DNA of 64,000 bases, taken from Asterias amurensis. Lineage: Eukaryota > Echinodermata > Asteroidea > Forcipulatida > Asteriidae. Positions 1 through 64,000 of the stretch are shown here, piece by piece (the stretch's first letter is position 1; each line of letters begins with the position of its first letter). The stretch covers positions 3,053,001-3,117,000 of the forward strand of contig NC_092648.1 of assembly GCF_032118995.1 (NCBI RefSeq). The letters run 5' to 3'. The position numbers and the translations under genes are program-made. The notes under the pieces were generated by a model. It saw only the letters and a list, made by a program, of their open reading frames with translations. It made no database searches and had not been told where the DNA came from.

Positions 1-207
1 GTGAGAAACGGCTCTCTCTGAAATAACTGGTTTTTTAGAAAGAGGTAATTTCTAACTAAAACATTAAAAGACTTCAGGCCTGAAGCCTTTTATGAAAGTA
101 CACAAATTTGTGCAACAAGGGTGTTTTTTTTCCCTTTATTGCATATGTTGGGATACACCAAGTGAGAACACTGGTGTTTGACAATTACCAAAGGTGTCCA
201 GTGCCTT
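1..207. mobile_element. Palindromic short element, family M1, partial copy
   Basis: Matches 313-679: GATACACCAAGTGAGAA and TTTGACAATTACCAAA are shared. Cut by the left edge. Confidence 0.7.
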
Positions 208-312
208 TAAATGTATACCAAGTGTGATTACCTAAATTTACAGCTTGAGATGAATAAGTTTACTTTTCCAAAACATTATTTTGTAAAATCATTTGTTGTT
301 TAAACTTTGCCT

Positions 313-679
313 TAAAGGGAAGGTACACATTGGTAATTACTCAAAACAAATACTAACTTAAAAACTGACTTGGTAAAGAGCGCTGGAGAGCTGTTGATAG
401 TATAAAACATTATGGGAAACGACTTCCTCTGAAGTTTTTAAGAAAGAGATAATTTCTCATTAAAATAATAAAGTACTTCTAGCTAGAAGTCTTTTATTCC
501 TATCTGAAAGCACACAAGATCGTCCAACAAGGGTGTTTTTTTTTTCATAATTTTCTCGCAACTTCGATGACCCACTGAGCCCAAATTTTCACAGGCTTGT
601 TATTTTATGCATATGATTGGATACACCAAGTGAGAAAACTCGTCTTTGACAATTACCAAACGTGTACCTTCCCTTTAAA
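313..679. mobile_element. Palindromic short element, family M1, full copy
   Basis: Inverted ends AAAGGGAAGGTACAC and GTGTACCTTCCCTTT, no ORF, about 367 bp. Other copies are at 1-207, 8760-9094, 47972-48362 and 56597-56969. A MITE-like non-autonomous DNA element. Confidence 0.8.
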
Positions 680-1431
680 GTCAATATTCCTCAAATAACT
701 GGTTGTGTAAAATATTAGCCTGATGAGGAAATGTTCTACAAAATTTAAAAAGGGCAAAAAACGAATACACACAACATTAGCATTAATCGTATCGCTAGAT
801 AGCATGTCGCATTTTATTTAATCAAAACCATAAGTGTAAACATATTGTCTGAAAAACACACATCTTTGCTGTCGTAGCTTGACATGAAAACCTAATTTAT
901 TTGCAAGTTGCAGGTTGATTTTAACAAATTTCTTTTTAAAAAAAAATATGATTTCGTTTCCTGTAAAACTGCTTCATTGTTTAACATTGCATTCTTTTAA
1001 AATAATTTACCTCAACATCAATAGTCCTAAAACGAATTATGTTTAAATAATATGGCCTATCTAAATTTCCTCAAACTGGAAAAAAAAACAGCAAGTGCAC
1101 AAAATATTCCCTAAAATTGTGCCTGAAACAAATGATGAAACTTCCACATCTAAGTGGTGTGAATTACTTATTGATAACAAAGTAACTAGATAAATTATTC
1201 TAACAAAGTAATAAACCTGTGTTAAATTAGTGTTGAAACTACCACTATTTATTCAACATTTTTGGCTACAGTAATGTTAATAGTTTTAATTAGAAAATTA
1301 TATTGTTTGTACTATATTATTCAGAGTTTCCAAATAAAATTATTCTTTAAAGATAGCAAGCAATCTCTCTCATTCCCTTATTTTATGTTTTTTTTTTATA
1401 TGTAATGTATTTTAAATTTACCACCTTTCAG
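680..1431. other. AT-rich non-coding stretch
   Basis: No convincing frame, repeat or RNA was seen here. Confidence 0.5.
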
Positions 1432-2110
1432 CCATACCTTAGAGTAAACCATTTCAATATAAAAAGTTCTACCCCTTTAAACTTAATCTGAGAAAAATGA
1501 TTAAATGGAAAAGTACACCCCTTTAAATGCCTTTAGCAGGTTCTTCCCTTAACTAAAAGTAATATATGAACACCTTTTAGTACAACAATACAATATGTGT
1601 ACTTTCATTTTTAATAAAGTCCAATAAGATCCCTTTAATCCCTTCAACACAATTTATAAAAACTATAACCCCTCCAAAACTACTTGCCTTTAAACTTAAT
1701 TTTAAATTTACCACACCTTTAAGACCCCAAAACTAACACCTTTGAAGCATACCTTAAAATAAACCGCTTTAATTTAAAAAAAAAAATCCACCCCTTTAAA
1801 CTTAACTTGAAAATTATTAAACAATCTTTACTTCATTTACCACACCTTTAAGACCCCAACACCCACACCTTTGAATCACACCTTCAAATAAACCATTTCA
1901 ATATAAAAAGTTCCACCCCTTTAAACTTAATTTGAGAATTAATAAGCCAACCCCTTTAAATACCTCTTGCAGGTTATTGACTTAATTGCAAAAAGTAATA
2001 CGTGAGCACCTTTAAAAATCTTAATAAAGTAAGTTTGTACTGCCACTTTAAATAATACATGAACACCTTTAAATACCCTTTTTGAAATCTTTGTACAACC
2101 ACTTTAAATC
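1432..2110. repeat. Diverged repeat rich in CCCCTTTAAA motifs
   Basis: AAACCATTTCAATATAAAAA and CCACCCCTTTAAACTTAA recur near 1450, 1760 and 1890, with many CCTTTAAA boxes between. An old, irregular tandem duplication. Confidence 0.6.
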
Positions 2111-2219
2111 AATTCAATCCAACGACGACATCACATGATGAATCACTACCTACCTAAACCAACTACAGTCTACATCCCCCCCCCCCCCATTATATATGAA
2201 CTAGTCCATCTCCATCACA

Positions 2220-2790
2220 CTCGATTCCCCGCCCGAGCCCTCATCCCCAACCAGTGCATCAGTTTACTCCTACCATCACTCGAAGCCCTCATCCGTATCA
2301 GTCCAGCACATTACTCCTACCATCGTCCTAAGCCCGCATTCAAACCAGCCCATCCCCTACCATCACCCAAGACCTCATCCCAAACAGCCCAGCCCAAATT
2401 GTACTCCTACCATCACCCTAAGCCCTCGTCCCAACCAGCCCATCACTCCTACCATCACCCCAAGCCCTCATCCCAATCAGCACATTACTCCTACCATCGC
2501 CCTAAGCCCTCATCCCAAGCAGTATAGCCCATCATCACTCCTACCATCACTCAAGACCTCATCCCAACCAGCTCATCCCATTACTCCTACCATCACCCGA
2601 AGCCCTCATCCCAACAAGCCCATCCCCTTCCATCACCCAAGCCCTCATCCCAAATAGCCCAGCCCAAAGTGTACTCCTACCATCACCCTAAGCCCTTGTC
2701 CCAACCAGCCCATCACTCTTACCATCACCCCAAGCCCTCATCCCAATAAGTGCAGCCCATCACCCCAAGCCCTCATCCAAACTCTTCCAG
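2220..2790. repeat. CT-rich minisatellite
   Basis: Irregular units of roughly 36-42 bases such as CTCCTACCATCACCCTAAGC and CCCTCATCCCAACCAGCCCA. A 130-codon plus-strand frame (YSYHHPKPSSQPAH repeats) runs through part of it but breaks when units change length, so I do not call a gene. Confidence 0.8.
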
Positions 2791-3083
2791 CCCCATCACC
2801 ATAGGCCCCCATCCCAACCAGCCCACTGGCTGTCGAGCATCCTCCCAGCCCATCACCCCAACTCTAAATCCCAAACCCACTCAGCAACCTCCTTGGCCCC
2901 TCAGCACTTAGAAATTTTACTCCTCCAGCCAAGCTCCAAGGCCCTTGGTAGGCCCTTGTAGGCCCTTGGTCAGCTCTCAGATCAGCTAGAAATCCAAGGG
3001 TTGAGCCAGGGAAAATAAATTCTGAAATATTTTCTAAGTCAGCCATTTTTAACTTCATCACTCCAAAAACCGTTAGATTTTAT

Positions 3084-3152
3084 AACAGCTCAGTAGCACA
3101 GCAGTGAGAGAGAGTGCTTACAGAGTGGAAGGTCCCCGGTTCAAGCCCTGCA
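3084..3152 (+). repeat. tRNA-like sequence (SINE head or tRNA pseudogene)
   Basis: A-box-like AGCTCAGTAGCACAGC and a good B box GGTTCAAGCCC at 3138-3148. The acceptor stem does not close. Confidence 0.5.
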
Positions 3153-3197
3153 CATTTTTATCAGAATTATAAAAAAAGTCTTTTTTTAATGGTAAAA

Positions 3198-3284
3198 GGG
3201 TCCCCGGAGGGATTTGAACCCACCCTGCTCACAGCTCCAGGATTCCTGGGGCTGTGAGCTAGCCCGCTGCGCTACGGCGGCTCT
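3198..3284 (-). repeat. tRNA-like sequence with a palindrome in place of the anticodon arm
   Basis: Minus strand: A box TAGCGCAGCGGG, D stem TAGC/GCTA, B box GGTTCAAATCC. Between them lies a near-perfect 31-base palindrome (3228-3258, CTCACAGC...GCTGTGAG) where a normal anticodon arm would be. The acceptor stem does not pair. Most likely a tRNA-derived SINE head. Confidence 0.55.
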
Positions 3285-3294
3285 TGAAAAAATT

Positions 3295-3906
3295 TGCTCG
3301 GAACTAATATTTAAACCTTAGAATGGAAAGGTCAAATAAAAAAAATAAATGAGATGAACCCTATGACCTTTGACCTCAGCAGGAGCCACAAGAAGAAAAA
3401 TAGAATAAAGACATGTCAGTTGGTGTACGTTAAATAAAGGTTTATTTGCAGAACAAAAATAAACAGTACAAATATTACCAGATCTGTTTAACGAGTAAAA
3501 CATATACCATTAAGACTACATTTCATATTAAGCAGTTTAACATTAAAAAATTACAAAGTAAATAATACAAAATATTTAACAGAACTATTTTAACTACAAT
3601 TTGGTTCAATATATTTGTTACCACATGAGTGTGCTTTAAACAACAAGTTTTAGTGCATCACAATAAAAGCTTTGTCTAACAATGTATCCCGAGTACCAAA
3701 TTGCTCAAACAAAAGTTGTTTGTTTTGTAACAACTTCAAAGAAACATACCCCCTCAACAATTACTTAAACATTTACAAACTCAACAGTATACACGTATTT
3801 AATACAGTAATAGACCTTATGTAATTAACGTCATAATTTTAACTATTGGTGCTTTATTTTAAGCACTAACAAAAAACTTGCCCCCCCCCCCCCTTTACAT
3901 TGTCAG
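3295..3906. other. Non-coding AT-rich stretch
   Basis: No gene or clear repeat recognised; short poly-C run near 3883. Confidence 0.5.
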
Positions 3907-5480
3907 AGCTGAAATTACACTGAGTGCATACAATGCAAGTGATTTTATACACGCTTCAATACTCGTAGCATTACGCATAGTTTTAAAGCTAATTTGGTTA
4001 CTGTATAGAGGGTGCACACATCTTTGACATTTTATTAACAGCACCCCCTACACAGTTTTTAAGTACCATACCATATAATATCCAACATTACTTAAACTTT
4101 ATTTCACAAGTCAAACATAGGGTTATTCATGCACTGATTAAACATTCACAGAAAATCATGCCTTGCACGGCTTAATCAATCAATGCAGCGACTCGTATAA
4201 GCGTATTTCCGATCTCGGCAGCGCTCATTCGTAAACAACAATATTTCCAGTTTCATTTTCTTTTTATTACACTTAATCAATTGAAATTACACCGAGTGCA
4301 TGCAATGCAAGTGATTTTATACAAACTTCAATATTCATAACATAATGCATAGTTTTAAAGCTAATTTGGTACCTGTATAGAGGGCGCACAAACATATCTT
4401 TGATGTTTTATTAACAGCAACCCCCCCCCCTACACATGCTTCATTAATAGAACTGTTCTTAAAGTACCATACAATAAAAGTTGTTTTATAATATCAAAGA
4501 ATACTTAAACCTTATTTCTCAAGTCAAACATAGGACAATTCTCTGTTCTGTAAACGCACCGACAGAAAATCATGTGTTTATTTTCTTATCACAGAAACGA
4601 GGCTGTCTTTTCGCACGGCCTAATCAATCAATGCATCGACTTATAAACGTATAATCGTATAATCATATAAACATATTGTCCTTTTAACACACTGATTAAA
4701 TATTCACAGATAATCATGTCTTTATTTCTAACACTGTTCTTGTATTGCAAGATACCTTTCACAAACGAGGCTGTTTTTTTCCCCGCACGGCTTAATTGAT
4801 CAATGCGGCGACTCGTATAAACGTATTTCCAATCTCGGCAGCACTCATTCGTAAACAACATTTCCGGTTTCATTTTCTTTCTATTACACTTAATAAATTG
4901 AAATTACACTGAGTGCTTGCATTGCAAGTGATTTTATACATACTTCAATATTCATAGCAAAACGCACTGTTTTAAAGCTAATCTGTATAGAGGGTGTACA
5001 AACATATCTTTGACATTCTATTAACAGCACCCCCCCCCCCCCACTCTACACATGCCTTATTAATAGAACATTTCTTAAAGTACCATACAATAAAAGTTTT
5101 TTTAAAATATCAAAAACTACTTAAACATTATTTCTCAAGTCAAACATAGAGTCATTCTGTCCTTAAAACGCACTGACAGAAAATCATGTCTTTATGATCT
5201 TATCACAGAAACGAGGCTGTCTTTTCGCACGGCCTAATCAATCAATGCATAGACCCGTATAAACGTATAAACATATTGTCCCTTCAACACACTAATTAAA
5301 TATTCACAGATAATCATGTCTTTATTTTCTAACACATTTCTTGTATTTATAACAAGATACCTTCCAGAAACTACGCTGTTTTATTTGCACGTTTTTTTTT
5401 GCAATCGATTCATCGTCTCGTATAAACGTACTTCCGGTCTCAACAGCGCTCATTTATAAAAAACAAACTATATTTCCTAA
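3907..5480. repeat. Complex tandem duplication
   Basis: GAAATTACACTGAGTGC starts near 3911, 4281 and 4899, each followed by GCAAGTGATTTTATACA, TTTTAAAGCTAAT and GTATAGAGGG. Alternating blocks with AATCATGTCTTTAT and GCACGGCTTAATCAATCAAT recur near 4150, 4560, 4700, 5170 and 5290. Several poly-C tracts follow AACAGCA. No coding. Confidence 0.75.
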
Positions 5481-5576
5481 TTTTATTCAGTGTTAGTGTT
5501 CAGTGGTAGCCTATTACATTTTTGTGTGTAACCCTTTCAGTTTCAGTTTCTTTTTATTACACTTGATGAAGTGTTT

Positions 5577-6130
5577 TTACCGAATTAACATTATTTAATA
5601 ATGAACATTTTTAATAAGCATATAACGCATCATAATCATGTTAAAGTTGCTATTTCATTAATATAACATTCATACATTTGTTAATCAAAACCTAATTTAA
5701 TTTATGGAATGTTAGTAGAAGACACTACAGAACCTTAGTATACTGTCAAATTAAGAACTGTTCAACAAAATTGTTAATAATTATATGTTATTTGTTCGTA
5801 TAATGATCTTAAATTTTAAATCGTAATTTTCTTTCAAAAAACACGTTACTTTGTCATATGGTTACTTGTTAGTATATTTATTCGAATCGTGGAATCTATT
5901 TAATTTTTTGTTTGTATGTTAGTGGCTAGATTTATTTTAATGTAACAAAAATCAATCATAATTTTTACTGAATTAACATTATCTAATAATTAACATTTTT
6001 AATAAGCATATAACGCATCATCATCATATGTTAAGTTTCTATTTCATTCAAATAACATTCATAAATTTGTTAATCAAAACCTTATTTAATTTAGTGGGAT
6101 GTTAGTAGAAGACACTACAGAACCTTAATC
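5577..6130. repeat. Direct duplication about 385 bp apart
   Basis: GAATTAACATTATTTAATAA through GAAGACACTACAGAACCTTA occurs at 5580-5735 and 5970-6125 with few changes. Confidence 0.8.
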
Positions 6131-6589
6131 ACATTTAGAACTATTAAACAAAATTCTTAACAACTATAATATTATTTGACTTGATTGTATAATATATTTT
6201 AAAGTTTTAAATTGTAATTGTTTTACTAATTAAACCTGTTAGTATATTTCACTTATTTTTGTGTATGTTAGTGGTTAGATTTATTTTAATGTAACACAAA
6301 TCAATTATAATTGTATGTTTTGGCAGACAGACTATGTTGTCACAAATAAAATGTTATCCCTACAAAAGATTAAAGATTTAAAATGGGAAAATATAAACCA
6401 CTTGCAGCCTGATTGTTGTTTGCAACATTCTTATGTTTAAGTTAGTTCTTAATTCATTGTAGTTAGTACTGAAAAACATAAAATTTATTAAGTTAATAAA
6501 TGTTATTAAGTTAAGTTGGTTGTTAAGTTTTCTATATATTGAATTTTGTCATATAAATGTTCATAAATTTATCAATTCCCCCAACGTCA

Positions 6590-7140
6590 GAATATGATGA
6601 TTTCTTAAAGGTTAAAAATTCAAAATTTATAGTATAGAACTTGTTTAAAAACAAAATCATTGTAAGATGTGTAAAGGGTAAAATAAATTTAAAAACATTG
6701 ACTAATTTTAATGAACATATTATTTGTAATTTTGTTTGACCAATAATTGGTATTATCAATTTGACCAAGGTCATCATTTGCAACATGCAATAAAACATTT
6801 ATATTATTTCTTAAGGGTTAAAAATTAAAAATCATTTATATAGAACTTGATTAATAACAAAATCATTGTAAGATGTGTATGAGGCCAAATAAATATAAAA
6901 ACATTGATTAATTTTAATTAAACATATTATTTGTAATTTTGTTTTATCAATTTGACCAATGTCATCATTTGCAACATGCAGTTAAACAGTTATATTATTT
7001 CTGAAAGGTTAAAAATTAAAATTCATTTGTATAGAACTTGTTTAATAACAAAATCAGTATAAGATGTGTATGAGGCCAAATAAATAAAAAAACATCGATT
7101 AATTTTAATTAAACATATTATTTGTAACTTTCTTTGTGTG
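6590..7140. repeat. About 200-bp tandem repeat, three copies
   Basis: GGTTAAAAATT, TATAGAACTTG and AAAATCATTGTAAGATGTGT recur starting near 6610, 6815 and 7008. Confidence 0.8.
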
Positions 7141-7630
7141 TATCTTTCTTTTTTATTTAAAACTAAGATTTTGTGTATCACATAAAATTTGGGGGATTAA
7201 TTTTTGTGGTAGATTAAATACTCTTGCTATTTGTTGAAGTTTGTAATATCTACATTTTTATGTGAATTATGAAAAAAATCAGATAACACGTTCAAGTACA
7301 TTTATGTATTTTATACAACGAAGATCTATATGAAAAAACAAATGTGATATTTTCGCGATATTTTCAACGCGCGACAACGTTTTGTTCACACGACTCACGC
7401 TCAAACCTATCAGCAGCAACCTCGTTTCTATACCAACAAATTAAACAAGTGAAAACCTACATGGGGTCTAAAAACAACTAGCCAAAGGTATTGTAAACAC
7501 CCATGATAAAGTTGACATCAAAAGTCATAAATAGTAATGCATTATAATAGTTAAACATAAACTTATGAAAACACCCCTGATAAAATTTAACACCACTGTT
7601 CATAAAGAGTAATGAATATAGTTGAACATA
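7141..7630. other. Non-coding stretch
   Basis: AT-rich, nothing recognised except a small CG-containing patch (TTTTCGCGATATTTTC) near 7350. Confidence 0.5.
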
Positions 7631-8708
7631 TAAGTACACCACTGCAAGCATTTTATTTCAGTTTTAAATTTGGCCTATCTTTTTGGGGCATTTCTTCAAC
7701 ATAGCTAATTGATGTGCTATCTTTGCCTGAGCCTATGGGAGTTTGACCGTGAAGAAGAAGCAGCACACACCTCCGCACAAGGCAGAAGCGGCACACACTT
7801 CCGCATCAATGCAGAAGTGGCACGCACCTTCGCATGATAAGTGCAATCTCACAATGTCACCATTATAGGAGCTGACACTCCCATGATAAGAGACAGACTA
7901 TAATGGGATACACTGCAAGACATCATACTGGGGTGGCAAGCCTTCAGCACGCTGTCGTCTCCCACAGGTTATGTAATTTTTGTTGCTAAGATTAGGGTAA
8001 GGGTTATTCTATATATTTAACATTTCTTTTGGGGGGAATTTCTTCAACATAGTAAATTGATGGGCTGTCTTTGCCTGAGCCTAAGGGAGTTTGACCGTGA
8101 AGAAGCAGCACACACCTCCGCACTAGGCAGAAGCAGCACACACATCTGTATCAATGCAGAAGTGGCTCGCACCTTCGCATGATAAGTGCAATCTCACAGT
8201 GTCACCATTATAGGAGCTGACACTCCCATGATAAGAGACAGACTATAATGGGATACACTGCAAGACATCATACTGGGGTGGCAAGCCTTCAGCACGTTGT
8301 CGTCTCCCACAGGTTATGTAATTTTTGTTGCTAAGATTAGGGTAAGGGTTATTCTATAAATTTAACATTTCTTTTAGGGGGGATTTCTTCAAAATAGTAA
8401 ATTGATGGGCTTTCTTTGCCTGAGCCTAAGGGAGTTTGACCGTGAAGAAGCAGCACACACCTCCGCACAAGGCAGAAGCGGTACACACCTCCGCATAAAT
8501 GCAGAAGTGGCACGCACCTTCGCATGATCCGTGCAATCTCACAATGTCACCATTATAGGAGCTGATACTCCCATGATAAGAGACAGACTATAATTGGATA
8601 CACTGAAAGACATCATACTGGGGTGACACGCCTTCAACACTCTAAGATCGCAAATTCACAGTGCAAAAAAAAAAATCGCATTTGTGCTTGCTTGCAATAG
8701 TGTAGTTA
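7631..8708. mobile_element. Small non-autonomous element related to the foldback ends
   Basis: Ends are inverted: TAAGTACACCACTGCAAGCA at 7631-7650 and TGCTTGCTTGCAATAGTGTA near 8685-8704. Both match the foldback ends at 33.0 and 36.8 kb, as does CTAAGATCGC near 8642. The inside is three tandem units of about 346 bp (starting near 7691, 8039 and 8384) with TTTGCCTGAGCC and short telomere-like GATTAGGGTAAGGGTT. No transposase. Confidence 0.6.
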
Positions 8709-8759
8709 TTTACAAGATGTTTAATAAAATGATAACAACAATAATGAAAGATACTTATT

Positions 8760-9094
8760 AATGGCACCAGACACGTTTGGTAATTGTCAAAGACCAGTAT
8801 TCTCACTTGGTGTATCCCAACATATGCATACAACTAAAAAATTGGAATAAAAGAAAAAAACACCCTCGTTACTTTGTGTGCTTTCAGATGCATAATAAAA
8901 GGCTTCAGCTGAAGTCTGTTATCATCCGAGTGAGAAATTACTTCATTCTCAAAAATTTGGTTACTTCAGACATGTCAGAGAGAGCCATTTCTCCCAATGT
9001 TTTATACTATCAACAGCTCTCCATTGCAAGTTAAAAAGTAAATTTTTATGCTAAAAACTATTTTGAGTATTTACCAATAGTGTCCAGTACCTTC
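8760..9094. mobile_element. M1 element
   Basis: Shares TTGGTAATTGTCAAAGACCA, GTATCCCAACATATGCATA and a terminal ACCAATAGTGTCCAG with the other copies; ends degraded. Confidence 0.7.
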
Positions 9095-9128
9095 ACACCT
9101 CTACACAAAAGTAAGCATACCATTAAGA

Positions 9129-9410
9129 AAACATATTTTAAAAGGGGAGAGGTTACCAGCACTTACACCCTTAGCCAAGATCCTCAGCATCTGGCCATAA
9201 AAACAACAACATGGAAATTATTTGATAAAACAAGAATTAAAAGCACAAGAAGTGTGCACCATTAATTCGAAAACATATTTTGAACAGGGGAGAGGTTACC
9301 AGCACTTACACCCTTAGCCAAGATCCTCAGCATCTGGCCATACAAAGCAACCCGACATTTATCAGCTACAAACAAGAATTAAAAGCACAAAAGTGCATCA
9401 TTAATTCGAA
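9129..9410 (+). repeat. About 141-bp direct repeat, two copies
   Basis: Both copies contain GGGGAGAGGTTACCAGCACT followed by TACACCCTTAGCCAAGATCC; they start near 9129 and 9270. Confidence 0.8.
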
Positions 9411-9419
9411 AACAGATGA

Positions 9420-9767
9420 GTTTCCAACGATTCTTAAAGGAGAGGAAGGCTGTTCCATAAGGTGGGAGCAGCATCAACCCCCATGTTGCGAAGTAGAGAC
9501 TCTGTGTGGAGCTTGCAGTAGACACTGTGATGATGAGCGAAGTTAACGAGGATGTGTATTATACGAGGTTATAAGTTCGGAGATACATGCGGGAGCGAGA
9601 TCATGTTGAGACTTGTAAGTGAGCTTGAACTCAATATGGTCCTCGATCGGCAGCCAGTAGAGACAGCGAAGAATAGGGATGATGTGCTCATTTCTTGGAG
9701 ACCATTCCACAAGGCGAGCGACAGTGTTCTGAAAACACTGGAGCTTATTCAGTTTATAAAAACACAT
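9420..9767 (-). mobile_element. Non-LTR retrotransposon fragment, 3' part of the reverse-transcriptase ORF
   Basis: The minus-strand frame reads LNKLQCFQNTVARLVEW, HIIPILRCLYWLPIEDHIEF and ACISELITSYNTHPR, the typical end of LINE reverse transcriptases (LQxxQNxAARL, HITPxLxxLHWLP). Beyond a stop and frame change a WNSLP motif follows near 9440. The rest of the element is absent, so it is a short dead 3' remnant of a CR1/L2-like LINE; clade not settled. Confidence 0.8.
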
Positions 9768-9769
9768 TT

Positions 9770-10060
9770 ATAATACCTTACTGTTGAAGCCAATAAACTG
9801 ATTTTTACATCCATGATTGCTTGCAGCTAACACACCTTGACCATAGCGATGTTTTATACGCGTCTCTCCTTTATACCAAGTTTCCTTGATGACATCAGCA
9901 GTGGTGATTCCATTCTGGACACTTCATTTCAGGAAAATATTCCTTACATCGCCGTCTCTGAAAGGTCAAGTTTGAAGACCAGAAATTAAAAATAAGCCAA
10001 CAATTTTAATTTGCACATTAATTGCAGGGTTGATAAGAACTGGTCAGGCCCCCTATTCAA
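9770..10060 (-). other. Module C, copy left of the satellite
   Basis: Minus-strand acceptor ACTTGACCTTTCAG with exon-like start at 9957; homologous over about 290 bp to 14820-15130, including a donor-like CAACAGTAAGGTATT near 9775. Confidence 0.5.
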
Positions 10061-10111
10061 GTGTGATGTAAATTTGTATTAAAAGTGTTATAAGATATTT
10101 ATTGACCAATT

Positions 10112-13100
10112 ATGAACCGACATTGGCAACCAGCGACTAGCACCAGAGACCTGACACTCAAAAACAAAAGAGAATCGACATTGGCAACCAGTGGCAAAAC
10201 ACCAGAGGAATGTCGCTCAAGGAACGAAACCACTGGTCCAGCACCAATGGCCGGTCACACAACAGTGAACCAACATCGGGAACCAGTGACTAGCACCAGA
10301 GGAATTTCGCTCAAGGAACTAAAGTGAACCGACATCCAAAACCAGTGGCAGAGCACCAGAGGCCTGCATTTAATGAAACGACAGTGAACCAACATCTACA
10401 ATCAGTGCAATTGCACTAGAGGAATATACCTCAAGGAGCGAAAGTGAACTGACATTGGAAACCAATGGCATAGCACCAAAGGCCTGTCGCTCAAGAAAAT
10501 AAAGTTTAGCAACATCGGCAACCAGTGGCATAGCACCAAAGGCCTGCCGCTCAAGAAAATAAAGTAGAGCAACATTGGCAACCAGTGGCATACCGCCAAA
10601 GGTCTGTCGCTCAAGAAAGTAAAGTTAAGCAACATTGGCAACCAGTGGCATACAACCAAAGGTCTGTCGCTCAAGAAAGTAAAGTGAAGCAACATTGGCA
10701 ACCAGTGGCATACCACCAAAGGTCTGCTGCTCAGGAAAGTAAAGTTAAGCAACATTGGCAACCAGTGGCATACCCCCAAAGGTCTGTCGCTCAAGTAAAT
10801 AAAGTTAAGCAATGTTGATAACCAGTGGCATACAACCAAAGGTCTGTCGCTCAAGAAAGTAAAGTTAAGCAATGTTGGTAACCAGTGGCATACAACCAAA
10901 GGTCTGTCGCTCAAGAAAGTAAAGTTAAGCAATGTTGGTAACCAGTGGCATACCCCCAAAGGTCTGTCGCTCAAGTAAATAAAGTTAAGCAACATTGGCA
11001 ACCAGTGGCATACAACCAAAGGTCTGTCGCTCAAGAAAGTAAAGTTAAGCAATGTTGGTAACCAGTGGCATACAACCAAGGGTCTGTCACTTAAGAAAGT
11101 AAAGTAAAGCAACATTGGCAACCAGTGGCATACAACCAAAGGTCTGTCGCTTAAGAAAGTGAAGTAAATTAGCATTTACAACCAGTGGCATTCCCCCTAA
11201 GGTCTGTCGCGCAAGTAAATAAAGTTAAGCAACATTGGCAACGAGTGGCATAACACTAAAGGTCTGTCACTCAAGAAAGTAAAGTAAAGCAACATTGGCA
11301 ACCAGTGTCACACAGCCATAGATCTGTCGCTCAAGAAAATAAAGTAAAGCAACATTGGCAACCAGTGGCATACAACCAAAGGTCTGTCGCTCAAGGATAT
11401 AAAGTAATGCAACATTGGCAACCAGTGGCATTTAACCAAAGGTCTGTTGCTCATGAAAGTAAAGTAAAGCAACATTGGCAACCAGTGGCATACAACCAAA
11501 GGTCTGTTGCTCAAGTAAGTAAAGTTAAGTAGGTCTGTCGCTCAAGTAAATAAACTTACGCAACATTGGCAACCAGTGGCATACAACCAAAGGTCTGCTG
11601 CTCAAGAAAGTAAAGTAAAGCAACATTGGCAACCAGTGGCATTTAACCAAAGGTCTGTTGCTCAAGAAAGTAAAGTTAAGCAACATTGGCAACCAGTGGC
11701 ATACAATCAAAGTTCTGTCGCTCAAGAAAGTAAAGTTAAGTAGGTCTGTCGCTCAAGTTAATAAACTTAAGCAACATTGGCAATCAGTGGCATACAACCA
11801 AAGGTCTGTCATTCAAGAAAGTAAAATTAAGCAACGTTGGTAACCAGTGGCACACCCCCAAAGGCCTGTCCTCAAGTAAATAAAGTAAAGCAACATTGGC
11901 AACCAGTGGCATACAACCAAAGGTTTGTCACTCAAGTAAGTAAAGCAAAGCAACATTGGCAACAAGTGGCATACAACCAAAGGTCTGTTGCTCAAGAAAG
12001 TAAAGTAAAGCAGCATTGGTAACCAGTGGCATACCCCCAAAGGTCTGTTGCTCAAGAAAGTAAAGTTAAGCAACGTTGGTAACCAGTGGCATACAACCAA
12101 AGGTCTGTCGCTCAAGTAAGTTAAGTTGAGCAACATTGGTAACCAGTGGCATACAACCAAAGGTCTGTCGCTCAAGAAAGTAAAGTTAGGTAGGTCTGTC
12201 GCTCAAGTAAATAAACTTAGCAACATTGGCAATCAGTGGCATACAACCAAAAGTCTGTCGCTCAAGAAAGTAAAGTAAAGCAACATTGGCAACCAGTGGC
12301 ATACAACCAAAGGTCTGTCGCTCAAGAAAATTAAGTAAAGCAACATTGGCTACCAGTGGCATTTAACCAAAGGTCTGTCACTCAAGAAAGTAAAGTAAAG
12401 CAACATTGGCAACCAGTGGCATACAACCAAAGGTCTGTCGCTCAAGAAAATTAAGTAAAGCAACATTGGCTACCAGTGGCGTTCAACCAAAGGTCTGTTG
12501 CTCAAGAAATGTCAGTGAACCGTCATCAGAAATCAATGGCATAGCACCACAGGTCTGTCGCTCAAGAAAGAAAAGTAAAGCAACATTGGCAACCAGTGGC
12601 ATACAACCAAAGGTCTGTCGCTCAAGAAAGTAAAGTTAAGCAACATTGGCAACCAATGGCATACAACCAAAGGTCTGTCGCTCAAGAAAGTAAAGTTAAG
12701 CAACATTGGCAACCAGTGGCATACAACCAAAGTTCTGTCGCTCAAGAAAGTAAAGTTAGGTAGGTCTGTCGCTCAAGTAAATAAACTTAAGCAACATTGG
12801 CAACCAATGGCATAACACTAAAGGTATGTCACTCAAGAAAGTAAAGCAACATTGCCAACCAGTGGCGTTTAACCAAAGGCCTGTTGCTAAAGAAAGTAAA
12901 GTTAAGCAACATTGGCAACCAGTGGCATTTAACCAAAGGTCTGTTGCTAAAGAAGGTAAAGTAAAGCAACATTGGCAACCAGTGGCATTTAACCAAAGGT
13001 CTGTTGCTAAAGAGAGTAAAGTTAAGCAACATTGGCAACCAGTGGCATACAACCAAAGGTCTGTCACTCAAGAATCTAAAGTAAAGCAACATTGGCAACC

Positions 13101-14775
13101 AGTGGCATTTAACCAAAGGTCTGTTGCTAAAGAAAGTAAAGTTAAGCAACATTGGCAACCAGTGGCATTTAACCAAAGGTCTGTTGCTCATAACAGTAGA
13201 GTAAAGCAACATTGGCAACCAGTGGCATTTAACCAAAGGTCTGTCGCTCAAGAAAGTAAAGTTAAGCACTATTGGCAACGAGTGGCGTACAACCAAAGGT
13301 CTGTTGCTCAAGAAAGGTCACTGAACCAACATCAGCAACCAATGGCATAGCACCACAGGTCTGTCGCTCAAGAATGAAAAGTAAAGCAACATTGGCAACC
13401 AGTGGCATACAACCAAAGGTCTGTCGCTCAAGAAAGAAAAGTAAAGCAACATTGGCAACCAGTGGCATACAACCAAAGGTCTGTCGCTCTAAAAAGTAAA
13501 GTAAAGCAACATTGGCAACAAGTGGCCTACAACCAAAGATCTGTTGCTCAAGAAACGTATGTGAACAAATATCAGCAACCAATGGCAAAGCACCAAAGGT
13601 CGGAGGTTCATGAAAGTAAAGTTAAGCAACATTTGCAATCAGTGGCATACAACCAAAGGTCTGTCGCTCAAGAAAGTAAAGTAAAGCAACATTGGCAACC
13701 AGTGGCATACAACCAAAGGTCTGTCGCTCTAAAAAGTAAAGTAAAGCAACATTGGCAACAAGTGGCCTACAACCAAAGATCTGTTGCTCAAGAAACGTAT
13801 GTGAACAAATATCAGCAACCAATGGCAAAGCACCAAAGGTCGGAGGTTCATGAAAGTAAAGTTAAGCAACATTTGCAATCAGTGGCATACAACCAAAGGT
13901 CTGTCGCTCAAGAAAGTAAAGTAAAGCAACATTGGCAACCAGTGGCATTTAACCAAAGGTCTTTCACTCAAGTAAGTAAAGTAAAGCAACATTGACAACC
14001 AGTGGCATTTAACCAAAGGTCTGTTGCTCAAGAAAGTAAAGTAAAGCAACATTGACAACCAGTGGCATTTAACCAAAGGTCTGTTGCTCAAGAAAGTAAA
14101 GTAAAGCAACATTGGCAACCAGTGGCATACAATCAAAGGTCTGTTGCTCAAGAAAGTAAAGTAAAGCAACATTGACAACCAGTGGCATTTAACCAAAGGG
14201 CTGTTGCTCAAGAAAGTAAAGTAAAGCAACATTGGCAACCAGTGGCATTCAACCAAAGGTCTGTCGCTCAAGAAAATAAAGTAGAGCAACATTGGCAACC
14301 AGTGGCATACCGCCAAAGGTCTGTCGCTCAAGAAAGTAAAGTTAAGCAACTTTGGCAACCAGAGGTATACAACCAAAGGTCTGTCACTCCAGAAAGTAAA
14401 GTTAAGCATTATTGGCAATCAGTGGCTTAGGATCACAATCCTGTTGCTAAAGAAATGACAGCGAACGAAATCAGCAACCAGTGACTAGCACCAGAGGCCT
14501 GTCGCTCATAAAGGAACGAAAGTGAACCGACATCGAAAACCAATGGCATAACGTCAGAGGAGTGTCCCTCAAGGAACAAAAGTGTATTGATATTGGAAAC
14601 CATTGGCATACCACTATAGGCCTTTGCTCAAAAAAAGTAAAGTAAAGCAACATTGGCAACGAGTGGCATACCACCAAAGGTCCGTCGCTCAAGAAAGTAA
14701 AGTAAAGCAACAGTGTACTAACATCGGCAACCAGTGGCATACCACCACCAGGCCTGCACCTCATTGAATAACAGT
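10112..14775 (+). repeat. 60-bp satellite array, about 77 units
   Basis: The unit contains GCAACATTGGCAACCAGTGG and CCAAAGGTCTGTCGCTCAAG. The period is exactly 60 over most of 10.4-14.4 kb. Edge units (10112-10440 and 14460-14775) are more diverged, as expected if homogenisation acts mainly in the middle. A 240-bp block at 13441-13680 is repeated without change at 13681-13920. Short units of about 38 bp interrupt the register near 11527, 11740, 12190 and 12760. Because 60 is a multiple of three, both strands show long repetitive open frames (20-residue repeats with QHWQPVAYNQRSVAQ on plus, RPLVVCHWLPMLL on minus); these are treated as by-products. Confidence 0.95.
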
Positions 14776-14819
14776 GAACCAAGAATGGTGTACTTTATCT
14801 ACCATATGTTAATTGAATA

Positions 14820-15130
14820 TAGTGTTGTAAAAAGTTTAACAACATTAAACTAAAAACTCTAAAATATCTTACTTTTGAAGGCAACAAACTGCTTGGTTGT
14901 TCAGTCATGATTGCTTGATGAACAGCTAAGATGTCTTGATGATAACGTTGTATTCATACGGGTTCCCTATTTTTCATGTAGCCTTTACTAAGTGTCAATA
15001 GTGGTCATTCCATCTGCACTTGATTTCAGGGAACCACTGGCTAAACCTCTGGCTCTGAAAGGCAAAGTTTACGAATAAGAAAACAAAATTATGCAAGCCA
15101 TCAGTTATAATGTGCAAAATCCATTGCAGG
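14820..15130 (-). other. Module C, copy right of the satellite
   Basis: Acceptor TTTGCCTTTCAG with exon-like start at 15054. In one frame it reads SQRFSQWFPEIKCRWNDHY and then stops. The satellite sits exactly between the two C copies, so array and flanks were probably duplicated or expanded as a unit. Confidence 0.5.
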
Positions 15131-15220
15131 GGTGCTCCAAAATCTGTGGGAAACAGCGAACCCCCAAGTGCTGGACTGGCACCATGTGAAACCGTACACC
15201 ATCCAACCAATGGACAGTAG

Positions 15221-15476
15221 GGTGGGCAGTCACAGGCCAGTCAGGTTGCTCATATAAAAGCATCACTCCCTGACACCATGCACCATGTGACCCATGGCCA
15301 GTAGGCTGGGCAGTCACAGGCCAGTCAGGTTGCCCATATAAAAGCATCACTCCCTGACACCATGAACCATGTGACCCATGGCCAGTAGGCTGGGCAGTCA
15401 CAGGCCAGTCAGGTTGCCCATATAAAAGCATCACTCCCTGACACCATGCACCATTCGTGCCTGTGCCCATACTGGA
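15221..15476. repeat. 84-bp tandem repeat, three units
   Basis: Units start with TGGGCAGTCACAGGCCAGTC at 15223, 15307 and 15391 and differ by a few bases. The period is divisible by three, which explains an open 127-codon minus-strand frame (GQPDWPVTAQPTGHG repeats) and is not evidence of coding. Confidence 0.9.
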
Positions 15477-15619
15477 GAATATCAACATAAGCCAAGTATT
15501 TCAAGTTGTCATGAATTTACCTTTTACGAGGGTGCATTCGTCCAGCTTCTTGGGATAGGGTGTGAACACAAAACATTTTGCTCCTAAGAAGGTTCAGGAG
15601 AAAGAGCAGCTTCTCAATC

Positions 15620-16990
15620 ATGATAGACCTGTCTCAGACATCTAGATGGGATGGATCTAGTTGGGATGGATCTTGTTGGTGATGGGTAGATGTCTTTGGA
15701 GATGCTTAAGCCCGACTTCAACAAAAACAAAATTTACACTTTACAGCATTAAGAACATTTAACATCCCTAAAACAGTAATAACAAATGGTTGGAGAGACC
15801 CTCATGCATTTTATGAGTATTTTGATTGTTGCAAATAAATTAAGCCTGAAACCAACAGTAATTCGAGGGGGGTAGGGGCATCATTGGCAAGAAACAGTTC
15901 ATTTGAGGACTTGTGGTGATATGATGTTCATAACTAGCAGAGTGCTCTCAGAATGAAAACTTTGTGTATCAAATGGTTTGCGAAACTAACAAAAGTTCAG
16001 ATTTTGTTTTGAGATTTGTGCTTAAAAATGGTCTTTCGCGAATATTTCTCTAAAATGGTTGCAAAACAAATTCAAACATCTTTGAATGAGTGGTAAGGCT
16101 AAAAGAAATCGACTTGTTTTAACTTCTGTTGAAAAAAGAACAACAACATTCGTTCTGCAGAAAAGAGCATCAACTGGAAGCGTAGTAAATGGTAAAAGTT
16201 TAATTTTCTATAACTCACGTTTAACTGGAGAGTGCGCTTTATTATAGGTTGGTCTTGGACGTCTACATGTTGACGGGTACATGTCATTGGAGATGCTAAG
16301 CCTGACTGTAACACTAACAAAATGCAAAATTTGTCAATCTTTAAGAATATTACCTCTGGCAATCTAGGTGCAGGGTTACTTGCCACGCATGGTGGAAAAA
16401 TACAGGGTCTTAGTGTCTCAGTATACACAGACTGAAATGTTGAGCAGATCAAATCGGCTCTTCTCAGAGATGCCGCTACTCACTAAAGATATGTTTGAAT
16501 AGGTCACTGTAAACCTTACTTACTTGACTTGCTTTTTCATTTGAATTTTTTTTAAATACACTTTCAGTAACTTTCATGTTAAGAGGCACTCAGGGGCCAT
16601 CAGGGGCCAATTTCACAAAGGGCTAAGAATGATCAATCAGAGTTGCGAAGCAAAGTGTGATGTCACAATACAGATTACAATGGTAAAACTGACAATTTGT
16701 CTTACGATGAACTTTATTGCTCGAGAAATCGAGCCCAGGATAATTTTGGTTGCTTCAATCACAACAAGCAGCAGGAAATTGGGAGGTCAGATGCTTGACA
16801 CAGTTCTCTTGAGGATTAGTGTTGGTATGAAGCATTTTAGGCTAGGTTTTACTTTTGTTATGTTTTGGAAATTTACCATTTACTGGAACAAGAAGCTCTT
16901 CAACCATAGTCTTGTCTTGGACATCTAGGCTTAATTGTTGATAGGTAGATGTCTTTAGAGATGTTGAGCCGTTCTGCAACACAATCTATA
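15620..16990 (-). other. Three minus-strand B modules
   Basis: B-like cores start near 15714, at 16305 (acceptor TGTTACAG) and at 16973 (acceptor GTTGCAG) on the minus strand, with cores such as CATCTCTAAAGACATCTACC. The middle one ends with a donor-like AAAC|GTGAGT. They run away from the 19-kb block, so they may belong to a separate leftward unit together with the C modules at 15.05 and 9.96 kb. No first exon for such a unit was identified. Confidence 0.35.
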
Positions 16991-16999
16991 ACACTCAAA

Positions 17000-18999
17000 A
17001 CAAATCACACAACCTGCAACAGTTACCCAACATCATTCAAACAAATTAGCTTTTAGATAAACTTCTTTTTCTTTGATATTTTTTGTGTTGTCCTGTGCTT
17101 TCAATGAAAATGTAAATGAAGACAAAACATTAAAAGCAAATACAAAATGGCTGGAGGTACTGATGAAATCAAAACTATTTTGATTGTTATAAGCGACTGT
17201 TATTTCAGGGATTTTCTCTCAAGTATATGCGTGATAAGAAACTTTATTCGAATGAAACGAGTCTAGCAATTGGCATGAATAATTTGAATAACCAGCAAGA
17301 ATTTGAATAACCAAACCAAAGATCTTGAATATCCAAATCAAAAAATTTGAATAATCAAATCCCAAGAAACGCAATGCATTGCGGGGGTTTCTATGCAGTT
17401 TCTACGACTCGCGCACGCAACGCCTATACCTCTGTGTGGGTTCAACAGCGCCCTCTCTCGATATTTTGCTATTTGCGATAAACCTTATATCATGTTAAAC
17501 ATGAAGCATGCTTGAATTTTCGATTTAATTAGTTTATATGATGGGGCAATACAATTCAAAAATCAGTAGTTTTTACATGTCACTTCAGACTCAAGCAGAA
17601 ATTACTTAAAACTATTTTTCTTTGTTTTTGTTTGTGGTTTGTCTGTTTATAGAATTCTAGAAAAACCAAAAAATATATTGAAAGTGTGTGTCAGAAACGG
17701 CATATTATTTGCCATATCGGGCGTGTCTGCTTCGCAACACATGTATGTGTGTAACAATACAGGCTACGTCCCGTATACGGCGGGTAAAATCGCGATTTAT
17801 TTAAAATTAAATCGCCGCTGACCAGACAAAAAAAAATCACAATTTGTTGAAGTTAAACAGGCTATGCAAGAGTATCATTTCGAATTTTAAAACGAGAAAC
17901 ACCTTAAGATATATGACATTCAGTTAAATGAAGGAAAAGTGGTGGTAAATGAAGAAATAATGGACATTTACCTCGACCACAGATTACACTTTGCATCCCA
18001 TGCTTGCCTCGTTGGAAACCCAGTATAGTCTGGCGCGCGAAGAACAGACCCAATGATACCGATTTCCGAATAGCAGAAGTAATCGAAACACTAGCCGGTT
18101 ACTAAAGTCGATATTTTAAAGAACACCAATTTTTAAAAACAACACGCTAATCTATAGGCAAAACTAGCACAAAGATAACAAAAAATGAAATCGATTCTTG
18201 TCAAAACTCGGTTCTTTTTTGTTGCGGCAAGGAATATGGAGATCAATCGGCAGCCCCATGTTCTTTGCTTTCTATCTTCTGCTAATGCATGTAACAACGA
18301 GCCAGGATACCAGTCAACACTTTGGGTGTGGTGGCATAGAAATAGGGGTGGTGGTGGTAACCTTATTCTAGTAAGCTCCATTTGTTGCTCTATGAAATGT
18401 AAAAAGTGCATTGACCTTGGTATAATTACGCCCTCTTTGCTTGGGGTCAACTTTTAACACGGTCGTTTAAAAGATACTTTTTTGATCGCATTATTTAATT
18501 AATTCCAAAACAATGTTGTGGACTTCGGCATTTTTGATAAATTCGTGCATAATGAGGTTGGGCGGGGCTGAACGAAAAAAAAGTTTATTTACTGAAGGGA
18601 ACTTATATAACTCTATACTCTAACTTGTTCTACTTGCCTGTACACAGCCAAACAAAGTATTCTGCAAAAAGTACAAACAAATAATACTAATTTAATTTAA
18701 TTTTCAAACAACAACCCCTTGTACATACAAAACAGCGTTCTCTACCTTCTTAATGCGCAAGATGTGTTCATTATCGAATGGGAAACATTGATTGACTTTT
18801 AAATTATCCATACCGTATTGGCTAAAAACGTCCGGCATATCCTTTCGTCTTCCATTTTTCTTCAAGGGATATTGTTCTTCTATTAAACAATCCATATCCC
18901 ACTGGTTAAAACACTGGTTAATAATTAAAGAAGAGCAGGGCAGAGAGTATATGTCTTAAATCAACCCCATTCGAAGTAAATGGTATCGCCCTTTAAAAG
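17000..18999. other. About 2 kb without a supported gene
   Basis: Short repeated TTTGAATAACCAA motifs lie at 17276-17350. One AGCGCCCTCTCTC motif is near 17446. Overlapping frames on both strands at 18133-18457 have no recognisable product. Confidence 0.5.
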
Positions 19000-19252
19000 G
19001 TCCGCCCATTTTTTGCCATATTTGGTGATGTTTTTGGTGCAGGAGAAGTTTCGGCTTTTATGCAAATGAGAACGGGTTGCGTGACCAAAAGGTCAGGGGC
19101 TGTCTTTTAAGCTTTCTTCTTGCTCTGCCGTGCGTGAAACTTGAACTTTTACTTAGAAACAATGCAAGGCATCGAAAAGTTTCCATGACTTTGCTCCAAA
19201 AAAATCGTGTTTTTATCGCAATACCGAGAGAAAACTACTGAAAGGTGCGACG
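19000..19252 (+). promoter_or_regulatory. Promoter and first-exon-like block, left copy
   Basis: A CArG-box motif CCATATTTGG (19016-19025) and an octamer ATGCAAAT (19060-19067) precede an exon-like stretch ending in a consensus donor (GACG|GTAAGT) at 19252/19253. The block has a clear inverted paralogue at 42355-42660. Similarity covers both motifs, their spacing, the exon-like stretch and about 45 bases past the donor. The only ATG in the exon opens a nine-codon frame and is not shared by the other copy, so the exon is probably non-coding. Transcription on the plus strand is inferred from the donor. Confidence 0.5.
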
Positions 19253-19860
19253 GTAAGTTGAGAATGTCCTTGTCTTATAAACTAAAGTGTGTAACTGTGA
19301 AAAGTATTTTTATTCGCCTATCTTGAACTGAAGGAGTTTGGGAAGTTTTCTTCCCCGAACGAAAGTAATGAGTTTTGAGACGCATGTGTTTTATGCGTTG
19401 TTCAGTCCACTTTATTAAAAATTGCAGGTGCGAATTACCGACTGGAGCATTTGTCTCCTTTTTTTCAAGAAGAAATTACTGTAAACCTTTTAGAGCATAG
19501 AGTACGGCTCGCGCTTGCCGGCCGTTTTTTTTATTTTTGTGACTCTGTCTGTAATCTGTTGTTAAAATAAAAAGTCAACTCAACGTCATGAGCCGATACT
19601 GATAGCAGAAAAGTTCCTCTATCCATGTCTAGGACTTTCGCTGACGAAAGTTAAACCTTTGTAGTAAAATAGTTAAGACTACTCTTTTTTCACATAAACA
19701 TTTTCCCAAAAAAGTAGTCGAATTAACGCAAAGTTCGTTTGCAGAACAAGCATAAAATTTGATAATGCAGTGCAAGTGCAACACACACTTGTGCTCATAC
19801 TTTTGGACTTTGATTTGAATTGCGCCCTCATTTGAATTGCGCCCTCATTTTGCATACGCT

Positions 19861-20425
19861 TGCATCTTTTAGACATGAAAATATTAATAACCAGGTCCTA
19901 GTGGTTAGTCCACTCTTATGTAACAAATCCCCAAACCTGCTGCTACAAATGCACTTAAATAAAGAGGTCTGAAGCAGTGCTTACATCTTTTAAACATGAA
20001 AATATAAACAACCAGGTCCCAGTGGTTAGTCCACTCTTATGTAACAACTCCCCAAGCCTGCTGCTACAAATGTACTAGAATAAAGAGGTCTGAAGCAGTG
20101 CTTGCATCTTTTAGACATGAAAATATTAACAACCAGGTCCTAGTGGTTAGTCCACTCTTATGTAACAACTCCCCAAACCTGCTGCTACAAATGTACTTGA
20201 ATAAAGAGGTCTGAAGCAGTGCTTTCATCTTTTAAACATGAAAATATAAGCAACCAGGTCCCAGTGGTTAGTCCACTCTTATGTAACAACTCCCCAAACC
20301 TGCTGCCACAAATGTACTTGAATAAAGAGGTCTGAATCAGTACTTGCATCTTTTTGACATGAAATCATTAACAACCAGGTCCTAGTGGTTAGTCCACTCT
20401 TATGTAACAACTCCCCAAACCTGCT
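19861..20425 (+). repeat. 121-bp tandem repeat, about 4.7 units
   Basis: Units begin GCATCTTTTAGACATGAAAA and include CCACTCTTATGTAACAACTC; starts near 19861, 19982, 20103, 20224 and 20345. The copies differ at only a few positions, so the array is young. Confidence 0.92.
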
Positions 20426-20689
20426 GCGTGGGGGATCGTCGCGAACCGTGCCGGAATGTTCCGAGAGCACACAAAAAATTCCGAACCGCTGTAGAGGTTA
20501 GTTTTTAGTGCCTTCCCTCAATCCACGACTCAGGGCATTGTTTGGCCCCCGATTTAGATTTATTTTTGATAATAAACAACACATTTTCCTCTTTTAATTC
20601 TCTTCTTTTTATTTAAATTTCTGTGAGCATTATGTCCATTTTCTATGGGGTGGGGGGGGGGAATTTGTGCTGAGCATGTACAACCCATT

Positions 20690-21640
20690 TCCACAGGCTG
20701 CAAACATTTTTTGTCAAGCAGATTTGTTAAGCAAACAAGCCATTCTTAATCTTATTGGTGCAAACTTAATTTTGCTAAGTAGATTTGCTAAGTGTGCAAG
20801 CCATTCTTACAGCGCCCAATTCCATAAATCCTGTAAGCACAAAAAACTTGTTTCACTTAGTTACCTGTTCATGTTTGCTGTGTTGTCATTTAGACTCTGC
20901 TAGGGGCAAAACGTCAGGCCATCAACTATTTTTTGCACAAAAAAACTTGTTACATTAAGTTTGTATAGTTTTGGCTGGTGCTTGACTGTATTTTTGCTTG
21001 GCAATGAAATTTGTCAAGCAGTATTTCTACTTATCAGCTCATTGACATAATGAAACTGGGCCCTGGTTGCAAACTAAATTTTGCTCAGCAGATTTTCTAA
21101 GTATTTAGGCTTAATCCATGTTGCTAGATGCAAACTTATTATTTTTTTCAAACATTTGCTAACCGTGTAAGTTGGCCTAATTCTTGTTGGTTCAAACCAA
21201 ATTTTACAGATCGGATGTGCTAAACGTGAAAGCCATTCTTGCTGGCTGCAAATTTTTTTAATAAAACCCATTCTTACTGGTTCCAAACATTTGTTTGTCA
21301 ATCAAATTGACTAAGTGTGCAAGCCATTCTTACAGCACCCAATTCCATAAAGCCTGTAAGGACAAAAATCTTGCTTAGCACAGAATAGTATTGCTTAGAA
21401 GATTGCTTGTTACCAGCCCAAGTTAAAGTAAGTTTGTATTGTTGTGGCTGTTGCCTCACTCAAATTTTGCTTAGCAAAGAAATTTAATTAGCACAACTTT
21501 ATGAAATTTGGCCCAGGCTGCAAAACAATTTTTTTCTTAGCAGATTGCTGAGTATTTAAGCCATTTTTGCTGATTGCAAATTAATTTTTGCTACACAGAT
21601 TTGCTAAGTATTCAAGAAATTGTTGCTAGATGCAAACAAG
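20690..21640. repeat. Irregular short repeats derived from the M2 element
   Basis: Roughly 60-80-base units with GCTAAGTGTGCAAGCCATTC and CAAATTTTGCTTAGCA recur through the stretch, interspersed with M2 pieces (CCCAATTCCATAAAGCCTGT). Confidence 0.65.
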
Positions 21641-21649
21641 AATGACGTT

Positions 21650-22430
21650 TTGGTTTTTCATCCTGATTCTCGAACGTTAGTAAATGCCTCATGTTATTTT
21701 CTTGACAGATTTATTTTGCATGAGTATAAGATTGCGCAGAAAAACATGTGCTTATCGCGCGTTCCGTAAAAACACCGAGGGTGCCTGACTACAAGCAGAC
21801 GATCGAGGGGGTACGTCTTGTGTCAAAAGTTAACTAACAGGTCGATCGGAAATTCTTGATTGTCCCGGGAAAAAATTGACAGCCAAGGAAAAATTACATA
21901 GCTGGAGATTTGAAACACCGATAACTGTTATTGTTGACCAGGTATCGCAGCAATCATTGTTACAAAATAATTATTATTTAAACATGTTTTCATCGTATTT
22001 TTTCCAACTTATTGAATTGAATGTTTAAAAAAAAAAAGCCACATGTTTCTTATTGTTTATATATATATATTTTTTAATTGTCGGATTTTGATTGTCAAAT
22101 TAAATTATTTGTCAACATCCCTTACCACCTGCGTGTTCAAAAGATAAATAAATACTCCTGCAAATCTGAACATTTGATCATTTAAGTACCTCAATTATCT
22201 AAGAGGTTGTTAAGGTCTGTCGAAAATGCTTACGTTAGGGACTCTTTGATTTATTTGAAAGATATGGGCCTTCAAAATTGTGTATGATATCTTGCTAGGT
22301 AAACAGATTTTTATCACTACAGAAACATTTGCACTGTCAGGGTGCGAGATTAATGGTTACCAGGGGCAACAACAAAATATGGGCAACAGTTGAACTCAAC
22401 CTTAATTCTGTTAAGGGCCTACCATTAATA
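21650..22430. other. Non-coding stretch
   Basis: AT-rich; (TA)n near 22063. Nothing else recognised. Confidence 0.5.
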
Positions 22431-22436
22431 GTATAC

Positions 22437-22600
22437 AAATATTGACTGCTTCGAGTGCTATGGTTAAAACTGCGACTCCCAAGGTGATCCCCGGAGCATT
22501 CTAAATTCCCGAGGCGAAGTTGAGGGAAAATGGAACGCTACGGGGATCACCGAGGGAGTTGTAGTTTTAACCATACCATGAGTTAAAGCAGTCAATATTT
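22437..22600. mobile_element. Palindromic element with about 55-bp inverted ends
   Basis: Starts AATATTGACTGCTTCGAGTG and ends AGTTAAAGCAGTCAATATT; TATGGTTAAAACT and AGTTTTAACCATA pair, and GGTGATCCCC pairs with GGGGATCACC. No ORF. Confidence 0.8.
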
Positions 22601-22604
22601 GTTT

Positions 22605-22875
22605 TATAACACTCCAACAGACTATTTATCGTCTTCGTACACGTAACGTTTCATACGCGCGTTTCAGATACCAAATGCACAACTGATTGGGTTCGAGGTG
22701 GGTAAAAAGACGTCTGGGTACTGCACGCCGTGTGATAGTCGTCGGACTATCATAGACTATTTCACACGGCAAACGATGCACTATAACACGGCGGCCGTCT
22801 AGTAAAACTAAGACATATCATGAGACGCGCTCTAAACCAATGAAAAGGCATAATATTTAGTAAGGGGTGTTATAG
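22605..22875. mobile_element. Adjacent palindromic element
   Basis: Ends TTTATAACACTCC and GGGGTGTTATAG pair. Inside, CCGTGTGATAGTC pairs with GACTATTTCACACGG around 22730-22770. It may form one composite with the preceding element. Confidence 0.55.
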
Positions 22876-23035
22876 TTATAATTATCATACATATTCAAGC
22901 TAAAAAAACAAGATCGGGTTTTTACCCCAAAAAAATTAATAACTGTATGCAAAATGTACCGATGTCTATTTCACTTCTGTAAGCCAACAATAAATAATTT
23001 GCTCTGGACAAGAAACTTTAATGTTACTTGTGATG

Positions 23036-23166
23036 GAAAAGTTTCCGTATGGCGCCACCACTTTTTCATTCAATATGAAATAATACAGTATCTAATTTAC
23101 CTCAATGAGATATCCCTATTTGTAAAAATGAGTGAAAAAGTGGTGGCGCCATACGGAAAGTTATCC
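23036..23166. mobile_element. 131-bp MITE (family M4)
   Basis: Inverted ends: CCGTATGGCGCCACCACTTT and AAAGTGGTGGCGCCATACGG. Second copy, inverted, at 40663-40798. Confidence 0.88.
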
Positions 23167-23639
23167 CTTGTGATCAGCAACACATTGTCGTTCTGATGTG
23201 GACAGTCAAAGGCTGGTACCCAGAAGATTTAGTGTGTATTTTTGTACTGTGTGGAAAGGCAACCTGACAACACACTCTGTAAGCTGATAAATGCAATCTT
23301 GTGTCCAAGAGACTCAATACTTAGTCGATCCCTCATTATCGTGAGAGAATATTATTGTAGGCCTACTTTGTCCATTACCTGCTGAGGTTGACAATTCTAT
23401 ACAAAAATAATCAATTATGGGTTTCTAATATAAAAAGATCAATTACTTACGAGTTTGCAGTTTGATGATTCACCTTGCTGTCCATCACTGGGCAAGTCAC
23501 AACCTCTACACATCCAAGTTTGTCTCAGTGTTCCACTGCCTTCCACTGCTTATAGACCAAATGGAATTTTTCATTGAGCCAATTGCCCCAACAGTTTCAA
23601 GATAGAAGTGAGATCAATGCATGTAGTGTCCAAAAATCA

Positions 23640-23803
23640 GGATCTTGTTTCATAAAGCCTGTAAGCAGAAAAATCTTGCCTAACAGAGACTGGATACCAG
23701 CCCAAATTCTATGAAGTCTACATTGTAGCAACTGGTGCCCTGCTCATTTTTTTGCTTAGCAAAGTTGCTTAGCATTTTTTCTGTATGAAATTGAGCCCAT
23801 GCA
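23640..23803. mobile_element. M2 palindromic element
   Basis: Family with inverted ends GCCCAATTTCATAAAGC / GCTTTATGAAATTGGGC and TTGCTTAGCA inside. Other copies: 39425-39625, 44996-45170, 46718-46868, 48786-48977, 49030-49190, 50407-50584, 52664-52964, 58560-58735 and 58797-58955; a partial one starts at 40398. Confidence 0.8.
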
Positions 23804-24652
23804 TGCATTGCTGATGACTAAGGTGTTTCTTGGTCAAACCACTCTCTCCTTGCACACACTCACTCACATTTTACTACACACTCACATAAAGGAAACACCT
23901 AGATCCAGACATTCTTGGCTATTCTTATACCTTTTGGGCCAATGTATTCTATTGTTCGATTGATTTGGTTTATTGCTATTTATATACAAGGATACAATAG
24001 AAGTTGCCTTGTATCTTGTGCTTAAAAAAATTAAAACACAGACATTTTTGTATATAAAAAATCAGGAATACATTACATTAGACATTCAAGAGATAATAGT
24101 TTATACAATTGAAAATTACACCCATAAAACATGATAGTTATACAAATGACTGAATAGAATGACCACATTAAAAGATCTGACATTTTACTTTGTCCCAATT
24201 AAGAAAACAAATAATTGCTCATGTGTTGACAAAATAATGAATATTCACACACTATTTGCATAATTATCTGTAGACACATCTATGCAAAACTTCTAGAAAG
24301 TGGAAGTTTTAATGTAAATTTACTTGCAATTGGGCTTATGCCTGATTTTGTTTCAATTAATCTAAACCATTGAGTAAATGTATTTAATGAATGTCAACTT
24401 GGTCATGACAGGTTCAAAAATAGGTAAATACTTGCTACATTCTGTTATTGTTTTATAAAAAAAAAGGTTCTGCATTCTCATCAGCATTGATCAAGGCTGT
24501 ATTGTTTCAAGAAAAATGGAAAGTAAGCAAAAAATGCCTGTTGTTTTATTAGCTATAGATTATACAAAATAATTGTAATTGAAATACTGTCAGAAATATT
24601 TGTTTTTAACAAAAGGTTTGTTTGTTTGTTTGTTTTGTTCTCCTGCCTGCAG

Positions 24653-24741
24653 TTCTAGTCTCCAAAACATCAAGGTGTCAGCAATTGAATTTCTGAGACC
24701 CAATCATCAGCCTGGCAAAAAACTACCTTCTCTGTAAACAG
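24653..24741 (+). other. Exon-like module A, copy 1
   Basis: Acceptor CCTGCCTGCAG, about 89 bases, donor GTAAACAG|GTAAATTGA. Copies: 25136-25231, 26989-27088, 28863-28952, 30389-30468, 30987-31084 and, inverted, 38679-38764. Splice signals are kept across copies while the interior drifts and contains stops in all frames, which suits a non-coding exon. On the opposite strand three copies (1-3) share an open stretch with FEPTGPSPSES, most simply explained by shared descent. Confidence 0.45.
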
Positions 24742-25135
24742 GTAAATTGAAGCCCTTACAGTCTCAATTCCTTCTTCAATATCCAAAGTGAATGATTCAG
24801 AAGGACTTGGGCCAGTAGGCTCAAATAACAATTGCTTATTACAGGGTCTCATTCCAATCTTATAAAGTAAACCAATTTGGATTAGAGTGACAAAAACTCA
24901 AGCAAACTGTTTGACCTCCCCCTCCAATCAATGTTGCTTAAAAAGTCTTGATATGCAATAGTTCCTCAGAATAGTTTTATAAATTGTTGGTGTTCTGGAA
25001 GTAGGCCTAAGTGAAAGCAATTTTTTGAAAGTAATTATTTGAAGTCCACTGCTTGTTTTTGTTACAGATTGGCTTGCTATATCCAAAGATGTCTACACTT
25101 CAAATGTGTATTTGTTTTGTTTTTTCTGCCTGCAG

Positions 25136-25231
25136 CTCTGGTCTCCAAACTTCAATGTGTCAACATTTGAATATCTGAGACCCACTTATCATCATCAACC
25201 TGGCATCGAAAACTACCTTCTCTGTAACCAG
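25136..25231 (+). other. Exon-like module A, copy 2
   Basis: Acceptor TGCCTGCAG and donor AACCAG|GTAAAT kept. It lies 483 bases after copy 1, with a partial B module (from 25068) between them. Confidence 0.45.
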
Positions 25232-25973
25232 GTAAATTGAAGCCCTTACAATCCCAATTCCTTCTTCAGTATCCAAAATGAGGGATTCAGAAGGACTTGG
25301 GCCAGTAGGCTCAAATGATGGCTGCATATCACAGGGTCTCATTCCAATCTTTAAAAATGTACAACCAACTTGGAGTTGAGTGACATAGAAGAAGAGGACA
25401 TGGAAAGGTTGAGGCCACATGCTAGCAAATATTCTTAACAATGTTGATCTTTTTGCATCACTTCCACCTTAAAATGATACCTCTAAATTACAATAAAACC
25501 CCAAGAGGGGGATGGGGGCACATGGCACTCTCTACCATATTTGTGCCTGTAGCTTTTAATTAGTATTTCACTCAAAGTGAGAGGGAATGTAAATTTTAGG
25601 AAAAAAATAAAAGTTTCCAAACAAAAATGTGACAGCCCCCCTTCCCTGTAAGTCAGAAAGGGCCCAGTCCTGATAGGGTTAAGTGAAACTTGTTTGAGGG
25701 AAGTATCAGTTTGACCCAAATCAAGCCCCCGGAACTCAACACTGAACTTTAAATATTGGTTTGTTTTAACTGATAATAAAGTTCACACCAACAAAAAAAA
25801 CTCAAGCAAACTGTTTGGCCTTCCCCCTCCAATCAGTGTTGCTTAAAAAAATCTTGATCGGCACAAGTTCCTCAGAATAGTTTTTCCAAATTAATTGTGT
25901 TCTGTAAGTATGTTTTATAAAAATTGAAAGCAATGAAGGTAATTATTTGAAGTCTACTGTTTTTCTTTTACAG

Positions 25974-26067
25974 GCAGGCTTGCTATATCCAAAGATGTCT
26001 ACACTTCAACAAGTAGATGTCTAATAAACTGGCCTGTGACTAAGGAACTGCACTTTTTAATTGAAAG
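25974..26067 (+). other. Exon-like module B (left arm)
   Basis: Acceptor TTCTTTTACAG, then GGCTTGCTATATCCAAAGAT..., donor TTGAAAG|GTAAATTT. Related copies begin at 25068, 28157, 29645 and, more diverged, 32061; the 28157 and 29645 copies have lost a recognisable donor. The B core (TCCAAAGATGTCTAC) also occurs on the minus strand at about 15.7, 16.3, 16.97 and 39.93 kb. Confidence 0.4.
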
Positions 26068-26521
26068 GTAAATTTGCAAAAAAAAAAGCAAATTATAAAT
26101 CTTAGTTAGGCCTGATACATACCTTACACAAAATCAAAGAGCGATTTGCCTTTACATTTTAATGCTGTCTGGTACAATGACGTGCTTGGTTACAAGTCAC
26201 CACTTTAGTTTGAATTCCTCAGAGTATAGAGACAGTTGCTACATGTAAGTAAAATGATTCGGGGCAAGCTCTTGCTTTTGCTTTTGAATGGATTTGTATG
26301 GCACAATGGTACCAGGGTCTGCTCATCTGGAGGTTGCTATACAAAAGCTTGCTCTGAATCATGTGACATATTAACTGTCTCTGTAGTCTAAGGAATTCAA
26401 ATGTAAGCGGTAACTTTTGTGACTAAGCAAGCCATAATTGTACCAGTCATTATTCAAATCTAACTCGCAAATGGCTTATAAATGGGAAGTGTTTTGGGTT
26501 GAACTAAGAATAATTTACTTG

Positions 26522-26720
26522 AGCGGAATTCGAACCAAATGCCTCCAGGTTAATGTGCTAGCGCTCTACTCTACCAACTGAAGTATACTAGCCTGATGCT
26601 GGGGGTCTTCCTATTTTGTCGATATCTTTGTTTGCGGTGCAAGTAAGAGGCCACACAACCATTAACTGCCATTTAGCCAGGGATCACACCCAAGTTTACG
26701 ATACAACCTGGGAAGTAGCA
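26522..26720 (-). mobile_element. tRNA-like SINE in the A/B unit
   Basis: Minus strand: CAGTTGGTAGAGTAGAGCGC (A box) and GGTTCGAATTCC (B box), preceded by GACAAAATAGGAAGACCCCC. Copies in later units at 28432-28560 and 29915-30085; related tail-only pieces at 46435-46520 (+) and 40190-40260. Carried along by the unit duplication. Confidence 0.7.
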
Positions 26721-26988
26721 GCCAGGGGATCACCTTGGAGGAATTCAAATTTTAATTTCAAACATCAAGTTGTAAACAACGTGGCAAGCTGACAGGGTGT
26801 ATTTGCAATCTCCTCAGATTGGATGACAGCTGTTGTGTTTCAGAAAAAGTGGAAAGTGAGAAAAATACTACCTCATATTTTTTAGTAAATACATACCCGT
26901 TTCTTGTTTATATAAAAATGATTTTTGTGGGGCTAGAAATATTTGTTTTTAACAAAAAGGTGTGTTTGTTTTGTTTTCTTGCCTGCAG

Positions 26989-27088
26989 CTCAAGTCTCCC
27001 AAACATCAACAATTGTCAACAAATGAATATCTAGGACCTACTTATCATCATACAGCCTGGCAAAAAGAACTACCTTCTCTGTAAACAG
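26989..27088 (+). other. Exon-like module A, copy 3
   Basis: Acceptor TTGCCTGCAG and donor AAACAG|GTAAAT kept; about 1.85 kb after copy 2. Confidence 0.45.
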
Positions 27089-28862
27089 GTAAATTGAAGC
27101 CCTTACATTCCCAATTCCTTCTTCAATATCCAAAATGAGGGATTCAGAAGGACTTGGGCCAGTTGGCTCAAATAACAGTTGCTTCTTACAGGGTCTCATT
27201 TCAATCTTATAAAGTACAACCAATTTGGAGTGGAGTGTCATATAGAAGAAGAGAAGAAAGGTTGAGGCTGGCAAGAAATTTTAATAACTGCTCCTTTTGC
27301 ATCACTTTTTTTTTGGGGGGGGGGGGGCATGATACCCTCTACTATACTTTTGCCTGTTGCTTTTTTGCTGCATCTGACCACCACCAAATTTTATGACTTT
27401 AACCAATAATTATTTAGGGTCATCTTGTAAACAAAATACGAAGGTCCTCTGTTACCATTTGACCTTGGGTGAAATTATGTGAAAAAACAATTGTAGTTAT
27501 TTTGGGGGTCTTTCACCATAAACTTGCTACATGTTTGTTTAGTTTTCCCAAGAAAGTGGAAGCGATTTGTCACACGATAGACTCATAATTAACAGCACAC
27601 ACAACAGTTGTCAATTAACTATCAAAGGTGCCCTTTAATTAAATGTCTGAAACTATATCTAACAAATCCCATATCTATGTCATCATGCAGAACATTTGGT
27701 GAAACGTACAATTATAAAAACAACTCTAGAACTTAATACAATGGGGGGCAACTATGTGCCCCTCCCCTCTCCCCTGTCCCATGTAGGTCTGAAAAAGCCA
27801 ATCCTGTTAGGGTTAAGTGAAACTTGTTTGAGGGAAGAATCAGTTTGACCAAAATCAAGCCTACAAAAATGAATTTGACCTCCCCCTTCCAATCACTTTT
27901 GCTTATTTTGATTGCAGCAACTAAATCAATCTTATATAGGATTTGAGGCATTGCATGGAGATTTATTTTGTTTGCGATAACACCATGTGTGTATCTACTT
28001 CAATCTTAATTTATAAATCAATCTTCATCTGCAAAAGTTTATCTGAATAGTTTTCCAACTGTTGGTGTTCTGAAAGTATTTTTGATAACAATTCTAAAGT
28101 GAAAGTAATTCATTTGAAAATATTTACTTGAAGTCTACTGTTGGTTTTTGTTACAGCAAGGCTTGCAATCTCCAAAGATGTCTACACTTCAACACGTAGA
28201 TGTCTAAGAAACTGGCCTGTGATTAAGTAACTGCACTTTTTAGTAAAAAGAACGTTTGCTAAAGAGCAAATTTGTAATATATACACCCAAATTGAGATTC
28301 TAGTTGGGCCTCATGTGTACTTTACACAAAATCAATTAATGGGAAGCAAGCTCACATGATGCAAATAATCAGAAAGCATTTTTTTTGTTTATTAAAAGTT
28401 TGGGGTTGAACAAAGCAAAATTGACAGAGCGGGATTCAAAACTATGGCCTCCACTTTACCCTATCAACTGAGATTTGTAGCCTGATGCCGGGGGTCTTCC
28501 TATTTTGTCAATATCTTTGTTTGGGGTGAAAGTAAAAAGCCATACAACCGTTAACTGCCGTGTAGCCAGGGATCACATCCAAGTTTACGATACAACCTGG
28601 GAAGTGGCAGCCAGGGGATCACCTTGAAGGGATTTGAATTTTCATGTCAAATATCAAGTTGTAACAACGCGGCAAGCTGTCTGGGTACATGTGCATCTCC
28701 TCAGATTTGATCAGCTCTAGTGTTTCAGAAAAAGTAGAAAATGAGAAAAATGGTACTCTTAGTTATAAGTCCTGTTTTCTTGTTTATACAGAATGACTTT
28801 GGTTGGGCTTGAAATATTTGTTTTTAACAGAAGATGTGTTTGTTTTGTTTACCTGTCTGCAG

Positions 28863-28952
28863 CTCTAGTCTCCAAAACTTCAAGTAAATGTCTGATGAGA
28901 CCAATTTGTCATCATACAGCTTGACAAAAAGAGCTACCTTCTCTGTAAACAG
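28863..28952 (+). other. Exon-like module A, copy 4
   Basis: Acceptor CTGTCTGCAG and a stronger donor AAACAG|GTAAGT. A palindromic element is inserted 16 bases after the exon-like end (28968-29161), at the same site as in copy 5. Confidence 0.45.
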
Positions 28953-28967
28953 GTAAGTTGAAAGCCG

Positions 28968-29161
28968 AAAGCCTGGTTCATACTTCCCGCAAATGCAAAT
29001 GCGATACGAATGTTAACGTCACAAGTTCACAAGGAATATTTCGAAGCAGTGGAGTTTTGCTCAACTCTCTTGCAAATATCGCAGCAAAAACAGAGTTAGG
29101 ACATCAAATTCTCATCAACTTCGCATCGCTTTCGCATTCGCAGGAAGTTTGAGCCAGGCTT
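28968..29161. mobile_element. Palindromic element inserted after module A copy 4
   Basis: Inverted ends AAGCCTGGTTCATACTTCC and GGAAGTTTGAGCCAGGCTT. Related insertion at the same site at 30483-30627. Confidence 0.8.
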
Positions 29162-30388
29162 AACAGTCCCAAAACCTTTTTCAGTTTCCAAAGTGAAGGA
29201 TTCAGAATGATTTTGGCAAGTAGGCTCTAATGAAAAGTACCCTTTCAGTGATTAAAGTTTGAAACTACATCAATGTCATCATGCAGGGCTTGATAAAATG
29301 TACAATTGTGGCAAATTTCATAAAAATAACTCATGAGTTTTGGAAAATCCAAAGGGGTCACTATGTTTCCCTTTCCCTCAAAGTCTGAAAGGGCCCGGTA
29401 CTTAAACACTTACAACACTATACTTAAAATGTAGGTTTGTTTAAACTGATAAAAAAGTTCACACCAAAAAAAAAAAACTCAAGCAAACTGTTCAGGAATT
29501 TGAGCTCCCCCTCCAATCACTGTTGCTTAAAATAATCTTGATCTGCACAATCTTGATCTGGAAGTATTTTTTATAAAAATTTCAAAGTAAAAGCAGTTTG
29601 TTTGAAAGTAAACATTTGAAGTCTACTGTTCGTTTTTATTACAGGTAGGCTTGCTATATCCAAAGGTGTCTACATGTCAACAAGTAGATAATAAACAAGC
29701 CTGTGATCAAGGAACTGCACTTTTTAATAAAGAGATAAATTTCCTAAAAATATTTATTAGTAATTTTTAGTCTCAAATATAGAGCTCCTAGTTAGGCCTG
29801 GTGCATACATTACACGAAACCAAATAGTGGAAAGCAAGTTAACATGATGCAAATAATCAGTACGTGTTGTTTAATAAATTTTGGGTTGTACTATAATAAA
29901 ACAAATTACTAGAGCAGGATTTGAACCAATGACCTCCAGATAAATGTGCTAGCTCCGCTCTACAAACTGAACTATAATAGGCTGATGCTGGGGGTCTACC
30001 TATTTTGTCGATCTTAGTTTGGGGTGAAAGTAAGAAGCCATACAACCGTTAACTGCCATGTAGCCAGGGATCACACCCAAGTTTAAGATACCAACCTGGA
30101 AAGGAGCAGCCATGGGATCACCTTGAAGGGATTTGATTTTTCATTTCAAAGATCAAGTTGTAAACAACCCTGGCAAGCTGGCCGGGTACAATTGCAATCT
30201 CCTTAGATCGGATGACAGCTCCAGTGCTTCAGGAAAAGTAGAAAGAGAGAAAATTATTATTCTATATTTTTTAGTGATACATACCTATTTTCTTGTTTAT
30301 TCAGAATGACTTTGGTTGGGCTTGGAATATTTGCTTGAATTATCCTGTGTAACAATAAGGTATGTTTGTTTTGTTTTTCTGCCTGTAG

Positions 30389-30468
30389 TTCCAGTCTCCA
30401 AGTAAATATCTGATGAGATCAAGTTCATCATACAGCTTTGTAAAAAGAACTACCTTCTCTGTAAACAG
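30389..30468 (+). other. Exon-like module A, copy 5
   Basis: Acceptor TGCCTGTAG and donor AAACAG|GTAAGT. It shares the intronic palindromic insertion with copy 4, so the two are sister duplicates. Confidence 0.45.
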
Positions 30469-30482
30469 GTAAGTTGAAACCA

Positions 30483-30627
30483 TCAAGCCTGGTTCATCTT
30501 TTATGCAAACGCAAAATAAATGTTGACGTCACAAATTTGCAGCGAATAATTCGCAAATCGCAGCAAAAACGAGTTGTGACGTCAAATTCGTGTCAACTTC
30601 GCATTCGCAGGAAGTTTGAACCTGGCT
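30483..30627. mobile_element. Palindromic element inserted after module A copy 5
   Basis: Ends AAGCCTGGTTCAT and AGGAAGTTTGAACCTGGCT. Shorter than the copy in unit 4 but at the same position. Confidence 0.78.
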
Positions 30628-30986
30628 AAACAGTCCCAATTCATTCTTCAGTATCTTGAGTGAAGGATTCAGAAAGTAACTATACCCATGTCATCATGCA
30701 GAGCTTGGTAAAAATGTACAAATTATTTCATAAAAGTAACTCTAAAACTTTTGAAAATCAAAGGGGGCCACTATGAATCCCCTGCCCTCTCTGTCCTGTA
30801 AATCTGAGGGCCCAGTCTAGGTTCTGTGTAACTTGTTTCAGGGAAGAATTAATTCAAAAGTTCACACAAAAACCTCCAGCAAACTGTTGTAGGAATTTGA
30901 TTTAATCACTGTTGCTTTTCTTTCGTTATAGGCTAGAAATATTTGTTTTAACAAAAAGGTGTGTTTGTTTTTTCCTTCCTGCGCAG

Positions 30987-31084
30987 CTCCAGTGTCCACA
31001 ACTTCAACATGTCAACAAGTAAATGTCTGAGACCCACTTATCATCATACAGCCTGGCATAAAGAACCACCTTTCCTGTAAACAG
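30987..31084 (+). other. Exon-like module A, copy 6
   Basis: Acceptor TTCCTGCGCAG. The donor reads AAACAG|GCGAGT, a GC donor in place of GT. This copy lies in the part of the left arm that is mirrored at 36.8-38.8 kb. Confidence 0.4.
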
Positions 31085-31825
31085 GCGAGTTGAAACCCTT
31101 ACAGTCCCAATTCCTTCACAAGTATCCAAAGTGAAGGATTTAGAAGGACTTGGGCCAGTATAGGGTAAATTAACAGTTGCATATCACAGGGCCTCTTTCG
31201 AATCTTAAAAAGTACAACCAATTTGGATTAGAGTGATATAAGAAGAGGTTATGGAAAGACTGAGGCCACATGCTGGCAGGAACTTCTAATAATTGCTCTT
31301 TTTGCATCACTTCCACCTTGTATGACAACTCTAAATTAAATTAAAACACTATCGAAATGGGGGGAGGGGCATGGTGTCCTTTAAAAGCAATAATTATTTA
31401 GGCTCATCTTGTAAACAAAACATCGAGTCGACTGGCCCATGGCAACCATTATTTTGTTTGACCTAGGGTGAAATTATTTACAAAACAATTGTAGTTACTT
31501 TTAGGGTCTTTAACTACAATTAACAAACTGTCCACATGCTTTTTTAGTTTTATCAAGAAAATGGAAGTGATTTGTCACATGACAGTGTTATCATGCATTG
31601 TGGGAATTCAAAATGACCACTATATGCAGTGACCATCTTTATTTTTAAAATTTCAGCATGTACTTTGGGTTTCTAACTCAAAAGAAATACAATCAAAATA
31701 TCATCAGTTTGGTTGCACTCTCTTCCCTCAAAGATAACAGGAATTTCAATCATTAAGAGGAAATACAAAAGACAAAGTTTTATTATCTAAACACAATGTG
31801 TGTGCCCACAACAATGGGCAGTTTA

Positions 31826-31970
31826 TTACAAATGGGAGACTTTGGAATGCTAAGTGGCAGCAGACTTACAAGGTAAATTTCCATTGCTTACGTAGTTCTG
31901 AGCATGCGCACATTACCGAGAGTAATGGATTTTACCTGGTAAGTCTGCTGCCACCAAGGGTCCCAAAAGT
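31826..31970. mobile_element. 145-bp palindromic element (family M3)
   Basis: Ends include GGCAGCAGACTTACAAGGTA and TACCTGGTAAGTCTGCTGCC. A second copy lies at 57645-57785 in a HECTD1 intron. Confidence 0.8.
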
Positions 31971-32141
31971 ATCCCATTACTCTTTAATAATTAAATGTAT
32001 GAAGTGAAAGCAATTCATTTGAAAGTAATTCTTTTTAGTCAACTGTTTGTTTTGTTACAGGACGACTTCCGACGTTCCACATTGCAACACTTCACTTTTG
32101 TTTGAGCAGTCCTCCTGTTACCTTTTTCTCTTGTGCTTTAG

Positions 32142-32468
32142 AAAATCAGTTTTGTTAATTATTATTGTTCCTTTCTGCTTTATTTTGCTGTTATTGAAAG
32201 TTTCGTTGCAATTTGTTTGTGTTTGATGTTTGTCTGTCTGTGTGCGCGCTCACATTTATTGGTTCGAGAATGCCCTACGCTAAGCGCATTTTCAACCGCC
32301 CAAGAGACGATTTCGGCGGTTGGTAGACCTAAGCGGCAGATACGCGGTCGATTCGGGCATTCTGTTAAATTCACCACGATATTAAGGCCTAATAGTTTTC
32401 AACCTCTACTCCAGTTATCAACTTGGACCTGCATCGGGACAGCAAAATGTCCGTCACCTCTGGAATTG
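32142..32468 (+). other. Exon-like module D, left arm
   Basis: Acceptor CTCTTGTGCTTTAG and donor GAATTG|GTGAGT, both conserved with the right-arm copy at 37252-37537. An ATG at 32270 opens a frame that stops after 18 codons, whereas the right copy stays open to its donor. Just upstream (32061-32141) is a diverged B-like piece. Confidence 0.4.
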
Positions 32469-32773
32469 GTGAGTTTCTGTTTTCAATTTTGATTAAGGAA
32501 CTGAACTCTTTAGTTAAAGGTATATTCCTAAAAAGCAAGTTCTATTAGTCATAATATGAACACCTAAAAAGGTTCCTAGTTGCACCTGATGTATACTTTA
32601 CACAAAATCAAGAAATGCAAAGCAAATTGCAAATAATCAGTGTTTATTGTTTTTAATTGTTATAGCTTGATTTGATACCTTTCAATACTTTGAGAGCAGG
32701 GCCATTCCAGTTTTTAATTATCTCTGCAAACTGTTTTGCTAATCACACTTTTTGGCATTCATACAATTTTCAG

Positions 32774-32900
32774 AGCCAGCTGTTCCCCAAAATCAAATGC
32801 AATGGGAATCAGCTCTGCTGACATCGCTGAAGGCTACAAAGTACAAGGCATATGAAATATCAGCATCTAATCATCAGGACACCCTAGATGTTACTTGTAG
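32774..32900 (+). other. Exon-like module C, left arm
   Basis: Acceptor ACAATTTTCAG, then AGCCAGCTGTTCCCCAAAAT. Homologous to minus-strand copies starting at 37055, 15054 and 9957. In the phase set by module D this copy hits a stop early; the right copy does not. The 3' end is uncertain. Confidence 0.4.
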
Positions 32901-33091
32901 AAATCTTAATAAAGAACAATCCAATAATTTTTCTTAAATTTTGAAAACAACTCTAGATGTGTCAGTAACATAATTAAGTTTTTCCAATAAACAAACGGTT
33001 AATATTTCTGTAAATAAGTGCACCATTGCAAGCAAGCACACATGCGATTTTTTGCGCTACTTGGCAATCTTAGGGCCTTGGTTGTGCGGCA

Positions 33092-33165
33092 CTAACCCTA
33101 ACCCTATTAACCCTATTAACCCTATTAACCCTATTAACCCTATTAACCCTATTAACCCTTACTAA
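33092..33165 (+). repeat. Telomere-like array, left arm
   Basis: Starts CCCTAACCC and continues as CCCTATTAA repeats of 9 bp, about seven units. It mirrors the array at 36588-36705. Confidence 0.85.
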
Positions 33166-33959
33166 TTGTTTGGAATACGGAAGTACAAAGCATGGAACAT
33201 TCCAGACTTATTGCGAAAAGGGACTTGGACACATGCACGTGGCATGTGGGGTCTCAGCCCGGCCGGTTGTTTCACATCTGGTGGTTGATCTTAAAGGTGC
33301 ACTCCGGTGTTATCACAAACTATGGTTGACCAAACGGGTTAGTTCCTAGTCTAGGCCATGTGACTAGGGGCCGCGTTCGGGAGTAGGGGGTGCCCCCCTC
33401 AGACGGGGGCATGGACCTGGGCGCTGATTTAATATAGTATGAGGGCCCTTATGATCTCCCGGGCGTGTCGGGGCTGGTATCCTGGGACCTGCACGTGGTG
33501 GCCCTGCTTTTAACTAGCCTTACCAGGATGATATAGGCAAAATTATGAACCAAATAAATTAAAGGCTTGCGATGGTGCATTTATACAATACCTTACCTTT
33601 ACTCTCACAAGTGTAATATCCAATGTAATACTGGCACAACTTTTTAGGTCATCAATTTTCTAATTGTGGTTTTTCAGCTGTACTGTTTGAAAATAGGTTA
33701 AAGTACATTGCTGTGCCAGAAATTCACTCTTTTGCTCATTAAATTTTGGTTGCATGCCTGTTGCAACTAGTCAACAGAAAAAAACATGTTTGAGTTTACT
33801 CTTTGGCTCTCACGATCAATAAAAATAGAGAGGAAAAGGGCGTTTGAGAGAACTTGAGAAAAAAATAAAATAAGTGCATTGTCATGAATACATCTGAAGT
33901 CTTGTTTTGTGTAAAAAAATGCTCAATAAGTTTATATATTCATGTTGAGTCTGTCTTTT

Positions 33960-34330
33960 TATTTAATCTTGTTCTTTTGACTGATTTGGGACCATTTTAT
34001 TTTTCGGTCAATTTTCGCAAATGGGCCGTTTTGAGCCAGGATCTTTGGTTTAAAAAAACTGCAAGGGGTTAAACTTGTTCTTTAGAATGATTTGGGACCA
34101 TTTTATTAGTTGGCCAATTTTACAAAATGGGCCTTTTTGAGCCAGGATTTGGGGTTTAAAAAACTGCAAGGGGTTAAAACTTGTTCTTTTGAATGATTTG
34201 GGACCATTTTGTTAGTTGGCCAATTTCACAAAATGGGCCTTTTTAAGTCAGGATTTGGGGTTTAAAAAACTGCAAGGGGTTAAACTTGTTCCTTTGACTG
34301 ATTCTGGACCATTATTATTATCAGTCAATT
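33960..34330 (+). repeat. About 105-bp tandem repeat, left side of the loop
   Basis: About 3.5 units, each with GCAAGGGGTTAAAC (34061, 34166, 34273) and GATTTGGGACCATTTT. They face inverted copies at 34650-35400. Confidence 0.85.
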
Positions 34331-34414
34331 TAATGAGCCTTTTTGAGTGGATGGATATCGGAGGGGGGTTCATTAGGGCAGTTTTTACATCAAAAAATGT
34401 AAAGTTTAGTCAAA

Positions 34415-34608
34415 AGAGGGCGCTGTAACAAACACAAATGCATTTTTTCCCCATCATTTTGATTGCCTAAAAGTTTTTTGTTATAGCGCCCTCTAGTGGC
34501 CGTGAGTACTCCGCATCAAAAAGTTCCTAAAAGTTTTTGCTATAGCGCCCTCTTGAGTGCGGAAGTACTTAGCATCCCTAGTACCTTGTAAAGCGCCCTC
34601 CCCGGCTT
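34415..34608. promoter_or_regulatory. Four CTCF-like motifs in the palindrome's central loop
   Basis: AGAGGGCGCT occurs at 34415-34424 (+), and reverse-strand versions start at 34485, 34544 and 34592. The second reads GGCCACTAGAGGGCGCT on the minus strand, which fits the animal CTCF core (CCASYAGRKGGCRS type) very well. The others share only the GAGGGCGC part. One points right and three point left. Binding is inference; the motif is also common in repeats. Confidence 0.45.
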
Positions 34609-34649
34609 GAAGTTCATGGCACACCATCGGCCAAGGCCGTATTCAAAAT

Positions 34650-35400
34650 CATTCAAAGGGACAAGTTTAACCCCTTGCAGTTTTTTAAACCAAAACTGCT
34701 GGCTCAAAAAGGCCCATTTTTAAAAATTGGCCAACAAATAAAATGGTTCCAAATCATTCTAAAGAACAAGTTTAACCCCTTGCAGTTTTTTAAACCCCAA
34801 ATCCTAGCTCAAAAAGGCCCATTTTGTAAAATTGGCCAGCTAATAAAATGGTCCTAAATCATTCAAAAGAACAAGTTTAACCCCTTGCAGCTTTTTAAAC
34901 ACAAAATCCTAGCTCAAAAAGGCCCGTTTTTAAAAATTGGCCAAAAATAAAATGGTCCCCAAATCATTCTACAGAACAAGTTTAACCCCTTGCAGTTTTT
35001 TAAACCCCAAATCTTGGCTCAAAAAGGCCCATTTTGTAAAATTGGCCAACTAATAAAATGGTCCCAAATCTCTCTAAAGAACAAGTTTAACCCCTTGCAG
35101 TTTTTAAACCCCAAATCCTAGCTCAAAAAAGCCCATTATTAAAAATTGGCCAAAAAATAAAATGGTCCCAAATCATTCAAAAGAACAAGTTTAACCACCT
35201 TACAGTTTTTTAAACCTAAAATCCGGGCTCAAAAAAGCCCACTATTAAAAATTGGCCAACTAATAAAATGATCCCAAATCATTCAAGAGAAAAATTTTAA
35301 CCCCATGCAGTTTTTTAAACCAAAGATCCTGGCTCAAAATGGCCCATTTGCGAAAATTGACCGAAAAATAAAATGATCCCAAATCAGTCAAAAGAACAAG
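34650..35400 (-). repeat. About 105-bp tandem repeat, right side of the loop
   Basis: Seven units with ACCCCTTGCAG-type motifs near 34670, 34775, 34880, 34985, 35090, 35194 and 35300, inverted relative to the left block, which has about half as many. Confidence 0.85.
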
Positions 35401-36217
35401 ATTAAATAAAAAGACAGACTCAACATGAATATATAAACTTATTGGTTTTTATTGAGCAATTTTTTACACAAAACAAGACTTCAGATGTATTCATGACAAT
35501 GCACTTATTTTATTTTTTTCTCAAGTTCTCTCAAACGCCCTTTTCCTCTCTATTTTTATTGATCGTGAGAGCCAAAGAGTAAACTCAAACACGTTTTTTT
35601 TCTAATGACTAGTTGCAACAGGCATGCAACCAAAATTTAATGAGCAAAAGAGTGAATTTCTGGCACAGCAATGTACTTTAACCTATTTTCAAACAGTACA
35701 GCTGAAAAACCACAATTAGAAAATTGATGACCTAAAAAGTTGTGCCAGTATTACATTGGATATTACACTTGTGAGAGTAAAGGTAAGGTATTGTATAAAT
35801 GCACCATTGCAAGCGTTTAATTTATTTGGTTCATAATTTTGCCTATATCATCCTGGTAAGGCTAGTTAAAAGCAGGGCCACCACGTGCAGGTCCCAGGAT
35901 ACCAGCCCCGACACGCCCGGGAGATCATAAGGGCCCTCATACTATATTAAATCAGCGCCCAGGTCCATGCCCCCGTCTGAGGGGGGCACCCCCTACTCCC
36001 GAACGCGGTCCCTAGACACATGGCCTAGACTAGGAACTAACCCGTTTGGTCAACCATAGTTTGTGATAACACCAAATGATGCACCTTTAAGATCAACCAC
36101 CAGATGTGAAACAACCGGCCGGGCTGAGACCCCACATGCCACGTGCATGTGTCCAAGTCCCTTTTCGCAATAAGTCTGGAATGTCCCATGCTTTGTACTT
36201 CCGTATTCCAAACAATG

Positions 36218-36263
36218 TTAGGGTTAAGGTTAAGGTTAGGGTTAGGGTTAGGGTTAGGGTTAG
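36218..36263 (+). repeat. TTAGGG-type array, right arm
   Basis: About seven units of TTAGGG or TTAAGG, the canonical metazoan telomere hexamer on the plus strand, in the first of two tandem right-arm blocks. Confidence 0.85.
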
Positions 36264-36587
36264 TACCAAGACATCCCTAAAACACGCCCAGGAGATCATC
36301 AGGTCCCTCATACTCTAGTTAAAGAGCGCCCAGGTCCATGCCCCCGTCTGAGGGGGGCACCCCCTACTCCCGAACGCGGCCCCTAGTCACATGGCCTAGA
36401 CTAGGAACTAACCCGTTTGGTCAACCATAGTTTGTGATAACACCGGAGTGCACCTTTAAGATCAACCACCAGATGTGAAACAACCGGCCGGGCTGAGACC
36501 CCACATGCCACGTGCATGTGTCCAAGTCCCTTTTCGCAATAAGTCTGGAATGTCCCATGCTTTGTACTTCCGTATTCCAAACAATTA

Positions 36588-36705
36588 GTAAGGGTTAATA
36601 GGGTTAATAGGGTTAATAGGGTTAATAGGGTTAATAGGGTTAATAGGGTTAACATGGTTAATAGGGTTAATAGGGTTAATAGGGTTAATAGGGTTAGGGT
36701 TAGTG
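36588..36705 (+). repeat. 9-bp telomere-like array, right arm
   Basis: Around a dozen units of TTAATAGGG with one TTAACATGG variant, ending in GGGTTAGGGTTAG. The 9-mer looks like the telomere hexamer with three extra bases. Confidence 0.85.
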
Positions 36706-36959
36706 CCGCACCACCAAGGCCCTAAGATCGCCAAGTAGCGCATAAAAACGCATAATATGTGCTTGCTTGCAATGGTGTACTTATTTACAGAAATGTTTTA
36801 AGTAGTTTAAAAACTTAATTGAAAAACACCATTAAAACATGTGAGGCCTAATAACACATCTAGAATAAATTTTAAAATTTAAGAAAAATTACAGGGTGGT
36901 TCATTCATAACTTGACAATGAACAGCTATAGTGTGTTATGATTACTAGATGCTGATGTT

Positions 36960-37410
36960 TCATAAAAGTTGCTTTCCCTTATGTGTAGCCTTCAGCGATG
37001 TCAGTAGAGCTGATTCCCTCTGCACTTGATTTGGGGAACAGCTGCATCTCTGGCTCTGAAAGATTAAGTTCAAAGTCTCAACAAAGCATTCTGATTATTT
37101 GCATCATGTTAATTTGCTTTCCATTTCTTGGTTTTGTGTAAAGCCTAACTTAAGCGGCTATTTAGGTGTAAATATGACTAATTGCCTTTTAGAAATGTAC
37201 CTTTTACTAGAGAGTGCAGTTACTAAATCAAAATTGAAAGTAGAAACTCACCAATTCCAGAAGTGACAGACAGTTGCTGCCCCGAACCAGGTCCATGTTG
37301 ACAACAGGAGTAGAGGTTGAAAACCTAAAGATCGTGGGGACTTTAACATAATGCCCGAATCGGCCGCGTATCTGCCGCTGTTGGTTGGAAGTGCGCTTAG
37401 GGCGAGGCAT
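36960..37410 (-). CDS. Possible 84-residue basic peptide from modules D and C of the right arm
   Basis: From ATG 37410-37408 module D is open to its donor at 37252 (53 codons starting MPRPKRTSNQQRQIRGRFGH). Module C begins at 37055 after acceptor TAATCTTTCAG and continues in the same phase (SQRCSCSPNQVQRESALLTS...) to a stop at 36960-36962. The product would be short, basic at its N-terminus and of unknown function. I recognise no family. The left copy does not keep this frame and no selection test was possible, so chance opening of a non-coding exon is at least as likely. Confidence 0.2.
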
Positions 37411-37537
37411 TCTCGAACCAATAAATGTGAGCACGCATACAGACAGGAAAACATCAACAAACACAAACAAATTGCAAGCAAAACTTTAAATAACAGCAAA
37501 ATGAAGCAGAGATTAAAAAATTAACAAAACTGATTTT
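37252..37537 (-). other. Exon-like module D, right arm
   Basis: Acceptor GAGCTTTAG and donor GAATTG|GTGAGT, mirrored in 32142-32468. It is preceded on the minus strand by a B-like piece near 37.55-37.63 kb (acceptor TTGTTACAG) matching 32041-32110. Confidence 0.4.
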
Positions 37538-38678
37538 CTAAAGCTCAAAAAAAAGGTAACACTAGGACTGCTCAAATAAACAGTGAAGTGTATTTTTCCA
37601 TGTGGAATGTCGGAAGCCTTCCTGTAACAAAACAAATAGTAGACAAGAATTAATTTCAAATGAAATGGTTTCACCTAAGATTTGTTTTAAAAAATACCTT
37701 CAGAACACCAATATTGAGACAAGGAAAGATTATTCTGACGAATTTGTGCACATCAGGATTATTTTAAGCAACAGTGATTGGAGGTGAAGTCAAATCCTAA
37801 AACAGTTTGCTTGAGGTTTTTGTGTTGGTGTTTAAACAAACCAAATTTTTTAATCAGAATTTTGTTAGTCAAATTGATTCTTCCATCAAACAGTTATAGT
37901 TTAAAAAATGGATCATTTAAGGAGACCATTAAATGACCACTGTTGTTGGCACTGTAATTATTAAGCGTCTATTACTTTTTTGTTGTTGAAAAAAATCACT
38001 TTTTATCCCATCTTAAAATATTGACATTCCCGTTAACTTTGAGAGCCAACATGGGTGGACTGTAATGCCTAATTGATAATTTTGCTAGTATTTCTTTGAC
38101 AGTTTGAACCCCTCAGTACATGCTGAAATAAAAAAAATCTAAGATGGACGCTGCATATGTTTGCCATTTTGAATTCCTGCAATGCATGGAAAGTTTGTAA
38201 ATTGTGGTAAACAAGCCCAAAATAACTACAGTTGTTGTTATCATTTCACACAGGCAAACAATGAATGGTTGCCATGGTACCAGCTGACCTTACTATTTTC
38301 TGACAATAAGTAACTAATGGTAAAAGTCATAAGATGTGGTGGTCAGATGCATACAAAAAAGCTACAGGCACAAATTTGGTACTGGGATCATGTCCCCCCC
38401 CCCAATAGGGTTTTAATGTAATTTAGAGGATGGCGCTTCAAGGTGGAAATGATGAGAAAAGAGAATTTATTATTAAGAATCTTGGCCAGCATGTGGCAAC
38501 AATCTTTCCATTACCTCTTCTTCTTTGTCACTCCATAAATTGGTTGTACTTTATTAGATTGGAATGTGACCTGTTGTGACATGCAACTGTCATTTGAGCC
38601 TGAACTGTCCCAAGTCCTTCTGAATCCTTCACTTTGGATACTGAAGAAGGGGTTGAGATTGTAAGGGTCTCAATTTAC

Positions 38679-38764
38679 CTGTTCACAGAGAATGTTGTTC
38701 TTTATGCCAGGTTACGTATGATGATAAGTGGGTCTCAGACATGTTGATCTTTAGGAGATTGGAG
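38679..38764 (-). other. Exon-like module A, right-arm inverted copy
   Basis: Minus-strand counterpart of copy 6: acceptor TTGCCAGCAG, donor AACAG|GTAAATTGAG. It is the only A module found in the right arm, against six in the left. Confidence 0.45.
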
Positions 38765-39164
38765 CTGCTGGCAAACAAAAGAAACACATTTTTAGTTTAA
38801 AACAAATATTTCTACACCTTACTTAATTAATCATAGGCCCACGAAAATAATTCTTCATATGGTCAAGACTACAACAGGTATGTATATCTAAAGACTACAG
38901 ATGCATTTTCCATCACTTTCTATTTTTCCTGAAGCAAAACAGCTGTCATCAATTCTGAGGAGGGTGCAAAAGTTATTATTTATATATCTAAGAAAATCTC
39001 TGCTTGTTTCACTTTTGTAACAATTGTACACCAGCTGCTGTATTCCAGCAACAAAGGATATAAAATATTACTTTTTCTTTGGAATAAATTCTCTATTGAA
39101 GGAATAATTTTGTTCTTCTCCTGTATCTTTCACAATGTAAATTATGGCATTGTATCGACTGTGC

Positions 39165-39260
39165 TTATTAATCGGTGCCAGCACGACACCCTGCCGGAGC
39201 ACTGCTCGCAGCCCTTGCAGGCCGATTGGGGAACCAATCTGGCTTTAGGCCTTCTCCCTC
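39165..39260. other. GC-rich patch of unknown origin
   Basis: About 95 bases (ACACCCTGCCGGAGCACTGC...) are clearly more GC-rich than their surroundings. No frame or RNA was recognised. Confidence 0.4.
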
Positions 39261-39864
39261 GTGTAAAAGTCAGTACTTGTTGAGGGTAACTAAAATAAAG
39301 CTCCAGAACAAGGGACAGAGAAGCTAGTTATTTGTATTCTTGTGTCATTATAAAGCTGTGTGCATCGCAACCCCCGGTCAAGGCTACAGTATTTTTGCCT
39401 GGTCAGAAGTACAGTTTGTTACAACCAAGGGCCCTGCTTCATAAAGCCTGTATAAGCACCAAAACTTGCTAAGCACTGCCAAATAATCCTTAGCAGAAAC
39501 TGGTTTACCAGCCACAATTGCAAAAGGTTGACATTGTTGCAACTGGTTCCCCACACAACTGTTTTGCTTAGCAAAGAAATCAACTGAGTAGTGTTTTTTG
39601 CTGAACAGCTTTATGAAATTGGGCCCACGTCATTTCTCAGCAGGGTCCAATTTTAAAAAGCTGTTAAGCAGAAAGTACTACTTAGAAAAATAGTTTCTAC
39701 ACATTAAAATGAAGGTGGGAGCCAGTGGCAACAATGTAATCTTTCTGACATTTTGGCTGGTAACTTGTTTCAGCTCAGAAACCATTGTCCGTGACCAGCA
39801 ATTGCTTACAGTATTTGTACAAGTAATGTTAAAGGTTTACTTGTTAGGAAATTACCTCACTGAA

Positions 39865-39931
39865 GAGTACTGATGCTCGTTTATTGTGGGCCAGGCTTGT
39901 CGATAGGTATACCTGGAGATGGTAAGCTTAA
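39865..39931 (-). other. Exon-like module B, right arm
   Basis: Starts at 39931 on the minus strand after acceptor TGATTGCAG; contains CCATCTCCAGGTATACC, diverged from the B core. It lies between the right first-exon block and the right A module. Confidence 0.3.
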
Positions 39932-40662
39932 CTGCAATCAAAAATAAAAAGAACTTGGTGTTAAAGAGCATTATCCATCATTAACATGAAGTGTGTCAGA
40001 TAATTTGCTTTTACCTTAGGTTTTTTTTCTGCTGGTTCAATAAAAAAAAGTTTCATGATTCATTTTTCAAGTAAACAAAAACTAAAGACAAAAGGATTAT
40101 TTTGATTGCAGTTAAATAGCAAGCAAGAGTAACAGGGCTGTTGGGAGATGTAAATTAATGCGTAAAATCTGTAATTGAGTTCTTTATCGGTAAACCAGGG
40201 ATCAAGTCTACAATACAACCTGAGAAGTCGTCAGTCGGTTGATCCCTTGTGGTCATTTACTTGATATTTGAAACAAATAAACCGTTAGGCAGCTCTATAT
40301 GAAATTGGGCCCTGACACTGATGCCTAGTTCGTATTTTAATTTTCAAAGGTGAAATTAATTTTATTGCACAACATAGAAAACACCACATATCGCCATAGG
40401 CCCAATTTCATAAAACCTGTTAAAGCACAAAAACCTACCACAATTAAGCCCAGGAAAATCTTGCTTGGAGGAAAAAAAAAAAAAAAAAAAAAGCCAGCCA
40501 ACATTCTATAAAGTTTACATTCCATGCTAAACGAGTTGGTTGGAGAAAGAGTTGAGTTGGAATACACTAATTACAGGTTGATTGCCCCGTACAATTCTGG
40601 ATGAGAACAAGTTGGTTGGATTGGAAGACGAGTTGGTCGAGTAGCCTATGGGGGAAGGAAAG

Positions 40663-40798
40663 GGATAACTTTCCGTGCCACCACTTTTTTCACTCATTTT
40701 TACAAAAAGGGATATCTCATTAATAAGTAAAGTTAGATACTATTATTATTTCATATCGAATAAAAAAGTGGTGGCGCCATACGTAAACTTTTCCAAGG
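40663..40798. mobile_element. MITE M4, second copy
   Basis: Same ends and interior (GGGATATCTCATTAA) as 23036-23166, in opposite orientation; the left end has lost the ATGGCG segment. Confidence 0.85.
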
Positions 40799-40956
40799 AA
40801 AATTCCTCCATAGGTATAGTATGACTGCAAATGGCAAGATTTCTAAAACTAAACGGTGTACCACGCCCCAACTGGGTCTTAATAACTCAACACAATTACA
40901 AAAAATCCCTCAACTATTTCCAGTATCACATTCATTCTCCATGTTCATTCATACTA

Positions 40957-41981
40957 CAGTCGTTTGACCAGTTCTGGATCACTTCTTGAATTCACATGGT
41001 TTTTTGTTGCAATCTCTTTGATATCTTAAACATAAAAGTTTATCAGTTTACCTAAACATGTCATAAAACTCACCAAGTATTCACTGACAAAAAAAGATTA
41101 GTTCTTTTGAAGAGGCTTTGAGAAAAGTATCGTCACCTGTTTGACCAGTTCAGGATCAGTTGAATCTATTCTGAATCAGTAGAGTGCCCTTTATTGCAAA
41201 CCCATACTCCCATTCATAAAACTGTCTCTCAAGGACACGACACATCAGAGGTGTGTTGGCATGGACTTGGACTTCCTTTCTTTAGTGAATGTCATGCAAG
41301 TGTCTTCAATAGCAGCGCAAAAACCCAGCGACAAAACCACAAAACAACAGCAAAGGCAAATGAAAAAGTGAAGCGAACCTAAAAAGCATTATTGACCCCC
41401 TCCAAGCTTAATTTTCTCACAAAATAAAAAATCTACAAGAATTTGTTGAAGTAATGTTTCTCAAAATCAACTAAATAAACTTTCTACTGCAGTAGTATGA
41501 TTTTACCAGACTTAGTAAGTTAGTGCGGCACCATTTGACGCAATGAGATGTTAAGTGATCCCGAACTGGTCAAGGGTAAGTTGCCCCCTCAAAGAAGATT
41601 TTGATAACTTTGTCTCCTCAAAGAAACAAGATGACTGCACAGTAATTACACGAATGTTTTTTACACATTCTTATCATTTTACATAAATATTTTTTGCCCC
41701 TGCACTCCAATTCTAAAGGTAAGAAGTTTTAACAGTGTTTTTCAACCAACATTTTTCAACAAAAAAATGACAAATTTTGCAGACAACCTTCAGGAAAACG
41801 GCCATAATTTATTTGCTGATGATGTTTGGCACCTTATTTTGGGTTTGTTGGTTTAATGGATGTTAATCTTCACATTTATCAACAGAAATTGGTAATAATG
41901 AGAAATTATATAATTATTTGGTTATTGCAAAGTTGAAGTGATCCCGAACTGGTCAATGATCCCGAACTGGTCAAATGACTG
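40957..41981. mobile_element. Non-autonomous Tc1/mariner-like element, 1,025 bp, TA target duplication
   Basis: Ends CAGTCGTTTGACCAGTTC and GAACTGGTCAAATGACTG are inverted, begin with CAGT and are flanked by TA at 40955-40956 and 41982-41983, as in Tc1/mariner. The right end carries GATCCCGAACTGGTCAA twice. Internal sub-end copies lie near 41143 and 41558. No transposase frame. Confidence 0.8.
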
Positions 41982-42359
41982 TACTCTACACGCAAAATAT
42001 AGCACATGGGTTGGTTGGTTTTTGGTTGGAGGGTCGAGAGCAGAGTAATTTAGCCTGCCTTGAATGGAGAAGGCCCTACGAATTTTCCCCAAATATTGGC
42101 TGGCTTGGAGCACAAGTACGGTTTACCTTATTATAGAGTACGAGGAGTTGGTTTAAAAATACCATATACTTACTTCTTCTTAGCAAAACCGCTTTACTAG
42201 TAAAAATTCTACCTGGCAATTTTACAATAATAAAACATGACGTCTGGGGACACACAGCAGCTATACAGACTGACATCCTTCCGTCCGGGGGTCTCAAAAC
42301 ATTTTTTGGGTTCCTCAGTGAAGAAAACACACAAATTTCTCTCATTTTTTGTGAATGAA

Positions 42360-42660
42360 AAGCCTATTCAACACTTTAGTTTATAACACAAGACAATTCT
42401 CAACTCACCATTACACTTTTCCAGCAGTTTTCCTTCAGAACTCCGGTGAAAACTCGAAGTTTTTTGGAGCAAAATACACGAAGAATGTTTCATGTCGTCT
42501 ATTTTGTCTTCGAAGTAAACACACATGGCCGACAGGCTGCGCAGACGACCTCTCCCCCCTCTCTCCTCAAATCACGCCACCTTGAACCTCATTTGCATAA
42601 CAAAAAAGCCGTCTTCTGGTTGGCACAAAGTTACCACCATATTTGGAAATACGGAACAGG
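42360..42660 (-). promoter_or_regulatory. Promoter and first-exon-like block, right inverted copy
   Basis: Inverted paralogue of 19000-19310. It carries CCATATTTGG at 42637-42646 and ATTTGCAT at 42591-42598, with a 56-bp span against 52 bp on the left. The exon-like stretch ends at 42409 with donor ATG|GTGAGT, followed by TGAGAAT and TTATAAACTAAAGTGT shared with the left copy. The donor points the unit leftward, toward the centre of the palindrome. Confidence 0.5.
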
Positions 42661-42689
42661 CTATTTTGTTGACAGGGGTGGTTAGAGCT

Positions 42690-43320
42690 AATACTCGTAA
42701 ACAAATACAGACTGTGTGTTTGAAAATTAGTGAACCAGTTTATTGAGGTGTGATTCTGATTAATATTTGCGGATTTGCATTTTATGAAGAGAACAATACC
42801 CTTTAAGAGAATGGAATATACGATGGTATACAGTATCATAGCTTGTTGTGTCTTGAGGTAAGGAGAATTTAGAATTGATCAAGAGGACCTATCTAATAAT
42901 CGACACATCTTATATGCGACCGGGAAGTAGGAACACTGCTTTGTAAAGGGGTAATGAGAAATTAAAAGTTGACAAAATGAACTTGTTTACATGTCAAGCA
43001 TGCGCACAAGGTCTCAAGACCAAGAATCGGTCGGTGACCTGCCTGTGAAGTGTCGCGTAATAATAGCAGACGACTTAACTATATCGACCAAACAAACTTA
43101 AAAGGGGAATAAGCTCGAGTTAATTATTTTTTGGGTGTTTTCTTTTTGCATGTTAGCCTAGGTGGATGCGCAATATAAATTTTCCTTATTATTTATTATT
43201 ATTATTATAAATAAAAACTAGAATTGCGCCAAGCCCATCAGTCTACGCCAGATCCGCCCCCCCCCCCAATGTATGCGGAAATCAACTATTGAGGGCGGTA
43301 TAATGCGGAAATCACCAGTG
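42690..43320. other. Intergenic stretch upstream of ENOPH1
   Basis: No gene seen; (ATT)n near 43185-43210 and a poly-C run near 43257. Confidence 0.5.
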
Positions 43321-43324
43321 GAAA

Positions 43325-43380
43325 TCACAACACGTGTGATTGTTATGGTTGGATACCGGTGTAGTGTGTTGTGCATGAAG
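43325..43380 (+). promoter_or_regulatory. Possible 5' untranslated exon and promoter-proximal region of ENOPH1
   Basis: A strong splice donor (ATGAAG|GTGAGT) ends at 43380 and could join the acceptor at 44219-44220 just before the ENOPH1 start codon. An E-box-like CACGTG lies at 43331-43336. No TATA box is evident. This is inference from splice-like signals only; the transcription start was not located. Confidence 0.3.
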
Positions 43381-43840
43381 GTGAGTTTGTTTGTTTGTTT
43401 GAATGATCTTCCCATCAAGGTGATCATTTCATATCTTTTCCAGCAAGCATCGGTTTTATTTCATTGAGTATCAAGATTGCCGTTTACTAAATAAAATACT
43501 ACAGTTACACTTTACAGTGAGTAAGTTGAGAGAGTAGCAGTCACTTTTAAGTTCTAGACCTAGTCCTTCCTAAGACCTAGCTAGACTCTAGATGAATACT
43601 GGTAAACTGGCCAGCACTCCAGCAGTAGTGCAATTTTTTACAATTTGGGCTTACCAAAAAACCACCAGTTTCCTACTCCAAGAATTTGAACAATGAGGTT
43701 CATTCCGCTATACTATCGCCTCCACAATGGAAAACAATAGCGAGACGACCCCATATTATCATAACATAGTTCTAGGACTAGGAGTACCGGTTTCCTTTCA
43801 TCGATTTGCAAAAAGTAAATGAACCGGTCGTCACCTAGTA

Positions 43841-43892
43841 GTTGCGATAACGTAACCCTCCTGCGATGGCAGGAGGGTTACATTATCGCAAC
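43841..43892. repeat. Near-perfect 52-bp hairpin
   Basis: 24-bp arms (GTTGCGATAACGTAACCCTC... and its inverse) with a four-base loop GATG and one mismatch that is a G-T pair in RNA. It lies between the possible ENOPH1 5' exon and the start codon. Confidence 0.85.
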
Positions 43893-44225
43893 TATTGAAC
43901 TAGTCCTCACCTAGCCGTAGGCAATAATACCCACCATGCACTCGATTCGATTAACTGAGGTAAAACAACGAAGTAGGCCCGGGTCTAACTAAGGTTAAAG
44001 GTTTGGGCTCTTTTATTAGACTTGGTCTACTTGAGCCCCCCCCCCCCCCCCCCCTCAAATTGTGTCAGACCAGTTCTCGACATTGGAACACTGACCCAGT
44101 TTTTGTTGAGCAAACTCCTGGTAATGGTCAGTGATTTAGCAATAGTAGTAAAACAGTAACTCACATCCCATCAGTCATGAGACTTTAGATTTATTATTTT
44201 CTCATTTTGTCTACTGCATAGAACT

Positions 44226-47595
<3,370 letters not shown>

Positions 47596-47809
47596 GATCG
47601 CAAACTGCCTTCATTAAGCTAGATTTTCTACACACAATTCTATGCCACATTGTCACTGTAAAGTGTGTGAAAGAATACGCTTCATTGATTATGAAGTTTA
47701 CATACTGGTGCTCTTTGAAAGACACAACTTTTCTGAAATATAAAAAGAGATGTTTTAATAATCTGTTCTGCGCCTTTCAATCCCTTCAGGAAAGTAGTAA
47801 AACAACAAA

Positions 47810-47815
47810 AATAAA
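47810..47815 (+). terminator. Candidate poly(A) signal of ENOPH1
   Basis: AATAAA lies 215 bases after the stop codon at 47593-47595. A second AATAAA sits at 48702-48707, beyond an inserted repeat. The first is preferred because it precedes the transposon. Confidence 0.45.
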
Positions 47816-47971
47816 GACCGCTTGGCCACACAGATTTCAGAATGGGATAAAATGACTCTTGATGGTGCTATAGTGACCTGTTTCTGGGGGGTGGGGGGGT
47901 GCAATTTGCAAAAGTAAAAGAAAACAAATAATGTGTATAGTCCTAAATGTATCACTAAAATAAATGGTGCT

Positions 47972-48362
47972 GTTAAAGACACTGGAAACTATTGGTAGTT
48001 GTCAAAGACCAGTCTTCTCACTTGGTGTATCTCAACATATGCATAAAATAACAAACCTGTGAAAATTTGAGCTCAATTGGTCGTCGAAGTTGCGAGATAA
48101 TAATGAAAGAAAAACCACCCTTGTCACACAAAGTTGTGTGCTTTCAGATGCTTGATTTCGAGACATCAAATTCTAAGTCTCAGGTCTCAAAATCAAATTC
48201 GTGGAAAATTGCTTCTTTCTCGAAAACTACATGTTAGTTACTTCAGGGGGAGCTGTTTCTCACAATGTTTTATACTATCAACAGCTCCCCATTACTCATT
48301 ACCAAGTAAGGTTTTATGCTAATAATTATTTTGAGTAATTACCAATAGTGTCCACTGCCTTT
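47972..48362. mobile_element. M1 element downstream of ENOPH1
   Basis: GTTAAAGACACTGGAAACTA start, ACCAATAGTGTCCACTGCCT end, with the internal features of the family. Confidence 0.75.
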
Positions 48363-49199
48363 ATATAGCTGCCAACATTTGCATCTTGCAGTCAGGTAGT
48401 TGTTGTACCACAATCAGGGGGATATATATTTAGAAATCACATTCATAGTAGGGAAAATATTTTCACAATCTGTAAAATTTCTTCATCAAAACATGGAAAG
48501 ATTAGTTTGTTTTCACTGAACTTTCATCAGAATCAGGGAGTTTGCAGCTCTGCTCTTGTGAAACTAAAGTGTTTGCAGTGAGTTGGTTGCCTCTAAGTTG
48601 CACAAAAACACATTCAACGATGTCCTAACTGTTCTCCATTAGTAATAAGTTTGCATTACTGATTTTGTGTATTATCCATGGCAGCCGCTGTATTTTTAAA
48701 CAATAAATGATAAAAAGGAAGTGTTTCTAGTATTGTGGTCTTGAATTTGGTGTTTTAAACTACAAACAAAAATCTTTAGAACATGGGCAAAATTGCATAG
48801 AGCTGATTAAGCAGAAAATATTGCTTAAGAAGTTTATGCTTAGCAGAATAGAGCAGGATACCAGATGCATTTGTACATGTGACATGGTATTTTGGCTGGT
48901 AACCCTGTTCTGGTAATCATAGTTAGGCTGTGCTTAGCTACTTTTTGTGCTTAAGCAGCTCTATGAAATTGAGCCATGTGCTCTTCCACCACATCTGACA
49001 ACATTCTGCTCACGGTCGGATGTTTTGCAATTCAAATTGCAGGTAAAAATGGGCCTGACTTAGTAGAGTTTCTCAAAGCAGCAAATATTGCTCTGCAATT
49101 TTCTCCTAAGCACAAATTTGCAGGATACCAGTCAAATATTGTACATGGAGATTGTTTTTTTGGCTGGTAAGCAGCTCTATGCAATTGGGCCACAGATTG

Positions 49200-51520
49200 G
49201 CGCTCACACAAATCTATGCCAAAGACAATACGTACGGCACAGTGACACAAGGTAATTTGACTCCTAAAATGGCGCAACCAAAAATAATCACTGGTTGTGA
49301 CATGGGGTAAAATTTGATCAATACAAAAATACTTACTGCAACTTGTTAATAATTAAAGGTATTATACATGAGTGGTAGAGCTGACAAAACTGTCGCACAC
49401 AAAAAATGTCACAGACAGTAGTGTTCATGTTTTGTTAATACACCTGTGAACATTTGGGCTCAGTCCATTGTATGAGTTGGGAGAAAATAGCGCCTTGAAC
49501 ACCCAGCAGGGTGGATATGTGCGCATTACAAGTCTTATTATTATTATTATCATTATTATTATTAAAACCATGCACACTTTTCAGCATGTAAACACATTGT
49601 CCTTAATTTTGGTTGTACCAATAGCAATCAACTGTTACGTTTTGTTTATGTTTTCAGATAGTTTTCTCCATTATGACTGACTTTCAGAGGGAAATATTTC
49701 ACAGAAACAAAATGGTTGTAGTATTAAGTTCACAATCAGTAAGCTTACAGAATGAAATTAAACAATGTTTGTTATTCTCACCAATTCAGTATACTACCTT
49801 TAACAGACATCAAATTTGATATGGGGAGCCAAATGCAACAAAAATTTGGAAAATCTATCATTGTTGCATCTTGGACAAAATTGTAGAAAATGAAAAATAA
49901 AAAGTATATTTGCATGTATAACCAATTTTTTATTATTTTTTACTACAATCATATGAGATTCATACACACATTATGGGATAACACAGCAAAAACAACTAGC
50001 CTTTCCAATTATCTTCTCTGGTATATAAAAATTAGTTTTTACGTTTTTTTTTTGTCTATATAATAATGTTAAACTTGGCCAATTAAGTTAAATTATTTTA
50101 AATTAAACCTTTAAGATCAAAGCAAATCCACCCCTCCGACACTGTGCATGATTTGTGATAAATTCTGCAGATCAAAGTGTCCTTACCACCCAGAAAAAAA
50201 ACAAAAAAACACCAACAATTTTAAATTTTCAAATACAATATATGAATTCTCTACCTTGACACGACATCCAAATTGAACCCGTTTACAGAATTACTTCTTT
50301 CAAAACCAACTTTCGATTGATGTGCTCAATTTGGAAATATTAAACACAATCCGAGACCGTTGTCAAGTGATTCCTACAGGGTATACAATGTCAACAAACC
50401 AAGCACGGCCCAATTTCAGAAAGCTGTTAAGCAGGAAATCCTGCTTAGCAAATGTCTATGCTAAGCAAAAAATGTATGGGGCACCAGTCGCAACAATGTA
50501 TTTTTTATGAACTTTTGGCTGGTAGCCAGTTTTGCAGAGCAATATTTTCTGTGCGTAGCAACAGGCTTTATGAAATTGGGCCCAGGCAGCATGCAGTGTG
50601 CATGCAGTGTGCATGAAAAAAGCATGGCCTCTTCCCACCTTACAACAGATAAACTCGTGCATTTAGATGTACATCAAATGCTTTAGTCTTGGAAATTTTG
50701 TTAATAAGACAGACGGTTACACATGTAGCCGACCATTTCAGAAACGGGTAAACATTTCCAAAAATACTGTAAACGCACAGGCTTAATCTTGGATAACATA
50801 TTCTGACTATTTTTCCCTCATGGACTTAAGTGAAATGATGGGAAATCTTTGGATGTTATTCTTGCAGAAATCAAACAGGCAACTTAGCAGCAGAATCAAA
50901 ATGACTGTCCTCTTTTAAATGGTAAATATACAAAATAAAATTGGAAAACAAATCTTTCCAGTAAACTACCAGAAATAGAGGAATTTTCTTCTAGTGACGC
51001 ATACACTATGAATTAAGTTAATTAATCAAAGAAACAGTTAAACAAAAACAACATTTGGCTTCAATACTACAGCACCATTTCAAAAACAATAGAACAAAGG
51101 AATAGTGATGTTTACCTCTTTAAATGCATTGATTATTATCCTAAGAAGAAATACTCCAAAAAGTAACGAGCTTGCAATTCTTTTAACAGAAAACTGTTTT
51201 CTATTCTCTGCAGTTTTCATGGATGCTAAGGGGGACAAAAATGAGATACAACTGCCAGGCTGCTGAAAATTCTATCAATCAATATTTCTCTTATGAGATA
51301 TTTTACTAAACAAGAAAAACTAACCTAAGTTATCTCATCATAGCCATGTTCTTTTGTTCTTAAAAAAATCACAAGTCCAAAACCGAGGCTGGGAAAAAAA
51401 GACTGATGCCTGGTTTGCATGTACACGTAGCACTGTTATCATTAATGTGAACACGGGGGATCTGACTTGGGATGACCGCACTGTTGTTTAAAAAACTTTG
51501 AATTAAAGCTATGACAACCA
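49200..51520. other. Intergenic, AT-rich
   Basis: Holds the microsatellite at 49535 and an M2 copy at 50407-50584; otherwise nothing recognised. Confidence 0.5.
49535..49565. repeat. (ATT)n microsatellite
   Basis: About ten TTA units with one TCA. Confidence 0.9.
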
Positions 51521-51530
51521 CATTCATATA

Positions 51531-52070
51531 ATGTGGTGAATGCATTTTATGATACACAGTCAACCCTCCTACTTTCTGACCATTCACTGTGGTTTTGAAT
51601 GATAGCTAATTATGACAGGCTCCAATATGATATAATGTGGTGAATGTATCAACATAATACAGAGTCAACCCTCCTACTTTCTGACCATTCACTGTGGTTT
51701 TGAATGATAGCTAATTATGACAGGCTCTAATATGATATATTGTGGTGAATGTATCAACGTAATACACAGTCAACCCTCCTACTGTCTTACCATTCACTGT
51801 GGTTTTGAATGATAGCTCACTATGCCAGGCTGCAATATGATAACACGTGGTGAATGTATCAACAAAATACACAGTCAACCCTCCTACTGTCTGACCATTC
51901 ACTGTGGTTTTGATTGATAGCTCACTATGCCAGGCTGCAATATGATATAACGTGGTGAATGTATCAACATAATACACAGTCAACCCTCCTACTGTCTGAC
52001 CATTCACTGAATGGTTTTAAATGACAGATAAACTATGCCAGCCTGCAATGTGACACCATATGGTGAATGC
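51531..52070. repeat. About 107-bp tandem repeat, five units
   Basis: Units share AGTCAACCCTCCTACTGTCT and GACCATTCACTGTGGTTTTG; motif starts near 51561, 51664, 51768, 51875 and 51980. Units of 108 bp leave a minus-strand frame open for three copies (NGQTVGGLTVYYVDTFTT), not taken as a gene. Confidence 0.9.
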
Positions 52071-53027
52071 ACACTGTTCACAAGTTAGTTCTGTGCATAG
52101 TAGTACCACCATACAAAACCTGTCCAGCTGAATGGTATCAAATGGTTCATCAACAATGCAAATGTGACCCCAAATAAGGAGGGCCAAAGCAACGTCGACT
52201 CTGTGCTTTTGGTGCGCGTAGTTAGAATTATGTACAGACTTTTCTGGGGCTGACAATGTCTCTTCCAAAAGGGCATCAAAGTGTAGAGATTTCCTGATCA
52301 GGGGATTGACGGACTAAATTAAACACAGAGGCAAAAATAGACAGGCACTAACAAGTCTCTCTCACACTCATACAAAGTCAAATACACAGGTGTTACTCAG
52401 GCACTAACGAAGAAAGTTTAAATATAATATTGACAAAATTGAGGTTCAATGAGTCCTTGAAAGAACAACTCCGCGAAAAAAACAATTGATAACTGGACTG
52501 ATGCAAGTCTCATATCGGCTTTGGCTTCAGTTCATGCTACACCATTGTGTCTATAGAGTCAATACTAAGCCATAGCCATGTTGATACCACTTGCTGCACA
52601 TAAAGCCTTCTTGTTAATAATAGTGGCTTTGTCATTGGTTATAGCTATTTCACTGTGCTTCCCTGGACCCAATTTCATAGACAGAAGAAGTAGCTAAGCA
52701 CCAAACAACTTTGCTTAGCAGAACAACGCTATCAGCAAAAATATGATCAATCCTGCTCACTTATGCTAAGCACATTATTAAGCAAACGTTTATGCTTAAG
52801 ATAAGCAAAGCTGTTTTATGCGTCGCTACTTTAATGTGTATAACAGAAGAAGGTTACCAGCATAAATATCGCCTCACATGTGCCATCTGTGACTCGTATC
52901 CTGCATTCTGCTAAGCAGAATATTGTTGAGCAAACTTTTATGCAATTCTACGAAATTAGGCCCAGTTCTTTAAGCATTACTGCTAAAGCCAGCAGTAACA
53001 GCCAAAAGTGCACGCTGTAGAAACACT

Positions 53028-53033
53028 TTTATT
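53028..53033 (-). terminator. Candidate poly(A) signal of HECTD1
   Basis: AATAAA on the minus strand, about 195 bases past the stop codon and just beyond the duplicated gene tail, before the first dispersed repeat. No experimental support can be inferred. Confidence 0.4.
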
Positions 53034-53043
53034 TCCAACAAAA

Positions 53044-53160
53044 AAAGTTCCCTCTGGAAAAAAATCGAAGAACTCGCGAGTGACCGCCGGAGCGAGGTGA
53101 GATGGAATCCCTTCTCATAGGTTGCACTGAGTAATATCTCTCGTAGGATTTCTTCTGACA
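53044..53160 (-). pseudogene. Tandem copy of the last coding bases of HECTD1 in its 3' UTR
   Basis: About 118 bp at 53044-53160 duplicates 53162-53290, the segment containing the last codons and first UTR bases. The copy still reads [20 protein letters not shown] in frame, but a 12-base deletion removes the final Asn and stop, so the frame runs on into UTR. It lies after the genuine stop and should be untranslated unless splicing or read-through includes it. Confidence 0.8.
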
Positions 53161-53225
53161 TAAAGTTCCCTTGGGAAAAAAATACAAGAACTTGCGAGTG
53201 ACCGGAGCCAGAGCGAGGTGAGTAA

Positions 53226-56200
53226 TCAGTTAAGATGGAATCCCTTCTCGTAGGTCGCGCTGAGTAGTCTCTCTCGTAGAATCTCCTCGGTCGAGTACTC
53301 AGGCAGTTTGAGATAGTGTACACAGGTATTGACTGAAGGGTAGGTGCTGTCGTTGGCGTCCACCTTGCGGACTATGGTAAGGCGTGGGTGGAGATTGGAC
53401 AGGCCGCCGGGCGGGAGGGAGGAACAACCCGTGGTGAATTGCAAGAAGGATTTCCGCTCGTCTGGGGTCAGGGAGGTCATCACGTTGACAAAGCGCTGGA
53501 ATCCAGGACTGGAAATAAAGAAAAGCAGCAATGAATACCCACAGTTTAGTTTAAATTAATGTTTGAAGCTTTGCATGGTGTGGATAAATAGGAAGAAACT
53601 ATAAATAAATAGTAAACTTGCGGGTACATCATGTGTAAATCTCATTTGTGTGAGTGTTGGCTTTGAGAATAGACAGTGTGGTCTTGACGTTTCGAACAGT
53701 ATTCTCTGCTCGTCTTCAGGAGAAGACACAGGAGAAAGGTATATATATTTTACTCGTATTTTCATTCATTCATTCATATAACATTTATTTCCATATCACA
53801 AAAAAGACGAGAATACAAAAGTGCATGCAGGAAATAGACAATTATATTAAGTGAACTAACAAAAGAGTCTTATCTCGAGTTAGGACAACTTACTCGTCCT
53901 ATAACTTAGCACTAGCCTTACGTGTTAAATAACTCCTAGGACTAGTCCGAAGTTCGGACTATCTTTGTGAAATCGACCCCTTCTTAAATCATACATACCT
54001 TTCTCTTGTGTAGCCCAGCTTTGGATCGGTGTAGTTGAGGATATCTTCCCTGGTCCACGTCGGAGCCTGGTCCCCACACATCATTGTCTGCAGTTCAGTT
54101 GGACTGAAACTGTGCAACTTCTCCATTGAGAATACCTCATCAAAACCCTCTGCAAAGTTCAAAGAAGAACAAAAGAGTATTATTTTGGCTTTCCATCATT
54201 AAGTATAAAATGGCTTTAAAATAATGGCTTTTAAATTTGTGAAAAAAAAACCAGGCATATTACTCGGGTGGGATTCAAACCCACGACCTTTGCAGTTCAA
54301 GAGCATTACTTAAGGAGAAATCTTAATCACTTCATTACTTTTTTCAAATTTTCAGATCTAAAATGGAGTGTAATCCTACCTTTGAATGCCTCGGCCTGGC
54401 GTTGTATACCACTATGCAGACAGAAGTCAGTTACTAGTTCAACATACTCCTCAGCATTGTCCAATGTTAGGAGTTCTTCACCACCACCAGGCTTGAGATC
54501 ATGTGTAGAGTAGCCGTACACACTGGAGGATGGACTGAACTGGAACGTCAACCTGGGTACAAGATAGAACAAAATGAGATCAGGCTTAGTTGGGTGAATG
54601 ATTTCTGGAATAAATTACTTCATCTACACAAAAAAAAAATGACTTCTGGTGTACATAGAGCAAGTTAGATGATGACTAGAGCAAGCTAGTCAACACGGTG
54701 AAACCAATTATAAAGAACTCATTGCGCGGTAGTGAAGTTAACAATGAGAAGTCCCCTCAACCCACTAAGCTAAAGCATTAGTCCCGGCCGATGTTCTACC
54801 TTCCGCCCAAGTAGTAGTTAATAAGCAGGACAACTCATTTCAGAACTGAGAAGTCTCCTGAATTTGGAAAGCTTGTCTGAACCATTGCGGCGTGGCAACA
54901 GTGGCTTCGGTTTTGGGAATTCTAGTGTTTAGTGAGTCTTCAGCCATTTTACCTTCACCAAAATCAAATTTTTTAAATATTTATTTAAAGTTATTTGATG
55001 ACTGGGTGCAGTAATCGGGGATGTTGAAAAAAAAACTGTGAGCGCAAAGTACAAAGCCTAATAACCTACAATCTGGGGAATGTAATATGGTGTTATTTTC
55101 ATGTTTTTATGAAATTGATCCTAATTATTTAAAATAATATTATATATATTTTTTTTTAATCCAAACAAATGGAGAAATAACATCCCTGAGAATTGGTTAA
55201 AATAAAAAATGTTAACACTGGTTAAAACAGTTTTTCTACAAAACATTTGGAGAGTCTCTTCCTCCTGTACTTACCCCAAGTCTTCAAGACGCACGGGAGG
55301 ACCTAAAGATGACTCCTCAGCTAGAATAAGTGTCTGGATCTCATTATTCCTCTCTTCCTCCGTCTTGGACTTATCCTTCAAGATCTGTCTCTTCCTGTCC
55401 ACCAAGACCTTTAACTGCCGTAGGAAGTGAGCTCTGTGAGGGGCAACTAGCTCCAAGTCATCGAGGGTCAAGAGGCCAGCAAACCAGGCAGGCGTGCGGG
55501 GCTTGGGTGGATCGCCCATGATCAGTTCTGATTTTGACTCGTACTCCTCGATGGACAACTCCGAGATGAGATCATGGACATCGTCCAGGGAGGCTTCGGA
55601 CTGGGTGTCATTGGAGACTTCAGAGTCGCGGACGGAGGACTCCGGAGTGAAGGAGGGGTGGATGTTACTACCAGCTTCCCCCATGCACATGAGCTTGAGG
55701 AAGGGGCGCGAGAATGGGAAATCAACGATGCGGTTGTCTTGGAGACACTTAGCGAGGAAGGTACCAAGGAAGCGGAAGACTTGAACGACACGGTTGATGT
55801 CTTCGCTGTCTTGGACTAATGGAGCTGGGAAGAGACCACATATCCTTTGGATGTAGAATCCTCTGGGTTTAACGCCTTCACCGATGTCAACCTGATGATG
55901 ATGAATGAAACCATTCAGGAACAAATTACACATTTGGATGAGGGATTTCCAGTCTAGCATCTTGTTTTGGTTTTAAATAATCTAAATAGGCACAATGTTT
56001 GGCCCTTGGAAAAAAGTAGGAATATTTTATTGTGTTCATGAGCTGACCTACATATTGAAGGCTTTTAAAAAACTGTCCGGGCTATTGAATAACAATTTTG
56101 TTGGTTTCTCTAAAGGGCCAGAACAAATCGGAAATCAGACTTAAGTAGGGAGAATATCATTCCTGTCTAAACAAACTGACAACAAACCAACTAACCTCTC

Positions 56201-57410
56201 TAGCCATATCATCAGGAAACTCGTCATCACAAAGCCACATGCCGAGACTCTTACGTTGGAGTTCTGCGGCTACCAAGGCATAGAACTCTAGGGTTGGCCC
56301 TAGACCTGTGCCTTCCTCACCCATGAACTCAACCTGAAATCAAACGCAGAAAAGAATACGTTAATATTCTGCAACATCTAATACATCTTACAGAGAAACA
56401 CTGAAGAAAATCATTTAAATAGCTCCATTCATACATGACTCTTGCAAAAATGTAAGAATCTCAAATTAAGTACAAAGGCTGTCATGGCCGAAGGGTTTAG
56501 AGCACCAGATTCAAGTTCTCAGAGTGTGGGATCAAATCCTGGTCTCGACTTGTGAAATCAGATTAAGGCAGAAACATAATAATGCATGTTACATAGCTTA
56601 AAGGGAAGGTACGCGTTAATTGTCAAAGACCAGTCTTCTCACTTGATGTATCCCAACATAAGCATAAAATAACAAGCCTGTGAAAATTTGAGCTAAATTG
56701 GTCATCGAAATTGCGAGAAAATTATGAGAGAAAAAAACACCTTTGTTGGATGAATTTGTGTGCTTTTAGACAGGAATAAAAGACTTCTGGGTAGCAGTCT
56801 TTTATTATTTTAGTGAGAAATTACCTCTTTCTCAAGATCTAGGCTACTTCAGAGGGAGCTGTTTCTCACAATGTTTTATACTATCAACAGCTCTACAATG
56901 CTCGTGACCAAGTCAGTTTTTAATTAATATTTGTTTTGAGTTATTACCAAAAGTGAACCTTCCCTTTAATGAGTTATTCTTGCAATAAGCTGGATGACGG
57001 TAGTTATCTTTTATTCCAGGCATACCCTTTTTGAAATTATAAAGAAATTGACAAATCATACCGAGGGGGATCATAACAGTTGGTTCTTTAATTAATAACT
57101 GCAAAATTTGTATATGGCACATGTACAAGGATGGCAAACATCCTCTAAAGATCACAGCCAAAAAAACTACTCAAGAAACTTTGTGAGTCTCTCGACGAAT
57201 GAACTGACCTCCAGAATGGACTTGCGTCTGCTGTGGAGTCTCATGACGTTGATGGCCCACTCCAACAGTTGCTGCTCGCTGCGTGGTACCTTGACTCTCT
57301 CATGCTTTAACCTGCCCACTCTGAACTCATGCTGGTCATCCCTGCGAGTGCTTGGGGTACGGACTCTCTCAGAGCTAGCGTCACGCTTTTCTTGAAGCCA
57401 GGCAATGGCT
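53226..57410 (-). CDS. HECTD1: HECTD1 HECT-domain exons
   Basis: The six last exons encode the HECT domain. N-lobe landmarks: [20 protein letters not shown], the [10 protein letters not shown] segment, and [20 protein letters not shown]. An insertion of about 50 Ser/Asp/Glu-rich residues ([17 protein letters not shown]...) follows [10 protein letters not shown], as in vertebrate HECTD1. C-lobe landmarks: [25 protein letters not shown], and the catalytic [13 protein letters not shown]. The active-site Cys codon is at 53322-53324. The 617-bp exon 55275-55891 is the largest of the gene. The domain looks intact. Confidence 0.95.
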
Positions 57411-60400
57411 CTATGTAAAATCAATTGATAAAATGAATTTGAAACTTTGCATGGTTCAGAAACAATCTTGTAAGGTTTGGTGTAGGACTGTGTACATTTC
57501 TAACTTTGCATGGTCGATACAACTAATTACAAGGGAACCAGCCATAAACAATATGCAATACATGGTTTTTTAACTGGTACCCCTACAAGACACAATTTTT
57601 TTACGCTAAGCAAGTTTGTGTGCCTAACAAGTTTTATGAATGGTTAGACTTCATGGGATGCTAGCTGGCGGTAGACTTACCAGGTAAATTCATTGCTGTT
57701 GAAAATGTGCGCAACTAGGTATCCAATAGAAATTTACCTGGCAAGTCTGCTGCCCCCTAGTGTTCGAAAGTCTCCAGTTGGGCCCTGATCTTACCTTGAT
57801 ACGCCAAACGCTGTACATGAGAAGAACAGGTGTCTAGTCTCAAACGGGAATAGCATGGGGCATCTTCTGGTGAGTTTCTCACACCAAGTAGGCAAGGCTA
57901 GACTCGCTAGCACCAGAGGGTCCTGAAGGAAGATAAGAGAAGTATGTTGTCATATGCAGGGCCATAGACATGTGAAGAAACCTTGCAATAATCTCAACTT
58001 GAACATCTACTTTAAAGGGTTTTGTAGATCAAGTTTTTGCCCATGACATGAATCCCTACTCAATGTGAATGAAGTTGTATGTGATCTAATTTACCTGTAG
58101 AAGTTTCAGCTTCAATAGTTGTCAAGTTTTTGAGAAAAAAAGTGAAAGGCACAGAGTAGTGGTTTCAGGAGAGTCGTGTTAATCCCTTGACACGCTGAAA
58201 TACTTTTCGTATCACTGAGACAAAAAATATTTTTGTTATTTTTTTTATTAATTTCTCAAAAACTACAGCACCTCAGCACGTAATATTTAAGGGAAGCACA
58301 CTACGATCAATATCTTCAAACCAAGTAAGATTATTATAAATCTGTGTATGCTAATGTTTTGTGTCATACATTTACAAAAAGTACCCACACCCTTTAACAA
58401 GCTGTACTAACCTGAACTTGCTGTACCAGCTTGTTGGTGATCTTTTTACTGCAGAATTCCTCTGGTGGCACATTATAGTAGTGGTAGTCTCCACCTGTGA
58501 CAGATAACAAGACAGTTAACTCTTGTGGGATTCACCTTGAACTTTATCAGTGACTAGCGAGCAGGATCGCTAAGCATAGCAAAATATTGCTTAGCAGAAA
58601 CAGGTTACCAGCCAAAACTCCATAAAATTACATTGTTGTACAACTATAGTGCCCCGTTCAATATTTGCTTAGCAAAGAAATTTGCTACGCAGTATTTTCT
58701 GCTTAACAGGTTTATGAAATTGGAAATTGGGCCCAGTTGTTGGTGTGGGTTGACTCTTCACACAGCAATAACAATTTAATCCAACTTACAACCAGGGCCA
58801 AATTTCAAAGAGCTGCTTTAAGCAGAAAGTTTTTTTGCTAAGCGAAAAAAAGCAGGACACCAGTGACAAATTGTACATGTGGCATGGTATTTTGGCTGGT
58901 TACTTTATTCTAGTAAGCATTATTTTGATGTGCTTAGCTAATTTTGTTTAATAGATGTTAAAATTATTAAATATAGGATTCAAACTGCCTCTAGGTACTG
59001 GGCAATCTCGGTGGTCTAGTTTGTATGACACTGCTCTAGATGCAAAGGTCGTGGGTTCGAATCCCACCCGAGTAATATACCAGTGATTGTTTTCACAGAA
59101 CTCGGGTAAGTACTGAGTATACAGTGCTAACAAACATCAGTGTATATGGGTAAAAACCAAAATGAATACTACTTTTTGTTGTTGTGTGGGCTTGACTGAC
59201 CTCTTAGACTGATGCTGCTGACGTCACTAGCGATTGCATATAGGATCCTAACAAGCTGTAGTACATCGCTGACTGTAGACGCTGAAGGGTCATATGGGTA
59301 GACCGAGGGTCCGCCACAGTCTAGATCACCCAGGAAGTGATTGGAACCATGTCTGCTTCGCTTGTGAGCTGGCTTGGCTAGACCAAGGTGTACAAACTCC
59401 TGAAATTGGACATGGGGGTTGAAAAGTTAAGGATATTAAATGGAAACATTGACGAGGACCAAAAGCATGGAAACCTGATATGGAAACCACAAGATTGACA
59501 ATATAATATTAAATAACATACAGTATTATATAACGACGTATCTACTATAAGATACACAAGGCGCTTGAACGGACAGAAACTGTCCAAGACAGGTTTTTGA
59601 TTTCGTTTAACTGTGAGACCATATTAATGATATTTATGTAGCACATTATAAGGGTGGACAAGATGATGTGGCGCATTCAGCAGCCACTGCCAGGAACACC
59701 AGGGCAACCCTCTTCTCTTAGCAATAAGTGTAACTGGGTTCTTTTATGTGCATTACACAACACACAGGAACATTTTTTTTCGTCCCATCCGAAGGACGCA
59801 GCAATATTGGTTATTAGTTGTCTTACTCAAGGACACAAGTGTCATGACCGAGATTCCAACCGACACTCCGATGATTTAACCACCAGAACTTGAATTCAAA
59901 GCTCTAAACCACTCGGGTCATGACAGCCTGATGATAACCATGACTTCCCAACACTAACCTTGTAAGCAGCAATGAGCTGAGAGCAGTTCCGGGTCTTGCG
60001 TATATTCTTCGCTGCCCCCGTCAACTTCCAGCGTCTTAGGAAGTGCACATCCCCGTTGTGTTGCAGATACGAAACTAACTCAGTCTTAGGTAAGGTGTCT
60101 GAACCCAGATGGCGGTCCACAAACGGGATTGACCAGCGACCCTGAATGACAAGATCAGAAAAACAGTTAGTTCTCTCTTTTCATATCAAACCATCTTGAT
60201 TTTTCAGACAAGAAGCCACAGTTAAAATTATAGGCCCAAGGTGATTTTAAAACCATGACTATGCCCGAAGAATGGTTGTGACATCATCGAGGGCCTATAA
60301 TTTTAACTGTGCCCCGATTATTAAGCAGTCAATATTTCTTTTATATACCGAATAAAGATTCTTCTTCACAAAACTGACAACGGTGAAAGGTCGTCTGTGA

Positions 60401-63400
60401 AGAAAGGTCTCGACGTGACACGGAACGCTGGTTGCACATGCACATACCATTATCAGTACACACGAACGACCTATTTGCCACTGTTATTTTCAGGGCGGGC
60501 ATTGTGGATTGACTATGCCCTTTAGTCAAATATGACGTCATCTAAATAGAAAAAGCGGGCATAGCTATTTCCATGACTCCGTTTTAACCAATCAGATTAG
60601 AAGACTCTATACATGAGGTATATATATTTATCAATAATAACAAATTCAGATTGGTTTCCTCATCATTGTGGGTTGTTGGGTCCAGAAAAAAAACCCTGAA
60701 AATCAAAAGTGCGTTATTACCTCAGTGTTTTCTGTGAGTGACATGGATCCATCTTCAGGTCTCAACTCTCTGTACACAACGCTGTATAAAACAAGACAAC
60801 AAAAGAATTCACATTTACTGATGATGTGTTCAGTTTATAGCTTCTAGTAAAAGGAGAAGAATAAAGGACTGAGAATATTTCTATTTCCTGGGACAGGAAG
60901 CCAGGTTATTATAAAATGCATTGCTTAATGACACAATGGCAGACCAGGCCAGGATTTGAAACCATACTCAATTACAGAACTTGAGTTATCGCCTCAAGTT
61001 TTCCGGGTTTTGACATCGACTGGACATTTATATAGGACTAAAACAATCAAACGGTTCCAAAAACCAAACGTATACTTTGTCATTATTTCTTACGTGTAAG
61101 TCGGTTCCCATATACGACGTAGTTTGTCCTGTTTAGTTCCTGCTGGTGTGTTTTGATACAGCATCTGGATGTATTTAAACACTGTGGAATTGGGATCCTC
61201 ACAAAACACTTCCGTCTCTGGAATCTGCAAAATGGAATCAAGAAATCAGGAAATCATTAAACCCTGATGCAAAATTATTATCTATTCAATCATTGCGGTG
61301 CCCTCTGCTTAAAAAAAAGATATTTCAACTGCCTCTAGAAGAAAGACATTTAATTGTAGTATGCCAAAGGTCGCGGGTTCGTATCCCACTGGAGTAATAT
61401 GCCTGTGGATTTGTTTTTACAGGGACATAAAAGTTGGGACGTGTCTTATCTCGAGTTAGGACAAGTAACTCGTCCTAACTTAGGATCAGTCTTAATATTT
61501 CCTAGGACTACGACTAGTCCTATAACTCTTTGTAAAATCGACCCCAGGACTTTGCAAAGTACCGAGTATAACGTGCTTAAAGGAAGGGTTGTTGCTTGGT
61601 AATGACCACCCCCCCCCCCCAAATTCTAATTGCAATCTGTAAGCTTTCTTATTATTAAGACAGTAGCGGTTGCAAGCGTCCTGTAAATCATTTTATCTGG
61701 AATTCTCTTTTCAATAAGTGCACTGGGTTCTTTTACATGCATTTCACAACGCGTGATATCAACTTTACGACACATCTGAAGGATGCAGCAATAGTGGTTA
61801 AGTGTCTTGCTTAAGGACACAAGAATCACAATCAGGACTTAAACCCACACTCTGCCGATCAAAAACACCAGAGCTTTTAGTCCGGTGTTCTTATCCACTC
61901 GTCCCAACGTACCAATCTGAACAATTAAACCTACCCCTGGGATTCCTGGTCCTCTGATGAAGAGAGAAAGATGAGGGCAAGGAGTGGAGTCACCGTCCTC
62001 CCTGAAGGATGTATCTGGAGATCCTACAAAGGCAATGAGTAAACATTAAAAAAAGGTCAACAATTAATATTGGCTCAGTGCTAAAAGGTCCTTAGACCAT
62101 GCCTAGAATCTAGCGCGGAAGCCTAAGGCTTAGAGAAATATGCAAGTTGTAGGTTTAACAGTTAAGGAGTCCCTGAAGTGGACTATCACTGTGGGTTTTC
62201 AGGGACAACTGACGATCATTCGGATCTTTCCAAAGAATGTCATATTGACCCAATTCACCTGGCGTAATCATCAGAATAATCTTAGATGCGCCATACTGGT
62301 GGGCAACGTCACTGTGTGTTATTCAGTGACATGCGCATTTTAGGCAACCCAGCGTTTACATGTAAACCTACTGCCCACCAAAATGGTGGGCGTGGCACAC
62401 TTGCCGCGTGTGACGTGCGTGCAAGGGGTCAAGTAGGTTAGTTTTGTGATGGCCACGACGGAACTCTCAGGAGGTAGAATTGAACATACCTGGTGGCGGG
62501 ATCTCTAGGTCCGTTGTCTGCTGTACATTGGTTCTACCTGGTCGTGGATCAAACGCCGGTACGAGGGCTGAGAACTGTCTCTTCAGGACGTGCTCATCAT
62601 CCCAGGTCCTTCTTCGACTGCCTCTCGGATCGTAATCCTCTTCCTCCTAGGGCAGAAACATTGAGGTGCTTTCATCTTTTCCAATATCAAAACACGTCCC
62701 AATCAACTTCATTATCAATATCACCCTCTACCCTTGCAGGTACCCATTTATACCCCTAGGTGAAGAGAAGCAGTTATAGTAAAGACACAAGTGCTCAAAG
62801 ATACAAGTGCTCCAAGACACAAGTACTCAAAGCCACAAGTGTATTAACCGGGATTCGAATCCACACTCTGATGACTTAACCACCAGAACTTGAATTTAAT
62901 GCTCTAAACCACTTGGCAATCATATATGAGGAATATCAGTTACATTCTTCTTTGACGTTTTTCTCTTGTAACCCCTTATTAAGAGTTACTGTTTGAGGAG
63001 AACTTGCATAAAAAACAAACCCACAAACCCAAACTGGATGTCAGGCAACGGGTACAGTAGCCGGAACAGCTGACGTCACACCTCGAGGCTCGTGAACTAC
63101 GCCAGAGATCTGCCATTGAGCCCATGTACATAAAACCTTTGACCTCCCATCATTTCACATGGCTTTTATGGTTCTGGAGATTCGCAGTTAAATCTGACTT
63201 AAATGTTAATACATATAGAGCCGATACCTGTCCTTAACTTTGCAGATACTTACCGTACAGTCTTCATAATCATCTCCTTCGCTGTCGTCTTCATTCTCAT
63301 CGTCCAGCTCCTCAGGCTCCGGACAGAACTCATCGTCCTCCAACTCGGCGAGGAGCGAGCTGGCGCGGCAATTCTCAAGGAACTCGTTGTCGCTCTCGCT

Positions 63401-63537
63401 GGAGTTTGACGTCATGCTGGTGGCCAGGACAGAGCTGAGGGTAGACGCGACTGTCGCTGTGGCGCTGGTGGTGTTGGCTAAGGATGTGGTGGCCGCTGGT
63501 AGGTTGGGGGCGCTCTGCGCACTGCTGAGGAAGTTAC
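53226..63537 (-). CDS. HECTD1: HECTD1-type HECT E3 ubiquitin ligase, C-terminal 15 exons (gene runs off the right edge)
   Basis: Ubiquitin-protein ligase that accepts ubiquitin from an E2 on a catalytic cysteine and passes it to substrates. Exons in transcript order: 63254-63537, 62490-62646, 61935-62023, 61094-61224, 60721-60781, 59959-60141, 59201-59399, 58412-58494, 57795-57922, 57209-57410, 56196-56333, 55275-55891, 54380-54552, 53999-54149, 53226-53508. All have AG acceptors and GT donors; phases close exactly and give 958 codons plus stop. The protein follows human HECTD1 from the acidic [16 protein letters not shown] stretch to the end (KGFHLN). Human HECTD1 is about 2,610 residues, so ankyrin, SUN and MIB/HERC2 regions should lie to the right of the window. 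TRIP12 is the nearest alternative, but the [20 protein letters not shown] stretch and the KGFHLN C-terminus fit HECTD1. Confidence 0.95.
53868..53985. mobile_element. Short element (family M5)
   Basis: TCTTATCTCGAGTTAGGACA... to TTTGTGAAATCGACCCC; contains CTAGGACTAGTCC. A second copy is nested in a SINE at 61443-61549. Confidence 0.75.
54243..54305 (-). mobile_element. tRNA-like SINE fragment (family S2)
   Basis: Minus strand ends GCAAAGGTCGTGGGTTTGAA and continues to CCCACCCGAGTAATA, as in the fuller copy at 59003-59160. Confidence 0.7.
56482..56548 (+). mobile_element. tRNA-Ser/Leu-like SINE head (family S1)
   Basis: CTGTCATGGCCGAAGGGTTT, then GAGTGTGGGATCAAATCCTGG; layout with a long variable region as in class II tRNAs. 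Confidence 0.65.
56597..56969. mobile_element. M1 element in a HECTD1 intron
   Basis: Ends AAAGGGAAGGTACGC and AGTGAACCTTCCCTTT; inserted between exons 57209-57410 and 56196-56333. Confidence 0.8.
57645..57785. mobile_element. M3 element in a HECTD1 intron
   Basis: GGCGGTAGACTTACCAGGTA pairs with TACCTGGCAAGTCTGCTGCC. It ends just next to the donor of exon 57795-57922. Confidence 0.8.
57795..60781 (-). CDS. HECTD1: HECTD1 middle exons upstream of the HECT domain
   Basis: Five exons encode a region conserved in HECTD1: [40 protein letters not shown], then a linker ([10 protein letters not shown]) that is poorly conserved, [39 protein letters not shown] and [20 protein letters not shown]. The [16 protein letters not shown] segment corresponds to a helical region described in human HECTD1. 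SINE and palindromic insertions fill the introns between these exons. Confidence 0.9.
59003..59160 (+). mobile_element. tRNA-derived SINE (family S2)
   Basis: CTCGGTGGTCTAGTTTGTATG (A-box region), GGTTCGAATCCC (B box) and CCCGAG closing the acceptor stem with CTCGGTG. Followed by a family tail (AAGTACTGAGTATACAGTGC). No normal anticodon arm. Confidence 0.75.
59640..59934 (-). mobile_element. S1 SINE, long copy
   Basis: Minus strand begins TGTCATGACCCGAGTGGTTT, has TCGGTTGGAATCTCGGTCAT, then the body with TGTCCTTGAGTAAGACAA and GCTGCGTCCTTCGGATGGG. Other copies at 61690-61911 and 62780-62926 (-). It abuts the donor of exon 59959-60141. Confidence 0.75.
60217..60311. mobile_element. Palindromic element with 21-bp inverted ends
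   Basis: CACAGTTAAAATTATAGGCC and GGCCTATAATTTTAACTGTG at the two ends. Followed by AAGCAGTCAATATTTCTTTT, shared with the element at 22437. Confidence 0.78.
61094..63537 (-). CDS. HECTD1: HECTD1 acidic stretch and [21 protein letters not shown] exons
   Basis: The first visible exon encodes a Ser/Thr/Ala-rich stretch ([20 protein letters not shown]), then [20 protein letters not shown] and an Asp/Glu run ending DYEDCT. The next begins [18 protein letters not shown] and continues through [20 protein letters not shown], nearly invariant between this sequence and human HECTD1. The following exons cover [20 protein letters not shown] and [20 protein letters not shown]. Low-complexity acidic tracts are usual for the family here. 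The first exon starts in phase +1 (two bases complete a Gly codon). Confidence 0.9.
61327..61590 (+). mobile_element. S2 SINE interrupted by an M5 element
   Basis: S2 head (GGTCGCGGGTTCGTATCCCA) up to about 61440, M5 at 61443-61549, then the S2 tail (AAAGTACCGAGTATAACGTG). A nested insertion, so M5 moved after this SINE landed. Confidence 0.7.
61690..61911 (-). mobile_element. S1 SINE in a HECTD1 intron
   Basis: Minus strand: GAGTGGATAAGAACACCGGA, AGAGTGTGGGTTTAAGTCCT, CTTGTGTCCTTAAGCAAGAC. Diverged from 59640-59934. Confidence 0.72.
62780..62926 (-). mobile_element. S1 SINE with a short internal expansion
   Basis: Minus strand: B box GGATTCGAATCC complement region and AGCATTAAATTCAAGTTCTG. 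The ACACAAGTGCTC-like piece is repeated four times at 62787-62840. Confidence 0.7.
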
Positions 63538-63540
63538 CTG

Positions 63541-64000
63541 TAAGAACGCAAGAACATTAAGTTAATCATACCATAACATTTATAAGGCGCACGATATCTG
63601 GAAACCATTCAAAGGCGCCAGTTGCTAGCAAGTTCCTGTGATGGTTGATATAACGACTAGTCCTAGAGGCTGCGTTTGAATGTTGACAAACAAAAAATTG
63701 ATTACTAAAAGACTATCCTTAGGTGCAGTTTGAGGTAACAATATCTGTAAATCTCACTTGCGTATAGTTGGTTCTAAAAAGAACCGGTGGTTGACAAATC
63801 AACTTTTCGATCAGTATGCTCTGACCGTCTTCAGGAGAAAGTTATCAACAACCTGTTCTTTTCAGAACCCACACTAGTCACATGGTGTTTACCAATTTCA
63901 CATGGTGTTAGCAAAGGCCTCGCTTAATTATACTTCAACCATGCAAAGTTTCAAATCCTTAAAGACTATCCACCGACTCAAGGATGAACTTCCAATATGG
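63541..64000. other. HECTD1 intron reaching the right edge
   Basis: No exon seen. Contains GACCGTCTTCAGGAGAA (63825) resembling CTCGTCTTCAGGAGAA at 53709, a dispersed repeat remnant, and an inverted pair GGTTCTAAAAAGAAC / GTTCTTTTCAGAACC. Confidence 0.5.

What the first reader, a model, noticed from the sequence alone, without database searches (positions are those of the whole stretch)
19000..42660. Palindromic locus with two inward-facing paralogous transcription-unit-like arms
Two homologous blocks with promoter-like motifs, an exon-like stretch and a splice donor lie in opposite orientation at 19.0 and 42.6 kb. Both point to a shared centre at 34.5 kb. Module order inward is alike in both arms: A, B-like, D, C, then the foldback. 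If both are transcribed, their RNAs would be complementary over kilobases and could form long double-stranded RNA. I know of no described locus like this, though I cannot search.
Basis: partly seen in the sequence, partly recalled or inferred. Interest (0 to 1): 0.75.

Follow-up and report, generated by a model that had tools for sequence, protein, structure and literature searches.

The report
Palindromic noncoding-RNA locus family in starfish
A starfish chromosome carries a palindrome whose two arms look like noncoding-RNA genes pointing at each other, and the same layout recurs at about 22 places in the genome, each built around an almost unchanging structured sequence that matches no catalogued RNA family; no expression data were available.

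Summary
The palindrome is real and is one of a family. The window lies in a 491.5-Mb, 23-contig genome that fits the starfish Asterias amurensis. Blocks at 19.0 and 42.6 kb are inverted paralogues, each with an octamer ATGCAAAT about 190 bp before a splice donor. Both point to a centre at 34.5 kb flanked by inverted arms (92.7% identical inside, about 68% outside). Genome searches found about 22 such loci on 8 chromosomes; the 25 outer blocks that could be assigned and the 42 exon-module matches listed all point inward. Inside each arm lies a ~370-nt domain with 63 nt that do not vary in 26 aligned copies (next longest run 9). A 59-mer from it has 43 copies, 42 exact; 21 pairs face each other 2-8 kb apart. 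At least 21 diverged copies lie elsewhere. Across 15 diverse members the domain shows compensatory base pairing on the inward strand (51 double-change cells against 17.6 +/- 3.5 shuffled). Rfam has no match above threshold. Best reading: inward, spliced noncoding transcription units ending in an uncatalogued structured RNA. Transcription was not testable here.

The parts
18714..19491 (+). Outer block X: promoter-like region, exon 1 and splice donor (intron begins about 19253); octamer ATGCAAAT at 19060-19067
   Evidence: matches in loci A, B, D and C1:231830-; octamer 192 bp before donor
42237..43025 (-). Outer block Y: paralogous promoter-like region, exon 1, splice donor (about 42408); octamer at 42591-42598
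24624..31247 (+). Left-arm modules, each with a noncoding exon of 80-103 nt ending AG|GTAA or similar (24624-24894, 25103-25397, 26957-27253, 28831-28986, 30357-30498, 30956-31247; fragments 29107-29241, 30598-30676)
   Evidence: profile search; exon lengths and stops
38514..38791 (-). Right-arm single copy of the same exon module
30934..34347 (+). Left palindrome arm
35018..38814 (-). Right palindrome arm
33015..33583 (+). Structured element, left copy, with inverted ends 33015-33033 and 33565-33583
35796..36783 (-). Structured element, right copy (longer: holds telomere-like arrays and a second partial copy at 36283-36533 that lacks the 63-nt run)
33217..33582 (+). Conserved domain used for the structure test
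33468..33530 (+). 63-nt invariant run, left copy
35849..35911 (-). 63-nt invariant run, right copy
33099..33159 (+). Telomere-like TAACCCTAT array inside the element (absent from locus D)
36217..36696 (-). Telomere-like arrays of the right copy (36217-36263 and 36591-36696)
33963..34347 (-). ~105-bp minisatellite, left of centre
34646..35405 (+). ~105-bp minisatellite, right of centre, opposite orientation
34348..34645 (.). Central spacer with GCGCCCTCTAGTGG at 34486 (resembles a CTCF site, from memory); related spacer in A and B, not D

Best explanation
The region is one of about 22 dispersed palindromic loci that descend from an old inverted pair of noncoding transcription units. Shown from sequence: octamer-bearing promoter-like block, exon 1 with splice donor, short exons without a common reading frame, and an inward-pointing ~370-nt domain in each arm whose base pairing is conserved on the inward strand. 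Inferred: RNA polymerase II transcribes inward from the outer block(s), the RNA is spliced, and its 3' part delivers the structured domain, which acts in trans as a sequence- and structure-specific RNA with the 63-nt run as contact or active site. The inverted layout comes from the founding duplication and allows exchange between arms and between loci. Double-stranded RNA from overlapping or read-through transcripts may occur but is probably not the main selected product.
For: Family and inward layout. Octamer 186-195 bp before a GGT[AG]AGTT donor in 10 of 11 distinct outer blocks examined (in A_Y the octamer is ATGCTAAT; B_Z has the octamer but no donor match). 22 exons read cleanly of 25 module hits, 54-103 nt, lengths in all three classes modulo 3 (11, 2, 9), no frame open in all; the 20 longest of 191 ORFs give no Pfam match above cut-off. 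63-nt run invariant in 26 copies; outside it 157 of 389 columns are invariant and pairwise identity averages 0.829. Fold on 15 members: 97.4% of cells paired vs 92.8 +/- 0.4, 15 pairs and 51 cells with double changes vs 9.1 +/- 1.4 and 17.6 +/- 3.5, 0 of 500 shuffles each; slid controls 33-53% paired; G-U 268 cells vs A-C 9; consensus energy sense -55.9, antisense -23.4, 60 column shuffles -13.0 +/- 4.0. Exchange: 30772-34347 is 95.8% identical to C1:4706001-4709601 (fetched edge); D arms 99.3% alike inside.
Against: No transcript was seen. RNAalifold's covariation term is near zero for the palindromic copies (-0.66) and a penalty (+5.78) for the diverse set. Of the pair-count measures, further pair types reach the observed value in 37 of 500 shuffles, and the tool warns that related sequences can beat shuffles without structure. 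The fold was derived from the alignment it was counted on, on the sense strand, which favours G-U over A-C. The 63 nt alone fold no better than shuffles. Partial second copies in the arms lack the 63-nt run. At C4 no second outer block or right-arm exon module was found. ORFs of 45 aa or more number 191 vs a mean of 143 in 20 base shuffles. The exon modules are conserved beyond the exon in most copies.
Confidence: 0.5

Rival explanations
1. Hairpin / double-stranded RNA locus: convergent or read-through transcripts pair between the arms and are cut into small RNAs, as in hairpin-RNA genes; the inverted pair itself is what is selected.
For: At 21 of 22 loci two copies face each other 1977-7780 bp apart; the 59-mer is intact on the C4 right arm, where no promoter block was found; the inner arms of the window are 92.7% alike over 1259 bp.
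Against: The run is identical between loci, not merely matched within a locus; own-arm identity is never the highest in 4 alpha/beta loci; sub-words of the run match 21 outside sites, which on reading are homologues of the domain, not separate targets. Asterias rubens showed a single Ago1-like Argonaute and somatic TE-derived piRNAs (PMC6085071, passages).
Confidence: 0.2
2. Selfish repeat: a large palindromic or foldback-like mobile element, or its debris, with the conserved domain as a cis-acting part; only copies with an intact domain spread.
For: Dispersed on 8 chromosomes; inverted ends bound the domain; tandem repeats inside inverted arms recall foldback elements (from memory); inter-locus copying.
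Against: Homology runs past the inverted ends: the palindromic copies share a near-identical 5' flank (AACATTTCTGTAAA or close) and 13 of 20 outside regions share 150 bp or more of 3' flank with another, so the ends are not insertion borders. No transposon protein among the 20 longest ORFs. G-U-rich pairing fits RNA better than DNA.
Confidence: 0.22
3. Old segmental duplicates with no present function; the conservation is only recent copying and gene conversion.
For: Exchange between loci and arms happens.
Against: A 63-nt run identical in copies as low as 60% alike elsewhere would need conversion tracts confined to that run; exon-limited matches in D and compensatory changes.
Confidence: 0.07
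4. Palindromic assembly artefact.
For: None found.
Against: Arms differ by 7-32%; many loci with different spacers; HiFi assembly.
Confidence: 0.01

Closest known systems
Hairpin-RNA (hpRNA) genes of flies (from memory)
   Same: promoter, inverted arms, spacer; noncoding
   Different: the conserved run is fixed across loci; each arm has its own conserved fold; no separate target found
Sex-chromosome ampliconic palindromes (general knowledge; search listing)
   Same: inverted gene pairs with arm-to-arm exchange
   Different: arms are 68-93% alike and loci lie on 8 chromosomes; the reported A. amurensis sex region is chromosome 10, 7-12 Mb (PMC11757944, abstract), our C10 locus is at 3.36 Mb if numbering agrees
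Foldback / TIR (MITE-like) DNA elements (from memory)
   Same: inverted ends, tandem repeats within inverted arms, dispersed copies
   Different: homology continues past the inverted ends; target duplications not examined
snoRNA host genes with tandem exon-intron units (from memory)
   Same: tandem noncoding exons in a host-like layout
   Different: no snoRNA match above Rfam's threshold, only weak ones
Telomerase RNA (from memory)
   Same: telomere-like CTAACCC next to a structured RNA
   Different: about 64 copies, arrays of variable length, absent in locus D

Membership tests
Hairpin-RNA (hpRNA) gene | long inverted repeat able to form a duplex | tested here: met
Hairpin-RNA (hpRNA) gene | small RNAs cut from the duplex | not testable with these tools
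   no small-RNA reads
Hairpin-RNA (hpRNA) gene | complementary target elsewhere | tested here: inconclusive
   3 sub-words of the 63 nt searched with up to 2 mismatches; the 21 extra sites read as homologues of the domain; other arm sequence not searched for targets
TIR DNA transposon / MITE | terminal inverted repeats | tested here: met
TIR DNA transposon / MITE | homology stops at the inverted repeats | tested here: not met
   shared flanks beyond them
TIR DNA transposon / MITE | target-site duplication | not tested
   not examined
Rfam-catalogued RNA family | match above gathering score | tested here: not met
   (only a tRNA at 59005, outside the locus, passes)
Multi-exon lncRNA gene | no conserved reading frame | tested here: met
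   (Pfam on 20 of 191 ORFs)
Multi-exon lncRNA gene | spliced transcripts | not testable with these tools
   only splice-site conservation seen
Conserved structured RNA | compensatory changes beyond controls | tested here: met
   with the caveat that the fold came from the same alignment
Ampliconic sex-chromosome palindrome | arms over 99% identical on a sex chromosome | tested here: not met
   arm identity; the chromosomal part rests on numbering

The most novel reading that the evidence does not exclude
A previously undescribed trans-acting structured RNA of starfish, made from about 22 loci of which 21 are inward-facing pairs: the pair, not the single gene, is the unit that is kept, and its 63-nt heart is so constrained that 42 of 43 copies are identical in the searched 59-mer.
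Probability: 0.25. Interest if true: 0.9.

Novelty: new variant of a known kind. Interest (0 to 1): 0.72.

Why it matters
A multi-copy element whose 63-nt heart does not vary among 26 aligned copies, some only 60% alike elsewhere, points to a strong and unknown function; redundant copies would normally decay. The recurring inward pairing gives a natural test of whether palindromes are kept for arm-to-arm repair, for double-stranded RNA, or by descent alone. It is testable in a tractable egg and embryo system.

Tried and rejected
Telomerase RNA: see Closest known systems. snoRNA host: no Rfam support. Protein gene: exon lengths and stops; Pfam on 20 of 191 ORFs of 45 aa or more (three sub-cut-off matches, best DUF1923 E 0.0015, 18.7 bits against 25). 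mRNA target of the 63 nt: the extra sites first looked like targets, but reading them showed homologues of the domain; in 3 of the 20 regions (L065, L067, L073) by eye only over its 3' part. Self-cleaving ribozyme, U12 intron and programmed-elimination ideas were weighed in thought only. Viral contigs: two exact patterns, no match. Central CTCF-like site: in W, A and B, not D, so not general. L005 was aligned in the wrong orientation and is not used from there; one search reads it correctly. A covariance model was not built (A4 has 444 columns, limit 400). No other species was searched for the domain.

Rows dropped: alignment A1 uses 26 of 33 core hits; left out were four partial hits without the 63-nt run (W_36584, A_39862, B_33732, L036_123), L040, and two L035 hits that repeat B. 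Alignment A3 uses 17 of 20 outside regions, A4 uses 15 members chosen for length. The inverted-end test uses 17 of 29 rows that have both ends, 13 distinct; rows with insertions or deletions and F- were left out.

Not found in print, by these searches only: (listings). PMC10625585 and PMC6085071 were seen as passages, PMC11757944 as abstract and outline; no paper was read whole.
Full report
What was claimed and whether it is there. All are present. The blocks match inverted at 68% over 244 bp (E 5.6e-22). The inner arms match at 92.7% over 1259 bp; similarity falls outward to 82, 76 and about 68%. The centre holds ~105-bp minisatellites in opposite orientation.

Where it is. The window is C1:3053001-3117000 of a genome of 491,506,623 bases in 23 contigs; C1 has 38,009,675. 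This fits the A. amurensis HiFi/Hi-C assembly of 491.5 Mb, 22 chromosomes of 13.43 to 38.00 Mb (PMC10625585, passages). The species name is therefore inferred. Neighbours: an exon resembling enolase-phosphatase E1 at 44226 (PDB match E 0.0015) and an exon of a HECT-type ligase resembling TRIP12 at 55271-55972 (E 4.5e-8).

It is a family. The left block has 13 matches and the right block 21. A 59-mer from the arms has 43 copies with up to 3 mismatches: 42 exact, one with one mismatch; the reversed control has none. They fall in 22 loci: C1 (10), C2, C4, C6 (3), C8 (3), C10, C14, C16 (2). At 21 loci a forward copy is followed by a reverse copy 1977-7780 bp away, median 4180; C14 has one copy. 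together give 27 distinct outer blocks. I assigned 25 to a locus by distance (within about 27 kb): 6 loci have one on each side, 13 on one side, 3 none; all 25 point inward. Two (C1:3860421-, C1:4108342+) lie at no known locus. The exon module has 42 listed matches (40 of 119 candidates scored) in 18 of the 22 loci, all pointing inward. The tool gives repeat counts as lower bounds.

Transcription-unit features. Eleven distinct outer blocks were examined. In 10 an octamer lies 186-195 bp before a GGT[AG]AGTT donor (A_Y has ATGCTAAT); B_Z has the octamer but no donor match. In the window only the two blocks have such a pair within 180-200 bp. The exon module has a polypyrimidine tract, AG, mostly 80-103 nt and a GT donor. 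Of 25 hits in four loci 22 gave a clean exon of 54-103 nt; lengths modulo 3 are 0 in 11, 1 in 2 and 2 in 9, and no frame is open in all. In locus D four copies keep little beyond the exon and its splice sites, but in most others the neighbouring intron is conserved too. ORFs of 45 aa or more number 191 against a mean of 143 in 20 base shuffles, the longest 116 aa against a mean maximum of 122; the 20 longest have no Pfam match above cut-off.

The invariant run and its domain. In 26 of 33 core hits aligned (those dropped are named under Tried and rejected) the longest invariant run is 63 nt (33468-33530); the next is 9. Outside it 157 of 389 columns are invariant and pairwise identity averages 0.829, minimum 0.595, gaps counted as differences. 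Full copies fall into alpha, beta and gamma subtypes (about 93-100, 76-82 and 73-74% to the window copy); those aligned share the same 63 nt. Partial second copies in some arms lack the run. Sub-words of the run occur at 21 sites outside the palindromes (15 new, 6 more, none; reversed controls 0). Read in 20 regions, these proved to be diverged copies of the domain, three of them by eye only over its 3' part, so about 64 copies are known. No two outside sites form an inverted pair within 100 kb at that stringency.

Structure. On 15 diverse members (A4) the consensus fold has 69 pairs in 11 helices: 97.4% of cells paired against 92.8 +/- 0.4 in shuffles; 15 pairs and 51 cells with changes on both sides against 9.1 +/- 1.4 and 17.6 +/- 3.5, each 0 of 500; further pair types 50 against 46.4, reached by 37 of 500; sliding partners by 1-3 columns leaves 33-53% paired. 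Helix 9 has double changes in 6 of 7 pairs, helix 10 in 3 of 3 (but only 84% paired). G-U cells number 268 and A-C cells 9. Consensus energy is -55.9 sense, -23.4 antisense, -13.0 +/- 4.0 in 60 column shuffles. Against this: RNAalifold's covariation term is +5.78 on this set and -0.66 on the palindromic copies; the single window copy folds only modestly better than shuffles (z -1.95 sense, -0.43 antisense); the 63 nt alone do not; and the fold was derived from the alignment on which it was counted. The inverted ends pair at 231 of 247 positions in 13 distinct rows (17 of 29 rows used), slightly better than with shuffled partners (0.5% as good). Rfam gives no match in the locus above gathering score; weak ones were listed and set aside.

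How it probably works. I take the loci as inward noncoding transcription units whose RNA carries the structured domain. The 63 nt then act by sequence, which mere arm pairing would not require: in 4 alpha/beta loci the alpha arm is never closest to its own beta arm. The layout descends from an old inverted duplication; exchange continues, though unevenly: inside, D arms are 99.3% alike, W arms 98.1% (98.6% to B), A arms 84.4%, and the window's left arm is 95.8% identical to a locus 1.6 Mb away. At the C4 locus the right arm has the core but no outer block or exon module up to C4:452000, so some loci may have one unit only. Double-stranded RNA remains possible and would be easy to test.

What is not known. 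On rechecking, several counts were mended (octamer 10 of 11 blocks, subtype identities, flank sharing 13 of 20); the odds did not need to change.

Noticed in passing
10113-14788: About 4.6-kb array of a ~60-bp unit with longer periods of 90-330 bp and strong A-over-T skew.
   Followed up: no
40952-41984: 97.6% identical to a stretch of locus B (C1:1236830-1237861); holds a tandem of TGATCCCGAACTGGTCAA. Looks like a young repeat.
   Followed up: no
22435-22602, 23034-23169, 40660-40795, 43839-43894: Short self-complementary stretches; 23034-23169 and 40660-40795 are copies of one repeat (88%). The former gives a microRNA-model match far below cut-off (45 of 200 bits, E 3.5e-6).
   Followed up: no
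33099-33159 and 36591-36696: Nine-base telomere-like repeats (TAACCCTAT / AGGGTTAAT) inside the structured element, absent from locus D.
   Followed up: partly
59005-59075: tRNA match in Rfam (36.7 bits) that ARAGORN does not report; perhaps a tRNA-derived repeat.
   Followed up: no
44226 onward and 55271-55972: Exons resembling enolase-phosphatase E1 (+) and a TRIP12-like HECT ligase (-); the Y block lies head-to-head with the former.
   Followed up: partly
C1:3860421 (-) and C1:4108342 (+): Outer-block-like matches with no known 59-mer nearby; possible remnant loci.
   Followed up: no
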